64,000 nt of DNA from Antitrichia curtipendula (Eukaryota; Streptophyta; Bryopsida; Hypnales; Leucodontaceae): NCBI GenBank assembly GCA_951230915.1, contig OX579641.1, positions 25,150,254 to 25,214,253 on the forward strand, in the 5' to 3' direction. This document shows positions 1 to 64,000 of the stretch, one piece after another. How positions within the stretch are numbered: the first letter of the stretch is position 1; the number at the start of each line of letters is the position of its first letter. The notes under the pieces were generated by a model. That model was not told where the DNA came from and ran no database searches. It saw only the letters and a program-made list of their open reading frames with translations. The position numbers and the translations under genes are program-made.

Positions 1-1
1 G

Positions 2-1132
2 GCATTGAATTTATTGCCGGAAGGTCATGGCGTGGGATCTCGAGTACCACATCTAGAAGGAGAAGAAATATTTGGGAGCACAAAGAGGAGCCTCGATGTT
101 CCTATTGGTGATGCAGGAGATTCACATAGACCAGACAAAGTAAACTTCTCGCAACCTCGAGTCAAAACCAGGTCTACAAAGGTGGTAGAGGAATCAATGC
201 AAGGCACCTTAAATTGTAGTGAAGTCAATAATTCAAAGTACGTGACAGTAGCATGCGAAAGTGACTGCGACACATCTAAGTGGCACATTGCTAGAATCAG
301 CCACAAGTCAAATGCAAAATGTTGGGCTCAGCAGCAAACATCAAACATCAAGTGTACCTCAAGAATTGCGAAGGGTGGAAAGGGAACCCCTGCTCCTATA
401 TATCGTGGTAGGAAAGAAGAGTATGGAACTAAGCGCCCAGTGGTGGTGGATTTTTGGTTTTGCTGGGATGATATTGAACGCTGTGTGAAAGGTACAAAAC
501 GAAAGTGGATCATTGATAGGCCTGAGGTACCTGAAGTTTGGCCAATATTGGCAGGGACAAATTTGAGTCGCGAAGAAACTTTACTATTACAGCATGCCGG
601 TTTTTGTCTTCAAGAACGGCCTACCTTGTCGCCTAAGGACCTTTTTGCCATGTCAAAATTTTTTGAGCCGGTCTTTTTCACCCAACCATGTCCACCAAAT
701 CCAGATGCACATCCAACCGTGAGGAACAACCGAACGATTAAAAGACTTGCAAATCCTCCAACTGTTGAGCATCGAAATAAGTGGGAGAGTGCTCGAAATA
801 TTAAAGGGGAAATTCTAGGAGTGACCCTTATTCCTCTTCCTGCACTTGGTGCAATTGTGGTACTGCAGACCGGAGTGGAGCCCAAGCAAAATGTGTATCG
901 AGTTACTGTGGGTACATTCCCTTCATGCACATGTCCTGATTTTGTCAATATGGTGGTATCTGCTATTGGAGGCCGAGCACAATACGTCAATTGTAAGCAC
1001 TTATACTATTTGTATAGGTACTTTTGCAAAATGGACATTCATGATGACAAGTTCATTCATGCACCAAGTTATAGCTTTAATGAGTTGAAGCTACTTCTAG
1101 TTCGAGCTGGGATCATTTTGATTGCAAAATAG
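2..1132 (+). CDS. SWIM zinc-finger MULE-like transposase, C-terminal part (5' end outside window)
   Basis: The frame is open from the window edge to a TAG at 1130-1132 (about 376 residues). Near the C-terminus is a SWIM-type zinc motif, CTC in SCTCPDF followed by CKH in VNCKHLYYLY, a DNA-binding module common in Mutator-like (MULE) transposases. The same protein is encoded on the minus strand at 48730-52346, where the transposase core lies upstream. The two align through RVPHLEGEE(I/V)FGS, NFS(Q/H)PRV(K/Q)TRST and the SWIM segment. This copy has no internal stop in the part seen, unlike the other. No intron is needed. It probably belongs to a DNA transposon whose 3' terminal sequence lies near 1604-1674. 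Assignment to MULE rather than another DDE family is inferred from the second copy. Confidence 0.75.
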   Translation, partial: ALNLLPEGHGVGSRVPHLEGEEIFGSTKRSLDVPIGDAGDSHRPDKVNFSQPRVKTRSTKVVEESMQGTLNCSEVNNSKYVTVACESDCDTSKWHIARISHKSNAKCWAQQQTSNIKCTSRIAKGGKGTPAPIYRGRKEEYGTKRPVVVDFWFCWDDIERCVKGTKRKWIIDRPEVPEVWPILAGTNLSREETLLLQHAGFCLQERPTLSPKDLFAMSKFFEPVFFTQPCPPNPDAHPTVRNNRTIKRLANPPTVEHRNKWESARNIKGEILGVTLIPLPALGAIVVLQTGVEPKQNVYRVTVGTFPSCTCPDFVNMVVSAIGGRAQYVNCKHLYYLYRYFCKMDIHDDKFIHAPSYSFNELKLLLVRAGIILIAK

Positions 1133-2999
1133 GAGTAATTTCTTGGAGGGTAGTATTTTCATGTTTGAACCCTGAACATGTGCTACAGGTGAAATTATGA
1201 TGTCATAGTCCTCATTTATAAAAACTGACTGTTTTGGAAGTACATCCAATATTTTCTACCATTTTTTGGGTCTACTTTTCATCTTCTCTGAGTCACACAT
1301 TTCTATTCCACCCAATTTTCGGTGGAATAATTTCTAGTGAAATTACATGAATCTTTGATATTTATAGAGACAAGATGCTCTTTCAGAAGGTCTTTACTGC
1401 AAATCACCGTAATCTGAAATGCATACCCAAGAGTTTTATTTGCCTCCAAATAACCACCCTTCACCTTCACCCACGGTTATAGGAGCCGTGGTTATAGGTA
1501 CCAATGTGAATTGTAAATCGTGAATTTTTGTTAAATTTTTGGACAGATTCTTTACTCCTAAAAAATCTGAGCCTAAATTTTCCAAGAAAAGGCTATTTCA
1601 AGCTCACTGCTCGCAAGTTATATGCTCACAGCTCACAAGCTCACCGCTCCACGCTCGGACCCTAGCGTCGTTGGTGTGTAACATACTAAATTTGTGTTTT
1701 CAAAAATAAAATTGCCTTATCTATAAAAAATTTATTTTATACTCATGGATTTATATTTATAATTCAATAAAGTCATTGTTGTTGAAATATTTTAATTTGA
1801 TTGTGGACATATGTAGGAATCATTTGATTTATATCTTCCCCTCAATGAGTACTTCTTGGAAAGTTTTACAATTCTTCATGCAAAGATTTCTATATTGGGG
1901 AGGTAGGGGCGATGTCAAAGTTTGTAAAATAGGTATTTCTTTATCATGCTAAGATTGTTATACTTGGCCCTCATAAGGTAAATAATTTTATAGATTTCAA
2001 CAAGACAATACAATTATGGATTTATGTTGGCAAAATCTAGTTAATCAACATAGAGATATGTATTTCACAAAGTTTAGTCATATGGCACCTCACATTGCAC
2101 CCTTTGTATGTCATATAATTGTTACTGTAGGGAGTCATTTTTTAATATGGAAGATGTGCGTATGCATATTCCGTACATATGTTTGAAATCGAATTAAAAT
2201 ATTGCAACGACAATATTTTTTGATACAATTTTATGTAAGTCCATGGGATTTGAATTTAATCCGGAGGATCGAAAGCCATTTTTTCCTCAAGAAGCATGAA
2301 GAATGCCATTCTTTAGCCATGAATTGTAAACTTTAGAAATTGTTCTTTCTGGCATTTTTGGCTGTAGATTGTTGTAGTAGACTAGTATAATAATGTGTAG
2401 AAGAAATTTCAAAACCCTTTACCACGTAGATTGGAAGATATTTGAATTTGAAGTGAAGAAATCAATTGTTTGGGGATCTTCATTAACTACATTTGTTTGA
2501 ATCTTCTTAATTTAGTATTTTGCCACCACCAATTTTTGTTTTTAAATTTTTTATAATGAAGTCGTGGATTGAGAATTTAGGAACTAAAATTCAACTTAAA
2601 AACATTTGGTTTTCACTTTTCGAAAGTAATTGTTACATACAAGTAGGGTCAAGATGGAAGGCAAAACTAAAATTTGAAGAGTTCTAAGATGGAAATGGAA
2701 AACAATAATCTCAAGATTGTTCTAGCAAGATTCATGAACTATGTCTATGTATTTTTTTTTTCCAGGCAATGAAAGCATTTTCTTGAAAAAAAAAAATTTC
2801 TTTGACCTTGAATGCTAATAACCTTCAAATCTTCAATCCGTAAGGTCAAAAATTACAAAAATTTTACCACATGATGTGAAATAAGTGTAGTAGAAGATCC
2901 TACGTTTGGATTCTAAAAAGATATATTTTTCCTACTTCCTTAAGTGAATGCAATAGAAATGGCAGTTTCAAGCAAATTTTGATGGAAAAAAGTTGTTGA
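1133..2999. other. AT-rich non-coding region with a dispersed repeat
   Basis: No convincing reading frame is present. The first 540 bp are probably the 3' flank of the SWIM transposon. From about 2370 to 2905 the sequence resembles stretches at 6300-6960 and 7400-7620, sharing strings such as ATGTGTAGAAGAAATT and GATTGTTCTAGCAAGA. The part 2825-2905 matches 6545-6640 in inverted orientation. This suggests old copies of an AT-rich element. Confidence 0.5.
1604..1674 (+). repeat. Putative terminal inverted repeat of the SWIM transposon (3' end)
   Basis: The segment ends in CCTAGCGTCGTTGG and is preceded by GCTCAC-type repeats. The same string, in the same orientation relative to the gene, lies downstream of the second SWIM gene at 47870-47925. 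It therefore looks like the element's 3' end. I could not find the matching 5' end, so the target duplication and exact border are unverified. Confidence 0.5.
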
Positions 3000-3004
3000 G
3001 ACTT

Positions 3005-3190
3005 TAAGGTTAAACAAGGGGCCACTGCGGTCGCCCTGGACACGAGGTCGCCTGGACATGCGGTCGCCCTGGACATGAGGTCGCCCCTGGACACGCGGTC
3101 GCCCTGGAGCCGCAGTCTCCTAGTACCCACAGTCGCCCTTCCCCTGCCTTCGGACTCGCAGTCGCCTCCGTACGCGCTCCAGAGCGACAT
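3005..3190 (+). repeat. GC-rich minisatellite upstream of Q1
   Basis: Degenerate units of about 17 bp built around GGTCGCCCTGGACA are repeated 6-8 times directly upstream of a TATA box. Comparable but different arrays precede Q2 (10845-11175) and Q3 (19014-19290), so an array at this position is a shared feature of the Q genes. Confidence 0.6.
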
Positions 3191-3194
3191 CGGG

Positions 3195-3202
3195 TATATA
3201 AG
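3195..3202 (+). promoter_or_regulatory. TATA box of Q1
   Basis: TATATAAG lies between the GC-rich array and the Q1 start codon, about 160 bp upstream of the ATG. Q2 and Q3 have an AT-rich TATA-like box at the same place relative to their arrays. Confidence 0.5.
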
Positions 3203-3362
3203 AGGTCGCCCATCACCCGCGTTCTCCACTCCTGGCTTTGCGCATTGTCTCTCATCCGCCTTGAAGTGGCTGAGTGCTTGCTCATGAGCTAGGGGTCGGA
3301 GTTTTGGAGGGCGTATTTTGATCATTTTGGCATCAGGGGAAGGAATAGTCCTGTGTATTGCG

Positions 3363-4806
3363 ATGGAAGAGGAGGCCCAACCTTCGCCACCTGCTGTACC
3401 GAGATCAAAAACTGGGAAAGAGTTCAAGGCGCTTCGAGGCAAGGATCGAAAAAAGAAAGGAAAAATCCACAAGAAGCGCAAGGCCATCTTGATCCATCCA
3501 AAGATTAAGGCTTTCAAGGGTTGGAGAGATGAACCCACGCCTTGGACTTATAAGACGGTTCAGAAATATGTGGACTGGTGCCACATCGACAAGTTATTTC
3601 CGTTGTATCGTCACAAGTTCCACTTGAAGTCGAACAAGGTAAATCTTGCATATTGCAAGAACAAAGCCTTCCAAGAAAGATGCTGCGTGGTGTGGAAGGA
3701 ACTCTATAAAGGCCTACAAACGTATCGAAACGACAATTTTTCTTTCTTTCTTGCAGGAATGGTGTATGTTGAAGTTGTATTGAAGAAGGAGGTGGATTGG
3801 TCAAGCATTAAGGATCTTCCGATCGGGACCCATCCATGAGAATCAAGTATTCCTTGGGCAGATGTAGCGCCGGATGTGAAGGAATCGGTGACATCGGCAA
3901 AGCCTGGGAAGTTTTCATTTCTGATGAAAATGTAGTGTGGTCGGCGACTTCTAGCAAAGATGAACACACCCATGAATACGATGGATATTCTTTCCACAGT
4001 GACGATGATGACCTTCTCATGGAAGTCATGAACAAGGCTTTGGGCTTGGAAATGGATAGCAAGGGAAAAATGAAGGTTGACGAGCCCATCACAGAATCCC
4101 ATGTTGATGTGCAAGGCATGGAAGATGTAGGGCCTATGGAAGTGGAACATGTTGTTCTAGAGCAGAACCGCAACGTTGATGGAAGCGATTCGGAAGACGA
4201 CATAGAGTTGTTGAGTGTCAAGGCGGCAAGTGTAAGATCTGCTTTGCGTGAGAAGATGAACGAATTTCGTCAATTAAATGAGAATGAACTCTAAGTACAA
4301 GTGGGTCCCGTTGTCGTAGATGATTTGAAGAAGCAGTTGGAGGGAGTAACGAAAAGCATAAAAGAAAACAACAAGTACTTGAAGGATTTGAAAAAAAATT
4401 GCGATTTTTATTTCAGGCAGCGTGAAAGTGGAAGGGTGCACTACATGGACGAGTATGTGGTATGGCAATCAAAGCGCGATCTCCTGGAACGTGAACGTTG
4501 GATTTACGAGAATGAAAGGCAAGACCTGGATGTAGCAATAAAGAAAAAAAAAAAAAATATTGCATTGCCCTTGTTGAACATGAGCCAAGTACCAGTGCTG
4601 AAGAAGTGGCAAGGCTTCGTTCATTGGTGAAGCTACACTCCATGAATGCAATGGCGGTACAAGAATCGCTACGCCATTTGGAATCTGAATTTCGTTTTTA
4701 CAAAGAATGGCGGAAGTTTCATATCAATACTATAGGAAAAACAGAGGCAGAGGTGGACGCAATGGGGCCGGGTCCCATTGAAAGCAACTTTGTTTTTAGC
4801 ACTTAG
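3363..4806 (+). pseudogene. Q1: Q-family protein (novel N-terminal domain plus coiled coil), broken
   Basis: Function unknown. The start at 3363 is chosen because the paralogue Q2 starts at the equivalent residue and both continue into a basic KKKGKIHKKR / RKRKGTIHKKR segment, a possible nuclear localisation signal. Residues about 45-155 form the shared domain, with W-T-x3-V-x-KYVDWCHI, FPLYRHKF, a Cys-rich stretch and a closing EVDWSSI. After it comes an acidic linker and a charged, probably coiled-coil C-terminal half (4300-4800). The gene is broken by a TGA at 3837 with a frame change soon after, a TAA at 4292 (CAA-to-TAA would explain it), and a frameshift at the A-run near 4544-4557. The final frame ends at TAG 4804. 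No intron is evident. No family with a known role was recognised. Confidence 0.6.
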
Positions 4807-6299
4807 TGGTACAGTGGTACTCATAGGAGCAGAGTGGGAATTTTACATTTTGCCCACCCTTGTTTGGGATGTTAGACTATCAGTTACCTTGAATAAATAA
4901 ATAAATATAATATTTTCTCATTCAAAAGTGTTTATATTTCTTTTTTATGGCGTGTGTATGAAAACTTCTTAATTGGCATGTTGCCCCATATGGGGGTGAA
5001 GACATTTTATGAGAAGTGTAGAGCTCTAAATTTCAAAGGATCTATGAAACTTGAGTTGTAATGTTTGTGTTAAAAAAGGATTTTGATAACAAAATGAAGA
5101 TAACTTTTATAGATATGAATTGTAATCCTTGAAGGACTATAGAGTTTAATTTGGTATTTCTGATAATTCTTTCATGCTCCATTGATACAATAATTTGAAA
5201 TTTTGGCATGAATATTATAGGAATGATGGCACCGCCCACCCCATAATGTAGCTGTGAAAGCTTGTTTCATGTCTCCAAAAATATTGTAGACACTAGAGCA
5301 GATTTTCAAAGATTTGCTGTGAAATTGGAGAGCGAATAAAAAAATTACCAAAAAAAACTAATTATTATTTTTAGATTGTTTACATTCATGGCTTGGTAGT
5401 TGGTACGGATTACCGAAAACTTGAACTGCGGAATTCCAAATGACACCGATGAAAGTTAAAATAAGGAGTTTTATTTTGTGGACCTTGAAGGAAGGAAAAG
5501 CTTATGAATTGGTCTAACTTGTCTTTTGCTCTTTTATTTGAAAGTTTCCAAATTAAAAAATAAAGAATGATAACCCATAAAAGAACGTTTAGTCTCTTGA
5601 TGGATAAAAAGGATTCTGTGCAAAACTCCAAATACATGTGCCTTTAATTTTGTAAATATATCTTGGAACTTTCTTGAAGAATATCTAAACATATCATCTT
5701 CTTAGGAATATATATTTTTAATTTGAATAAGTCCTAAAGAAGTAAGACTTATGCCAAAGAGTTTAAAAACCAATGAGACTAGACACTAATAGAGTAATAG
5801 ATATAATTGACCTAAATTTTCTTTCTTGTTTCAAATAGATTTTCTCATACATTATATTCTTTGCTACATGAAAAGTTTTGATTAATTCTATTTTGATATT
5901 AAATGATGTGAAAGATATGGAGGATCTTGGTTTTTGGACAATCATTTTTTGGCTTGCTACCTTAGGAATTAGTGAGTTTTAATTCTATCTTGCTAATATA
6001 AGTATTAAAAAAAATTTCAAGCTCGTATGGACTTCAATTTAAAAATAATTTTGAGCATTAAAAAAAAATTGCACAAATTAATTTCATTTTCCTACACGTT
6101 GCTCTAAATTCAGTTCTTTATTATTTGGATTCAAACCTTATAACTTAGTATTGCTAGAAAACTTAAGTTAACCGCTGAAGTCCGAAGGCCTTATTTTCAA
6201 AAAGCCCACTCAAAAGTATCACTTCTATTGCAAGGTGGCGAAGGTGTTGACAACTTTAATTTTTTGTTCCGGCATATCTAAGTAATCATACCGTCGGAT

Positions 6300-6960
6300 C
6301 TTTTATTAGACTAGTATATAAATGTGTAGAAGAAATTGAAAAATATTTTACCATGTTCATTGTAAGATATTTACATTTAAAGTGAAGTAAGCGATTTTTT
6401 TTATACCTTGCTTGAATATATTTTTTGGCTTTGAATCATCTTAACCCCTAAAGTCCCAAAGCTATTTTCTGGCCCTAAACCACTGAAAACTGTCATTTCT
6501 GCTGCGTTCATCCAAGAAACCAAAAAAAAATTAAAAAAAAAATTAAACCGTAGGATCTTGTACTTCATTTGTCTAAGATCATGTGATAAAAATTTCATCA
6601 AATTTGACCGTACGGATTGGAAGACATCAGCATTTTGTAGTTGGAAAGTAGTGTTTTTGAATGCTTTTTTTCCAATTTCAGCTGACTTTGGTCGCCATTT
6701 GGAACAAAAATTTACTCTATGGACTCCAAGTTTAAAATTTTTGTATTGAAGAATTGTATTGAGAACTTATGAAAAAAATTTCAAAAAATAAACACTCGAT
6801 TTTCATTCTTTAAAAAATTGTTAAGTAGATGTAGGTCCAAGATTGAATAAAAAACTAAATCATTAATAGCTCCAAGGTTGTATTGAAACACAACAATTCC
6901 AATGGTGAGATTGTTCTAGCAAGAAAGAACAACCTTATCTAATGTGTTTTTTTTCAAAAT
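6300..6960 (+). repeat. Diverged dispersed AT-rich repeat, copy 2
   Basis: Shares ordered strings with 2370-2780 (AATGTGTAGAAGAAATT, GATTGTTCTAGCAAGA) and with 7400-7620. It contains a segment (6545-6640) that is the reverse complement of 2825-2905. Borders are approximate. Confidence 0.4.
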
Positions 6961-7399
6961 TCTAAAAATTGCATTCAAAAATGAATCCTAAAAGTTATTT
7001 TTCCAAGAAAATGCTTAGATTGCCCAAAAAACAGGATTGTCCATAACTATTTCAATACTTGTCCAAATAGAATGAATAAAAGCTTCATACGTATATAGAA
7101 ATTTAATATTTAAGGAAAAAAAAAATTAAATTTTTTTTGACTTCCTGTGATTTTTTTGGTGCTGCCCGACGAGTTAGGTTTGGGGCTTTTTGTGGTATAA
7201 TTTTTGCTCCCGGGCACCAATTGAAATAAAAATTATATTCCCACGAAGATAATCAATTTTTCTTTCTTCAAGAAAAGTTTCAAAAAATCAGAACAAAAAT
7301 TCAGCCTGTACGTTCCTGCCCGAAATCCCATTTGTCCCCCAAGGGGACAATGGGACTTTAGGGAGTAACTTAGAATTTGGGCAATACTGATTTTGAATC

Positions 7400-7620
7400 T
7401 ACTATTTTTTTATGTTGAAGAATTGAATTCAGAGTTTAGTAAATTAGAAAAAAAAACACACTTCATTTTCACTTGTTAAGAAGCTGTTAAGAAGAAGTAA
7501 GTTCAAAATTGAAGGAAGAACTAATGTGTTAAAAGCTCTAAGATGGAATTGAAATATAATAATTTCATTGGTGAGATTGTTCTAGCAAGAGATCTGTGGT
7601 TCAATTTTTTTATATGTATT
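7400..7620 (+). repeat. Diverged dispersed AT-rich repeat, copy 3 (partial)
   Basis: Matches the end of copy 2 from the GAAGAATTGAATTCAGAG region to GAGATTGTTCTAGCAAGA. Borders are approximate. Confidence 0.4.
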
Positions 7621-8134
7621 GTGAACCCGTTTTCCTACTTATTCATTGAATTGCAGAAGTTACAAGACGTACGTTTTTTTTTCTATAAATGTTGGACGAC
7701 ATTACTTCACCATCAATACAAGGTAGAGAAGTGTACAATTTCAATTTTAGGCACATTGAACTGGCAATTGGCCAGATTGATGAATCACAAATTTTTGAAC
7801 AATGTACTTGAATAAGTGAAGCAGAAAATAGTTTGGGTTGCATCGGTTTAGAATTAAATATTGATGAAGATTTCCAAATTTTGTATGGATGGCCTCATTT
7901 TTAAACAAGAAAGGCAAGGTAGTATATATTGAAAACCAAAGCAATATAAAATTGCAGTACATAAGTATAAATTATAAAACGAAGCCACAGAAGTGGAATC
8001 GAAGAAGAAAAACAAAACTACTAAACACTGCTCGCCATTGCTAGTGTAGATATAGTATGACCATATGCTAGGGGCCTTACAACACGTATACTATTACGCA
8101 AAAAGATTTTCACGTAAACAAAGAACAAAAATGT

Positions 8135-10610
8135 TTAGATGATAACATCTGTGTCGTTTTGAGAACCACTTCCTTCGCCACGTTCGTAGGTGGATGACTC
8201 CCCAACACCAAGCTTACGCTTGGCACAAGTTCGTGAAGCTGGTCCGTCCGCCTTCAAAATGGATTCTACGACTTTGGAATTCTTTAGAGCTTCGAGGGTC
8301 TTTGTGGTCTTTGGAGAGTGTTCTTCCAACAGATAGTCGAGGGCTTGAGTTTGGTAATAAGGCCCGTATACAGAGTCTAAGTAAGACATACTGTCCAATT
8401 CATCCATGGAGGCCGTTGCATCTTGATTGGCCACCCTCAGTCCTTGAAAATTCCAACGGTGTCGTTGTGGATGAGGACCCCAATTGAAGGTTCCGGAGGT
8501 CTTATTGAAATATCCACCAAGGCACTGGTAGAAGAATGCCCTCCTCCCTTCGCCTTGTGGCCCTTTTCCCATCAACTTGACTCCAACTCTAGCAATTTCT
8601 TCCGGATCTGTTTCCCAATTCAATTGGGAACTAGCAACTCCCTTTTCCAAATCATGGTTTCCTTGTTTCCAGCTCTAGAGCAAGTCTCGTCCCCACATTC
8701 TGGTGTCTTCTATGGTATCACTACTGTGTTCCCAAGAAGGAGGCATGTAAGTCGTTAAGTTGAACATGGTGTACAAACGATCATGGAATGGTGCTGAACA
8801 CAAAACGCAACGACGTTTAATCAAATAGTGCGTGATGAGACACTAAGGATGGTACACATGTGTACATGATCCAAGTGCCCAGCCACCTTCGGGACCAAAT
8901 TGCTCTAGACATATGGGACATTTGGTGTGGTCCAAAACAAAGGATGCAAGATGTGGCCACAGTAGCTTTTTTTCCTCCACTTCAATATGGCTGGACATTT
9001 GTTTTTTGTGGTCCCAACCATTTTCTGTCCAATCAATGTCGATCTTTTCCGCTAAGTCGATGTTAGTGGGGAACATGTCCTCCATCAATGCCCATGATGT
9101 GAGACCGCACTCTCGTTTAGGCTCTTGTGCAACGAAGTTTCTTGAAATTTTCTCCAATTCCTTTGCAACTTGTTGTGCTCTGTCCACTGAGAGGATGCAC
9201 GCGACCTTCCAATGATAGTATGTGGACCCCAACTGTGACAACCGATCTCGAAGCATTCTATTTTCTTTTTCGAGGTCCAATCTCGACTGCGACTGTACGG
9301 AATGAGGAATCACAAGAAACAAGAGTGAATCTTGGGTCTCCTGGAGATCATTTGTGGTAGTATCTTCCAGAATTGCCGTAGGAAGCGCATTTGGAGTCAT
9401 TGAAAAATGCTTGGCACGCTTGGCAACAGGAGAATGGTGAAGCAAATCATTGGTGAGGTCGCCTACAACCTTGTCCAAATGATGTGAATCCGGCTCAAGA
9501 AAGGCGTCATCCATGTCCAACAAAGTAAAAGTGTCTTGTACTTTGTCTCTGAGGCGTTGCAGTTCTATAGATTGTTGAGAGAGGAGACGATTTTTGTGTG
9601 CACACTGAGATTGCAACTTCCTGACATTGCTTTGCAGCGAAGCAATGTTAATGTCTTTGGTCTTTAGGAGGTTGAGAGCCTTAGCTAGAGTCATAGCGTT
9701 GTCAGTTCGAGTCACTCTAGATTGAGGGATGGAAGCACGAACAACTGCTCCCATGGGCATGTCATCGCTTGGACCAAATTCGAAGACGTTGTTGGCATCT
9801 TGTGCTGGCAACGGTGGATGCGGACCTGCTGCTGAAGTTGATCCTGGCCCAATTCGCGTGGTTGAACGTCGCATCTTCGGGATTTTTTTCACTCTTTGAC
9901 CTTCTGACACTGAACGATCCTTGTCATTTTCAATCTGAACTTTGGCGGGGCCCACAGTGTCTTCTTTGTCTTGTCCTATCTTTGGCTTCCGCGTACCGTC
10001 AGAATCAGGATCTTTTTTGGAATCATCACTGTGAACTTCAGTAGCTATTCTGTTTCTAGGAGCACTTCGAATAGGCCCAAGTCCCCCGTCTGGAAAAGCC
10101 ATAACACCTCTTGGTATTGATCTGCTTGTTGGACGTGCCACGTATGTAGTTTCCTTGACTGTGCTCCAATCGACCTCCTTTTGTAGGGCTACCTCAGCAT
10201 ATGCTCTTCTAGCGATGAAGAGAGGTACTTCATTCCTGTCTACGTTGGGAGTTTTATAAATAGCCTGCCACAATTCTATACACCTTTGAGTGAAGTCTGC
10301 ATTTTCACAATGCTTCAGATTTGCCTTGTTAGTGTGACGGTTGTGATAATGGCGCCACGCCGGAAACATCTTGCTGATGTGACACCATTCGATGTAGTCT
10401 TCACAGGTCTGCATTGTCCATGGCTCTGGCTCCTCGTTCCACCCTTTAAAAGCAATGTGATTTTCACTATTTAATACATGTAACCGCTTCTTATGAATGG
10501 TGCCCTTGCGCTTCCGAGTCCTGTCTTTGGCAACCTTGCTGAGGCAACCAGGAGTGCGTGTTGTCTGAGGGAGAGGAAGTGACCCCTCACTGTTGCCTCC
10601 GGTAGCCATG
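8135..10610 (-). pseudogene. Q2: Q-family protein with C-terminal RING-H2 finger, broken by two TAG codons
   Basis: One frame runs from ATG at 10610 (MATGGNSEGS...) to a stop at 8135, about 825 codons, with in-frame TAG at 8843-8845 and 8675-8677. Residues about 45-150 are the Q domain (EPWTMQTCEDYIEWCHI, FPAWRHYHN, EVDWSTV). A basic/acidic linker follows, then coiled coil around ALNLLKTKDINIASL and SIELQRLRDKVQ. The RING-H2 has the spacing C-x2-C-x14-C-x-H-x2-H-x2-C-x10-C-x2-C, and the first TAG sits between the second His and the next Cys. A RING would imply ubiquitin E3 ligase activity, but only if the TAG were absent or read through. The upstream extension to 10810 is rejected because Q1 alignment starts at 10610. 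It is divergent from P1. Confidence 0.7.
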
Positions 10611-10769
10611 GAATCTCTGTACGTCGAGAACTTGCGATAACACAAGCTGGGATGAATGAAAAGTAAGAAGTAAACATTCAACACAGGGATCACGCATGCA
10701 GCCAATAAAGGATACAAGACAGAGAGCCAAAGTGAAGAATGAAGGTGAAGAAGATTGTACGGGCGCATG

Positions 10770-10779
10770 GATATATAGG
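10770..10779 (-). promoter_or_regulatory. TATA box of Q2
   Basis: On the minus strand CCTATATAT lies between the GC-rich array and the Q2 start, 160-170 bp upstream of the ATG. The placement matches the TATATAAG of Q1. Confidence 0.45.
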
Positions 10780-10844
10780 TGGGCGAGTACGGGTACGCTT
10801 CTTTGAGCATGCGTTCTGGGTGACTTCGGGTCTAGCTTGGGAGA

Positions 10845-11175
10845 CCGCGGGTCCAGGAGGGGGCGACTTCGGGTCCAACATGGGGAACTTCGGGTCCAGG
10901 AGGGGCGACTTCAGGTCGAAGAGGGCGACTTCGGGTCCAAAAAGAGGCGACCGCGGGTCCGAGCGTTCACCCGAGGTCGCCTCAGCCGCGGTCTCCCTTA
11001 CCCGCATTCTTCCATATCCGTGTTCTCCTACCCGAGGTCGCCTCCATTTGTGTTCTCCTACCCGCGGTCGCCTACACCCGCGTTCTCCTATCCGCGCTCG
11101 CCCTTACACGAAGTCGCCCTACCTGAGGTCGCCCTTACCCCTACCTGAGGTCGCCCTTACCTCTACCGAAGTCCC
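10845..11175. repeat. Mirror-oriented GC-rich minisatellite between divergent Q2 and P1
   Basis: The left half (10850-10970) holds about six units like GGGCGACTTCGGGTCCA. The right half (10965-11165) holds the opposite orientation, units like ACCCGAGGTCGCCT and ACCCGCGGTCGCCT. The two halves point towards the two divergent genes. The frames across it, including 10739-11269, are artefacts of the repeat. Confidence 0.6.
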
Positions 11176-12144
11176 CCGTCCACGTCACACCCGCATGCGC
11201 CCTAAAATGTGCCACGCGGACGCCACATGGCATCCACGTGGCTTAGGTAAAAGGGGGGTAATTTTTTAAAAAGTCAAAGGTAAATTTGACTTTATGTGAC
11301 GTCGCGGAGGGTTTAGTGGATGTCGCGTGACGTCTGTTTGTCGCAATGTCGCCAGGTCGCGCAGAACAATCTTGGAAAAGAGCTGCTTCGCAATCTGCTG
11401 GAGCCGAATTGAGCCGTAAACGAAAGAAAAGTCTGACTAGTTTAGCTATTGGAGTAGGAAGCTCAGGATCAGCTTTGATAAGTCTTTCGGCCGGAGCTGG
11501 GGCATCCACAGTGGACACCCCAGATTTTGAGAGATTTGCAACGATTTGGTCTAAGTTTTAGGCCGAGCATCAAGACTGCTTTCTGTTTAATCAGAATCCG
11601 ATCCCCGTAAACATCGACAAATGTCTTATTGCGAGTGACCAGTTCGTTATTCGGGCACTGCAAAAAGACATCACGGAGGCAGTGAAGAACGAGCTAGTCC
11701 AGCTTATTGACATCAAGCAGCGACAAATTGTTTGTCTGACGTCGGTCAACAAGAAGAATCAGTTGCTCATGAAGAAACCACAAAAATGGGAAGACATCAA
11801 GGACAACAATTTCATGATTATCAATGGGCAGCACAGTATTACAGCTTCAAAAGAGCTTCAAGTATCCAGTTGTGGAGAGAAGCGGAAAAACAAACTCAAG
11901 CATTGGAATGCCCTGATTGTTTGGTCCCTGGATCACACTAAACTCCGGAACATATCAAAATTTTACAACTGCACAAATCATCTTAACCATGCCTAACCAA
12001 CTTGGGGCAACCAGATCATTGCTTGCTGCAACATCTGGGTAACATACAAATGCCCAACAGAGAAGATAGGAGAGAATGCAAGACGTTCGAACAAAGCTGT
12101 CTACAGTCTTGAAAACTATAAGGTATGCAGTAGGATTTCCTTGT

Positions 12145-12270
12145 ATCGTCAAGTCGACGATGATGTTGCCGTCAAGTCTTGTATCGGTTCGGCTTGTGGA
12201 AGTCTTCTGCAAAGTGAAGCTGAATTGTCGTGCTTGAATATGAGTAGTTCTGTATCGACGAGTCGAGGAT
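12145..12270. repeat. Two imperfect palindromes in P1 intron 1
   Basis: At 12145-12161 arms ATCGTC and GACGAT flank AAGTC. At about 12253-12270 the string ATCGACGAGTCGAGGAT is an imperfect inverted repeat with core CGAGTCG. Both resemble the perfect site at 13728-13750. The equivalent intron of P2 also holds two palindromes, with different arms. Confidence 0.5.
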
Positions 12271-13727
12271 GCCTCCCGCGCAAGTTAATTTGTTGTGTCT
12301 TTGCTAATACCTTTCCGTTCCAATTGCAGAGTTTCATTGACGCAGTCGTTGAGCATTTTCAAAATATAAATCCAGACAAAGATGGTGCCCAAGTAGGTGG
12401 AACTACAGATCTGAAAAATGAGATCCAGATCATCACGCTGCCAGATGCTCTGTGGGCTTACTAGGAACGATTCCTTACAAAGCACGCGGCAGGCAAAATT
12501 ATTGATCATGTGTCCTTGACTCTTCTGAAGGACATGAAAGGATTTAAAATTAAATCAATGTCGCTGAACCGAGAGTTTTTCAAACACTGTGGCTGGTTCA
12601 CAAACCTTGCAATGTTTTTCTAAGGACTTCACACAGCACTTGCTCGGTGAAACACCTAACCGGAAGGCGTTACATCCAAAGGTCTCGCTCTCGAAGACTA
12701 AGATTCTAGTGCCCGACAATATTCCATGTCAGGATTGGGTGGAGAAGAGGAAGAAAAAGAAGATCATTCTGCAAGATCTGATGGTTGTCAAGCCCTCTCT
12801 GGTGTTCCACGACGTTAATGAAAACGTGATAGACGAGACATGGAGGTTGTAGAAGGCGAGACACAGGTTTACATCGGCCACGTGGGATATGCTAATCACC
12901 CTCCCGAAACCCGCGTACTTTGTGAAGCGTCTGAGGAATGATGCTTTTACATGTCGTGCTAAGGATTTAGAGAAGCTCCATCCGGAGGCTTTGTACATGT
13001 TTACCCAATTCATGAAGTTGAAATACCAACTTCCGGAACCTGTAGGAGAGGTTCAGATCAGAGGGCTGGATATTGCTTAGAAGGCATTTGTGACAAGCTC
13101 ACATTACCAGTATCAGCCCCGACAAGTGAATCTTGCAGTTGTTGACATCAGGGAGACGCCGAGAGCAACTGCTACGACTGTCGCTAGCGGCATAGACCCC
13201 TTCCTATACTTGCTCTATCAAAAGATGGAGCCGAGAATGTTCGAGCCAAATGTCTAGCTGTTCCTCTTTGATGACAAAGAGGACCTAAGGGCTGCAACAA
13301 ATTTTGTTGCTCTTAAACTCCATGAATATGAGTACATTGTGTCCATGTACGTACCGTGTAAAGCAAAAATGCTTAACAATGTCACGAATCGGGGGATTGC
13401 TCTTGACGTGCCATTGCTCTTTTTCTTCAAGAAAGATAACGAGTTTGCAACCGCATCTCGATCGCTGATGAAGGATATGTACACAACACCTGCCAACTGT
13501 GTATACTATCAAGATCCCGCAAGGAATACTGAGGCGAAGTGGAGAATAGAGCCAACAGAGCTTCGTATGGAGTTCTACTTGGATATTCTCCAAGCTTTTG
13601 CGAGATCGGGAGAGAATGTTTTAGGTGTCTTCTCCGAAGCAAAATTTATGCTTGCAGCCAAGGTAAGTTGTATTATACATTTTGTTTCTGAAACATTCTC
13701 TTATATGTTTTGATAATTGATTTTGCT

Positions 13728-13750
13728 ACTATCCTCGAGGCGAGGATAGT
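13728..13750. repeat. Perfect palindrome in P1 intron 2
   Basis: Ten-base arms ACTATCCTCG and CGAGGATAGT flank AGG. It lies inside the intron 13663-13822. The corresponding P2 intron carries palindromes with the core GTCGA-N-TCGAC. Confidence 0.75.
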
Positions 13751-14126
13751 GGTTGTCTGCTGAAATTTCCTTTAGAGGAATACAGAGGATTATACTGAAC
13801 ATGTGTTATCATTTGATTTCAGATGTTCGATGCGTTTTTCTACAGATTTGTGGATAAGACTAACGTGAAGCCATATCAACGAGTTTTGTACTTGGCAAGC
13901 AAGATTGATAAGAGAGATTTTATGTTTTCGAATTCACCGTACTTGCTATTGTATGAAAAACCGCAAAGCCGTGAACCTGTCGTGGTGCATTTTGAATCAC
14001 CACCATCACCACCAATGGTATTGGAATCACCGGTAGCTGTCCCGTTGTTTACAAGTGGAGAGGGAGAGACGGTGAGTCGTCATGTATCTTTTGATCATAG
14101 ACTGGAAGGCATCGATGAGTTTGGAA

Positions 14127-14461
14127 CAGGGTTGTCCCCATCACATCCTGTTCGTCCATCAGGATGTCCGGACGGACGTCAGGATTCAACCCCGGCGCTC
14201 GTCAGGATCAAAATAAATAAATTTTTTTTTTTTTTTTTTTTTTTGTGGACGGTCTATTTGGCCGTCCTTGTCGACGGCTGGCCGTCCTTGTGGACGAACG
14301 GTCCGTCCAGGTTGATGGATAGGCCGTCCTCGAAAAAATAAAAAAATAAATTTTTTTTTTTTGATCCTGATGCAATTCTGACGCGTCGGGACGCGTCGGG
14401 ACTGACACCGACAGACATCCGGACGTGAAAACCCCACGTCACGTCCGGATAGACAACCCTG
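14127..14461. mobile_element. hAT-type MITE inserted in exon 3 of P1
   Basis: Terminal inverted repeats are CAGGGTTGTC and GACAACCCTG. The 8-bp target duplication GTTTGGAA occurs at 14119-14126 and again at 14462-14469. The CAGGG terminus and 8-bp duplication are diagnostic of hAT elements. The interior has CGGACG-rich subterminal motifs, long T runs and no coding capacity. Removing element plus one duplication (343 bp) joins the P1 frame exactly, so it entered a formerly continuous exon. Confidence 0.9.
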
Positions 14462-15283
14462 GTTTGGAACTAACACATTTCAAATTCATACGTGGATGAT
14501 CTCTTCCGTCGGGAATGTTCCACCACCCGCGGCTGTTGGCGAGGCTGAGTCTGAATCAGCTGCAACTGGCGCTTCTGTTTCTGTACACGCACCTGCTGTA
14601 GAAGATGAAGGAGACTACGAAACGGACACAGAATTTGAGAGGCAGCGCGAGGAAGCCTTGAAAGATCAGGAAAACCGTCTAGACGGAGATTTGCCAATGA
14701 TCGATGTTTCTGGACATGGACCTTCTAATGTTGGACCTGAGGATGTCAGACCTGAGGATGTTGTCATCAAGAGATCCTAGCCCGCTCAAGTACCTCAAAT
14801 CCCAAGGTCCGCCGAAGAAGGACTTGTTGTCCTTAATGACGATGATGACATTGATCGTTCCCATTCTTCAGACGACGACTCCGAAGACGACAAAGGCATC
14901 CTCCGGGTAAAAGAGATGAAGCCTCTCGTTCTACCATCCGGATCAGTTGTCAAGATTGAGAAGGACTTCTGGCAAAAAGACGCGGAGAAACGGTAGAGGA
15001 GAATGCTCCGAAGAAAGGAGAAGGAGGACCTCAAAAAGGAACTCAAGAAGGCAGTGGAGAGCAAGACGAAGACTAAGGAGGAGATTCAAAGAATCAAGGA
15101 AGAGTCCCAGGTGCAATACCTGGAGCTGCAGACTCAAATGAAGCAGCTTATTGCGCAAATGCAACCGACCCAGCCGCCAGCCAATACTAAGGATTCTTCC
15201 CAACATCTGACACCGCAGGTCCCTATGCTCTCCACCTCAGCACCTATCGTTAAGCAAGTGCAAGTACTGGTGTCGGGGCTCCC

Positions 15284-15483
15284 ATATCGTCGAGGCGAGG
15301 ATATAGAGGTTCACGCCTCTACGCTCGTGCATGTCGACGTGGTGGCGTGCACCCCTGCATCCCAGCTGTTAAGTGTCCCTTCTCCACAGGACGGAGCCTT
15401 CGAGGTGAAAACCTCTGTTGCCATGGACGTCTCGAAGCCGGGCTAGAAGACAGGCGAGGTGGAGCCTCATCCTCGACTCGAGG
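15284..15483. repeat. Two further P1-type palindromes in the 3' coding part
   Basis: At 15284-15304 arms ATATCgTCG and CGAgGATAT surround AGG. At 15471-15483 CCTCGA and TCGAGG surround C. They share the ATCCTCGA/TCGAGGAT arm sequence with the intronic site at 13728-13750. Confidence 0.55.
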
Positions 15484-15675
15484 GTGCCCCTGATGTTGGG
15501 GAGGCAGTTGGCGCAGCGGCCAATGCTGTAGGCGTACCGGCCTGTGGGATGTCCTTCGAGTCGATGCCTTCTCCAATGTCCGTGGATGAAGAGAAGGTAG
15601 ATTACGAGGCTAGCGACGATGAAATCCGTCGCAATGTCGCGGAGGGGAGAGAAGCAGGGAAAACGACGATGGCTA

Positions 15676-18600
15676 TCTTACGCGTAATCTAGGTGTAAGC
15701 ACCTTTAACACACAATTGTGGTTAGATGACACGAAATATCGTCCCAGGGACTCTACTATGTTGTTATGGATTTGGATTTGTTCGGATTATCTCAAAAACA
15801 ACCCAAAGGAACCCACAATCTCTTTTCCTTTTTCTGGATCCTACTTCTTTTCGGATTCTGATCCGGATCCGTCCTCTTCCGGAATCCGGATACAATCACT
15901 CATCGGTTTGTTATACCCCTGTTTTACCTTCAGGGGGTCCGCTTTTGCTCTTTAAAGAGGCAAGGACTCCACCACTTATCAATCACACACTCTAACACCT
16001 ACAAAACAATCCAAGACACTCTACAGATCTAAATGTTGCGACGAAGTAGGTTTCTGTCTCCTCACGACTTTTCGGATGGCCTATCCGGGAAGCAGATCAC
16101 ACAAAATCTGGTCTCTCGTCTCCACTACAATGACAGATATATAATCATTCGATTTAAACACACGAGAAAATCTACGAGAAAGTAGTTGGTGCTGTAGTTG
16201 GCAGATCTTCCGATAAGTGGGGATTTTCCCCTTGGCGGCCGTTTCTTCGCACGGAACTAAGATTAGTTCCGGAACCTCACCCTCTCCACTCCAATCGGAT
16301 TACCGTTCCAGTAATTTAAAGACCTTAAATGCACAAGTCCTACAAATCCGACCTAACTCCTTCAAAGATCCTCTTCTAATGTCTAAATCAAAACAGCCAT
16401 GAATCCGGATTCCTCCTTCCCAGTTCCTCACAACTCACAAAGCACACAAACACACCGCCCAAGTCCTCCAAACAATACTTAGAACATGGAAAGTCCACTA
16501 AGTGGCTCAGATCAAAGTAAGAAACGTGAAATGAATATTGAAATTGCATAAGGATGGAATGAATGAGCAACAGACCTGCTCACCATTTAAAACCAAAACA
16601 AAAAGGAAAAAAGACAACCGAAAATCAAGCTAACCAACTACAGAAGCATCCGAGATATCCCTAAAATTCCGGAAACGGGCCCACATACGGAAAATCCGTT
16701 CCGAAAAATCCTAAAGTCTAAATTTAACTCCTAAACCCTACTTTCTTCGGCTTCTTTGAGCTGTTCCCGGACTGCGCCAGAGATGTCTTCGCCCTGGTCT
16801 TCGGCAACGGTGTGAACTTTTCGGCCGCACGAGTCGGGATTTTCCGCTTCTTCGGCGGTGAATCTTCCTCCTCATTCGTCTCTGTCGCGAATTCCGTCTC
16901 GAAGTCCTCCTTCTCGGATTCGAGAATCTCCATCTCCCGGATTGGCGAGTCCAAGTCAATTGGCTCGTTGGCAGGCTTCGGCGACGATGGCATCGCAGGA
17001 GTCTCCTCCTGCATGTGGACGAAGTCGTCTGGATGAGTCTTGGCCGGATTCTCCATTGCCCCAATCCGGTTGAGCAAATTACCCTTAATCTGCTTCCCTT
17101 CATCCGGCGTCTGAGTTTGAGTCGACGTGGAAGTTCCGCCCTGCTCTAGAACATTCTGCCTATCTTCCTGATTCTTGGCCGAAAAGTATGTTCTCTTGGT
17201 TAACCATTCCCGCTGCACATGTGGCTTCAAGAGAGACCGCAACCCTCCTGGTTGCAACATGACTGGAATCCCCACAACTGGCTTTGGCGGGGTCTGGAGA
17301 TATGGATTGGTGGTGAGATCCGCTTCCGGAAAGGTCGAGAAGTCCATCGCCCTATCCGGATCGACGCGTGCTACTAAGGTTTGCATCTCCTGGAGCACCT
17401 TCTGCATCTGGGCCTCGAAATCCATAAGGATCATGACGACCTTGGATCTGGCCACGTGTCCCCCTGCTACCAATTGGGCGTCATAGAGTCATGCCTTGTT
17501 TACAACGTCCGCTGGTTGTCCAATTAGGGTCTGGAGATTTCGGACATCTGCATGGCGTCCTTCTTGTTCCTCAGGGCCGCCACGCACTCTCCTTGTGCCT
17601 AGTTTTCTGACTTTCCGCCTCCTTCCAGCTTCTCTCTAGAGCCCGGATCTGATCGTCCTTTTGATGGATGATTTCCGGATTTGGCCTCTGCTTAATCTCC
17701 TCGATGATTTCTCCGGGTGGCACGTTCAGCTCTATCGCCACCTCCTCCATGAATTGGATGGCCTTGTGGTGCAGGTTCCAAGCCTAGTGCATCCAATCGA
17801 ATCCGATGTCGAAGAATTCCCTAAGAGGCGGCTTCTCCTCTTCCGGAACTGGGCTTGGTTCCCGCGGTTCCGTCTCAGGTTGCTTCCCCCGTGAACCCGG
17901 ATCCGTTGACTTCCACCTAGGCTTCTTCCGCTCTAAAGCTCCCTCTTCCGGATCCTCTTCTTCCTTTGGCATCGGCTCATCCTTCTCCAGTTCATCCGTA
18001 AGTTCGTACTTGACCAGCTCCAATCCGGTGTTGTACACCAACATCTCGTCCGACGTCAATACGTCCCCGTGGTGGTAGATATAGAAGAGGTAGGGGCTGA
18101 TCGGGCTATACCAGCTCTTGGACACATGATCCGCGAGCTTTGACACCACCTATGCTATGATACGTCCCCAATGCACTACCCTTTCTTCCAACGCTCCAAA
18201 AATGGTGTTGGCCATCGTAACTGTGACATGGGTAGGTTTATCCGAATACAGTATAGGGATAAGAAAGTTTAACACTCGTTTATGGCGCTCATCCACGCAG
18301 TCACTGATCGCATAATCTTCCTTCGCGTGAGGAGGGTTCCGGAACTTTCCGGTGGCGTACTTATCCACCCGAAAGGCAAACCCGTCTTCGAATTTCCGGA
18401 ACAAGTAGACTTCTGCCCATACGTCCTCCGTCCACCCCTTGGGCTGCCCTCGCACCATCAGTTCGTACTGGTTTGAAGTCCCGTTGATCAGCTCTTGGAT
18501 CAATTCCTCCCCTCTCAGATTCCATGGCCGCTCGATCAATCCGGCACACCCTAATTGCTTCAAGTCCTGCTCTAACTCCTGTCAAGCGGTGGGATCAATC

Positions 18601-19013
18601 GGTATGGACGGACTCACCATCTGGGCAACTACCGACGGTTTCGCGGATCGCGGCGCGCTACCTTCTGCCATGGCTGCACCGACCAAGTAACCCTAATCCG
18701 GCCTCACCTCTCTCTATCCGTAAACACACTCTCACCAGACTTTCACTCAACTAGCTACACGCGGAGGAGTTTGGAAACTCAAGAAGTGAAGAGAGTCGAG
18801 CTGGTGGTGGCCCTTAAGTAGCTAAAACCACGCCACCAGTTCCCGGATTGGAACAGAATTAGGATTCTGTTCCCGAGGCGCGTCCCCTAGCCTCGTAGGC
18901 CGGATCCCTAGTCCGTAGGTGGCGGCGTTCCGGTCCATTTCCGAAAACCCTATCCTAACCGGATCGGAAACTAGTTTCTGAATGAAGGCTTATTCCAAAT
19001 GTAAGCTCTTCCG
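15676..19013 (-). mobile_element. LTR-A, copy 2 (truncated solo-like LTR)
   Basis: Aligns throughout with the complete LTR at 37629-41080, in the same minus orientation. The shared end ACGCGTAATCTAGGTGTAAG is at about 15681, and the match stops at 19013 in CTTCCGG, where the complete copy runs on for about 110 bp to its terminus. The internal domain of the retrotransposon is absent, so it is a truncated LTR, not an element. It ends the P1 reading frame on its left. No target duplication was found. Confidence 0.8.
16724..18671 (-). pseudogene. LTR-A internal reading frame (LTR-ORF), copy 2
   Basis: ATG at 18671 (MAEGSAPRSAKPS...), end at 16724 (...KKPKKVGFRS). The protein is about 640 residues long when breaks are ignored. 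Its N-terminal domain has GLIERPWNLRGEEL, WTEDVWAEVYLF, YAISDCVDERHKRVL and TVTMANTIFGAL, aligning with KPWGFKDERM, WTEEIWREVYKF, YAVEDCIDDRH and TITLGNTIF of the LTR-B frame. An acidic linker and a basic C-terminus follow. Breaks include TAG at 18150 and 17784, where the 38-40 kb copy has CAG at 40113 and 39765. Other stops occur near 18580, 17600 and 17480. Role unknown. No homology to gag, pol or env was recognised. Confidence 0.7.
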
Positions 19014-19290
19014 GTAGGGTTGACAGGACGTCCAGACGTCCGGACGTCCGCCGGACGTGGGCGCTGACCCCGGACGTCTTTTGACATCCCTGGACGGGAC
19101 GTCGGCACGGACGGCCCAACAGTCGGACAGGGCGTCAGGGGGCTCACGGACAATCTTGCGGACGGGCCCTCGGGCGGACAGGGCGTCGGGCTCGCGGACG
19201 GATTGTGCGGACAGGGCGTCCGCACGATCTGCCTGTCCGATTCTGGGGCGTCCGATTTGCACGTACGCGTCCGCATTGCCTGGTCCGCCT
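19014..19290 (+). repeat. GGACG/GGACGTCC-rich array upstream of Q3
   Basis: Many CGGACG, GGACGTCC and GGGCGTC units occur. The first about 80 bp (AGGGTTGACAGG...GACATCCCTG) resemble a very short hAT-MITE with the same CGGACG motifs as 14127-14461, but no target duplication is visible. The rest matches the pattern of GC-rich arrays upstream of Q1 and Q2. Confidence 0.5.
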
Positions 19291-19299
19291 TCGGACGCC

Positions 19300-19306
19300 A
19301 TAAATA
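19300..19306 (+). promoter_or_regulatory. TATA-like box of Q3
   Basis: ATAAATA follows the GC-rich array, about 275 bp upstream of the Q3 ATG. It occupies the same relative position as the TATA boxes of Q1 and Q2. Confidence 0.4.
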
Positions 19307-19581
19307 GCGCGGCGGACGACTCATTCTTCACAATTGTTTTCCTTGCGGAGTGGGTGATCCAGTGCCTCTCAGTGGCTCTGCGCGCCCCTTTCGTTTTGGT
19401 GCATGAACGATTGTGCTCGGATACTGAATTGCACCAAATTATTTTGGTGATTACTTGGTTTTGAAGGCCTTGTTAACAACTTCACCCCGTTTCATTGGCA
19501 AGTGTCAAACATTTTGTTCAGTTGTTCTAAAGATTCATGTGAACTTCGTCATCAAATCATTTCATTTTAATCAAGGTTATC

Positions 19582-20679
19582 ATGCCTCGCAATAGTAGCT
19601 CAAGGTCCAGTAACAAAGGCAAATCCTAGGACATGAACTGGGGAGATTGGGCAAATCCAATGTGTGTAGCTGAACCTGAATGGAAAGAAGAGCCCAAGAA
19701 GGTTTAGGACTGCACAATGTGCAAAAAGTACGTCAAAATGACGCACCTCTCCAAAATGCGGTCACAAGAACGAGCAGACAAGCAAGTTCGACGCTGGGAA
19801 GGACAAATTTCCACGTGCAAGAGCCAACACTTTGTGCACCGATACGAGGAAGTAACGCGGTGGACTGAGCTGCCTGACTCCAAACCAAATGTTATGAATT
19901 ATTCCAACATGGCCATGGTTTGGGTAGAGATTGTACTCCACAAAGATGTAGACTGGCGCACAATTTACGGGAAAAATGTTGACAATATGAAGCGCACTGA
20001 CACTGTTATTTATACGAGTTGGACTCAACCAAGTGATTGTATGCGAATGTGGTCCAATTGAGGGCAGTTTGGATTTCCACCGGTTGTATTGCCGGATGCT
20101 GAGGATGAATGGTCGGACAACGATGATGTAGAAGACAATCCAGCACCCGTTACATTTACAGTGGGACATGAGTGTCAAGAAGCTCGGGAAGACATCGAGT
20201 TCAATCAACAAATGCAAGAAGCTATGCGTAGAAGCATGGAGGATCGGGGTCAACAACACGGGCATGACAGGTCCTACCAACATGATCATACTGCATCTGG
20301 TTCACAAGATGGTCAAAGGGTCTTATACTACGCTAACGACCCCCAAGGTACTTAATACAACCTAGAAAGAAGCCATGGAACCACACATTATTTTAGATCT
20401 AGCCAAGGAGGCTCCCAATACTATTCCGGATCTACTACGGGTGGTTCATATGAGCGTCACACAGGCTCTCGTCATGTCAAACCAAGGCAAGGAAGGTCTC
20501 AACACCATGATGTAGTTCCTCCTCCAACTTTTGGAGGTCCTTACTATGGAAATCCCAATCAAGGAGCTACACCAAGCGACTATGGATGCACTTGGGGCGG
20601 AGGACCATATCTTGGCATTTATGGATCCGGTTCCACACCACCAAAACGTAGAGATGACATCCATTCAAATTTCGAGTAA
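19582..20679 (+). pseudogene. Q3: Q-family protein with G/S/Y-rich C-terminus, broken
   Basis: A single frame from ATG 19582 to TAA 20677-20679 (about 365 codons) is interrupted by TAG 19627, TAG 19705, TGA 20059 and TAA 20353. All four can arise by one C-to-T change (CAG, CAG, CGA, CAA). The shared Q domain is recognisable from CKKYVKMTHLSKM to WVEIVLHKDVDWRTI, parallel to KYVDWCHIDKLF and YVEVVLKKEVDWSSI in Q1. The domain is shorter at its N-terminus and lacks the basic leader of Q1 and Q2. The C-terminal third is rich in Gly, Ser, Tyr and Gln, a low-complexity composition. No function recognised. Confidence 0.6.
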
Positions 20680-21508
20680 AGTAGGTAGAGCTATTTTAGT
20701 CGTTGTCTCACAATCGAGTGGGCCTTGGAATCTTTTGCCATTGGATTATGGAGTGTGACAATCATAGTACAAAAATATCGGCATCTCGGCGAATAGCATT
20801 TACGTACTAAAATACTTTGATGTAAATATATTTTATTAAAATGTATTTGGAGGTTGGTACTTGGTATCATCATAGCGGTATCGTTCAAGTATCAACTGTA
20901 TTGCTTTTCAATATTAAAAATATTTGCGTACGATGAAATTCTATTATCATTATATATGTTCAACATTGATTATACAATTTTGAACCCAACCAGACCAAAC
21001 TAACATCCATCAACAATAATTGTTGCATTGCACTTCTCATTCAAGGATTTCAAGCAAAACATATGATGAATGCATAAATAGATGGTAGACATTGGACATT
21101 GGAAGTTTCAAAACACACAAACATTTCAAAACTTTATATCAATTTTAAAGGTGCACATATATTGGCATACACTGATGGTGCATATATGGGTGGAAGCATG
21201 TTAATAGGAGCCACTAGTGGACTTTAATGGACTTCTTTGAATACTGATTTTACTCTTAGAAGGTGCCACCTATCCTAATTAATTGCAATTAAAACTGCCA
21301 GAATTCGTCATCTGACACGTAGTACACAACATTAACGCAGGTGCCCAAAAATTGAATTTCTCTCGCTTCTGGACTCGTCGTCTCTCTCCTCTGGTTGCAC
21401 TGTTGTCTCACCCTGTGTGTTTTGAAACTTTTTTTTGATTTGTGTTGTGGGTATTGCGTGATTAGTATTAGGGCAATGAACTCGGACTAGGCTACTGTTG
21501 CAGGTGCA
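20680..21508. other. AT-rich intergenic region
   Basis: No supported gene. The last 150 bp before 21509 are the probable 5' region of the next gene. Confidence 0.4.
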
Positions 21509-22177
21509 ATGGAGGAGACGTGGGTGCGCAGGAGAAGTTTGGGCAAGGAAGAGAAACGAGGGCGCCGAGAGAGTTTCGGGAAGGATTTTGAGAGGAAACT
21601 GAATTTCAAGCCTGAGATGAGTATAGAGAAATGTAAAGAAGAGATTGCTTTCTACACAGCACAATCTGAGAAAATTTTTGAGAGTGAGAGGGGCTTAACT
21701 CGAGGAGGATTGAATCCTAAATTAGCGGCCGACATTGCCTTCGTCACTGACGCAGATGTAGAGGACTTGTTTGGGAAGTGTACGAAATTGCGCACCACGA
21801 ATACATTCTTGCAACCTAACGCAAGGAAAGATTTGATGGAGCTGTATTGCAAGATTTACGGATCACATTCAGTTACCAACAATGAATTTTCCGAGTGGCT
21901 TGTGAAAGGGTACATCGCGAATTTGAAGAAGAAGAGGGTTAACTAGGCATTGGCAGCATCAACAACTGCTTTGGAGAAAGCGGATCGTGCACAGAGGCTC
22001 TTATTGAGGCTCATGAGTCCAGAATCGAGTGATGAAGGTGTTGCCTCTACTTTGAAGGAGGGATTTCGAGACAGCAGTAGCAGTCGTTTGAAAGAAGCGA
22101 CAATGAAAACCAACGGAGTGGAGGTGAGGCCAGTGAAAACCTCCGGGAGTTTAGGGTTAGAACGTTATATTCATTAA
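21509..22177 (+). pseudogene. Unrecognised charged protein, one in-frame TAG
   Basis: ATG 21509 opens a frame of about 220 codons ending at 22177, with TAG at 21944-21946 after ...KKKRVN. The protein is rich in Lys, Arg and Glu and reads like real coding sequence (few rare residues, helical pattern ALEKADRAQRLLLRLMSPES after the TAG). The TAG may be a mutated Gln codon, as elsewhere here, or a true end giving a 145-residue protein. No domain recognised and no second copy in the window. Confidence 0.45.
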
Positions 22178-22632
22178 AATGAGAGGTTTCCACTGAATTG
22201 AGAGGTGTTGAGACCAAGTAATTGACCTATAGTGCATCGAAATATAGTACATATAAGCATGAAACATATAACTAGTACCACTAACAAGTACATGGCCGCC
22301 TCTACAGCATGAAGAAGGGGGCACAAAATTCAAACAATTGTGTCATTCCAATGACACTTGATTGTTTTATACAATCGTGTGATATTATCCGACGTAAACG
22401 TCTTGCAAACTTTATTCACATTGTTGGTAATTACTGCAAGTGTGATTCACTGCACCATGGCAATGTATGTAATATGTGCAGATAGCTTGTGTACCTCTAG
22501 ACTATGACTCTACAATATGAACATCTCTTATATGTGCGACTTACTCTTGAGCATCTCCATGGCCTTCCCAATCTCTGGCCCGCGGCTGTATCCATTACTA
22601 GCTTGCTTGTATTCCTGTCGTGCTTGTCGCCT
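22178..22632. other. Intergenic region between two convergent genes
   Basis: Nothing coding is seen. It separates the plus-strand gene ending at 22177 from the minus-strand FCP1-like gene ending at 22633. Confidence 0.4.
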
Positions 22633-24664
22633 CTATAGTTCTAAGAACTTTTGATCCCACTGATCAAAAAATGGAGAAGCGAAATTCCTGGTCACAAGTC
22701 CACTGTGTGTTTTGGTCTTTCTTACTTCCAGGGCAAGAGGTCGTGGCCGAGGAATTGAGGGCACATCAGACTGGATAGCAACCTTCTCTTTGCACAATTC
22801 ACGTGGCACTTCTAACATTGGTGACAATGCTAACACTAGTGACATGATGTTCTCGTACAATTTCCTCTGTGGTGTTCTGTCAGAGGCAGACGGTGACGTC
22901 TGCGAAGCGAAAACACCTCTAGAATTTAGTGGAGAAGGGGAGCAGGATTTAGACAGATGAGGAGTTCCACTCGAAGGACTATCTACCACACCATCCTCAA
23001 GAGGCCTAGGAGAATAATCCATCATGGAATTAGCTGTTGCCGCCGAGCAAAGGAAGTTTCCTGTACTCAGAATTGCGTTTTGTCCATAGTCTAGGATGGA
23101 ATCAGCCGACGCTGTACAAGTGAGGCTAGCATTCATGACCGGAGACGGGGAGAAACGCAAATTTCTGAGAACAACACACAGTAAGAGATATTATCACTTG
23201 AGATTAACAAAGCAAAGCCCACAAAATAAATGCAGTCTCAAATATCCTAGGCGAAGGCAGCAGACCGCTCAACAAGTAAGATGGACAAGACTTGAAACTA
23301 GAACAGAAGTCATATTTGAAAACCATATCAAATCATTTTATTTCATAATATATGTGGATACAATGCTGAACGAGTACGTGAATTAGTACGTGAGATAATG
23401 ATTCATGTATCAGATCGATGCAAGCTAAAGCGCACAAGAATATACATTTGCTTATTTAGGTGCCTAATAGATCAAGCCGAACTGAACTATACTATTGATA
23501 CATACACAGCACTATCCTATCGTAAATTCTCTGAAACTTGCACTGCATTCAAAATGTTGTTGTATGTGCGACGACTTCGTTCGTCGCAGAGCATCCTCCT
23601 CCCAATTTTCTCTTTGCTAGTCTCTCGGAAGGACTTCAATCTTATGTCCCGAGCATTTGTCAGACACTTTAACCACGGCAACAAGACGTCAAGCAGAAAT
23701 GTGTCCTTTGGACCATTTCCCTTGTAATTCCAAGAGTCCGGGAGAATGACATTCTCAGTCTTGTTCATCACGTGCTTCACTGGGCTGTCATCAACTGCAA
23801 TTGCATTTTCATGGTTGAATTTCCCTCGGAATCCCATGAACAAGGTACTCATGTTCTTGAGGAAGAGATCTTTATTTGTGTCCGGTTCACTAAAAGTCCC
23901 GATGCACCCGAAATCATCTCTGTATTTTAGTTTCGTGCACAAGTCCTGTCCGAGAACGAACATTGGATACTCCTGACCCTCAAATAGGTACAAGCAAACC
24001 TCTTCTGTGGTGGACTTCTTCATTGAGCTCCAAATAGAAACAAATGCTATGCGTCCTAACTCACGGAGGAACTCAACGCAATTTGGGCGGACCCAGACTG
24101 CTTTCGGTCCCACTAACGTCAGAATGGTTGCCGAGTGCGGCTGTGACGCATTATGGGCGTGAAAGTACGAGCCCTTCGACTTCGCATCTTCACACACACA
24201 CAGAATTCTATTCAGGTCCAGGACAATGTTGAGCCATTTCTCCGGCACCCTGGACGTCAATGGAAGGTCTACCTCCTTCGATTTTCCTCGAGGACATGGA
24301 ACATCTAGTCCCTACTATCAAACGTACAAATGTGCAGCTAGTTACTACGCTGCACTGACACATTTCGACACAATCGGGACATCAAGGAAGAACAGAAGTG
24401 GACGACCTACTGTCCAAATAAAAAAATAAAATGAACTTATGAACACCGCGATATTATAAGGCATGAGAACGTAGAATACCTGCTCTTTGGAAGAAGTGGG
24501 ATCCTGAGCAGGCTCCAGATTTGGAATCTCCAAGAGCTTCGCGTCCGGAATAGAGGTGTCATCACCAAAAGGCCCACGATTGTCCACAGCAGCAATGCTA
24601 GCATGTGGATTTTCAGCAACAGGGATACGCTCTGGAGATGTTGGTGGAATCAAGACAAGTGCCT
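22633..24664 (-). pseudogene. FCP1/SCP-like (NLI-interacting factor) HAD phosphatase, interrupted at the 5' side by LTR-B
   Basis: Exons read on the minus strand: about 24664-24481, about 24317-23530, and about 23165-22633, joined by AT-rich introns. The middle exon has the FCP1-homology fold: NIVLDLNRILCVCED (motif 1, usually DxDxT/V), FVSIWSSMKK (motif 2 region) and AIAVDDSPVKHVMNKTENVILPDSW, typical of the conserved D-(D/N)-x-P...N...P..W end. Motif 1 reads DLNR, so the second catalytic Asp is Asn and phosphatase activity is doubtful. The C-terminal exon is Ser/Pro-rich. The first visible exon begins after a TGCAG acceptor, 28 bp from the LTR-B solo LTR, so upstream exons, if any, lie beyond 28081. 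It could be a pseudo-enzyme or a dying gene. Confidence 0.6.
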
Positions 24665-24996
24665 CTGCAGTTCAGGAATTGCCAAGAAAGATGTCGCAAC
24701 CAGAATTTTTGGTTTTCAGTTGTTTACCTAGGAAATGGAATGGAAACTATTAGTTAGTATCTAGGTTTTGTTTAGAAACAGCAGAGAACAGAAGATTAAG
24801 AAAGACATTAAAGTAGTAAAACAGTTGAAAAGAATCCGGTCCTTGCGGTGATACATAGAAACCGGATTGGAATCAGAACCTTGTCCGGAAGTAGTAGTGA
24901 ACCGGATTAGGGTTAGAAGACCGGATTAGGGTTGGACCGGATTGGTGGGACCGGACCGGTAAAAGTCATCATGACCACTTTTAGGTCAGGAGAGAC

Positions 24997-25004
24997 TATA
25001 AAAG
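24997..25004 (+). promoter_or_regulatory. TATA box inside LTR-B
   Basis: TATAAAAG in GAGACTATAAAAG is conserved in the second LTR-B copy at 60896-60903. It lies about 250 bp upstream of the LTR-ORF start, consistent with the LTR promoter driving both the element and its LTR-encoded frame. Confidence 0.65.
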
Positions 25005-25254
25005 CCTAGGACCTCCTCAGTCACTCTCCATTTCCAAACGCTGTTTGGTGAGAGTGTTTCTTTGCGCTCCTCGTTTTCAGTGTTGCGTGAGTGTGCGAGT
25101 ATTAGAGGTGTGCTGCAGGATAGGTTTCCGGTTGCGTACCGATCACTGCGCAAGTTTCCGGTTGAGATCGGAGAGTGAACGTGAGAACGGGACGTGCGGC
25201 TAGGACTGGGTGAGGTAGATTCGGAAAGGAACCATCTAGATCTAGTTTGTGTCC

Positions 25255-26892
25255 ATGCCGCAGCTCAGGCAGAACAGACCAGGGCCATCCACGTCGTCGG
25301 CTCCAACTAAACTCCGAAAGGTTGTTCCGGTTCTCCCCTCAACAGAGGAGGAGAAGGAGATGCTCAGATTAGATCTCAACCGGACGGGGTGTCAGGGTTT
25401 GCTCGACAAACCCTGGGGTTTTAAGGATGAACGGATGGTGAAGGAGATCCAGGGGAAGTGGACGAACCAATTCGACAACACGATCCGATGTATTCTGGCG
25501 GAGTGGACGGAAGAGATCTGGAGGGAGGTTTACAAGTTCCAGGTAGGAGGACTGGGGATGGCGAACCGGAAGGACGAGTATATCCGGGGCAAGTTCTGAG
25601 GAGCGGTCAACCCGAAGGACGGATATGCGGTAGAGGACTGCATCGATGACCGGCACCAGAAGCTGTTACAATTCCTGATCTCGATTCTACATCCGGAGAA
25701 GCCAATAAGGGTAACAATCACCCTCGGCAATACGATCTTCGATGCTCTGAGTGGAGATCGGAAGGCGGACTGGGCCCGGATCATGTTCGATCTGGTGGCC
25801 CAGTTAGCGTCAAGGGTTGGAAGGAGTAGGCCAACACCCGTGTGTCCCTACCTCTTTCACCTTTACGAGCAACACCAACTCCTGTTGGACTCGGAAGAGA
25901 AAGAGTGGAAGGCTCAGGAGAATCTCCTGAAGTACGGAGAATCGGAAACGGATGAAGAGAAAGAGGAAACCAGATCTGAGACCGAAGAGGAAGAAGAAGA
26001 TGAAGAAGAGGTGGAGAGGTTGCCCAAGCGGCATAAGACGACATCTCCAACCGGAAGAGGATTGCCACTCGGTGATAAGACCGGAAAGGAGAAGACACCG
26101 GAAGCGGAGAAGGCGGGCACCTCGAAGAAGGGACCTCCTGATCTGTTCGAGAAGCTGGTCAAGACCCTTTGCGACATCCGCGCAGATTGGGAGGCAAAGA
26201 GAATCGCCTTGATCCAGATCGGAGAGTTGGTGCACGCAGCACCGGATAGCAAGTTGCCGGGAAAGGTAGCGGATTGTATCACCAATCCGGCCGAGATCCG
26301 GAAACAAGAGGCAGAGAACCGTCGACTTCAGGAGGAGGTCGACATGTTGAAGACGGAAGCAGCAACCTTCAAGGAAGATATGGCCGTCACCCGGATGATG
26401 GCAGACGAGACGCAGAAGGTTGCGGAAGCGGTGAAGGCAACTTTCGGGGAGGCCGGAAGTACGGCAGTAAAGGCAAGACTCTTCGACGAGAAGGTCTTGG
26501 AAGAGAAGAAGCTATCCGGTTCCCGGATAGTTCGGATCCTGACCGACTTTTCCGAGCAGGTGGAGAAGACGTTGGTGGAAGCACGAGGAGCGGCGGACCG
26601 GATGGAGGAGTCCACCCAAAAGTTGACCGGATCAATGAGGGTCCACTTGTCGGATATCTCCATGCCGGAATTGTTTCCGGACGTACCGGAGCCGAGGGAA
26701 GGAAAGGATCAGACGCCGCAGTCGAAGCCAAGAGAGCCTTCCCAGTCCGCGCCATTCAACATAGATTCCTCTCCCGATTCCGACCTGCCAAATCCGATAG
26801 CCGGGGAGCGTAACAGGAACTTGGAGGATGTTTTCGACCAGTGTGAAGCGGAACCCAAAAGTCCTTCGTTGGGGCGCGGGATAGCGATGTAG
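25255..26892 (+). pseudogene. LTR-B internal reading frame (LTR-ORF), one TGA
   Basis: ATG 25255 (MPQLRQNRPGPSTSS...) to TAG 26890-26892, about 545 codons, with a single in-frame TGA at 25597-25599. The sister copy has CGA (Arg) there (61518-61520), so the lesion is a CGA-to-TGA change. The N-terminal globular domain (residues about 35-215) has KPWGFKDERMVKEIQ, WTEEIWREVYKF, DRHQKLLQFL, VTITLGNTIF and RPTPVCPYLFHLYEQH. Then comes a Glu/Asp-rich stretch, a basic segment (PKRHKTTSPTGR) and a long helical, probably coiled-coil part. It is homologous to the LTR-A frame. Function unknown; not gag, pol or a recognised env. Confidence 0.75.
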
Positions 26893-28251
26893 AGTAAGTT
26901 AGGTTTTTGTAGGGTAGGACAAGAACGGATTCAGATTAGTAATCCAATCCGGTAGTGTTAGGACAAGTTGGAAGTTAGGATCCGGATTTAGGTTGACTTT
27001 TAAAGGCACTTTTGCCTCTTTTTTTTTTTTGGAACTTCTCAAAATGTATATAAGTCAGTCCTTGTGCTGAGGACTGGGAGTCTTTCCTTCTACATTTTTT
27101 TGTGTTTTCTCCTTGTGCTTTCTTGTTGTACGTTCTCCCATGTTTTGGCAGGGTTGTGCGTGAGGGAGTTTGGAAGGCGCGAGCGGATGTGTTGGGAATT
27201 TCTCCCCTTGGTGTTTTTCTTGGTTCTAAGTGCATGTGAGCAGATAGGATAGAGTTGGGAGTGAACTTCAGTGCCTCAGCGCGTCTAGAGTTTGAGATTC
27301 CGGGTGAGAAAGCCATTGTTAGGCTAGGCGGATAAGGAGGGATTCCTTACTCGCGCTAGAACTCCTGGGTAGGATATCCGGTCGAGTGTCCGATCTCTTG
27401 TGAGGTCTCGCCATCTTAGCAGTAAACGAAAGAATTCTAGTTGACGTTGGAACGGACGGGTGCACTTGTAACCCCCTTAGCTTCGCACGGATTAGGATTG
27501 CATCAGGGTTGTTGTAGTATTAAGAGGATCGTACGGGGGGTCTTTGTGTGACCAACAAACCGGATTGCTATCTGGACTACTGTGAAGGACCAAACCGGAT
27601 CCATACTAGCTTAGGAAAGAAGAGATTAGGAAAGTGGGTCTTCAACCACTATAAGTCACAGAAGGTGTGGTGGGCCTACCACTCTCAAAAGCAAGCGGCG
27701 AACCCTCTGATGGCTAAACAAAGGTAAAACCAAACCGGATAGGAGAGGAAATAGTTGTGAGTTGTCTAGAACGGATTGGTCTAGACGGATAGCAGGACCC
27801 GAAGGGATATGATCATGGGGTTTTGCTAGATTCGATAACCGGAAGACTAGTTGGAATCGGAAGAGAGAGAGAGTCTGGTTATTAGTTTTTTGGATGTTTG
27901 TGTTTCCGGTTTTAGAAAGAGGACCGGAAAAGATGGATTTTACTACTAACTTGGCTTAGTTCGTTAATAGAGTTAGATACTTCACAGAATCTCGTGGGTT
28001 TGATCTTTAGAGTCACTTAGTTATACTCTAGGGTGATTTTTGTGAGTATAATGGGGAATTTACCTATCCTGTGCTGTGACAAAAGAAATCTGTGAGACAT
28101 CGGTGTATTTCATCATATCGAAATGAAGTAAGTACAAAATTGATTTTCAAAATGAAAACTTAGTGGTTATGTCCACTACTAGTGCTCTGCCAAAAAATGA
28201 TTGTTCGTCAACCTGAAGATCTACATCCATGTTCATACTATTCTACAAATC

Positions 28252-28266
28252 AGCTCGAGTCGAGCT
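28252..28266. repeat. P2-type palindrome at the 3' end of P2
   Basis: Arms AGCTCGA and TCGAGCT around a central G. The core TCGAGTCGA is shared with the other palindromes of the P2 locus. Confidence 0.55.
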
Positions 28267-29346
28267 AAAACTATACAAATGACATCGAGCGATATTTACA
28301 AATTAACCTGCAAGGGGATCTGGACCGGCCAGTGGAGCACTCTGTTGGTCTACATTGATAGCGGTGTGCTCTTGGGCCATCATCATTGGGGACGGAAATG
28401 GTTGCAGGCTTACTACCAGCAACCTCGCCATGCACTTCCAAAGGATTCAAATCCTCTGCAGGTGGTGCCGGTGTCTCCGGGCATGCGGATTGAGGAGGAG
28501 GCGAGGCGGGTACCACGAATTCTCTAGTCAAAGGTGCAAGTGGAAGAGGAGGAGGTGCAGACATGATTTGTACTCCGGGCTCCACCAATAAACTTGAGGA
28601 TCCAATATTATTGGATCCTCCTGTTGGACCCTAGAGGAGCAGCTGCTGACCCGCCGGTTGCATAGACGCGAGAGGTTGGATTGCACCCACATGATGCATG
28701 ATGGTCTGAAACTGGTTGGCAAACTGCTGTTGTTGCACCAGGAGCAACTTCTTTAACTCTTCCATTTGCCTCGCATTCTCTGCAAACATCTCCAAGTTGG
28801 ACCTGCGGTCGTCTATCCGGTCCTTCCTGAGTTGTTGAATCTCCGCCTCTCTGATGTCGTCTTCCTCATTCATCCTCCGCCTCTTCTTCTCTCGGGCTGT
28901 GGGCGATGGCTGTGTCCCTATGAGCTGTCCGGATGAAGCCGACGATCCCCAAATGCTCTGTGAAGCAATAACCGTGGGCGTTGTCTGCTCAGCTGGTACG
29001 TCGTAATCGTTGACATTGTCGTTCAGCTCGTGCTCACTATCCGACGAGATATCTATACTCTCATTTGTTGCAGGCTGCGACTGCCTGGCTGGTGTCCAAC
29101 TGGCTTCAGCCGCCGCCTTCTCCTTCCGCTTCGACGATGACAGTGTCCCTGACCGTTGGGGTCTTCTCGGATACATGGCCTCGTCAACAAAATAGCCAGA
29201 TGTTAGGAAGTCGTTCTTGTCCAGAATCTTAGCTGCACTCGCAATTCTTGTCCAGTCGTCGGATTCATCCGAGTCCCCCATCGCAAACACTGTGAGCCCG
29301 CTCATCTGACGGAACGACACATACACAGTCAATTGCATAATTACAA

Positions 29347-29413
29347 TTCAGATCGGATCGAGCTGAACAACGGTGACAATTGCATACTTACGATTCAGGT
29401 CGACTCGACCTAA
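29347..29413. repeat. Two P2-type palindromes in P2 intron 2
   Basis: 29347-29367 is an imperfect palindrome with ends TTCAG and CTGAA. 29394-29413 has arms TTCAGGTCGA and TCGACCTAA around C. Both are in the intron 29461-29306. Confidence 0.65.
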
Positions 29414-30750
29414 TTGAAAGACGGGATATATTACCAATGAACGTGAATGGGAGTATTACTTATCATTGCAGCACACGTGAATTTAGACCCGGCAAAGAGT
29501 GACAGAACGTTCACCCCAGGCACGCAAAATTTTTGAAGAATACGGATATAGAACTCCATCCGCAGCTCTAAATTTGTTGATTCTGAATTTGAGCTCATTG
29601 TACAGCCGCGGCTTCGTGTATGTATCTGTATTCGACGCATCATACGATGCCCTGAGGTCGACATAGCTTCTGTTGCTCGGGCTCTGAAGGAATGTGAGAT
29701 AAATTTTCTCGCCCGCCTTCTTGTTGGTAACGGAGTAGTCGCCCATCCTCTCTTGACTTGCTGGCATGTAGTCCGAGAACGTCATCTTGTACTCCTTCAG
29801 CACATTATTCAACTCGATGTAGTGGAGAAGCTGCGTGTACTCAGTGAAATCTGAAGCTATCAGAAGCCAATTGCGGACGTCCTCAAGGTGCAGTTGACCT
29901 TTCTCCTGGAATGATTTTAAGGCAGTTGTGAAGAACGGGTAAGATGGCGTGCACTTCTTCTTGTTCAGGACGATAGGAGTGTACCTCACGTCCCGTACAC
30001 CAAACGCCATGTTCTTCAAGTGCTCGACAGTCATCGCCCCCTTAGACCAATCTTGGTGCTCTTCTGAATTTATGTCATACGGTCGGTAGTAAGCGACAGA
30101 CATTGGCGGGACGAAGTTATTCCTGCGCTCCAGGAACACCTTGAAGAATTGCGCCGCGAATGGTGACATTTCGTGAACTGCCTCCACTTCTCCACGTTCA
30201 ACTTGTCCACGGCGTTCATTAGTCCCAGTGTCGTGTCTACGAGATGCAGTGCCCGCTTCACAAGGTATTTGCGCTTCCGACGCTCGACCCACTCCTTGCA
30301 TGTGTAGCAGCTCTCGAGCACCCCCGTGATGAGTTTTATTGTCACCTTCGGATACTTCTTGTTCTTTCTTCCTGGCTCTTGGTGCAGGATGTGCTTGGCC
30401 AGCTTCGTCAGGTCATACAACGAGAGATTACCAAGCCACTTGAAGAATTCGTGGGTCAAGTTCCCGCTCTCTGGCTTCCAGGTTGTTCTCGCGTTGAACT
30501 TCATCCGAGTGTCTAGGTCCATGAGCTCCTCGTGCGCTGTGCTTGAAATCACCTCACTCCAGAGGCTGAAAACTTCATCAGGAGCGGTTATTATCTTGAG
30601 CTCGTTCACAATCTTCAGTTTCTCTTCTGTGTCTTTTCCCTTTGCTGCCTTCTGGGCCTTCACAACATCAAGCATGGCAAACCGCTTGTACATTGCCAAG
30701 GAGAATTCCTGCACAAGCGTCATGCATCACAGAGCAGTTAGTACGCATGA

Positions 30751-30836
30751 TTCAGGTCGAGTCGACCATAATAGTACTCTTGCTTAATGATGCAGATAGA
30801 GTATGATCTGTATGGTTCAGGTCGAGTCGATCTGAA
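30751..30836. repeat. Two P2-type palindromes in P2 intron 1
   Basis: 30751-30766 reads TTCAGGTCGA G TCGACC. 30816-30836 has arms TTCAGGTCGA and TCGATCTGAA around G, differing at one pair. Both lie in the intron 30844-30709, the equivalent of P1 intron 1. Confidence 0.7.
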
Positions 30837-32323
30837 GTGCATACCTTGAACATTGATTTATTCAGTTTGTTGTCCGCGTTACGCCTGGCGTTGGACTTCT
30901 TTCCAACCGGTGTAGCTTCCTTGGGATTTCTGGATCTCCCCATAATTTCCCAGACCTTCCTCGCTCTGAGGATGTTAGTGGACCACGACGGCTTCATGGC
31001 TACGAAGTGATTCACTCGGTTGTAGTACGCGGAGATGGCACGGAGCTTTTCACCATTTGATGACCAGACCACGTAGCACTCCCACTGGCGGAAGTGCTTC
31101 ACAATCTCTTCGTCTAGTCCCTTTGCTACCATCAGCTTGCTCGCGGTTACACTGTGTTGGCCGTTGATGATGTAGAACTTGTTGTTCTTCAGCAGTGGCC
31201 ATTGTTCGGGTGTGGGTTTCTCATTCTGATCCACGGGCATCACACATAGTGTTTGCTTTGTGGACTTGTTGGGCATCTCCCACAGGAAGGTCATGACGTC
31301 CTCGGCCAATCTTTGCTCATGGCTTTGTATGTTAAGGTGTGTAGGTGCCTCACTCAATTGGTCGATGGGTATCATCTTTTTCTCCTCCCTGTCGAAGACG
31401 TATGCATCTGTGCAATTCTTCCAGTACGCTTTGTACGCAGCCGTGGATGCGTCGTAATCATGTTTTCGCTTCGAGTCGTACACGGCAAGTACGTCAGTCA
31501 CCGCGGACACGAAGCTTTGTTCTCCAACTGCAGATGCGCTAGCGTCCTTGTTGAATGGGACGATTTCTGACAGCGATGCCAGGTTGCTTTTCCTTTGGCT
31601 AGAAAGAGTTGCACCCGCTTGCTTGCTCCTTTTTGTACCGTGACTTTGTTGCGTTCCTGGAGTTCCCATTGACCCCTGCCCTTCTACTGCGCTTGGACTT
31701 TCAGTGGAGACCGACCGTGGAGTCATGTCCTTATGCTTTGCTTGGAGTTTTGCCTTCAAAACAGCAAAGTCGACGAAGAGAATCCTGAGCTTAGCACACA
31801 AGCTCTTCCCTACTACAGTCCTCCCACTTGCCATCTTGAAGAAGCCGAGGTCAACTTTCTTCTCTAGTTCTGGGATCTCTGTCCGGTAGTCCGTTGGTTC
31901 CAGTGACCTGATGAAGTGCGAGATGTTGAACTCTACCTTCGAGGAGTTAAGAACCAGCGTGAAGTGATACTAATCTTCTTCTTGTACTCCTGTCTGTGCT
32001 ATCTTGCAGTGAATTTTTATTATTGGACCGAGGTCGTGGACGATTTCCTTAATTTCTTCTTCGTAGGATATCGGGAAGTACGGCTCGGTTTCCATATACT
32101 TCACGGCGAAGCATATGATGTTTTTGAAAGGTATCATGTTCAGACTCCAGTACTGAACCCTGTCCGGGTTTTGGAACTCCCAGTACTCCCAGTACTCCCC
32201 TTCCTAGTCGAAGTCATCTCCGTCCTCCTCGACATTGAAGTTCTCGCATCTCTTGTAAAATGCCTCCAGCTTTGATATCTGGTCTTCCATCCTGCAGAAC
32301 ATTGTTGACATACGCTTGTTACA

Positions 32324-33060
32324 TTCAAGTCGAGTCGAGCTGATTATCGCGTGTCGACAATTTTATCAAGACTACGCATCATTCACGCATTGTCTCCTTT
32401 CGCTTCTATTTATTGTCTGATATCATGATCCCTCGGGGTATGTACTATCCTGGGCAATTGTTTTAGATCGACTTGATCTAATCAGGATATTATTCACTTA
32501 ATTTAGTCAATGTTTTAATTGGTTAAGTGTTTGACTTTCTCCTATTCTAGTTCCTAGTACATGTTTTGTCTATTATTTGATCTTATTGATTTCACTCCCC
32601 GCTCTCTATATAGGTTGTGTTATTTTAGATCGGGTCGACCTAAACTTTGTTTTAGATCAGGTCGATTTTGTTTCCTTTTCGGTTGGTTTTTTGTCTTGTT
32701 TGTTATATGATGTTACCTGTCTCTTAGATCTGGTCGACCTATACGTTGTATAGCTGATTTACTTGGTTTGACAGTGGTCATGGACCTTGTTTGCTGATTC
32801 GTTATTCAGGTCGGGTTGACCTGAATGCCTTATTTCTTTGTATTTTTGCTTTGTTTTTCTCGTTCAGGTCGATTCGACCTGAATTGGTGTTGATGTTGGT
32901 TATTTTTTTGGTCTCTGCGATTATATTTGGTTTGTTCTGTCGCGATTTGGTTTGTGATTATCACAACTGATGTCTTTTCAAGTCGGGTCGACCTAAATAA
33001 CATTACTATTACTTTAATTATTTTATGCATTCCTGTTTTTGACCTTGATAATCGACCTGA
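32324..33060. repeat. Cluster of about nine P2-type palindromes upstream of P2
   Basis: Sites start at about 32324, 32463, 32624, 32651 (half), 32724, 32804, 32863, 32976 and 33047 (half). The best, 32863-32883, is perfect: arms TTCAGGTCGA and TCGACCTGAA around one base. 32624-32644 has TTTAGATCGG and TCGACCTAAA. Spacing is irregular (about 40-160 bp) and the sequence between sites is unrelated AT-rich DNA, so this is not a simple tandem repeat. Confidence 0.75.
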
Positions 33061-34780
33061 ACTGTCATCGATCTGACCTGCGTATGATTTTTATTTTTAC
33101 TAATCCCTAATCTGAATTTCTAGAGTTTCACTGAAATAAGTCCCTACACTCTCACGCTAAACCCTAAACCCTAAGCAAACAACTGATGCATACCTGCAGT
33201 TAAGAAGGTTATGATGTCCTTGATGTTGCGAACTGAAACCTGCACATTTGAAGCAATACAAGCTTTGAGTTCCTGTTAATCAAGGAGAACAATCCCTCAA
33301 TAAAAATCTGTAAACAAATTTGAGCAAATTCATGTATCCACGGACTCCGAGCATAATCGAATTGGATGCAGGTTTAAGAAAACTAAGAACACAATGTTCA
33401 AAAGACACAACGTTCTACGTTTTCCCCATTCCACCACCTCCACCGAGAACAATCTAAACCCGAAACTTCGCACCAAAGTAGAATCCAGGAGGAACAAAGC
33501 ACGAAGAACAATCTAAACCAAAAATCTGAATGCAGTCTGCAAGTTCTAAGAAAATAGGAAACACATTCTTCACAAGGTTTAGGGTAAGCCAAAATCCATG
33601 AATACAAAATCAAAAACTCTAAAATCGAGCACCCGTGAATACAAAATCAAAAACTCAGAAATCAAGCGCAAGTGTATGACAGCAGAAGACAATGTTACAA
33701 AAACAGAAACTCGATGCAATACCTGACTTCTTCTGCGAATTCGACAAACTCAAATTCGATGCACTCTTCCGCAAAATCACACGCGCAATATCCCTCTTCC
33801 GTAGAAGTCTTGTGATCCTCTTCCGCTCCTGATGAAATCACAACACCCGACGCCGCGCACTCTTCCGCAAAATCTGATGCCCCCGACGCAGCACGGAGTC
33901 TGTCTGACGGTGTCCCTCCTCCACACGCACTCTTCCGCAAAACAACACAGACGCACTCTTCTCTAAAAATCACATGCCCGACCCTCCAACGGTGTCCCTC
34001 CTCCGTCGAATTGTTGTAGGCGCACCACGAAGCAGAGTGAGGAGGAAAAGAGGGGATCGAAGTCGCACAAATGCAGCCGTACCACAAAGCACAATCCAGA
34101 AGACGGGATCGAACTCGGACAAGCACACAGAGAAGAAAAGAAGAACGACGAGGAGCACGCAGCACGACGAGGACGCAGGGAAGAGGGTATCGACGAAACC
34201 CTAGGTCATTTCTTCGAAAAACCTGTTTCGGGAAGCCAAAACCAAAATCCGGGCAGCCAAAGCTTATACTCAGAAGCCAAAGCCTTACCCGGGCGCTAAA
34301 ACCCTTACCCTGCAGCAGAGAACCTTAACATGGAGCGAAAAATTTACCCGGCAAAACATACCCTTATTCAAACCCTAAACCTTACCGAAGAGCCCAAACC
34401 CTTACCGGGAGCACAAACCCTTAACACTCGGAAGCAAGAAACCCTTACCCAAGTGCACAAATCCTTATGTAGGAGCACAAATCCTAAACACTTATCCATT
34501 TTATTAGAGCAGGTCTTTAATCCTTACACAACGAATATAGATGACTATAGAAATCATCCATTTTCATCACCGTCGGAATCATTCATTAGACAAAGGAATA
34601 CAAGATGCACTCCTCAAAAGTGAAATAGTTGTAGCGTATTTACTCTATTCAGAACCAAATGTTTGGATCATTCAATTACTGCAGTGAATACTCCCCAAAA
34701 CATTCTACATTATGCATTTCATTAGAAAGTTAAATTATGAGTTAAGAATTAAAAATGTTCAAAGAACTATAAAAGAACTA
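33061..34780. other. Non-coding region upstream of P2 with short direct repeats
   Basis: At 33760-33960 the string GCACTCTTCCGCAAAA occurs three times with further partial copies. At 34215-34500 degenerate units around AAACCCTTACC recur about ten times. A short telobox run (CTAAACCCTAAACCCTAA) is at about 33168. The frame 33695-34165 on the minus strand follows the repeats and is not supported as a gene. Confidence 0.45.
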
Positions 34781-35349
34781 CTCCCTCCGTCCCAAAATAA
34801 TCTTCCTGTTAGACAAAATATTCTGGATTAAGAATAAAAATAACATTTTTAAAGCCTGTTTGGCACTACATATAGAGTTTGGTGCACTCATATTGCCCTT
34901 GAAACTTTGAGTCTTGAAGCCCTTTGTAAAGTGTAGTTTTGGATTATTGAAAAGTGAAATTTTTTGGGTATTTTCAAGGAGCACCAGTGGTTATTTAATT
35001 ATTGAGTGTGAGGTCGTCATTTTGTGGGTAGTTAGTATAAGTCAAAGACCATATGTAGACCTATTTTTGCCTCCCAAAACCTTCATCTCCTTCAATTAGA
35101 TAATATTCAAAAAGAGATGCAAAAAATAAAAACAAGAAGTGTTGATTGACCCCTTCAACCATTTTATTTGTCTTTTGATTAGTGATTGCATAGATGGAAG
35201 GGGAACTATCGCTTGGAATTGTTTTGTTAGTCCTAGAGACCAACCAAATGTTAAATTTGACCAATTTGCAACTCCCAAAGTACAACAAGAAGATCATTTT
35301 GGGACAAAAAAAGAAGGCCAAAGGGAAGATCATTTTGGGACAGAGGGAG
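34781..35349. mobile_element. Stowaway-like (Tc1/mariner) MITE
   Basis: Left terminus CTCCCTCCGTCCCAAAATAA and right terminus TTTTGGGACAGAGGGAG are inverted repeats, flanked by TA at 34779-34780 and 35350-35351. CTCCCTCCGTCCC with a TA target is the hallmark of plant Stowaway/mariner elements. The right terminus is internally duplicated (GATCATTTTGGGACA at about 35292 and 35327). No transposase is present. Confidence 0.85.
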
Positions 35350-35429
35350 TAATATATAAGACCATAAAGAAGCTTTCGAAAATATTCCTTAAATGATAAC
35401 TTTAAAAACTAGTGCCTGCGAAGTTTTTA

Positions 35430-35670
35430 AGGAATATTTTCAAGTAGATTCTACATGTGGGGATTATTTACAACTTGTACATTTTTTCGGACTAGTCAAT
35501 TGGCCAACAAATTCCATGACATTTGAATTTGGATCTCCAAACTACAGAGCATGGCGGATCCTTTTAATATTTCATGCACGTAATAAAATTAGCATATTGC
35601 GGCAAGAATGGAATCCCCACATGGATTCTACATGTGGGGAATATGTACAACTTGTACATTTTTTTGAATA
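35430..35670. repeat. Direct repeat pair
   Basis: The string GATTCTACATGTGGGGA followed by CAACTTGTACATTTTTT occurs at about 35449 and about 35622, in direct orientation. It abuts the 176-bp tandem array. Confidence 0.5.
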
Positions 35671-36331
35671 AAGAATTGTGTAAGTTGCAAATGGGGTTAG
35701 GAGTTTGAGTTCATGAAATGTTTAGGATCATGCGCATTTTTGGGTATTTTAGGTGCAAAAGAGAAAAATAAATAAACCAACCATATCCTGTACTTTAGGA
35801 ATCCCAAGTCCAAATTCATGGATTTTTGACGTGAAACCATGAAAGAAAGAATTGTGTAAGTTGCAAATGGGGTTAGGAGTTTGAGTTCATGAAATGTTTA
35901 GGGTCATGCGCATTTTCGGGTATTTTAGGTGCAAAAGAGAAAAATAAATAAACCAACCATATCTTGTACTTTAGGGATCCCAAATCCAAATTCACGGATT
36001 TTTGACGTGAAACCATGGAAGAAATAATTGTGTAAGTTGCAAATGGGGTTAGGAGTTTGAGTTCATGAAATATTTAGGGTCATGCGCATTTTTGGGTATT
36101 TTCGGTACAAAAGAGAAAAATAAATAAAACCAACCATATTCTGTACTTTAGGGATCCCAAGTCCAAATTCATGGATTTTTGACGTCAAACCATGGAAGAA
36201 AGAATTGTGTAAGTTGCAAATGGAGTTAGGAGTTTGAGTTCATGAAATGTTTAGGGTCATGCGCATTTTTGGGTATTTTAGGTGCAAAAGAGAAAAATAA
36301 ACAAAACCAACCATATCCTGTACTTTAGGGT
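35671..36331. repeat. 176-bp tandem repeat, about 3.75 copies
   Basis: Units begin with AAGAATTGTGTAAGTTGCAA at 35671, 35847, 36023 and 36200, so the period is 176-177 bp. Copies are highly similar, and the last stops at about 36331. No coding content. The unit length is in the nucleosome-size range typical of plant satellites. Confidence 0.85.
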
Positions 36332-37628
36332 ATGTTTATGCCATTTCCAAAGTAACATGAACATGAATATTTAATTTTTCATGAATACAATGTCTTTTCC
36401 TTATTTGTAAGTTCTACATTTTTTTCTCTCATACATTCATGTGTGAGTTTCTTGGGTTGACAATTGTGGGGCCTAAAATACATAATTATTCTCTTTGTTT
36501 CTAATTTGCTCATAACATTCATAATGTGAGCATGATTAATTAAAAATTTAATGAAGTAAGAGGCTTTGCCCCATTTGCAAATTAAAAATTTAATGAAGTA
36601 AGAGTCTTCACCCCATTCGCAATTTCTACAATTTATTTCTTCTACTTTCACATGTGAACTTCATGGGTTTACACTTGATTGTGGGCTTTGAAGTACATGA
36701 TCCTAATTTTGTTGTTTGCGCAAGGCTTTTCCAAAGCAACATGACAATAATCAAACATAATTTCATGAATTCTAAGCCTTTGTTTTATTTGCAATTTATG
36801 AAATTCTTTTCTCTTAAAGTTTTGCTTATGAATTTCATATTTTCTTAGGACTTGAGAGTCTAGAAGAAAATTGCTTGAGTAATATTATTTTTTAGTTGAA
36901 GCATTCCCAAAAACGAGGATGATTCGAAAAATTTCATGAAAGAAAAGTCTTTGCTCAATTTGTAACTTCTGCAATTCCCCCCCAGCTAATTGGAAAGGAT
37001 CCAGTAACTGAAAGAAATTCATTAAGGATGTCTAAAAAGGTCCAAACCCTAAACCCTAAACCCTAAGTCTGCAAAAAAATCAATGTATGAAAAGTTTAAA
37101 ACTCCAGAGTTCAGGGTGGTGACGAGCGAGGGAATCTGTTGACTTTGGCCCGTTGGAAGGCATTTCCCACATTTGATGCTGTTGGAACAAGTCTAAATAA
37201 GAATTAAATAATTGACACCCCTGCCTTTATGCCGTGTCGTGTTCGTATGACTTTATTTTATGGAGAACGAATCTACAAAACACGCAGCCACCTAAATTCA
37301 GCGGATTACATTAATGCCACCAGCTGTCCGTTTGTTGTAGTCCGCAAATACTAGTGCATGCATCTAAGTCCAAGTACATGCCCGCGACTTCATGCATGAT
37401 GTGTGTGATTTCGAAAATTATGAACTCTGCTTCCCGCCCTCCCATTCCTGCCAAGAAGTTGTCGGATGTTGCCCACGTCCGGTTTAGGGTATTCTCTTTC
37501 TCATTCGCTTGACACTGCACCTCCGAGCGCAAGCTGTCCTTGTTCGTGGGCACTTATTTCAGCTTTGTTATTGATAGTCATTCAAGTGATGTGCGTGCAG
37601 GGTTTTTGCTTACTCAAAGGTTCAGTAC
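36332..37628. other. AT-rich non-coding region
   Basis: Contains a two-copy direct repeat of about 58 bp (36542-36640, AAAAATTTAATGAAGTAAGAG), a telobox run (AAACCCTAAACCCTAAACCC) at about 37043 and an 80-codon minus-strand frame at 37311-37553 that I cannot assign. Nothing else supported. Confidence 0.4.
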
Positions 37629-40600
37629 TGTCGTACGCGTAATCTAGGTGTAAGCACCTTTAACACACAATTGTGGTTAGATGACACGGAAAATCGTCCC
37701 AGGGACTCTACTATGTTGCTATGAATTTGAATTTAATCGGATTATCTCTAAAACACCCCAAGGGAACCCAAAACCTCTCTTTCCCTCTTCCGGAACTTAC
37801 TTCTTTCCGGTTTCTAACCCGGATCCGTCCTTTTCCGGAATCCGGATACAATAACTCTTCGGTTTGTAATACCCCTGTTTTACCTTCAGGGGGTCCGCTT
37901 TTACACTTTAAAGGGCAGGGACTCCACCACTTATCAATCACACATTCTAACACCTACAAAATAACCCAAGACACTCAACAGGTCTAAATATTGCAATAAA
38001 GTAGGTTTCCGTCTTCTCACGACTTTCCGGATGGCCTATCCAGAAAGCAAGTCACGCAGAATCTGGTCTCTCCTCTCCACTACAACGACAGATACACAAC
38101 TATCTGGATTTAACACAAGAGAATTTCTATGAGAAAATAGGGGACACTGCAGTTGGCAGATCTTCCGGTAAGTAGGGATTTTCCCCTTGGCGGCTGCTTA
38201 ACTCCGCACGGAACCACTTCTAGTTCCGGAACCACACCCTCAATACTCCAATCGGATTACCGTTCCAGTAGTTTAAAGACTCTAAATGCACAAGTCCTAC
38301 AGATCCATCCTAACTTCGCCACAGATTCTCCCTTACTGTCTCACTCCAAACAACCATGGAATCCGGATTCCTCCTTTCCAGTTCCTCACAACTCTCAAAA
38401 CTCACAAACACACCGCCCAAGTCCTCCAAGAATACTTTAAAACATAGAAAGTCCACTTAGTTTCTCAAATCGAAATAAGGAAATTGAAATGAAACTTCAA
38501 ATTGCATAAGGATGGAATGATTGAGCAACAGACCTGCTCACCGTTTAAAACCAAAACAAAAAGGAAAAAGGCAACCGAAAATCAAGCTAACCAACCACAG
38601 AAGCATCCGAGATATCCGGAATGCTAATGGAAGTTATCCCTAAAATTCCAGAATCGGGCCCACATACGGAAACTCCGTTCCGGAAAACCCTAAATTGTAA
38701 ATCTAACTCCTAAACCCTACTTTCTTCGTTTTCTTCGAGCTGCTCCCCGTCTGTACCTGAGATGTCCTCGCCCTAGTCTTTGGCTGCGGTGTGAGCTTTC
38801 CGGACGCCCGTGTCTGGATCTTCCACTTCTTCGGCGGTGAATCCTCTTCATCATCCGTTTCCATTGCAGATTCCATCTCGAAGTCCTCCTTCTCGGATTC
38901 GAGAATCTCCATCTCCCGGATCGGTGAATCCAAGTTGATCGGTTCGTTGACAGACTTCGGGGACGACGGCTTCACTGGAGTCTCCTCCTGCATGTGGACG
39001 AAGTCGTCCGGATGTGACTTGGCCGGATTCTCCACTGCTCCAATCCGGTTGACTAAATTACTCCGGATCTGCATCCCTTCTTCCGGTGTTTGAGTTTGAG
39101 CCGGCGTGGAAGTTCCGCCCTACTCCGGAACGCTCTGCCCCTCCCTCTGACTCTGGCCCGGAGAGTATGTTCTCTGAGCCAACCATTCGCGCGGCACATA
39201 CGGCTTCAAGAGAGACTGTAGTCCCCCTGGTTGCGACAGAACCGGAATCCCCACGACTAGTTTTGGCGGAGTCTGGAGATACGGATTGGTAGTGAGATCT
39301 GCTTCCGGAAAAGTCGAGAAGTCCATTGCTCTATCCGGATCGACTCGTGCCACCAAAGTCTGCATCTCTTGGAGTACCTTCTGCATCCGGGCCTCGAAAT
39401 CCATCAGGATCATTACGACCTTGGATTTGGCCACGTGTCCCCCTGCCACTAATTGGGCGTCATAGAGCCTCGCCTTGTTCACAACCTCCGCCGGTTGTTC
39501 GATTAGGGCTTGGAGGTTCCGGACCATCTGCATGGCATCCCTCTCATTCTTCTGTGCCGCCTCGCACTCTCCTTGTGCCTAGTTCCTTCGGCTTTCCGCC
39601 TCCTCTCGGCTTCTCTCCAGGACCCGGATTTGCTCGTCCTTCTGACGGATGACTTCCGGATTCGGCCTCCGCCGAATTTCTTCGATGATCTCCGCGGGTG
39701 GTACGTTCAGTTTCGTCGCCACCTCTTCCATGAATTGGATGGCCTTGTGGTGTAGGTTCCGGGCCTGATGCATCCAATCAAACCCTATGTCGAAGAACTC
39801 CCTTAGAGGTGGCTTCTCCTCTTCCGGAACTGGGCTTGGTTCCCGTGGTTCCGTCTCAAGTTGCTTCCCCCGTGAACCCGGATCCGTCGACTTCTGTCTG
39901 GGCTTCTTCCGCTCCAAAGCTCCCTCTTCCGGATCGTCTTCCTCCGCCTCCAGCTCATCCGTAAGGTCGTATTTGACCAACTCCAACCTGGTGTTGTACA
40001 CCAGCATCTCATCCGACGTTAATACGTCTCTGTGGTGGTAGATGTGGAAGAGATAGGGGCTGATTGGGCTGTATCGGCTTTTGGACACATGGTCCGCAAG
40101 CTTTGACACCACCTGAGCTATGATCCGTCCCCAGTGCACGACTCTCTCCTCCATTGCTCCAAAAATCGTGTTGGCCATCGTAACCGTAACCCGGGTAGGC
40201 TTTTCTGGATACAATATCGGGATGAGGAAGTTCAACACCCTCTTGTGGCGTTCGTCCACGCAGTCGCTGATTGCGTATCCTTCCTTCGCGTGAGGAGGGT
40301 TCCGGAACTTCCCAGTGGCATACTTATCCGCCCGAGAGGCAAACCCGTCTCCAAACTTCCGGAAAGAATAGACTTCCGCCCATACGTCCTCCGTCCATCC
40401 CTTGGGCTGCCCTCGCACCGTCAGCTCGTGCTGGTTCGAAGTCCCGTTGATCAGCTCCTGAATCAACTCCTCCCCTTTCAGATTCCACGGCCGGTCTATC
40501 AATCCGGCACACCCTAATCTCCGGAGGTCCTACTCCAACTCCTGTTGAGCGGTGGGGTCTGTCGGTATGGACGGACTCACCATCCGGGCAACCACCGATG

Positions 40601-41080
40601 GCTTTGCGGATCGCGGCGCACTAGTTTCCGCCATCACTGCACCGACAAAAGCAAACCCTAATCCAGACTCACCTCTCTCTATCCGTAATCGCACTCTCAC
40701 CAGACTTTCACTCAATTAGCTACGCGCGGACGAGTTTGGAAACTCAAAAGATGAAGAGAGAAAGGTGGGTGGTGCCCCTTAAGTAGCAAAAAGAGCGCCT
40801 CCAGTTCTCGGATTGGAACAGGATTAGGTTTCCGTTCCCGAGGCACGTCCCCTAGCCTCGTAGGCCGGATCCCTAGTCCGTAGGTGGCGGCGCTCCGATT
40901 CATTTCCGGAAACCCTAATCTGGTCGGATCGGAAACTAATTTCCGGATGAAGGCTTATTCCAAACGTAAGCTTTTCCGGAAGACATCTACCATTTTTTAA
41001 CCGAAAAAAATTTAAAAATCTCTATCTATTCCATCTATTCTACTCTATCTATACGGAAATTAGATTTCCGTGTTGTGACA
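37629..41080 (-). repeat. LTR-A, complete 3' LTR of the gypsy element (3452 bp)
   Basis: In element orientation it starts TGTCACAACACGG (41080) and ends GCGTACGACA (37629). The shared 3' portion matches 47017-47581 almost exactly. A nested copy starting identically is at 63601. It contains the LTR-ORF (38703-40634). Confidence 0.85.
38703..40634 (-). pseudogene. LTR-A internal reading frame (LTR-ORF), copy in the 3' LTR
   Basis: ATG 40634 (MAETSAPRSAKPS...) to the end at 38703 (...KKTKKVGFRS), about 640 codons. It is colinear with 16724-18671 and homologous to the LTR-B frame. Breaks include TAG 40530 and TAG 39120, where the 16-18 kb copy has CAG (18567 and 17141), and TAG 39579 shared by both copies. 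Most of the frame, from 40502 to 39579, is still open (307 codons). The domain features are the same: PWNLKGEELIQE, WTEDVWAEVYSF, a Glu-rich linker, and a basic C-terminal tail. Function unknown. Confidence 0.7.
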
Positions 41081-41095
41081 TGACCCCTTTTCAAC
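41081..41095 (-). promoter_or_regulatory. Polypurine tract
   Basis: On the minus strand the 3' LTR is preceded by TTGAAAAGGGGTCA, a purine-rich run in the position required for plus-strand priming of the retroelement. Confidence 0.7.
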
Positions 41096-44000
41096 TGTGA
41101 GAGTCCCCGCGAACATCCTCTTTGTCATCTTCCGATTCAAGATCCGGTTCGTACCTTTTAACTCTGGCCTTGTTGACTCGGGTGTCAAGCCATACTCCTT
41201 GCAAATCTTCCAATTGTATAGATCCGTTGGGGAAGACATACTTTACCTTGTAGGGTCCCATCCACCTTGTGTATAATTTGCCTGGGAAGATCCGGAATCG
41301 GCTGTCGTACAGTAGCACTAATCCGCCCTCCTTGATCCCGTGCTCGGCCGGAAGCTTGTTATCGTGGACCATTTTTCATTTTGCTTGTATTTCTTTTGTT
41401 TGATCCAATGCCACCAGACGAGCCTCCTCCAAGTCTTCAATTGCGAGCAGCCGGATTTCCGGATCACTGGCTGACACCGCATTCCGGGTTGCCATCACCC
41501 GATACGTCTCCATCTCCAATTCAATCCTGTGTACTGCTTCCTGTCCAAATACCAAGTAGAAGGGAGTCCTTCCCGTCGTGGTCTTCTCGGATGTGTTGTA
41601 GGCATGTACGGCAGATGGGAGTTTCAAATCCCAATCCATCTTGTGTTCCGAAATCATTTTGTTGAGTGATTTCTCTACAATGCCATTAGCTCTTTCCGTC
41701 AATCCATTCGCCCTTGGATTATACGGAGTAGTCTTTTGGTGTTTGATGTAGTACTTGGTCGTGATGTTCTGAATAACATCATTGAGGAAGTGTAGCCCTC
41801 AATCGCTCACCAACTCTAGTGGATGACCAAACCTCATCAAAATTTCCATAAACAAGAAGGTGGCTGCAACTTGAGTTGTATTCTTCCGTGTTGCTTGTGC
41901 TTCCACCCATTTAGTTGCATAATTTGTTGCCAGAATTATGTACCTCTTCCTTCCAGAACTAACAGGGGCAATGGGGCCAATAAAATCAATCCCCCATTTT
42001 GCGAAGGATGCAAGCGGTATAATAGGGTTAAGTGGCCAGTGGTTCCGGATGGATGGGGCACCCATCCGCTGACACTTATCACAACTGCCTACGTATGCCT
42101 TGACATCCCGGATAAGGTATGGCTACCAATACCCGGCAATTCTGATCCGATTAACAGTAGTGATGGCTGCAAAATGCCCTCCTGATGGTCCGGAATGCAT
42201 GGCCGTCATGACTTGCTTCCGGTCCTTGGCCTCCAAGCACCTCCGGAGTTGATCATCCGCCCCCATCTTAAACAGTGTCCCTTTAATCAATGAATAAGGG
42301 GCTATCTTCCTCTGGAAAATGATCCTTTCTTCACGGTTCAGTCCTTCCGGATACGTCTCATTGGTGAGGTAAGTCACGATGTCGTGGAAATCCGACTCTT
42401 TATCCCCCTCAAGATGAAATACCGGAACCCCCTGCCTTTCAGGAAACTCATCAGGAAACTCCGCGGAAACATCCTGCAGTGCTGTCTTCCCTCGATACCT
42501 CGAAAGGAAATCTGCATTTCCGTTGGACTTTCCGGATTTTATGATTACTTTGTAATCGAACTCCTGGAGTAACAATACCCATCTGGCTATCCTTCCGGAT
42601 AGATCCGGTTTGTTCACCAGATATTTGAGCGAGTCATGATCTGTGTGAAATACAATTGGGTATCCAAGAAGGTAATGCCGGAACTTCTTGCAGGCGTAAA
42701 TGGCAACCAGGGCTTCCCGTTCCGTGGTGCTATATTTTCTTTCCAGAAGACTCATCTGTCTGCTGGAATAGTAAATCGGGCATTCCCTTTGGCTGTTATC
42801 ATACTGCCAAAGGATAGCTCCCAAACACCATCCGGAAGCATCGAGAGTGACATGAAATTCCTTCTGCCAATCCGGTGAAGACAAGATGGGGGCCTTCACC
42901 AGCGCCGCCTTCAAGCTTTCAAAGGCATGTTGCCTTTCCGGATTCCAGATGAACTCCGTCTCTTTCTTCAACAGTTGGATAAGAGGGGTGGCTTTCAATG
43001 CGTACCCATTAATAAACCGCCGGTAGTATCCTACACATCCAAGGAATCCTCGGATCTCTCGGACACAAGTCGGAGCTACAAGTGCTAGCATGGCTTTGAC
43101 TTTGTCCATATCCACTTACAATCCTTTTTGACTAACGACGTGTCCCAACAGGATTCTGAAAACCATTCCGAAGAAGCATTTTCCCGGATGCAACTTCAGG
43201 TTAGTTTCTCTACACCTCTAGAAGGTCATCCTCCAGTACTCAAGGTGTGACTCCCTTGAACTGAATACTGCAAAATCATCGATGAATACTTCCAGGAAAT
43301 GTCGTAGGAAATCCCGGAAAATATCCATCATCAATCGCTAGAAAGTTCCCGGGGCATTGCATAGTCCAAACGGCATCCGGGTGAAAGCGAACGTTCCCCA
43401 TTCCGTAGTGAATGTTGTCTTCAACTAGTCCATAAGCCGGATGAAGACTTGATTATATCCGGAAAATCCGTCGAGGAAGCTGTAACACTCGTTTCCGGAG
43501 ACATGATCAAGGATGATATCCGTGAAGGGTAAGGGAAAGTAGTCTTTCCGGGTTGCTGTATTCAGCTTCCGGAAATCTTGACATACTTGGATCTTAATCT
43601 TGCCTTCCGGTCCAGCTTTCTTGGGGACAACAACAATAGGAGAAACCCATTCGGAGTTGTGCACCGGATAAATGAATCCGACTTCCAATAAAGCGTCGAT
43701 TTCTTCTTTCACCATTAAGGAGTATCGCGGATTGAGCCAGTACTGGCGTTGCCGGATGGGAACTGCTTCTTCCACCAGATCGATCCTGTGTTCTCCCAGC
43801 TCAGCCGGGATTCCACTCAGATCGGATGGTACCCATACGAAAACGTCCGAGTATTCTTCCAAAGTCTTCCCATACTCCTTCCTCTCTTTCGCCGACATAG
43901 AGTTACTCATGAAGAAGGATTTTCCGGACCCCACTTGGACTTTCTCATAGTCGGAAGGATTCACAATATTCTTGATCCGCTTTGGTTCAGTCTCCTCAGC

Positions 44001-44330
44001 ATCATTCCAGAATTCACTCCACGAGGACTCTTGTCCTGGTCTGGTCATCCTAATGGTTGGAAGATTTCCCTCCAAAATCTGTTGGCAGATCCAGTCAAAA
44101 GAGAGTGAAACATCCATTTCTCCCATGGATCTGTCTTCTGGAGGTATACTCGGAACCTCGACCAAGGGTTCTTCCGTCGCGATTTCCAAGGTAGGTTCCG
44201 GAAACTCAAAATCAGTTTCCGTCACAGACGTGAAATAACTTGGGACAGAATCGGAATCTTTTGGATCTGACCAATCGGTGGTGTATCCGTCTGATTCACT
44301 GGTTTCTCCATATGGTCTACATGTTTCCAA
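41091..44330 (-). pseudogene. Gypsy pol: reverse transcriptase, RNase H, integrase, broken
   Basis: Reverse transcriptase shows SFLDGFSGYNQV and the polymerase motif FIDDFAVF. RNase H has TLDASGWCLGAILWQ, a conserved STTEREALVAIYA and HTDHDSLKYL. Integrase shows the HHCC zinc part (HSGPSGGH...CDKC), Asp in WGIDFIGP, Asp in LELVSD and Glu in ANGLTERANGIVEKS. No chromodomain. In-frame stops: TAG 43425, TAG 43338, TAG 43218, TAA 43116, TAG 42123, TGA 41799 and TGA 41376. Four of them fall where gypsy reverse transcriptases have Gln. The frame is shifted relative to the upstream gag-protease frame, with an overlap at 44222-44330. Confidence 0.85.
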
Positions 44331-46861
44331 GGAATCCGGGTGGTTGGTTTTCCTACCACGAATTCCTTAGCTCTCCAATCCACCAGGGCTCTGGCCGTAT
44401 ACAGCCATGGTCTTCCGAGTAACATAGGAAAGGGTCTCCCCTTAGTTACCCGGATTACTACGTAGTTTAGGAGATACGTCTCCTTTCCTATCCGAGTCGG
44501 AACTTTTGACAGTCTGCCGACCGGATGGACTCGGGATTGATCCGCCATCCGTAATACTTGGGTTGTCGCCTGGAAAGTTGTGTACCCGAGGTCAAAAGCC
44601 GTATCTTTCAACATGAGGTTGACTCCGGATCCGCCGTCCACTAGAACTTTGGAAACGATGCATCCTCCTACTTCCACTTCCAGTTCCGGTGCTCCGTAAT
44701 CTTCCACTCCCGAGAAATTGACTGCAACTAAAGGCAGCTTCAATCTTCTCTTCCGTCTCTTTGTCCAAGCTTCTCGGATCAGCCTTTGGTAATTCATGTT
44801 GTCATGGAGCAACTGTCCAATGGTTACGTTCGCCTTCTGATCTTTGACGTCTTGTACAATATCATACTCATCTACCTTCAAGTTTGGATTAATAAAAATC
44901 GGAATATCATTGAAGGTGACTTTCCGTGCTACAGGTTCCGGAGTCATGACGGAAGAGTCTAGATCCTTCCGTGTCTCCTGACTGATGTCAATGGGAATAG
45001 GGTAATGTCCTACCCCTTTTTTTAACTCTACTATGGGTCGGATAGGTTCTATCCGGACTGAGTGATCAGAATCACTCAGATCCGTATCTCTGGATCTGGT
45101 TCTTTCTCTTCCTCTCCGTTCCCTATTTCTATATTTTTCTTCCTGGTTTTTGGTGGAACTCCGGGTTGATACTCTATGCACAGGTTCCTCTCGATCTACC
45201 GGAAGTTCCACCCTTGATTGTCATTTTTCCGGATTCTCAATTCCGGTAGTAGAACCGTAATTGAGAGCGGTCTAATCTCTCGAGGGAACCTCTATCTATC
45301 TATAGATGGTACGAACTTGCTGTGGTTTCGGACACTCATTACTTCCGTGTCCATACTCAAGGCAGTTTTGGCAAGGGAGGGGTAAGGGTGCTCCTTGCCC
45401 ATGTCTCTTATGAGGACAACTATTGGCGTAATGTTGGGGGCTGCCACAAGAAAAACAAGTCCTAGGTAGAAACCGGGAAGGTGGGTAATTACCTTGGCTA
45501 GATCCGGCTGTTGCATTATGTGGATTTGTCCGGACCAGTTGTTGTGGCATCCGTCCTCTTCCGTATCCCGTCTGGATCTGAAAAACCGGATTGACCCGTT
45601 CTTCATATTCTCCTTCCGTATCCGGTAGCGTATAATACACTTTTATCTCGTCCACAAAGTGAATCTGCTTCGGTGGTCCTTGACTGCACTCGCTCGCGTA
45701 ATAGCTGGGTCTCCCACACCTGGTACACCAAACATTTGCACGAGTTGTTGGCACTGTCCGTCTTGGCATCCGGTATTCCGCCAGGTTGACTTTGATCGCC
45801 TCCAAGGATTCTTGAATACTCCTCATGAATTTCTTGGAGTCATCGTCCTCGACCTTCACCTTGACTGTCTTCTGGCTAACCCTCTCATTTCTGCCGCTTG
45901 TTATTCTCCTACTGCTGGATGCTTCCTGCTCACTTCCGGAACTATTGGTATCCATCACTGATGCATCCGTCCCAGTTCCGGAACTCGCAGTCTCGGAGCC
46001 AGAAAACTTTCGTCTTCTTCTCTCCCTTCTCTTGTACTTCTTGCTCCGTCCTTTCTCCATCTTATCGCTCTTTTTGACGGATCTCTGTAAAGATTGGGCT
46101 GAATTCTCGTAATTCTGGGCGGACTCCATGGCTTCCAGCAAAGTAGTGGGCCGGCTTTGACGGATTTGGAACGCCATTTCTTCCGGAAAGCCTGCCACAT
46201 ACCATTTCACTTGTATACTCTGAGCTATATCTATAGTCAGTTTCTTGATCAGGGCTTTTATTCTCTGTCCATACTTCCGGACCGACTCATTAGTATGCAT
46301 CGTAACTTTGCTCAGTTTCCCCAGTGCTCTAGCTTCTCCCCCAACTTCCCTAAATGTTCGGAGGAACAATTCCATAAGACGATTCCAGTTGTTCCGGGTA
46401 AGTTCCGGAACATCTTGATACCATCGCAGGGCTTCTCCTTTCAGTAAGCCCTGGAATATCCTCTGTCTGGCGGCTGGGTCCTCCTGGTTTGCGGTAGCAG
46501 TGGCCTCGAATTCCCCCATCCAATCATCTACATCCTTGCTACCATCCCCTCGGAATCTACTATACCGAAGACGGGTAGTAGTCACCATGATCTCTGCTTC
46601 TTTAGCAGAGGAATCTTCCTCAAAAGATTCAGATGTTGCCTTCCTTTCCGGTTCCTCTACAACGAGTTCCGGTTCGGGGGCTGGTTCCAGATTGGCAACT
46701 AGATCCGGAAGGTTCTCTGGTCTCACTTCCTGATGAGGAACGTGTACCAGATCTTCCTCCGACTCTGTCGCAGGGATTCCGTGTACCACTACTCTTCTAC
46801 CAGCTTCGTTTAATCGCTCAGAACGACAACCTGCAGGAGTTCTTCCTTGTGGTCTACTCAT
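44222..46861 (-). pseudogene. Gypsy gag-protease frame, broken
   Basis: Start at about 46861. A retrotransposon-gag domain (ALRWYQDVPEL, YVAGFPEEMAFQIR) is followed by a basic region and three Cys clusters. Two are good CCHC knuckles (CFSCGSPQHYANSC and CQNCLEYGHGSNEC). The first reads CTRCGRPSYYASEC, with His replaced by Tyr. The frame then meets TAG 45296, TAG 45272 and TGA 45221 and continues in the same frame to the aspartic protease (VLVDGGSGVNLML, later LLGRPWLY), ending at TGA 44222. The protease triad DGG instead of DSG/DTG is common in plant gypsy elements. Confidence 0.85.
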
Positions 46862-46995
46862 GCAGTCTACGACTAATGACTCTTTCCGTTTCTATTCTTT
46901 TCTGTTCCCGGATTTCAAAATCCGGAAGTAAGAAAACTCTCTTGTTCTTCCGTCACCGTCCGAATTTATTCCAAACTCAACACAAGTTATCAAAA

Positions 46996-47013
46996 TCCCC
47001 GGCAGCGGCGCCA
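46996..47013 (-). promoter_or_regulatory. Primer-binding site, tRNA-Asp-like
   Basis: Minus strand TGGCGCCGCTGCCGGGGA, three bases inside the 5' LTR end. It differs by one base from the TGGCGCCGTTGCCGGGGA site known from plant Tat/Athila-type gypsy elements (complementary to tRNA-Asp). Confidence 0.8.
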
Positions 47014-47016
47014 AAA

Positions 47017-47581
47017 TGTTGTACGCGAAATCTAGGTGTAAGCACCTTTAACACACAATTGTGGTTAGATGACACGGAAAATCGTCCCAGGGACTCTACT
47101 ATGTTGCTATGAATTTGAATTTAATCGGATTATCTCTAAAACACCCCAAGGGAACCCAAAACCTCTCTTTCCCTCTTCCGGAACTTACTTCTTTCCGGTT
47201 TCTAACCCGGATCCGTCCTTTTCCGGAATCCGGATACAATAACTCTTCGGTTTGTAATACCCCTGTTTTACCTTCAGGGGGTCCGCTTTTACACTTTAAA
47301 GGGCAGGGACTCCACCACTTATCAATCACACATTCTAACACCTACAAAATAACCCAAGACACTCAACAGGTCTAAATATTGCAATAAAGTAGGTTTCCGT
47401 CTTCTCACGACTTTCCGGATGGCCTATCCAGAAAGCAGGTCACGCAGAATCTGGTCTCTCCTCTCCACTACAACGACAGATACACAACTATCTGGATTTA
47501 ACACAAGAGAATTTCTATGAGAAAATAGGGGACACTGCATTTGGCAGATCTCCGATAAGTAGGGGTTTTCCCCTTGGCGAC
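47017..47581 (-). repeat. 5' LTR-A, truncated
   Basis: Nearly identical to the corresponding end of the 3' LTR from 37629 on, up to CCCCTTGGCG. There LTR-B sequence starts, so about 2.9 kb of the 5' LTR, with promoter and most of the LTR-ORF, is missing. Confidence 0.85.
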
Positions 47582-47872
47582 TGTCGCAGCACAGGATAGG
47601 TAAATTCCCCATTATACTCACAAAAATCACTCTAGAGTATAACTAAGTGACTCTAAAGATCGAACCCACGAGATTCTATGAAGTATCTAACTCTATTAAC
47701 GAACTAAGTAGTAACATTCATCTTTTCCGGTCCTCTTCCTAAGACCGGAAACAAAAACACCCAGAAAACTTAGGATCGGATCCTCTCTATTTTCCGATTC
47801 TTACTAGTCTTCCGGTTATCGAATCCAACAAAACCCCAGGACCATATCCCTTCCGGTCCCAATATTCGTCCA
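47582..47872 (-). mobile_element. LTR-B 3'-end fragment
   Basis: Starts (plus-strand view) TGTCGCAGCACAGGATAGG and is the reverse complement of 27790-28081 with moderate divergence. It abuts the truncated LTR-A and stops at about 47872, where the terminus of the SWIM transposon begins. This is a three-way junction. Confidence 0.8.
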
Positions 47873-47925
47873 ACGACGCTAGAATGCGAGCGGTGAGCGG
47901 TGAGCGGTGAGCAGTGAGGTCAAAA
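47870..47925 (-). repeat. Putative 3' terminal repeat of the second SWIM transposon
   Basis: CCAACGACGCTAG followed by three GCGGTGAGCGGTGA-type units. It is the reverse complement of the sequence ending at 1674 next to the first SWIM gene. In gene orientation it ends ...CTAGCGTCGTTGG, about 860 bp downstream of the stop codon at 48730. Confidence 0.5.
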
Positions 47926-48729
47926 TTGACCTGAAATATTATAATTTTGGAGAAGATTTAAAATTTAAAAAAAAATTTATTAAATATTTTATTAAATTTT
48001 ATTAAAAAAATAATTTTTGTAACCCATTACCGTGGTTTAGAAATGTTTTGAAGTGATTTTCCAGGCGCTAATGGGTGATGAAATTCCCTCACATGAAAGA
48101 AAATGTTGAATTTTGAGAACATCTCTAATCCAACTTAAGAATGGAATTGAATACTTCATACCGCTGATTGGATGAACATTTTTGGATGATATATTTTGTG
48201 GATGTACAGACTTTTTACATGTACGACGTTTTGGGTACGAAGTTTAGGATTTCATCCATTGTTGGAAAAACAACTCAATGAACCACATAAACTTCAATGG
48301 GTACAAAAGGTGAACCTTGGATGACAAGAACCCATTAGATATTACACTGAAAAATCTACCTTCTGTTGCATAAGATGGATTAGTGAACTACAAGATCTAA
48401 AAGAATGGATAAAACATTCTTCTTTACCAAAGAGCGTTTTAGGCCCATTATGTAAGAGAATATATATATACTTTTTTTGTATTTTTCTCTTTCCCACGAA
48501 TGGAGAAAATAGGATTTTATGTCCAGGAATACATCATTTATGCTCTAGTACAATTTTACCAAAAAAAGAACAAAAACACGTAACTTCACAAGTTCATTGT
48601 GAAGGCCAAAAGGCCTCCTCGGTGCCGAGGAGGCCTTTTGGCCCTCCCAATTTTTGAGAAATCCTAGACATAAGCAATAAAAAAGGGGCAATGACTTGCC
48701 ATGACTATTATGACCAAGAAAGAAAAAAC
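47926..48729. other. Non-coding 3' region of the second SWIM transposon
   Basis: AT-rich with no supported gene. The only notable structure is the long palindrome at 48604-48643. Confidence 0.4.
48604..48643. repeat. Perfect 40-bp palindrome
   Basis: Two 19-base arms (GGCCAAAAGGCCTCCTCGG and its complement) flank TG. It lies about 90 bp past the SWIM gene stop. The inner CCTCGG-TG-CCGAGG resembles the repeats of the P3 locus (CCTCGGTACCGAGG at 58676). In RNA it would form a strong hairpin. Confidence 0.85.
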
Positions 48730-51700
48730 TTAGAGATTACTATGGCGGAGTAGGGTTTGTACTTCATCAAAGCTAAGACTTGGTGCATGTATATACTTGT
48801 CGTCCTCAGAGTTTGCCTTGCACAAGAATCGGTAGACATAATACAAGTGTTTGCAATTCACCCACGCTTTTTGTTTGCCCAATGCTCCACTGCTCATTGT
48901 AACAAAATCCTCGCACGTGCAAGACGGAAAGTCACATAAAGCAACAATATATGTCTTCTGTTTGGGATAGATACCTGAATCCATGGTAATGATTCTTCCA
49001 TAACCGGGATATGGAATTGGCGTCACGTTCTTCACAATAGCCTTGACATTTCGGGCTGTTTCCCACTTGTTGCGATGGTCTACAGTAGGGGCACCTTCAG
49101 AGCGCTTGATGGTCCTGCCATATCGCTTGGTAGGATGTGAAGCACCGTCTGACGGCCTTGGACTTACAATGTCCGCAATAGCTGATGTGGATGAGTTATG
49201 GAAGAGGCGTTGGGGAGACATGTCAAAGTCTTTTGTTTGTAGTTGAAAGCCTCCCTCTTCCAGAATGAGGATCTCACCCTTTGTCAAATGGGTGCCACGA
49301 GCAACAGGCCAAATCGTTGGAAGAACGGGCCAGTCATACACCTAGTTGAATTTGGATCCGTGAACACATCGCAAGATATCATCGGGACAAAACCAGAAAT
49401 CAAAAATGATGATTGCCCTACTTCCATATTTGGTCATGCGACCGTTATAAGTTGGAGCAGGAGTACCATTCCTCTTATCCTTGCAGACAAGTACACCACA
49501 TTTTTTCTTCTGCCCCACTTGAACGCTATAACATTTCTTCCCCACCTTCTTACAACATGCAATGTGCCATTGCAATGGATTGCACTCTGTCTCAAGAATA
49601 GAAGTAGCATGCGGAAGATAGGATGGAATAGATTCAGTGGGAGTGGCGATGATGTTCGAAGTCCCAGCGTCAGTTCGGGCTCGCGTTGAACGGGTTTGAA
49701 CACGGGGATGGGAGAAATTAACTTCGTCATGGCGGTGGGAGTCCTCATCTGATCCGAATGGCAAATCTAACTTTCGTTTGCTTGATCCAAAGACCTCTTC
49801 CCCTTCCAAGTGCGGAACCCTAGTGGTGAATCTATCTGCCCCAAGAAGCATGCTAATTGCGGCAGCAATCTTTACCGGGTCGTTCGACCTTCTGGCAGCC
49901 CGAAGACGAAGCTCATCGAGGTGGGGCCCAGTGCCGGATGCATGACCTTGAAGGAACGCCCAATAATTGGTGGATTGCATCATGGCACGCATCATATCGT
50001 CCGTTGTAGCTATATAGAGGCAAGTCCTCCAGTTGCCCGACATTTGCAACCACTTGTTGTGCACTGTCTTCGCAAGGTTGCAGGATGGCATTTCCGCCAA
50101 TTGCTCATTGTCCAATTTTTGTATTAGACGGCACACATTCAAGGCTTTAATACAATAGTGCTTGAAATGAAAGAAGATGATTCGTTTAGAGTTAGGTTTA
50201 ACAAGTATAGCTACAGTGGGGGAACCGGAGTTAGAAATAAGGGTTAAAGGGTTTAGGGTTATACCATGTCCATGAAGCCTCCCCACTGGCGATAACGGAA
50301 GTGCTAGAAACCCAACCAATCGTCCAATTCACGCACTGCATCTTCAGAGGCCGCACGCGATGAGAGCCACCAACCTTTGATGCCGAGGTAAAGTTCTTCC
50401 GCCTCTTCAAATGTCTTGGCGTCTTTGTATTGTCGGCAAAGGCGGACATGTTGTTCTCGAAACTCCGGTTTGATGAGCTTACTGGTGTGTCTGTTCAGGG
50501 ATGTCACCCAATGAAGCAGACAAGATCTTTCTTTGTCCACCATCTTCACAGTTGGGTCGCCATTCCCGTAGATGACACGGACAGCGTTCCAATTTGCTTG
50601 GGCGCTGTCCGCCATGAAGCCTTTGAAGTTAGGGTTCAGGATTCCGTGGCGTGCCATCAACTTGTTCAACGACTGCCACATCAACTTCTGGGATTTGACA
50701 TCCTCGTTCTACATATCACAGACGGCGATGCTCATCACACTACAGTACTCTGAGTCATAGACATGGGCGGCCATTGTAGTCCAGCCCCTTACTCGTTTGA
50801 CGTGGTCAAACATGATCCAAGAGTTCTGGAGGTCTCCACTAGGTTGCATACGTTTGACGAGGTCGACACCGCTGCCCGGGCCTTCTTCCGACATTTTGAA
50901 CAGGTACACCTTCTCTTGACCTTGCCCTGGAAAGACACTGTCTTGGATATATGCGTAGGGACTCTTCAACTTGATGATATTGTCAAGTGGTCCCCCATTA
51001 GCAGTCGGTCGGAAGGAAGAGATAGCATTTCTGATGTTTGGAGAACTAAGAATCCGAAACTTCTCCATAACCTTGACTAGGGAATCTCCACGAAGCGGTT
51101 CGGGCGTGCCCTCCCGGTCAAGTGCAAAGATCTCATTTGACAAGAACTCCTTACTAGCAGCTAGAGCAATGGCAGAGTTCTTCACAATAGGGGTTTTGGA
51201 GACTTCGTTACTTACAAGTTCAATGACTTTCTCAACGGATTCGCGACAAGTGCCCTTAGCAATAGGATGTTGGTGTGTACCAATATGGATGCAAACCCTA
51301 CCAATACCAGTTTTATTGACAACGTAATACATTTTAGACAGACATGATCCAAGGCAAGATGGAGGAGACTTATAGATCCGGCAAACTAGGGTCGAGTTCA
51401 GCGGAGGGATATCTCCAAAAGGAAAGACGTGCGGCGAAAGGCCCTCCCAGTCTGTTTCGTTATGTGAGCCGTTGCGACGTAACCTCGGGCAAGCGGTGTT
51501 CTTACATTGTAGGTGACCAACACAACTAGAAAATCGAAACGTGAGCCCGAAATCATTCACAATGTCAGTCGTGTACGTTTTGGTCCATGCATGTCCATCG
51601 AACCGTTTATCCATGCCTTCCATTTGGCGAGCTATAGATGGAGAAGTAGAAGAAAGAAGAGGAGGGAGCTCGAAAAGCACATCCCCATTAAATTCTGGTG

Positions 51701-52346
51701 GTAGGTACTTGACCTTTTCGCAACGTAGAGTATCTAGATTTAAGAACTTCAGGTCATTCTTCCCACATGGTCTAGTTTGCAATTGCCTAAGGCACTCAAG
51801 AACGGAAGAGGTTTCTTTAGAACGAGGTAAAGGCGGTCGGGAATTTAGCGAGGGCAAGCTCAAGAGGGATTGCGATCCGCTCTCTTCAGGTTCTACGACG
51901 GTTTCATTGATAGGAGAGAGAAAAGAATACTTCGGGACTCAATATCTAGGAACAACATCGTCATCAGATGACTCACTCAAAAGAATGGTGTCATTCTCAG
52001 AGCCCTCAAGCTTGACAGAAGCTGGGAATGATGTGTGGATTGTGGACTTCCTAGACTCTGGAGAAAAAATTGAAGGACTGTTCATTGGATAGCCCAGAAC
52101 TCTGAATTTCCCAACCGGAAGTCTCCAGGTTAGCTCTCCATCCTTAATTCTTTTCTTCTGCAATACTGTTGAAACTACTTCTACACCTTGGGCATCATAA
52201 ACTTCCTGCTCTAACCACATGGATGTTCGAAGTAATCTAAAGCGTTGAGAGAGCATTGTTTCGGAGATCCATACGACACCATCATCATCTACAGGAAGTG
52301 ACAAAGGAACAGAGCCGTCCACACCGTGAATGGAGGCCATGGTCAT
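48730..52346 (-). pseudogene. MULE-like transposase with SWIM zinc finger, broken
   Basis: The frame starts at about 52346 (MTMASIHG...) and ends at 48730. One intron (about 50270-50165) has GT-AG borders. The N-terminal half has a Cys/His region (CVGHLQCKNTACPRL...CIHIGTHQHPI), which may be a DNA-binding zinc fold. The DDE core shows MFDHVKRVRGWTTMAAHVYD and GFMADSAQANWNAV, each with a candidate catalytic Asp. The C-terminus carries SWIM (CTC in SCTCEDF, CKH in VNCKHLYYVY). Breaks: TGA 51939, TAG 50709, TAG 50304, TAG 49342. It is a close relative of the gene at 2-1132, which is intact over the shared part. MULE assignment is from motif order, not from a database match. Confidence 0.75.
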
Positions 52347-52972
52347 AATGATTGAGTACAGGATATTGGATCGCAAAGATGTCGTGCTTTGTTTGGAGGC
52401 CTTGTCTTGTAGAGAGTGTAGCATACTTGAGGGTAATGGAATTGTGTAGAAGATCAAATACTCTGGAGCGGTTAAACGAAAACAAATTACATTACTGAGA
52501 AAATAGGTATGTGGCAATTTAGGGTGATTTAGTATCTTGGTGAATTTTAATTTTAATAGAAGTGGCATATGGCTTCATTCAAATCATGGATGGCCTGTGG
52601 GCGGCTGTCAGAGGTGTTTAAAGAGTGCCGTTACAAAAATATAGTTTAGATTTGGTAACATTTAGAATTCCAAGCAAACTAGATAGCAGGAACGTTCAAA
52701 ATGCAGTCAGGCATTGATGAATTTGGTTTTTGAAAAGGTATTTGGCGGCGTACTAGTTAAATTAGTGACTATAAGCTAGTTAGTAAGAAGTCAGTTACAT
52801 GGCAGTTTAGAAATTAAAAGTGGAAGACTAGGGATAAGCAGATGATGCAAGCAGTTATGTGGGTCAATAGTAGTAGCCATATAGGTAGGGAGTAATGCGA
52901 GAAGGTCCACAGAGAAAGTCACAGAGGAGAGGTCTCAAGTTTTCCACTAGAAAACAACTTTAGAATTCTAGA

Positions 52973-53251
52973 ATGGCCCGACGTTATCAGACCAGGTTTG
53001 GAGAAGCGAGGGGAACATCTTTGGCTGCAGCATTTGAGAGTCTGGGTGGTGGTGCCGAAGTGGAAGGGGGCAGTATTGAGAGTGGTAGCGTCAATGACAA
53101 TTCCAAGAACGATTTCTTAGAATCACAGTTCGACTCAAGAGTTCATTTTGAAGATGGAAGAAGGCAACACCGTAGTGCTGCAAACGAGGAGTTTGAATCA
53201 TCGGCTCAATTACTTGGTTTGCAAAGAAGTACGTTGGACCAATTTCTAGAA
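52973..53251 (+). CDS. Unrecognised small exon, divergent from the SWIM gene
   Basis: ATG 52973 (MARRYQTRFGEARG...) opens 93 codons followed by a good donor (GAA|GTGAGT) at 53252. Composition (acidic, Ser-rich) looks coding rather than random. No continuing exon could be identified in the following 1.7 kb. It may be a second gene of the SWIM transposon or a host gene first exon. Confidence 0.35.
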
Positions 53252-54990
53252 GTGAGTTGTAAAATCCATGTCATTCTTTTATGTTTTGGTTAATCATGGT
53301 ATTGATGGAAGGGGTTGTTCGGGACATATTTGAGTGGCAGCCTATTATTATGGTAAATTTGCCTTTTCTGAATGAAGTTCTATTGTACTAGTGATACACA
53401 CTTCATAGTCATAGTTAACTCCTTCTACAATTGCATCAGTTATACTTCTTTCCATACCGGGAGGCTATGAAAATAATAATGTCGGTCAAAAGAGTGGACA
53501 CCTTGTGTTAATGTTATAAAAATGACCGATAAACCTAGACTTAAGTGGTGGTGGTATTAATCTAAAGTAATTTTGAACTTGAACTTAAATGATTGTCAAC
53601 TTGAACTTGAATGGTTGTGTAGTCCAACTAAAGTGGTTTTGTATTGTATCCAACTGAAGTTGTTTTGTATTTCTGAATATGGTATTAACCCTTCAAGACC
53701 TTAGCCATTTTAGAGGAATCTGTACTTCATTGATCAAAACTGAGAAGGTGAACTTAGTAAGAATCCAGTCGTAGAGTATTATTTTTAAACTTAGTTGAGA
53801 TGATGGGGTCACAATGCCGTGAATTTTACCCTTATAGATTGAATGATAATTCCGGAGATAATGTACACTATTGAACCCTGTAGGTACAGCTGGAATAAAG
53901 TGCTAAACCTCTAAAGAACTGTTTTCCCATAGTGGGCCAAATGCGTTTATGGAAAGGTAGCGACAGGCTGAAATTGATAAGCTTTGTAGTCATAAAATTG
54001 TTTTCAAGCCGGTACCCAGGATCCAAAGATACGACCAAATGTAATCAAAACAAGGGACAAGGGGGACTTGGGGCTGCTTGGCAATAATTTGCAAAAAATG
54101 GATCTCTTTATTCTAGTATTTTTTGGCCATTCTTAATGTTTTTGTCTATCTGGAAAGCCTTGATTCATTTCATTTGGGTTTGCCATAAGGAAGTTATGGA
54201 CATTCTTGTTTTTTTGGGCAAAGTGAAATTCAATAAAATAACGTATTCAATTTTTTACTCTTTGCTTTATTAATGGTAGTTTTAACTGGTTTCAGCAGAG
54301 AAATGCATTGGTCCTTGATGGGTTATGATATGAATTTATCTAGGTTCTTGTTGTATAACATTATTGCTGAAACGGAGATTAGTATAGCAACTTCAACATG
54401 CAGTGAACCTTAGAAAACATTGGAATGAGTGTTCGAACGAAGGAATAAATCGATCATGTTATTGTTCATGAAATACCGAATTGGTCTGATTCAAGGGACT
54501 AATTGAATGGGATCCGCATTCATTCCTAATGCAACCCTGGACAGAATTGGAATTCCAGAGTATTTCATTCTTGCCATTGCGGTACTATTAGAGAGAACGA
54601 TATTGATGCTAAGCCGTGTAAAATACGATACTGTACTGTAGACTAGTTAAGTAGCACAGAATGTTTGCAAAATCCCTGATCCCGCGGAATTGGAACTTGG
54701 CGACCAATTGGAACTTCCTTGAACCAAACAAGGTGACGAACGTTTTAGTTCGGGATAATGGATAGAAATCATCCGTGGCTAGAACCCCAGAGAGCGTCAC
54801 GATAATTCTGGCTTTCGAGATAGCGTTAGGGTTGATGCCGGAAGCTTTAGAATCGGAAGAAGGGATTTCATTGTCTTCCTGCTTGGTCATCGGGAGAAGC
54901 GACTCCACTCTCTTCTTGCTCGGTCATCGAGAGAATCGATTTCACTCTCTGCTTGTGGGGACTTCTCTCCGCTGGCGATCGCGATCAGAG
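53252..54990. other. Non-coding region upstream of P3
   Basis: No supported gene. The last part, to CAGAG|GTAAGA at about 54990, could be the P3 5'-UTR exon, with a donor leading into a 1.26-kb 5' intron that ends at TTTGTAG just before ATG 56252. The minus-strand frame 54609-54908 is not supported. Confidence 0.4.
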
Positions 54991-55259
54991 GTAAGACGCA
55001 GTTACATTATCCATGAACGTGTTTATGCTCTTCTAGTATTGGTGGTGTCGCAAGCTATTCGAATTTCGAGGTACAAAGTCCCAATGATCTCCTTGTTCTG
55101 ATGCACATTTCGTAAAGTACGCGCTAGGGTATTGCGAAGTGATTGATCTGAATCACGTTGGATTCCTCGAATGTTAGAAATTGTAGTTACTCCCAGGTCG
55201 CTAACAGCTTTCGATGCAACCCTAAAGCCGTTAATTTTTGATTTTATCCTGCTCAACGG

Positions 55260-55850
55260 AGTCCCCCTTCGAACGGAGGATCCACCGAGGGGGGTCACGA
55301 ATTTTTCCATGACGAAGGCAGGCAGTGCAAGCTTGTGCCCGGTGATGTGGAGAATCCCCGCGGAGACCCCCTTGGCACCGAGGATCTGCTTGGGGGGGCT
55401 CACGAATTTTAGCGTGACGAAGTCAGGTGGTGCAAGCTTGTCCCGGGTGATGTCGAGCATCCCCGCGGAGACCCCCTTGACACCGAGGATCTGCTTGGGT
55501 GGGGGCTCACGAATTTTAGCGTGACGAAGTCAGGTAGTGCAAGCTTGTCGCGGTGGATGTGGAGCTTTTTTGCGAAGATCACCTTGGCACCGAGGACCTG
55601 CTTGTTGGGGGATCACGAATTTTTGTGTGACGAAGGCAGGTGGTGCAAGCTTGTGCCGGATGATGTCGAGCATCTCCGCGGAGACCCCCTTGGCACCGAG
55701 GATCTGCTTGCTGGGGGGATCACAAATTTTTGTGAGACGAAGGTAGGTGGTGCAAGCTTGTCGCGGTGGATGTGGAGCATCCCCGCGGAGACCCCTTTGG
55801 CACCGAGGATCATCTGGGGTGGCTCATGAATTCTTTTGCGACGACTCGCC
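55260..55850 (+). repeat. About 106-bp tandem repeat, five to six copies, in the putative P3 5' intron
   Basis: The marker ACCGAGG recurs at 55284, 55377, 55482, 55589, 55695 and 55802. Each unit contains CCCTTGGCACCGAGGATCTG, CACGAATTTT, TGACGAAG and GTGCAAGCTTGT. The plus-strand frames over it (55171-55829) reflect the repeat. CTTGGCACCGAGG is an imperfect version of the palindromes at 58676 and 48604. Confidence 0.8.
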
Positions 55851-56251
55851 GGAAATGCTGGCGTGACCGGGGTTCATAGCTGTTGAACTTTAGATTTCAA
55901 CGATAGAGATCATCAAGCACTCCTTGGCACAATGGGCAGATCGTGATGAGACTGGGCTACCAAATCCATGAAAGTTATCAGTCGTCTATTTTTCCTTCAG
56001 TTTAGTATTTAGAATGAGGAATCTCATAATATTCTTCTTGTCCCAGTCTTCGCAGTCCTCTTTGGCAGCGAGGTTGATATTCCAAGTTGATATTTTATGT
56101 TTGTGATACACTGGCGATATTACCTTATGAGCGCTTCTCGTGGCTCAATCCAAGAAGACTCATTTCTGAGCTGCAAGGATTCACTATCATCATCGCATCC
56201 TAATATAAACTGGTTTCTAATCGATATTGTTAATATTTGGTTGTTTTGTAG

Positions 56252-59200
56252 ATGGGAGATGAAGAAGCTGCTGCGTGTGAATCAATCTCTTTGGGCGATG
56301 GTTCTAAGGTAAGCTTCTGTTTGCATTATATCAGATCCGGACAACAAGAAGATGGTGTATTGTTTACTTACTAATTGGCTGCTTCGATAACGTTGGGACA
56401 GATGGAAGTCGAGATGAAGGAGCCAGAGCATATGTTGTTGCAAAATGATGCCGATGACGGTGCTGTGCAGCTACAGCCAATACATAGTGTCGATGATGAA
56501 GACGTTGGAGCTACAAGCGGTGGGGTGTCTGAGACACTTTTGGAAGCCCCTGGTGTCGAATTGCAAGACCTCCTGACTGTGGGTGAAGAAACTACACCAG
56601 GAAATGAGGAGAGTTTGGCAAACGATATGGTTGCTGGCCTCAGCATTGATGAGGCAAAGAACGCCTTCAGGATGAAGGAAAAGCTTGATTCCATTTCTAT
56701 AATACAGCAATTGCGATTCAAGCCAGTTGATTCCTCTCGCTTGAAAATTCCACTCTGTCGAATGATTCCACCGCCGTTGGTTCGACCACTTCTTCACTCT
56801 GATGTTAGGCGTTTGGAGGCGGAGTTTGTACATGGCTATCGCGAAGGCGACCGGGTGTTTTACGTATCCATATCAGATGATGCAGGGAATTCTCAACTCG
56901 TTACTGAGGAAATTATGGGGAGTTGGGACTCGCATTGGCATATAGAGAACAAAGAATTTGAGCGCCAATTAACTAAAAATGTTCACTTGTCTTCTCTATC
57001 CGGCCATATGTTCTTTATCTGGGATGGGAACCATAGGTTCCAAGCCTGGAGTAAGTATATCTCACGATTGCATTCTGATGAGGCAGAGTGGCATTATTCC
57101 GTGGACTCTATACTCCTCACATCCAAAGGCAGTACTGGAACTCTTCTGAATGCAATGAACGACGTAAACAGGTATGTTTATCTAAATTTTCTTCTAAGCT
57201 CATTTTGTGTCATTGTTTTTTATTTAATGACTAACTCGTCTGGACTATTTTCTAGGTCCACAGAGAATGCACATGTCAAGACAAACCTTGTACATAAATT
57301 GCATCGCATAAGTTCGTATGGGGTTTTGAAGTTACCTGATTTCAAAGAGTTACTCACAGAGGATGAGTACAAAGCCTGTGAGAATCGCCCAAAACCATAC
57401 CCATGGTATCCAGTTACTTCCGATGTCTTTATCAAATTCTTGAATCGGGTAAGAATTTTTCTCACGCCAATATGTTATGTTGAAGTTCTTTTCATAATTC
57501 TTGGAATGCAGTCTTATTTGTGACTTCTTATTTGCAGCAAGATGTCTCTGCCGCTGCGGATGAAGCCGCGAGAATGTATATGGAGAAGACAGCAGAGGCA
57601 GACCGTACTGCTCGTGGTATACACGATGCAATGGAAAGTGCCTCACAGGCAAGAGTGAAGTCCTACCGATCCGAGTTTGACAGAATGATAAGTGTGGTAA
57701 ATCCCAAGTATGGCCCCAAATTCCTAGAAGCGGTAAGCAAATTTTTTGTTATCATTTTTACTCACTTTACTGGGAGATGTGTTCATGATGAATGTGCACT
57801 TTATGCAATTCTACTGGCATTCCTGGATTTGTGATTTCTTTCCGACAACAAGAATTGAAATAATAACAATTGCATTTGTATTATAGACCCGGAATTCTTA
57901 GCTTCAATTCTTATTTATAATTTGATCCATAAAATTGATATTCTGTGGAATTACAGAAATTTGATGAAGTTATTATCTATTAACCGATGAATCCTTTATG
58001 TATGAATTCCAGATTTATTACCACTGGAGCCAGTTCGAGAAACCTGAGATGTCACTTGAGAAACTCCAAAAGATTTCAGCGACAATTGTAGAACCCCAGT
58101 TCAAGGTGAAGTGGTTGAATTGGTGGAACTCTGGAGATTTGAATCATCTAGCATTGCGATTTCCTGCAGTTGGTGTCATAGACGATAAACTCGAAGTGTG
58201 GTTGACGAAGGCTGCTTTCTGGGCTTAGGTAAGGTTTTTCAATTGAAATGTTTCCTATACATAATCACCTGATCTGAGCCGCTAGATAGTATGTTAAGGT
58301 ACTTGTACTTGTAATGCTACTAAATTGTTTATTAATTGTGCTTGTAGTTGGAATTTGTCACCGTTCAAGCTGTGAACGAGACAATGAAGTCAGAGGAGAT
58401 TATGGTGGACTGGAAAACAAGAGATGATGTGGACGAAATTGAAGAGTACATTGAAAAATATCGCATAATTTTGTGGGATCACGCTTTTTTTTTTTTTTCC
58501 AAAAGTCAGGAGAATACTCTCGATCAAAGCCATTTCTCTCTCAAGATGGAGCTAAACGAGCAATGCAACATCTGCAGTACCGGTGAGTTTTATTGTGACC
58601 TTCTCAAATGAAATTTCATGTGACCGAATGTGGATCAAATGTTAGATTCTCGTAGCCCCTGGATATTGAATGGATTCCTCGGTACCGAGGAGGCTGTTTC
58701 TGTGACACCCGTAACTAATTGCTGAACTGGACTGAACAAGTTAAATTCCTGTAATGGGATCCTTGGTACCAAAGAGGCTGTTTTGGTGACAACCGTGACT
58801 TACGGCTAAACTGGATTGGACAAGGGGAATTTTTGTAACGGGATCCTTGGTACCAAAGAGGCTTTTTTGGTGACACCTGTAACTTACTGCTGAACTGGAC
58901 TGAACAAGGGCAATCTCTGTAGGTCTACACTTTGGGAGGATTGACTGCTTTGAAGTTGTTTCTGTGTTCAATTGTTGGAGGTCCATGGCCATTTTTTGTT
59001 GGAGTGATTTTCTAGTTTAATTTCAATGACGAAGCTGATCTTCTTGTGTTGACTTGAACGTGTTGAATTCTAGACATCGACAATGGATAACAGAGTAATT
59101 AGATAGTTTTGTGTTGTGTCACCATCAATGGCTTACTTGATACCTCAAGCCCTTACGTTCTTAGCCGATTGGAATTAACAAATTGTTTTCTAACCTTGCA

Positions 59201-60571
59201 TTATTCTTTGTTAAAGGTATTTCAAAAGAGAGCTCCTTGGAAAGAAAGCAATCGAGAAGAAGTCTTTTCCAAAATTATTTGGAGCTTGACTAGAGAAAAC
59301 CTTGAAAGATGCATATATGTTTACACCTGGGCAGGTTCGTGGTTTCAACTCTATTGAGCACACTACATGTCCATGGTATTTAGAGTACCCAAAGAAGTTT
59401 GTCCCAAGCAAGGAAGAAGCTGAAAAGGCTCTTCATGCTTCCTCAACCCAATTGGCTGGGGAGGATTCTGATGCAGACATGAGTGAGGACTCCGCATCTG
59501 AACAAGAGATGAAGAGAACTTCTAAAAAAGGCAAAGACAGAAAAATTTTAAAGGCACCGAAGAACACAATGGAGACGAAGAAGACGGTTGAGACCAAGGA
59601 GGCCAGGGGTAGTAGTTCAAAAAGCAAGGGTAAGACAGAAGTTGTAGTTGTTATGAGTCCTTCGGAGACTATTTCTGTGGCCCCCATTAACCCTGGCACG
59701 TTTAATAATCCAACACATTGTCCACCACAAATGCTATCAATGTCCACGGAGATCTTTGCACCATTTGAGCTTTATGAGAAGACTTATAACCGCGTTGACG
59801 CACATGGAGTACATGCCAAAGTCCTCCTATTGAAGACTTCTGTCCACTCTATCACGCAGTTCATGGTCCTCAACAAGCAACCCTCCCCTGAGTTTTCACA
59901 GCTCTTGTCATTTGCTCAGAAGGTTTGGCCCCATTACTCTTCTGTATTTCCTTGATTTCTTCGTTATATTCTTTGTCATGTGCCCTTACATGTTCTAAAG
60001 ATCTTTATCTTTGTGTTGGTACTTGCATAGGTGGATCGTAGTCATCAACAACTCCTTGGTGGTGTGCCCAAAAGAGAGGCTTGCCTTGATCTTATCGTGG
60101 TAGATGTGCCAGATGGTCTTCCAATCCCAAATATAGGAGCTTCGGTTCCCACATGGAATACATTGGCAGAGGATTGGCTGGAGTCCATTTTCAAGGTGGC
60201 TCGTGTCACGCTCCAAGATGATGGGGCGGTTATGCTTTTCCACCTTGATATTCCAGATGTCCGGCAAGCGACGGATGCCCTTGCAGAAGCTTATGGTTTC
60301 ACAATGTTGTATGATTGGTGGGGCGTGAACGATATGCTACTCACATCATACAGAAACCACAATCGCACGGTAATAGTTTTATGCCTTCCCCTTCCATTGT
60401 TTTCTCCTTGTATCCTTCTTATTTTGTGTCCTTATTCCATATGGACGTTAATAATTTATCTTCTCCTCATTTCATATATTTCTTTTCCAGACTAAGCGGT
60501 TTTGGATTATCCTCGACGTGAAGGAATCATACTTTGACATTCCTCTTCAGTCCAAATTCTCCGTTGAAGTC
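56252..60571 (+). pseudogene. P3: ParB-like / beta-class N-methyltransferase fusion, cut by LTR-B
   Basis: Exons: 56252-56308, 56402-57171, 57256-57448, 57538-57732, 58013-58229, 58348-about 58583, about 59216-59922, 60031-60369, 60491-60571. Borders are GT-AG, mostly GTAAG donors. The ParB-like part has MFFIWDGNHRFQAW, keeping the GNHR signature lost in P1 and P2. The methyltransferase part has LDLIVVDVPDG (motif IV position, consensus DPPY/W), VTLQDDGAVMLFHLD and AYGFTMLYDWW, in the beta-class order. Motif I would follow but the gene is cut at 60571 by LTR-B. Defects: TAG 58227-58229 is the last codon of its exon (CAG|GTAAG expected), and frame problems lie near 58490 (T-run) and 59300. It is the least decayed of the three, and its exon structure suggests it was recently expressed. 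Confidence 0.65.
58674..58920 (+). repeat. About 84-bp repeats with CCTCGGTACCGAGG palindromes in a P3 intron
   Basis: Three units. The first has the perfect 16-bp palindrome TCCTCGGTACCGAGGA (58676-58691). Units two and three have CCTTGGTACCAAAG at 58761 and 58845, with an internal GGTACC. Each is followed by AGGCTGTTTTGGTGACA-like sequence. They lie in the intron after 58583. Confidence 0.75.
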
Positions 60572-60895
60572 TGTCACAGTCCGAATTTTTGGTTTTCAGT
60601 TGTTTATCTAGAAAACGGAATGGAAACTATCGATTAGTATGTAGATTTTGTCTAGAAACAGCAGAGGACGGAAAATTAGGAAAGACATTGAAATAGTGGA
60701 GTAGTTCGAATGAATCCAATCCTAGTGGTGACACCCAGGAACCGGATTGGAATCGGATCCTTGGCCGGAAGTAGCAGTGAACCGGATTGGGGTTAGAGAA
60801 CCGGATTGGGGTTAGTGAACCGGATTAGGGTTAGACCGGATTGGTGGGACCGGACCGGTAAACGTCATCATGACGGCTTTTAGGTCAGGAGAGAC

Positions 60896-60903
60896 TATAA
60901 AAG
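60896..60903 (+). promoter_or_regulatory. TATA box inside LTR-B copy 2
   Basis: TATAAAAG in the same context (GAGACTATAAAAG) as at 24997 in the solo LTR. Confidence 0.6.
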
Positions 60904-61175
60904 GCCAACACCTCCTCAGTCGCACTCCTTTTTCCAAACTCCGTTTGGTGAGAGTGTTTTGTCGCGCTCCTCGTGTTTCGGCGCTGTGTGAGTGTTCGCG
61001 TGTGTGCGTGAGTGTGCGAGTGTTAGAGGTGTGTTGCAGGGTAGATTTCCGGTTGCGTACCGATTGCTGTGCAGGATTCCGGTTGAGATCGGAGAGAGAA
61101 CGTGAGAACGGGACGTGCAGCTAGGACTGTGTGAGGTAGAATCGGAAAGGACTGTCTTAGATCTAGTCTGTGTCC

Positions 61176-62812
61176 ATGCCGCAGCTTAGGCAGAACAGAC
61201 CAGGCCCATCCACGTCGTCGGCTCCGGTCAAACTCCGGAAGGTCGTTCCGGTTCTCCCTTCGACAGAGGAGGAGATGGAGATGCTCCGGTTGGATCTCAA
61301 CCGGATGGGATGCCAGGGTTTGCTCGACAAACCCTGGGGTTTTAAGGACAAGCGGATGGTGAAGGAGATCCAGGGGAAGTGGACGAATCAGTTCGACAAC
61401 ACGATCCGCTGTGTTCCACATCAATGGACGGAAGAGATCTGGAGGGAGGTTTATAAGTTCCGGGCAAGAAGCCACGGGATGGCAAACCGGAAGGACGAGT
61501 ACGTCCAGGGCAAGTTCCGAGGAGCGGTCAACCCCAAGGACGGATATGCGGTGGAAGAGTGCATCGACGGCCGGCACCGGAAACTGTTACAGTTCCTGAT
61601 CCCGATCCTCCATCTGGAGAAGCCGACAAGGGTGACAATCACCCTCGGCAACACTATTTTCGGTGCCCTGAGCGGTGACCGGAAAGCGGACTGGGCCCGG
61701 ATCATGTTCGATCTGGTGGCCCAGTTGGCGACGAGGGTCGGAAGGAGTAGGCCGACACCCGTGTGTCCCTACCTCTTCCACCTCTATGAGCAACACCAGC
61801 TCCTTTTAGACTCAGAAGAGAAGGAGTGGAAGGCCCAAGAAAATCTCCTGAAATACGGAGAATCGGAAACGGACGAGGAGGAAGAGGAAACCGGATCCGA
61901 GACCGAAGAAGAAGAAGAAGATGAAGAAGAGGCGGAGAGGCAGCCCAAGCGGCACAAGACGACGTCTCCGACCGGAAGAGGATCTCCACTCGGTGATAAA
62001 ACCGGAAAGGAGAAGACACCGGAAGGGGAGAAGGTAGGCTGTTCGAAGAAGGGACCGGTCGACCCGTTCGAGAAGTTGGTGAAGATCCTCGTCGACATCC
62101 GCCTGGACTGGGAGGCGAAGAGAATCACCCTAATTAGATCGGAGAGTTGATGTAGGCAACACCGGATAGCAAGTTGCCAGGGAAGGTAGCGGAGTGCATC
62201 ACCAATCCGGTCGAGATCCGGAAGCAGGAAGCGGAGATCCGTCGACTTTAAGAGGAGGTCGACATGTTGAAGGCGGAAGTGGCCACCTTCAAGGAAGACA
62301 TGGCCGCCACCCAGATAATGGCGGACGAGATGCAGAAGGTGGCGGAATCAGTGAAGGCGACTTTCGGTGAGACCGGAAGCGTGGCAGTCAGGGCCAGACT
62401 CTTCGACGAGAAGGTCTTGGAGGAGAAGAAACTATCCGGTACCCGGATAGTCCGGATCCTGACTGACTTCTCCGAGCAGGTGGAGAAGAATTTGGTCTTA
62501 GCACGAGGAGCGGCGGACCGGATGGAGGAGTGTACACAGAAGCTGACCGGATCGATGAGGGTCCACCTATCGGACATCTCCATGCCGGAATCGTTTCCGG
62601 AAGTGCCAGACCCAAGGGAAGGAAGGGACCAGACTCCGTAGTCAAAGCCGAGTCAGCCTTCCCAGACCGCGCCGATCAACATCAAAGACTCTCCCGGTTC
62701 TGACATGCCAGATCCGATGGCCGGAGAGCGGAACAAAAACTTGGAAGAAGTCTTCGAGCAATTGGAGGCGGAGCCCAAGAGTCCTTCGTTGGGGCGCGGG
62801 ATAGCGATGTAG
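61176..62812 (+). pseudogene. LTR-B internal reading frame, copy 2
   Basis: ATG 61176 to TAG 62810-62812, colinear with 25255-26892. The first 315 codons are open, including the Arg (CGA 61518) that is TGA in the other copy. Then a one-base deletion near 62133 shifts the frame. In the old frame TAG 62153, TAA 62249 and TAG 62639 follow. The last corresponds to CAG 26719 in the solo LTR, and TAA 62249 corresponds to CAG there too. The two copies are complementary in their lesions, so the ancestor was intact. Confidence 0.75.
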
Positions 62813-63600
62813 AATAAGTTAAGAAAGATAGGACAGGAACGGATCCGGATTAGTAATCCGATCCGGTAGTATTAGAAGGACCGGAAGTTAGGATCCGGAT
62901 TTAGGTTGACTTTTAAACGGCTCTTTTTGCCTTTTGTTATTTTTGGAAGTTCTCAAAGTGTATATAATTTAGTCCTTGTGCTGAGGACTGGGAGTCTTTC
63001 CTTCTGCATTTTTCCTTGTGATTTTCTCCTTGTGCTTCTTTGTTGTACGATCTCCCATGTCTTGGCAGGGTTGTGCGTGAGGGAGTTCGGAAGGCGCGAG
63101 CGGATGCGTTGGGATTTCTCCCCTTGGTGTTTTCTTGGTTCTAAGTGCATGTGAGCGGATAGGATAGAGTTGGGAGTGAACTTCAGTGCCTCAGCGCGTC
63201 TAGAGTTTGAGATTCCGGGTGAGAAAGCCGTTGTTAGGCTAGGCGGATAGGGAGGGAGTCTTTAGTCGCGCTAGAACTCCTGGGTGAGAAATCCGGTTGA
63301 GTGTCCGATCTCCTGTGAGGTCTCACCATCTTAATAGTAAACGGAAGAATTCTAGTTGACGTTGGAATGGACGGGTGCACTTGTAACCGCCTTAGCTTCG
63401 CATGGAATAGGATGACATCAGGGTCGTTGTAGTATTGAGAGGATCGTACGGGGGGTCTTTGTGTGACCAGTGGACCGGATTGCAATCTGGATTGCTGTGA
63501 AGGACCAAACCGGATCCGTACTAGCCTAGGAAGGAAGAGATTTGGAAAGTGGGTCTTCAGCCACTATAAGTCACGGAAGGTGTGGTGGGCCTACCACTCT

Positions 63601-64000
63601 TGTCACAACACGGAAACCTAAGTTCCGTATAGATAGAGTAGAATAGATGGAATAGGTAGAAATTTTCAAACTTCTTTAGGTTAAGAAATGGTAGTTGTTT
63701 TCCGGAAGAGCTTACGTTTGGAATAAGCCTTCATCCGGAAACCAGTTTCCGATCCGGCCAAGTTAGGGTTTTCGGAAATGAACCGGAACGCCGCCACCTA
63801 CGGACTAGGGATCCGACCTACGAGGCTAGGGGACGCGCCTCGGGAACAGAACCCTAATTCGGTTCCAATCCGGGAACTGAAGGCGCTGTTCTGGCTATTT
63901 AAAGACCACCACCCGCCTTTCTTTCTTCATCTTTTGAGTTTTCAAACTCGTTCGCGCTTAGCTAGTTGAGAGAAAGTCTGGTGAGAGTGCGTTTACGGAT
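63601..64000 (+). mobile_element. LTR-A, start of copy 3, nested in LTR-B
   Basis: Starts TGTCACAACACGGAAACC and matches the reverse complement of 41080-40690. Whether it is a solo LTR or a full element lies outside the window. Confidence 0.85.
63896..63904 (+). promoter_or_regulatory. TATA-like box of LTR-A
   Basis: TATTTAAAG lies upstream of the position of the LTR-ORF start. The corresponding place in the other LTR-A copies reads CTACTTAAG (minus strand, about 40777 and 18820), so the box is best preserved here. Confidence 0.5.

Follow-up and report, generated by a model that had tools for sequence, protein, structure and literature searches.

The P1 and P2 genes and their protein family

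The window, by which we mean the whole 64-kb stretch of Antitrichia curtipendula DNA analysed here, holds two loci, P1 and P2. Sequence comparison places both in one multi-copy plant gene family that also occurs in mosses and environmental contigs; the two copies are broken and have diverged from each other. Their exons and introns were modelled as follows.

11346..12122, plus strand: P1 exon 1, ParB-like domain (NGQHS), interrupted by stops; 61% over 260 aa to P0076
12123..12329, plus strand: P1 intron 2 (GTATGC...TTGCAG), position equal to that of P2 intron 2
12330..13662, plus strand: P1 exon 2, helical region and methyltransferase-like domain, with stops and a frame shift; 63% over 351 aa to P0051
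13663..13822, plus strand: P1 intron 3 (GTAAGT...TTTCAG), position equal to that of P2 intron 3
32292..33193, minus strand: P2 5' intron, predicted solely from splice-like ends; seven palindromic sites, two of them weak
30845..32291, minus strand: P2 exon 1, N-terminal region and ParB-like domain (NGQHS), with two in-frame TAG
30709..30844, minus strand: P2 intron 2 (GTATGC...GTGCAG), two palindromes
29464..30708, minus strand: P2 exon 2, helical region and degenerate methyltransferase-like domain, with two reading-frame shifts
29306..29463, minus strand: P2 intron 3 (donor ATAAGT), two palindromes
28631..29305, minus strand: P2 exon 3, end of the methyltransferase-like domain and a low-complexity region
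23520..24311, minus strand: P2 NIF-phosphatase-like exon (Pfam NIF, 2.2e-14)
22852..23121, minus strand: P2 probable last exon; 33% over 92 aa to the relative L001, E 1.5e-5

P2 exons share 22-57% identity with moss relatives. Exon 1 is homologous to moss P0001 (37% over 433 aa) and to P0013, whose C-terminus is matched by the NIF exon (41% over 258 aa; 44% over 253 aa to L001), and L001 exon 3 aligns with P2 29308-29105 (35% over 68 aa, E 6e-7). P2 exon 3 does not adjoin the NIF exon; the intervening sequence contains, among other things, a repeated ORF. A NIF-type phosphatase also occurs in the Ceratodon and L001 relatives. One homolog cluster (P0066) counts 700 member sequences.

Judged by fold, the family joins a ParB-like and a degenerate beta-class DNA-methyltransferase-like domain in one protein, to which P2 adds the NIF exon. 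A structure aligner matched the N-terminal fold to bacterial ParB, Noc and KorB structures, with the alignment to M. xanthus ParB extending into the helical part (to residue 559), where ParB proteins have their helix-turn-helix DNA-binding middle domain, and the methyltransferase fold to beta-class enzymes including bdelloid rotifer N4CMT (8s9o); the assignment for P2 exon 2 was made via the equivalent exon in the relative P0002, and no ParB structure stood among the matches listed for the exon-2 model (best 50). Neither part found a match in Pfam, in a sequence search of solved structures or in Foldseek at E 0.001, so that the ParB-family label given to P1 and P2 in the first-pass annotation holds by structure alignment but not by Pfam.

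Both activities that these folds would imply are in doubt. Among the 36 proteins bearing the NGQH motif, 34 read NGQHS, one NGQHC and one NGQHR, and we infer that the residue after NGQH occupies the position of the ParB P-motif arginine, whose loss is reported to abolish nucleotide binding (PMC12704722). With serine at this presumed position in 34/36, CTP switching is doubtful. Methyltransferase catalysis is doubtful too, because motif IV ([DNS]PP[YFWH]) occurs in none of 96 proteins anywhere in the sequence, its expected place being mostly D-x-R in the 49 aligned rows, and because motif I is FxGxK-like rather than FxGxG in 47 of these 49 (the remaining two stop short of the motif).

Palindromes at P1 and P2 and tandem repeats at P3

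Both genes carry several odd-centred palindromes, dyads of 17-21 bases, and P3 carries tandem repeats.

32977..32997: P2 palindrome, 3 mismatches to TTCAGGTCGANTCGACCTGAA
32863..32883: P2 palindrome, perfect
32805..32825: P2 palindrome, 2 mismatches
32723..32743: P2 weak palindrome, 7 mismatches
32624..32644: P2 palindrome, 4 mismatches
32462..32482: P2 weak palindrome, 6 mismatches, 8/10 pairs symmetric
32324..32344: P2 palindrome, 3 mismatches
30816..30836: P2 palindrome, 1 mismatch
30751..30771: P2 palindrome, 2 mismatches
29394..29414: P2 palindrome, 2 mismatches
29347..29367: P2 palindrome, 3 mismatches
28249..28269: P2 palindrome, 4 mismatches, CTCGA-type arm, downstream of exon 3
23276..23486: three weak P2-type palindromes (23276, 23409, 23466), 6-7 mismatches
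12145..12161: P1 palindrome in intron 2, 3 mismatches to ATCCTCGANTCGAGGAT
12254..12270: P1 palindrome in intron 2, 2 mismatches
13731..13747: P1 palindrome in intron 3, 1 mismatch, the strongest P1 site
15286..15302: P1-type palindrome, 2 mismatches, within open frame 14997-15446 and apparently not intronic
15469..15485: P1-type palindrome, 1 mismatch, directly past that frame
55257..55832: P3 107-bp tandem repeat with imperfect CCTTGGCACCGAGG, covering the units at 55284-55802
58669..58921: P3 84-bp tandem repeat with CCTCGGTACCGAGG-like core; kinship to the P1/P2 system not supported

At P2, ten palindromes lie within 4 mismatches of TTCAGGTCGA-N-TCGACCTGAA where 0.043 are expected (mean of 300 Markov-simulated windows; maximum 1), all ten matches in the whole 64 kb being confined to 28249-32997 and none falling in P2 exons as modelled. 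When up to 7 mismatches are allowed, the window holds 25 matches (12 in 28249-32997, three in 23276-23486 and ten elsewhere) against a simulated whole-window mean of 14.3. The three weak sites at 23276-23486 fall within the intron predicted to separate the NIF exon from the last one, a region chosen post hoc, for which the simulated mean was 0.047 and three sites never arose in 300 simulations. The P2 family originally described as about 14 sites from 28252 to 33060 is thus real, though its count is reached only if weak and half sites are included.

P1 presents a smaller set of five palindromes within 3 mismatches of ATCCTCGA-N-TCGAGGAT (simulated mean 0.283, maximum 2), an excess that is lost at 4 mismatches (6 versus a mean of 3.03, maximum 8). 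Here the earlier description stands as a degenerate family of five and not as one of exact arms, since ATCCTCG and CGAGGAT are paired only at 13731. Of the five, three lie in introns and two do not. As proposed, where introns of P1 and P2 correspond in position they share a TCGA-N-TCGA core but differ in the arms, and the inner core common to both types of word reads [G/C]TCGA-N-TCGA[C/G].

P3 is another matter. Its sites at 58676-58860 are three units of the 84-bp repeat, one perfect and two with 3 mismatches, and since these and the 107-bp units are tandem repeats the P3 sites are not independent; tandem arrays were found at P3 sites only and over none of the P1 or P2 sites. The joined P3 protein had no homolog at E 0.001 among 7986 candidates scored, and two P3 pieces compared by profile with the P1/P2 family gave E 0.21 and 0.47. 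The ParB reading of P3 had been based on a DGNHR word alone. We therefore reject P3 as a third family member, and the claim that every P locus has its own palindrome family survives for P1 and P2 but not for P3.

Palindrome type and protein clade among relatives

To follow the palindromes into relatives, peptides from intron read-through were back-translated, giving 55 tails from 96 homologs; left out were 8 annotated spliced proteins, 24 tails of fewer than 6 residues, 8 without a landmark and 1 without an exon end (41/96). Words are present by eye in four excluded rows (P0019, P0026, P0036, P0093). P1-clade tails carry P1-type arms in 19/29 and P2-type arms in 0/29, while P2-clade tails carry P2-type arms in 17/26 and P1-type arms in 0/26; 19 of the 55 have neither word. 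The protein tree separates a P1 side from a P2 side with 100/100 support, and no cross-over between clade and arm type occurs among the 36 classified tails, so the suggested correlation of arm sequence with protein phylogeny holds for P1 versus P2. Codon ambiguity in back-translation favours matches, and exon segments served as control. Because the S in C1 and C2 had been fixed only once the tails had been inspected, a strict test was applied (N at the variable position, at most 1 mismatch), in which the other clade's word appeared once in P1 tails (P0091) and never in P2 tails. The link depends on a single deep split, together with variants at one position of the arm, so that repeated co-evolution is not proven.

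In many relatives the palindromes recur in the corresponding introns, the core being kept at 32-67% protein identity. The DNA-level relatives L001 and L002 have the P2-type word only, at 8 sites each outside modelled exons, some of those in L002 lying upstream of the first exon; P0046 is not independent of L001, as it is apparently the same ORF. A viral origin was considered and rejected: IMG/VR scans with two family alignments returned 38 and 12 pattern matches with no relative among them. IMG/VR contains no exact match to the P1-type word and a single one to the P2-type word (L003), which is plausibly due to chance; compared with four family proteins, L003 gave nothing better than E 0.18.

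Proposed self-recognition and its alternatives

A clade-specific word in ParB-like genes suggests that each protein may recognise and mark its own gene. In our preferred reading, to which we give a probability of roughly 0.6 on sequence grounds, the palindromes are candidate sites at which the protein encoded by the gene would bind as a dimer, so that self-recognition would work much as in VANC/VANDAL or ParB/parS. Two 10-base half-sites flanking one free base would accommodate one dimer per palindrome, and the protein would load via the palindromes onto its own gene or element and mark it, most likely for resisting silencing or controlling its own expression, as VANC does for VANDAL transposons. 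Introns and flanks would be places where sites can multiply without harm to the protein. We infer the mobile-element step from copy number and precedent. Points against self-recognition are the 19/55 tails with neither word, the 2/5 P1 sites that are non-intronic, the single deep split behind the link of arms to clade, the serine at the presumed place of the P-motif arginine and, for the mobile-element step, the failure to tie a terminal inverted repeat or transposase to P1 or P2. Moreover, the two arms of one site in L001 and L002 resemble each other slightly more than arms of different sites do (p 0.04 for the core, p 0.008 for positions 11-17), which counts against a dimer because independent half-sites would not need such an excess.

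This same excess would suit hairpins in the pre-mRNA with a role in splicing control or in making small RNAs, as would the many intronic and foldable sites. In P2, however, the excess is not clear (p 0.06 for the core, 0.70-0.82 outside it), a conserved A stands beside the free centre in what would be the loop, L002 has sites upstream of its first exon too, and P2 shows no wobble bias (A.C 7, G.T 6), although C-to-T decay would blur that signal. For want of wobble bias we rejected hairpins as first choice and regard them as unlikely. DNA transposons, for example CACTA elements, are known with short repeated sites at both ends, and the palindromes might likewise be subterminal sites bound by a distinct transposase that mobilises the element, the P protein being a passenger. 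Sites at fixed P-gene intron positions across relatives, and arms that track the P-protein clade, speak against this unlikely scenario, as do P1 and P2 themselves, at which no terminal inverted repeat and no transposase turned up. A search for repeats of at least 16 nt around both genes returned the palindromes along with scattered short pairs. P2 is bracketed by one pair of 18 nt (22231-22248 and 33748-33765, 83%), but it has no target duplication in the bases immediately outside, and a pair of such size is expected by chance in 17.5 kb.

That the palindromes are substrate of the methyltransferase domain rather than loading sites could be argued from the TCGA flanking the centre on both sides in both word types and from the beta-class fold, yet a 17-21 base dyad is much longer than the usual methylation site and the motif losses in the family make catalysis doubtful, which leaves the idea improbable. 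We consider functionless products of mutation or chance, arising for instance from local duplication or quasi-palindrome correction, highly improbable: the P3 sites are indeed tandem repeats, the 64-kb window is generally palindrome-rich and L001 and L002 sites show some symmetry past the core, but the same core is found in the same introns of relatives 32-67% identical, is clade-specific and is absent from modelled exons. Self-recognition of P1 and P2 thus agrees with the earlier interpretation in its correlation of arms with phylogeny but not in its extension to each P locus.

Among known systems, VANC of Arabidopsis VANDAL (Mutator-type) transposons is a transposon-encoded protein whose own element has introns, intergenic and terminal non-coding DNA crowded with family-specific short motifs that differ between related proteins (PMC5735166, PMC10398659). 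As seen in sequence, the P1/P2 family is similar in that the gene encoding the protein carries motifs specific to its family in its introns and flanks. The VANC21 motif, however, has 9 bases in same-orientation tandem arrays, with no palindromic nature described in the available part of the account (PMC5735166), whereas P1/P2 sites are non-tandem 17-21 base dyads; the P protein, unlike VANC, has ParB and methyltransferase folds, and anti-silencing is reported as demonstrated for VANC and not for P proteins. To bacterial ParB/parS, Noc and KorB the likeness lies in the ParB N-terminal fold, with an alignment that continues into the helical part, and in a palindromic site in or near the gene (PMC12704722); the P1/P2 family differs by NGQHS in place of the arginine-bearing motif (34/36) and by several sites per gene, many of them intronic. 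Bdelloid N4CMT likewise has a beta-class methyltransferase fold in a eukaryote, but in the P1/P2 family the catalytic motif is lost and the partner domain is ParB-like. To our knowledge, the P1/P2 words are unrelated to parS.

Closest in domain make-up is the 1104-aa accessory protein of Sola1-1_Ec32 from Ectocarpus, with ParB-like and DNA-methyltransferase domains (PMC12477816). ParB-methyltransferase proteins in algal transposons are thus already known, and the authors of that study suggest that they bind and modify their own transposon. The Ectocarpus gene lies opposite a transposase and no transposase was found at P1 or P2; the P1/P2 family has degenerate methyltransferase motifs and a NIF domain; and the available part of PMC12477816 names no binding sites, whereas P1 and P2 have candidate palindromes. 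In a literature search of titles and abstract openings we found no mention of intronic palindromes and no description of a ParB-methyltransferase transposon protein beyond that study.

The intronic palindromes hence offer concrete candidate sites for ParB-methyltransferase proteins. A bolder and tentative extension, drawn from sequence and in our view somewhat less probable than its opposite, is a eukaryotic parS-like self-recognition, in which the ParB-type protein of selfish plant genes, with a dead methyltransferase, would load at palindromes in its own introns and coat or mark its own copies, shielding them from silencing by the host, while protein and palindrome would have split into at least two specificities that share one inner core. 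As P1 and P2 arms would provide a natural difference in specificity, self-recognition by selfish plant genes becomes directly testable. Should this hold, VANC would be joined by a further kind of sequence-specific self-marking, one constructed around a DNA clamp of bacterial type.

Palindromes and gene structure at the P loci

The first-pass annotation had given each of three putatively ParB-like loci (P1, P2, P3) palindromes of its own, which holds for P1 and P2, each with an excess over expectation at its own locus, and fails for P3, where the sites recur as part of tandem repeats (84-bp and 107-bp) and are not independent evidence. P2-type palindromes (TTCAGGTCGA-N-TCGACCTGAA) number 10 at up to 4 mismatches against 0.043 expected in the window, all at P2; P1-type palindromes (ATCCTCGA-N-TCGAGGAT) number 5 at up to 3 mismatches against 0.283 expected, all at P1. 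At looser cut-offs both excesses are smaller (P1-type, 6 versus 3.03 expected at 4 mismatches; P2-type, 25 versus 14.3 at 7, 10 of which lie in other parts of the window). A general scan returned 49 palindromes, 28 of them scoring at least 9, a score that three shuffled sequences reached 1 to 4 times each; the window is therefore palindrome-rich beyond the P1 and P2 families.

Features of P2 according to our own exon model
32291-30845, minus, exon 1
30844-30709, minus, intron 2
30708-29464, minus, exon 2
29463-29306, minus, intron 3, donor now ATAAGT
29305-28631, minus, exon 3
24311-23520, minus, NIF-phosphatase exon
about 23121-22852, minus, probable last exon

At least two stop codons and two frame shifts interrupt this coding model. 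P1, on the plus strand from 11346, has introns at the same two positions and is broken too. The modelled P2 exons are free of all 10 P2 sites. With about 25% of the span taken as non-coding, sites falling evenly would all be non-coding with a probability of about 1e-6; this figure is rough, as the boundaries of the last non-coding stretch were set close around a site. Three weaker P2-type sites form a cluster in the intron predicted ahead of the last exon.

Palindromes in relatives of P1 and P2

Many relatives are ORFs called on unspliced environmental DNA that run shortly into the next intron, and many of these read-through tails, once back-translated, encode the palindrome. Usable tails came from 55 of 96 homologs, each placed in the clade of P1 or P2 by similarity. 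The P1 word was found in 19 of 29 P1-clade tails (P2 word 0, neither 10) and the P2 word in 17 of 26 P2-clade tails (P1 word 0, neither 9), while exon segments of the same proteins, our control, gave 5 and 21 matches in 1100. In a stricter test with both consensus sequences in their original form (that of P2 cut to 17 bases), 25 of 29 P1-clade tails were nearer their own word (3 nearer the other, 1 tied), as were 20 of 26 in the P2 clade (3 nearer the other, 3 tied). At the variable arm position both sides can pair in 16/20 informative P1 sites, where G-C, C-G and T-A versions are present, and in 16/21 informative P2 sites, with close duplicates, and both sites where a tail has two, entering the count separately.

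A tree of 33 rows (31 exon-2 ORFs with tails, P1 and P2; the 24 exon-1 tails left out) places all 9 P1-type rows and all 13 P2-type rows on opposite sides of a branch with 100/100 support, the 11 rows with neither word being spread over both sides. The proposal that arm sequence tracks protein phylogeny is borne out between P1 and P2 tails, with no cross-over, yet only as a single deep split.

Scanning prokaryote genomes yielded two contigs (L001, L002) of one cyanobacterial bin that encode the family. Because these genes contain introns, we infer that the contigs are most likely eukaryotic contamination. The bin, an uncultured Synechococcales (AVDCRST_MAG81), carries plant-type intron-containing genes and appears contaminated with eukaryotic DNA. 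Both contigs, 79% identical across the first two exons and the intervening intron, hold 8 sites each at up to 3 mismatches from TTCAGSTCGANTCGASCTGAA (0.01 and 0.007 expected), and neither has a P1-type site at 4 mismatches. All 16 sites lie outside modelled exons: some are in introns 2 and 3, others in flanks, and past exon 3 there are further ones, which in L001 precede the NIF exon. The one at L001 6591 is putatively non-coding, as it falls within an open frame (6145-6798), though past the stretch that matches the P2 last exon. Several of the 16 form perfect palindromes 23 to 35 bases long. In an IMG/VR contig (L003, 2608-2634), the P2 word is also part of a 27-bp perfect palindrome; queries with four family proteins found no relative on that contig, and this palindrome is probably chance.

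Other repeats and ORFs of the window

Further features
48604-48643, 40-bp inverted repeat with 19-base arms, core one base off P3's TCCTCGGTACCGAGGA
25246-26892, 61167-62809, 39339-40286 and 17793-18323, repeated ORF of MPQLRQNRPGPSTS... type
42123-46861, minus, retrotransposon-like ORFs (gag, zinc knuckle, RNase H)

The inverted repeat lies directly 3' of a minus-strand ORF set (48730-52574), pieces of which had no match in a Pfam scan and which we take to be reminiscent of a Mutator-like transposase. On that reading, 48.6-60.5 kb could form a single element carrying P3 as its opposite-strand accessory gene. At the 5' end, window 2-499 encodes a relative of ORF 49342-50328 (44% identical to 49351-49860 over 173 aa). 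The MPQLRQNRPGPSTS-type ORFs share 31-89% protein identity with the 25600 copy, which sits between P2 exon 3 and the P2 NIF exon. The retrotransposon-like ORFs also have a subthreshold aspartyl protease match.

How the sites may be read

Several results count against each protein recognising its own palindrome: 19/55 tails carry neither word, the link between arm and clade is one deep split, 2/5 P1 sites are not intronic, and P1 and P2 could not be tied to a transposase, to terminal repeats or to target duplications. Moreover, arms of L001 and L002 agree better within a site than from one site to another (core, p 0.04; positions 11-17, p 0.008), a possible hint of a structural or mutational origin; for P2 arms the corresponding p values are 0.06 (core) and 0.70-0.82 (outside the core). 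As for structure, the centre is odd with a free middle base, the base to its left is a conserved A (11/11; to the right, T in 7 and C in 4), and A.C and G.T mismatches are similarly frequent (7 versus 6). Together these features favour a candidate DNA site recognised by a symmetric dimer over an RNA hairpin.

Such recognition would involve two related proteins of diverged specificity, a reading that fits the common inner core and clade-specific outer arms. By architecture, the nearest to P1/P2 is the ParB-methyltransferase accessory protein of an Ectocarpus Sola1 transposon, which is proposed to act on its own element by binding and modifying it (PMC12477816). The nearest working analogy to the palindromes comes from VANC21: this protein binds short motifs within the VANDAL element that encodes it, both in introns and in terminal non-coding DNA, and lifts silencing (PMC5735166; PMC10398659). 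By inference from site to function, the P1 and P2 palindromes would serve anti-silencing, autoregulation or pairing.
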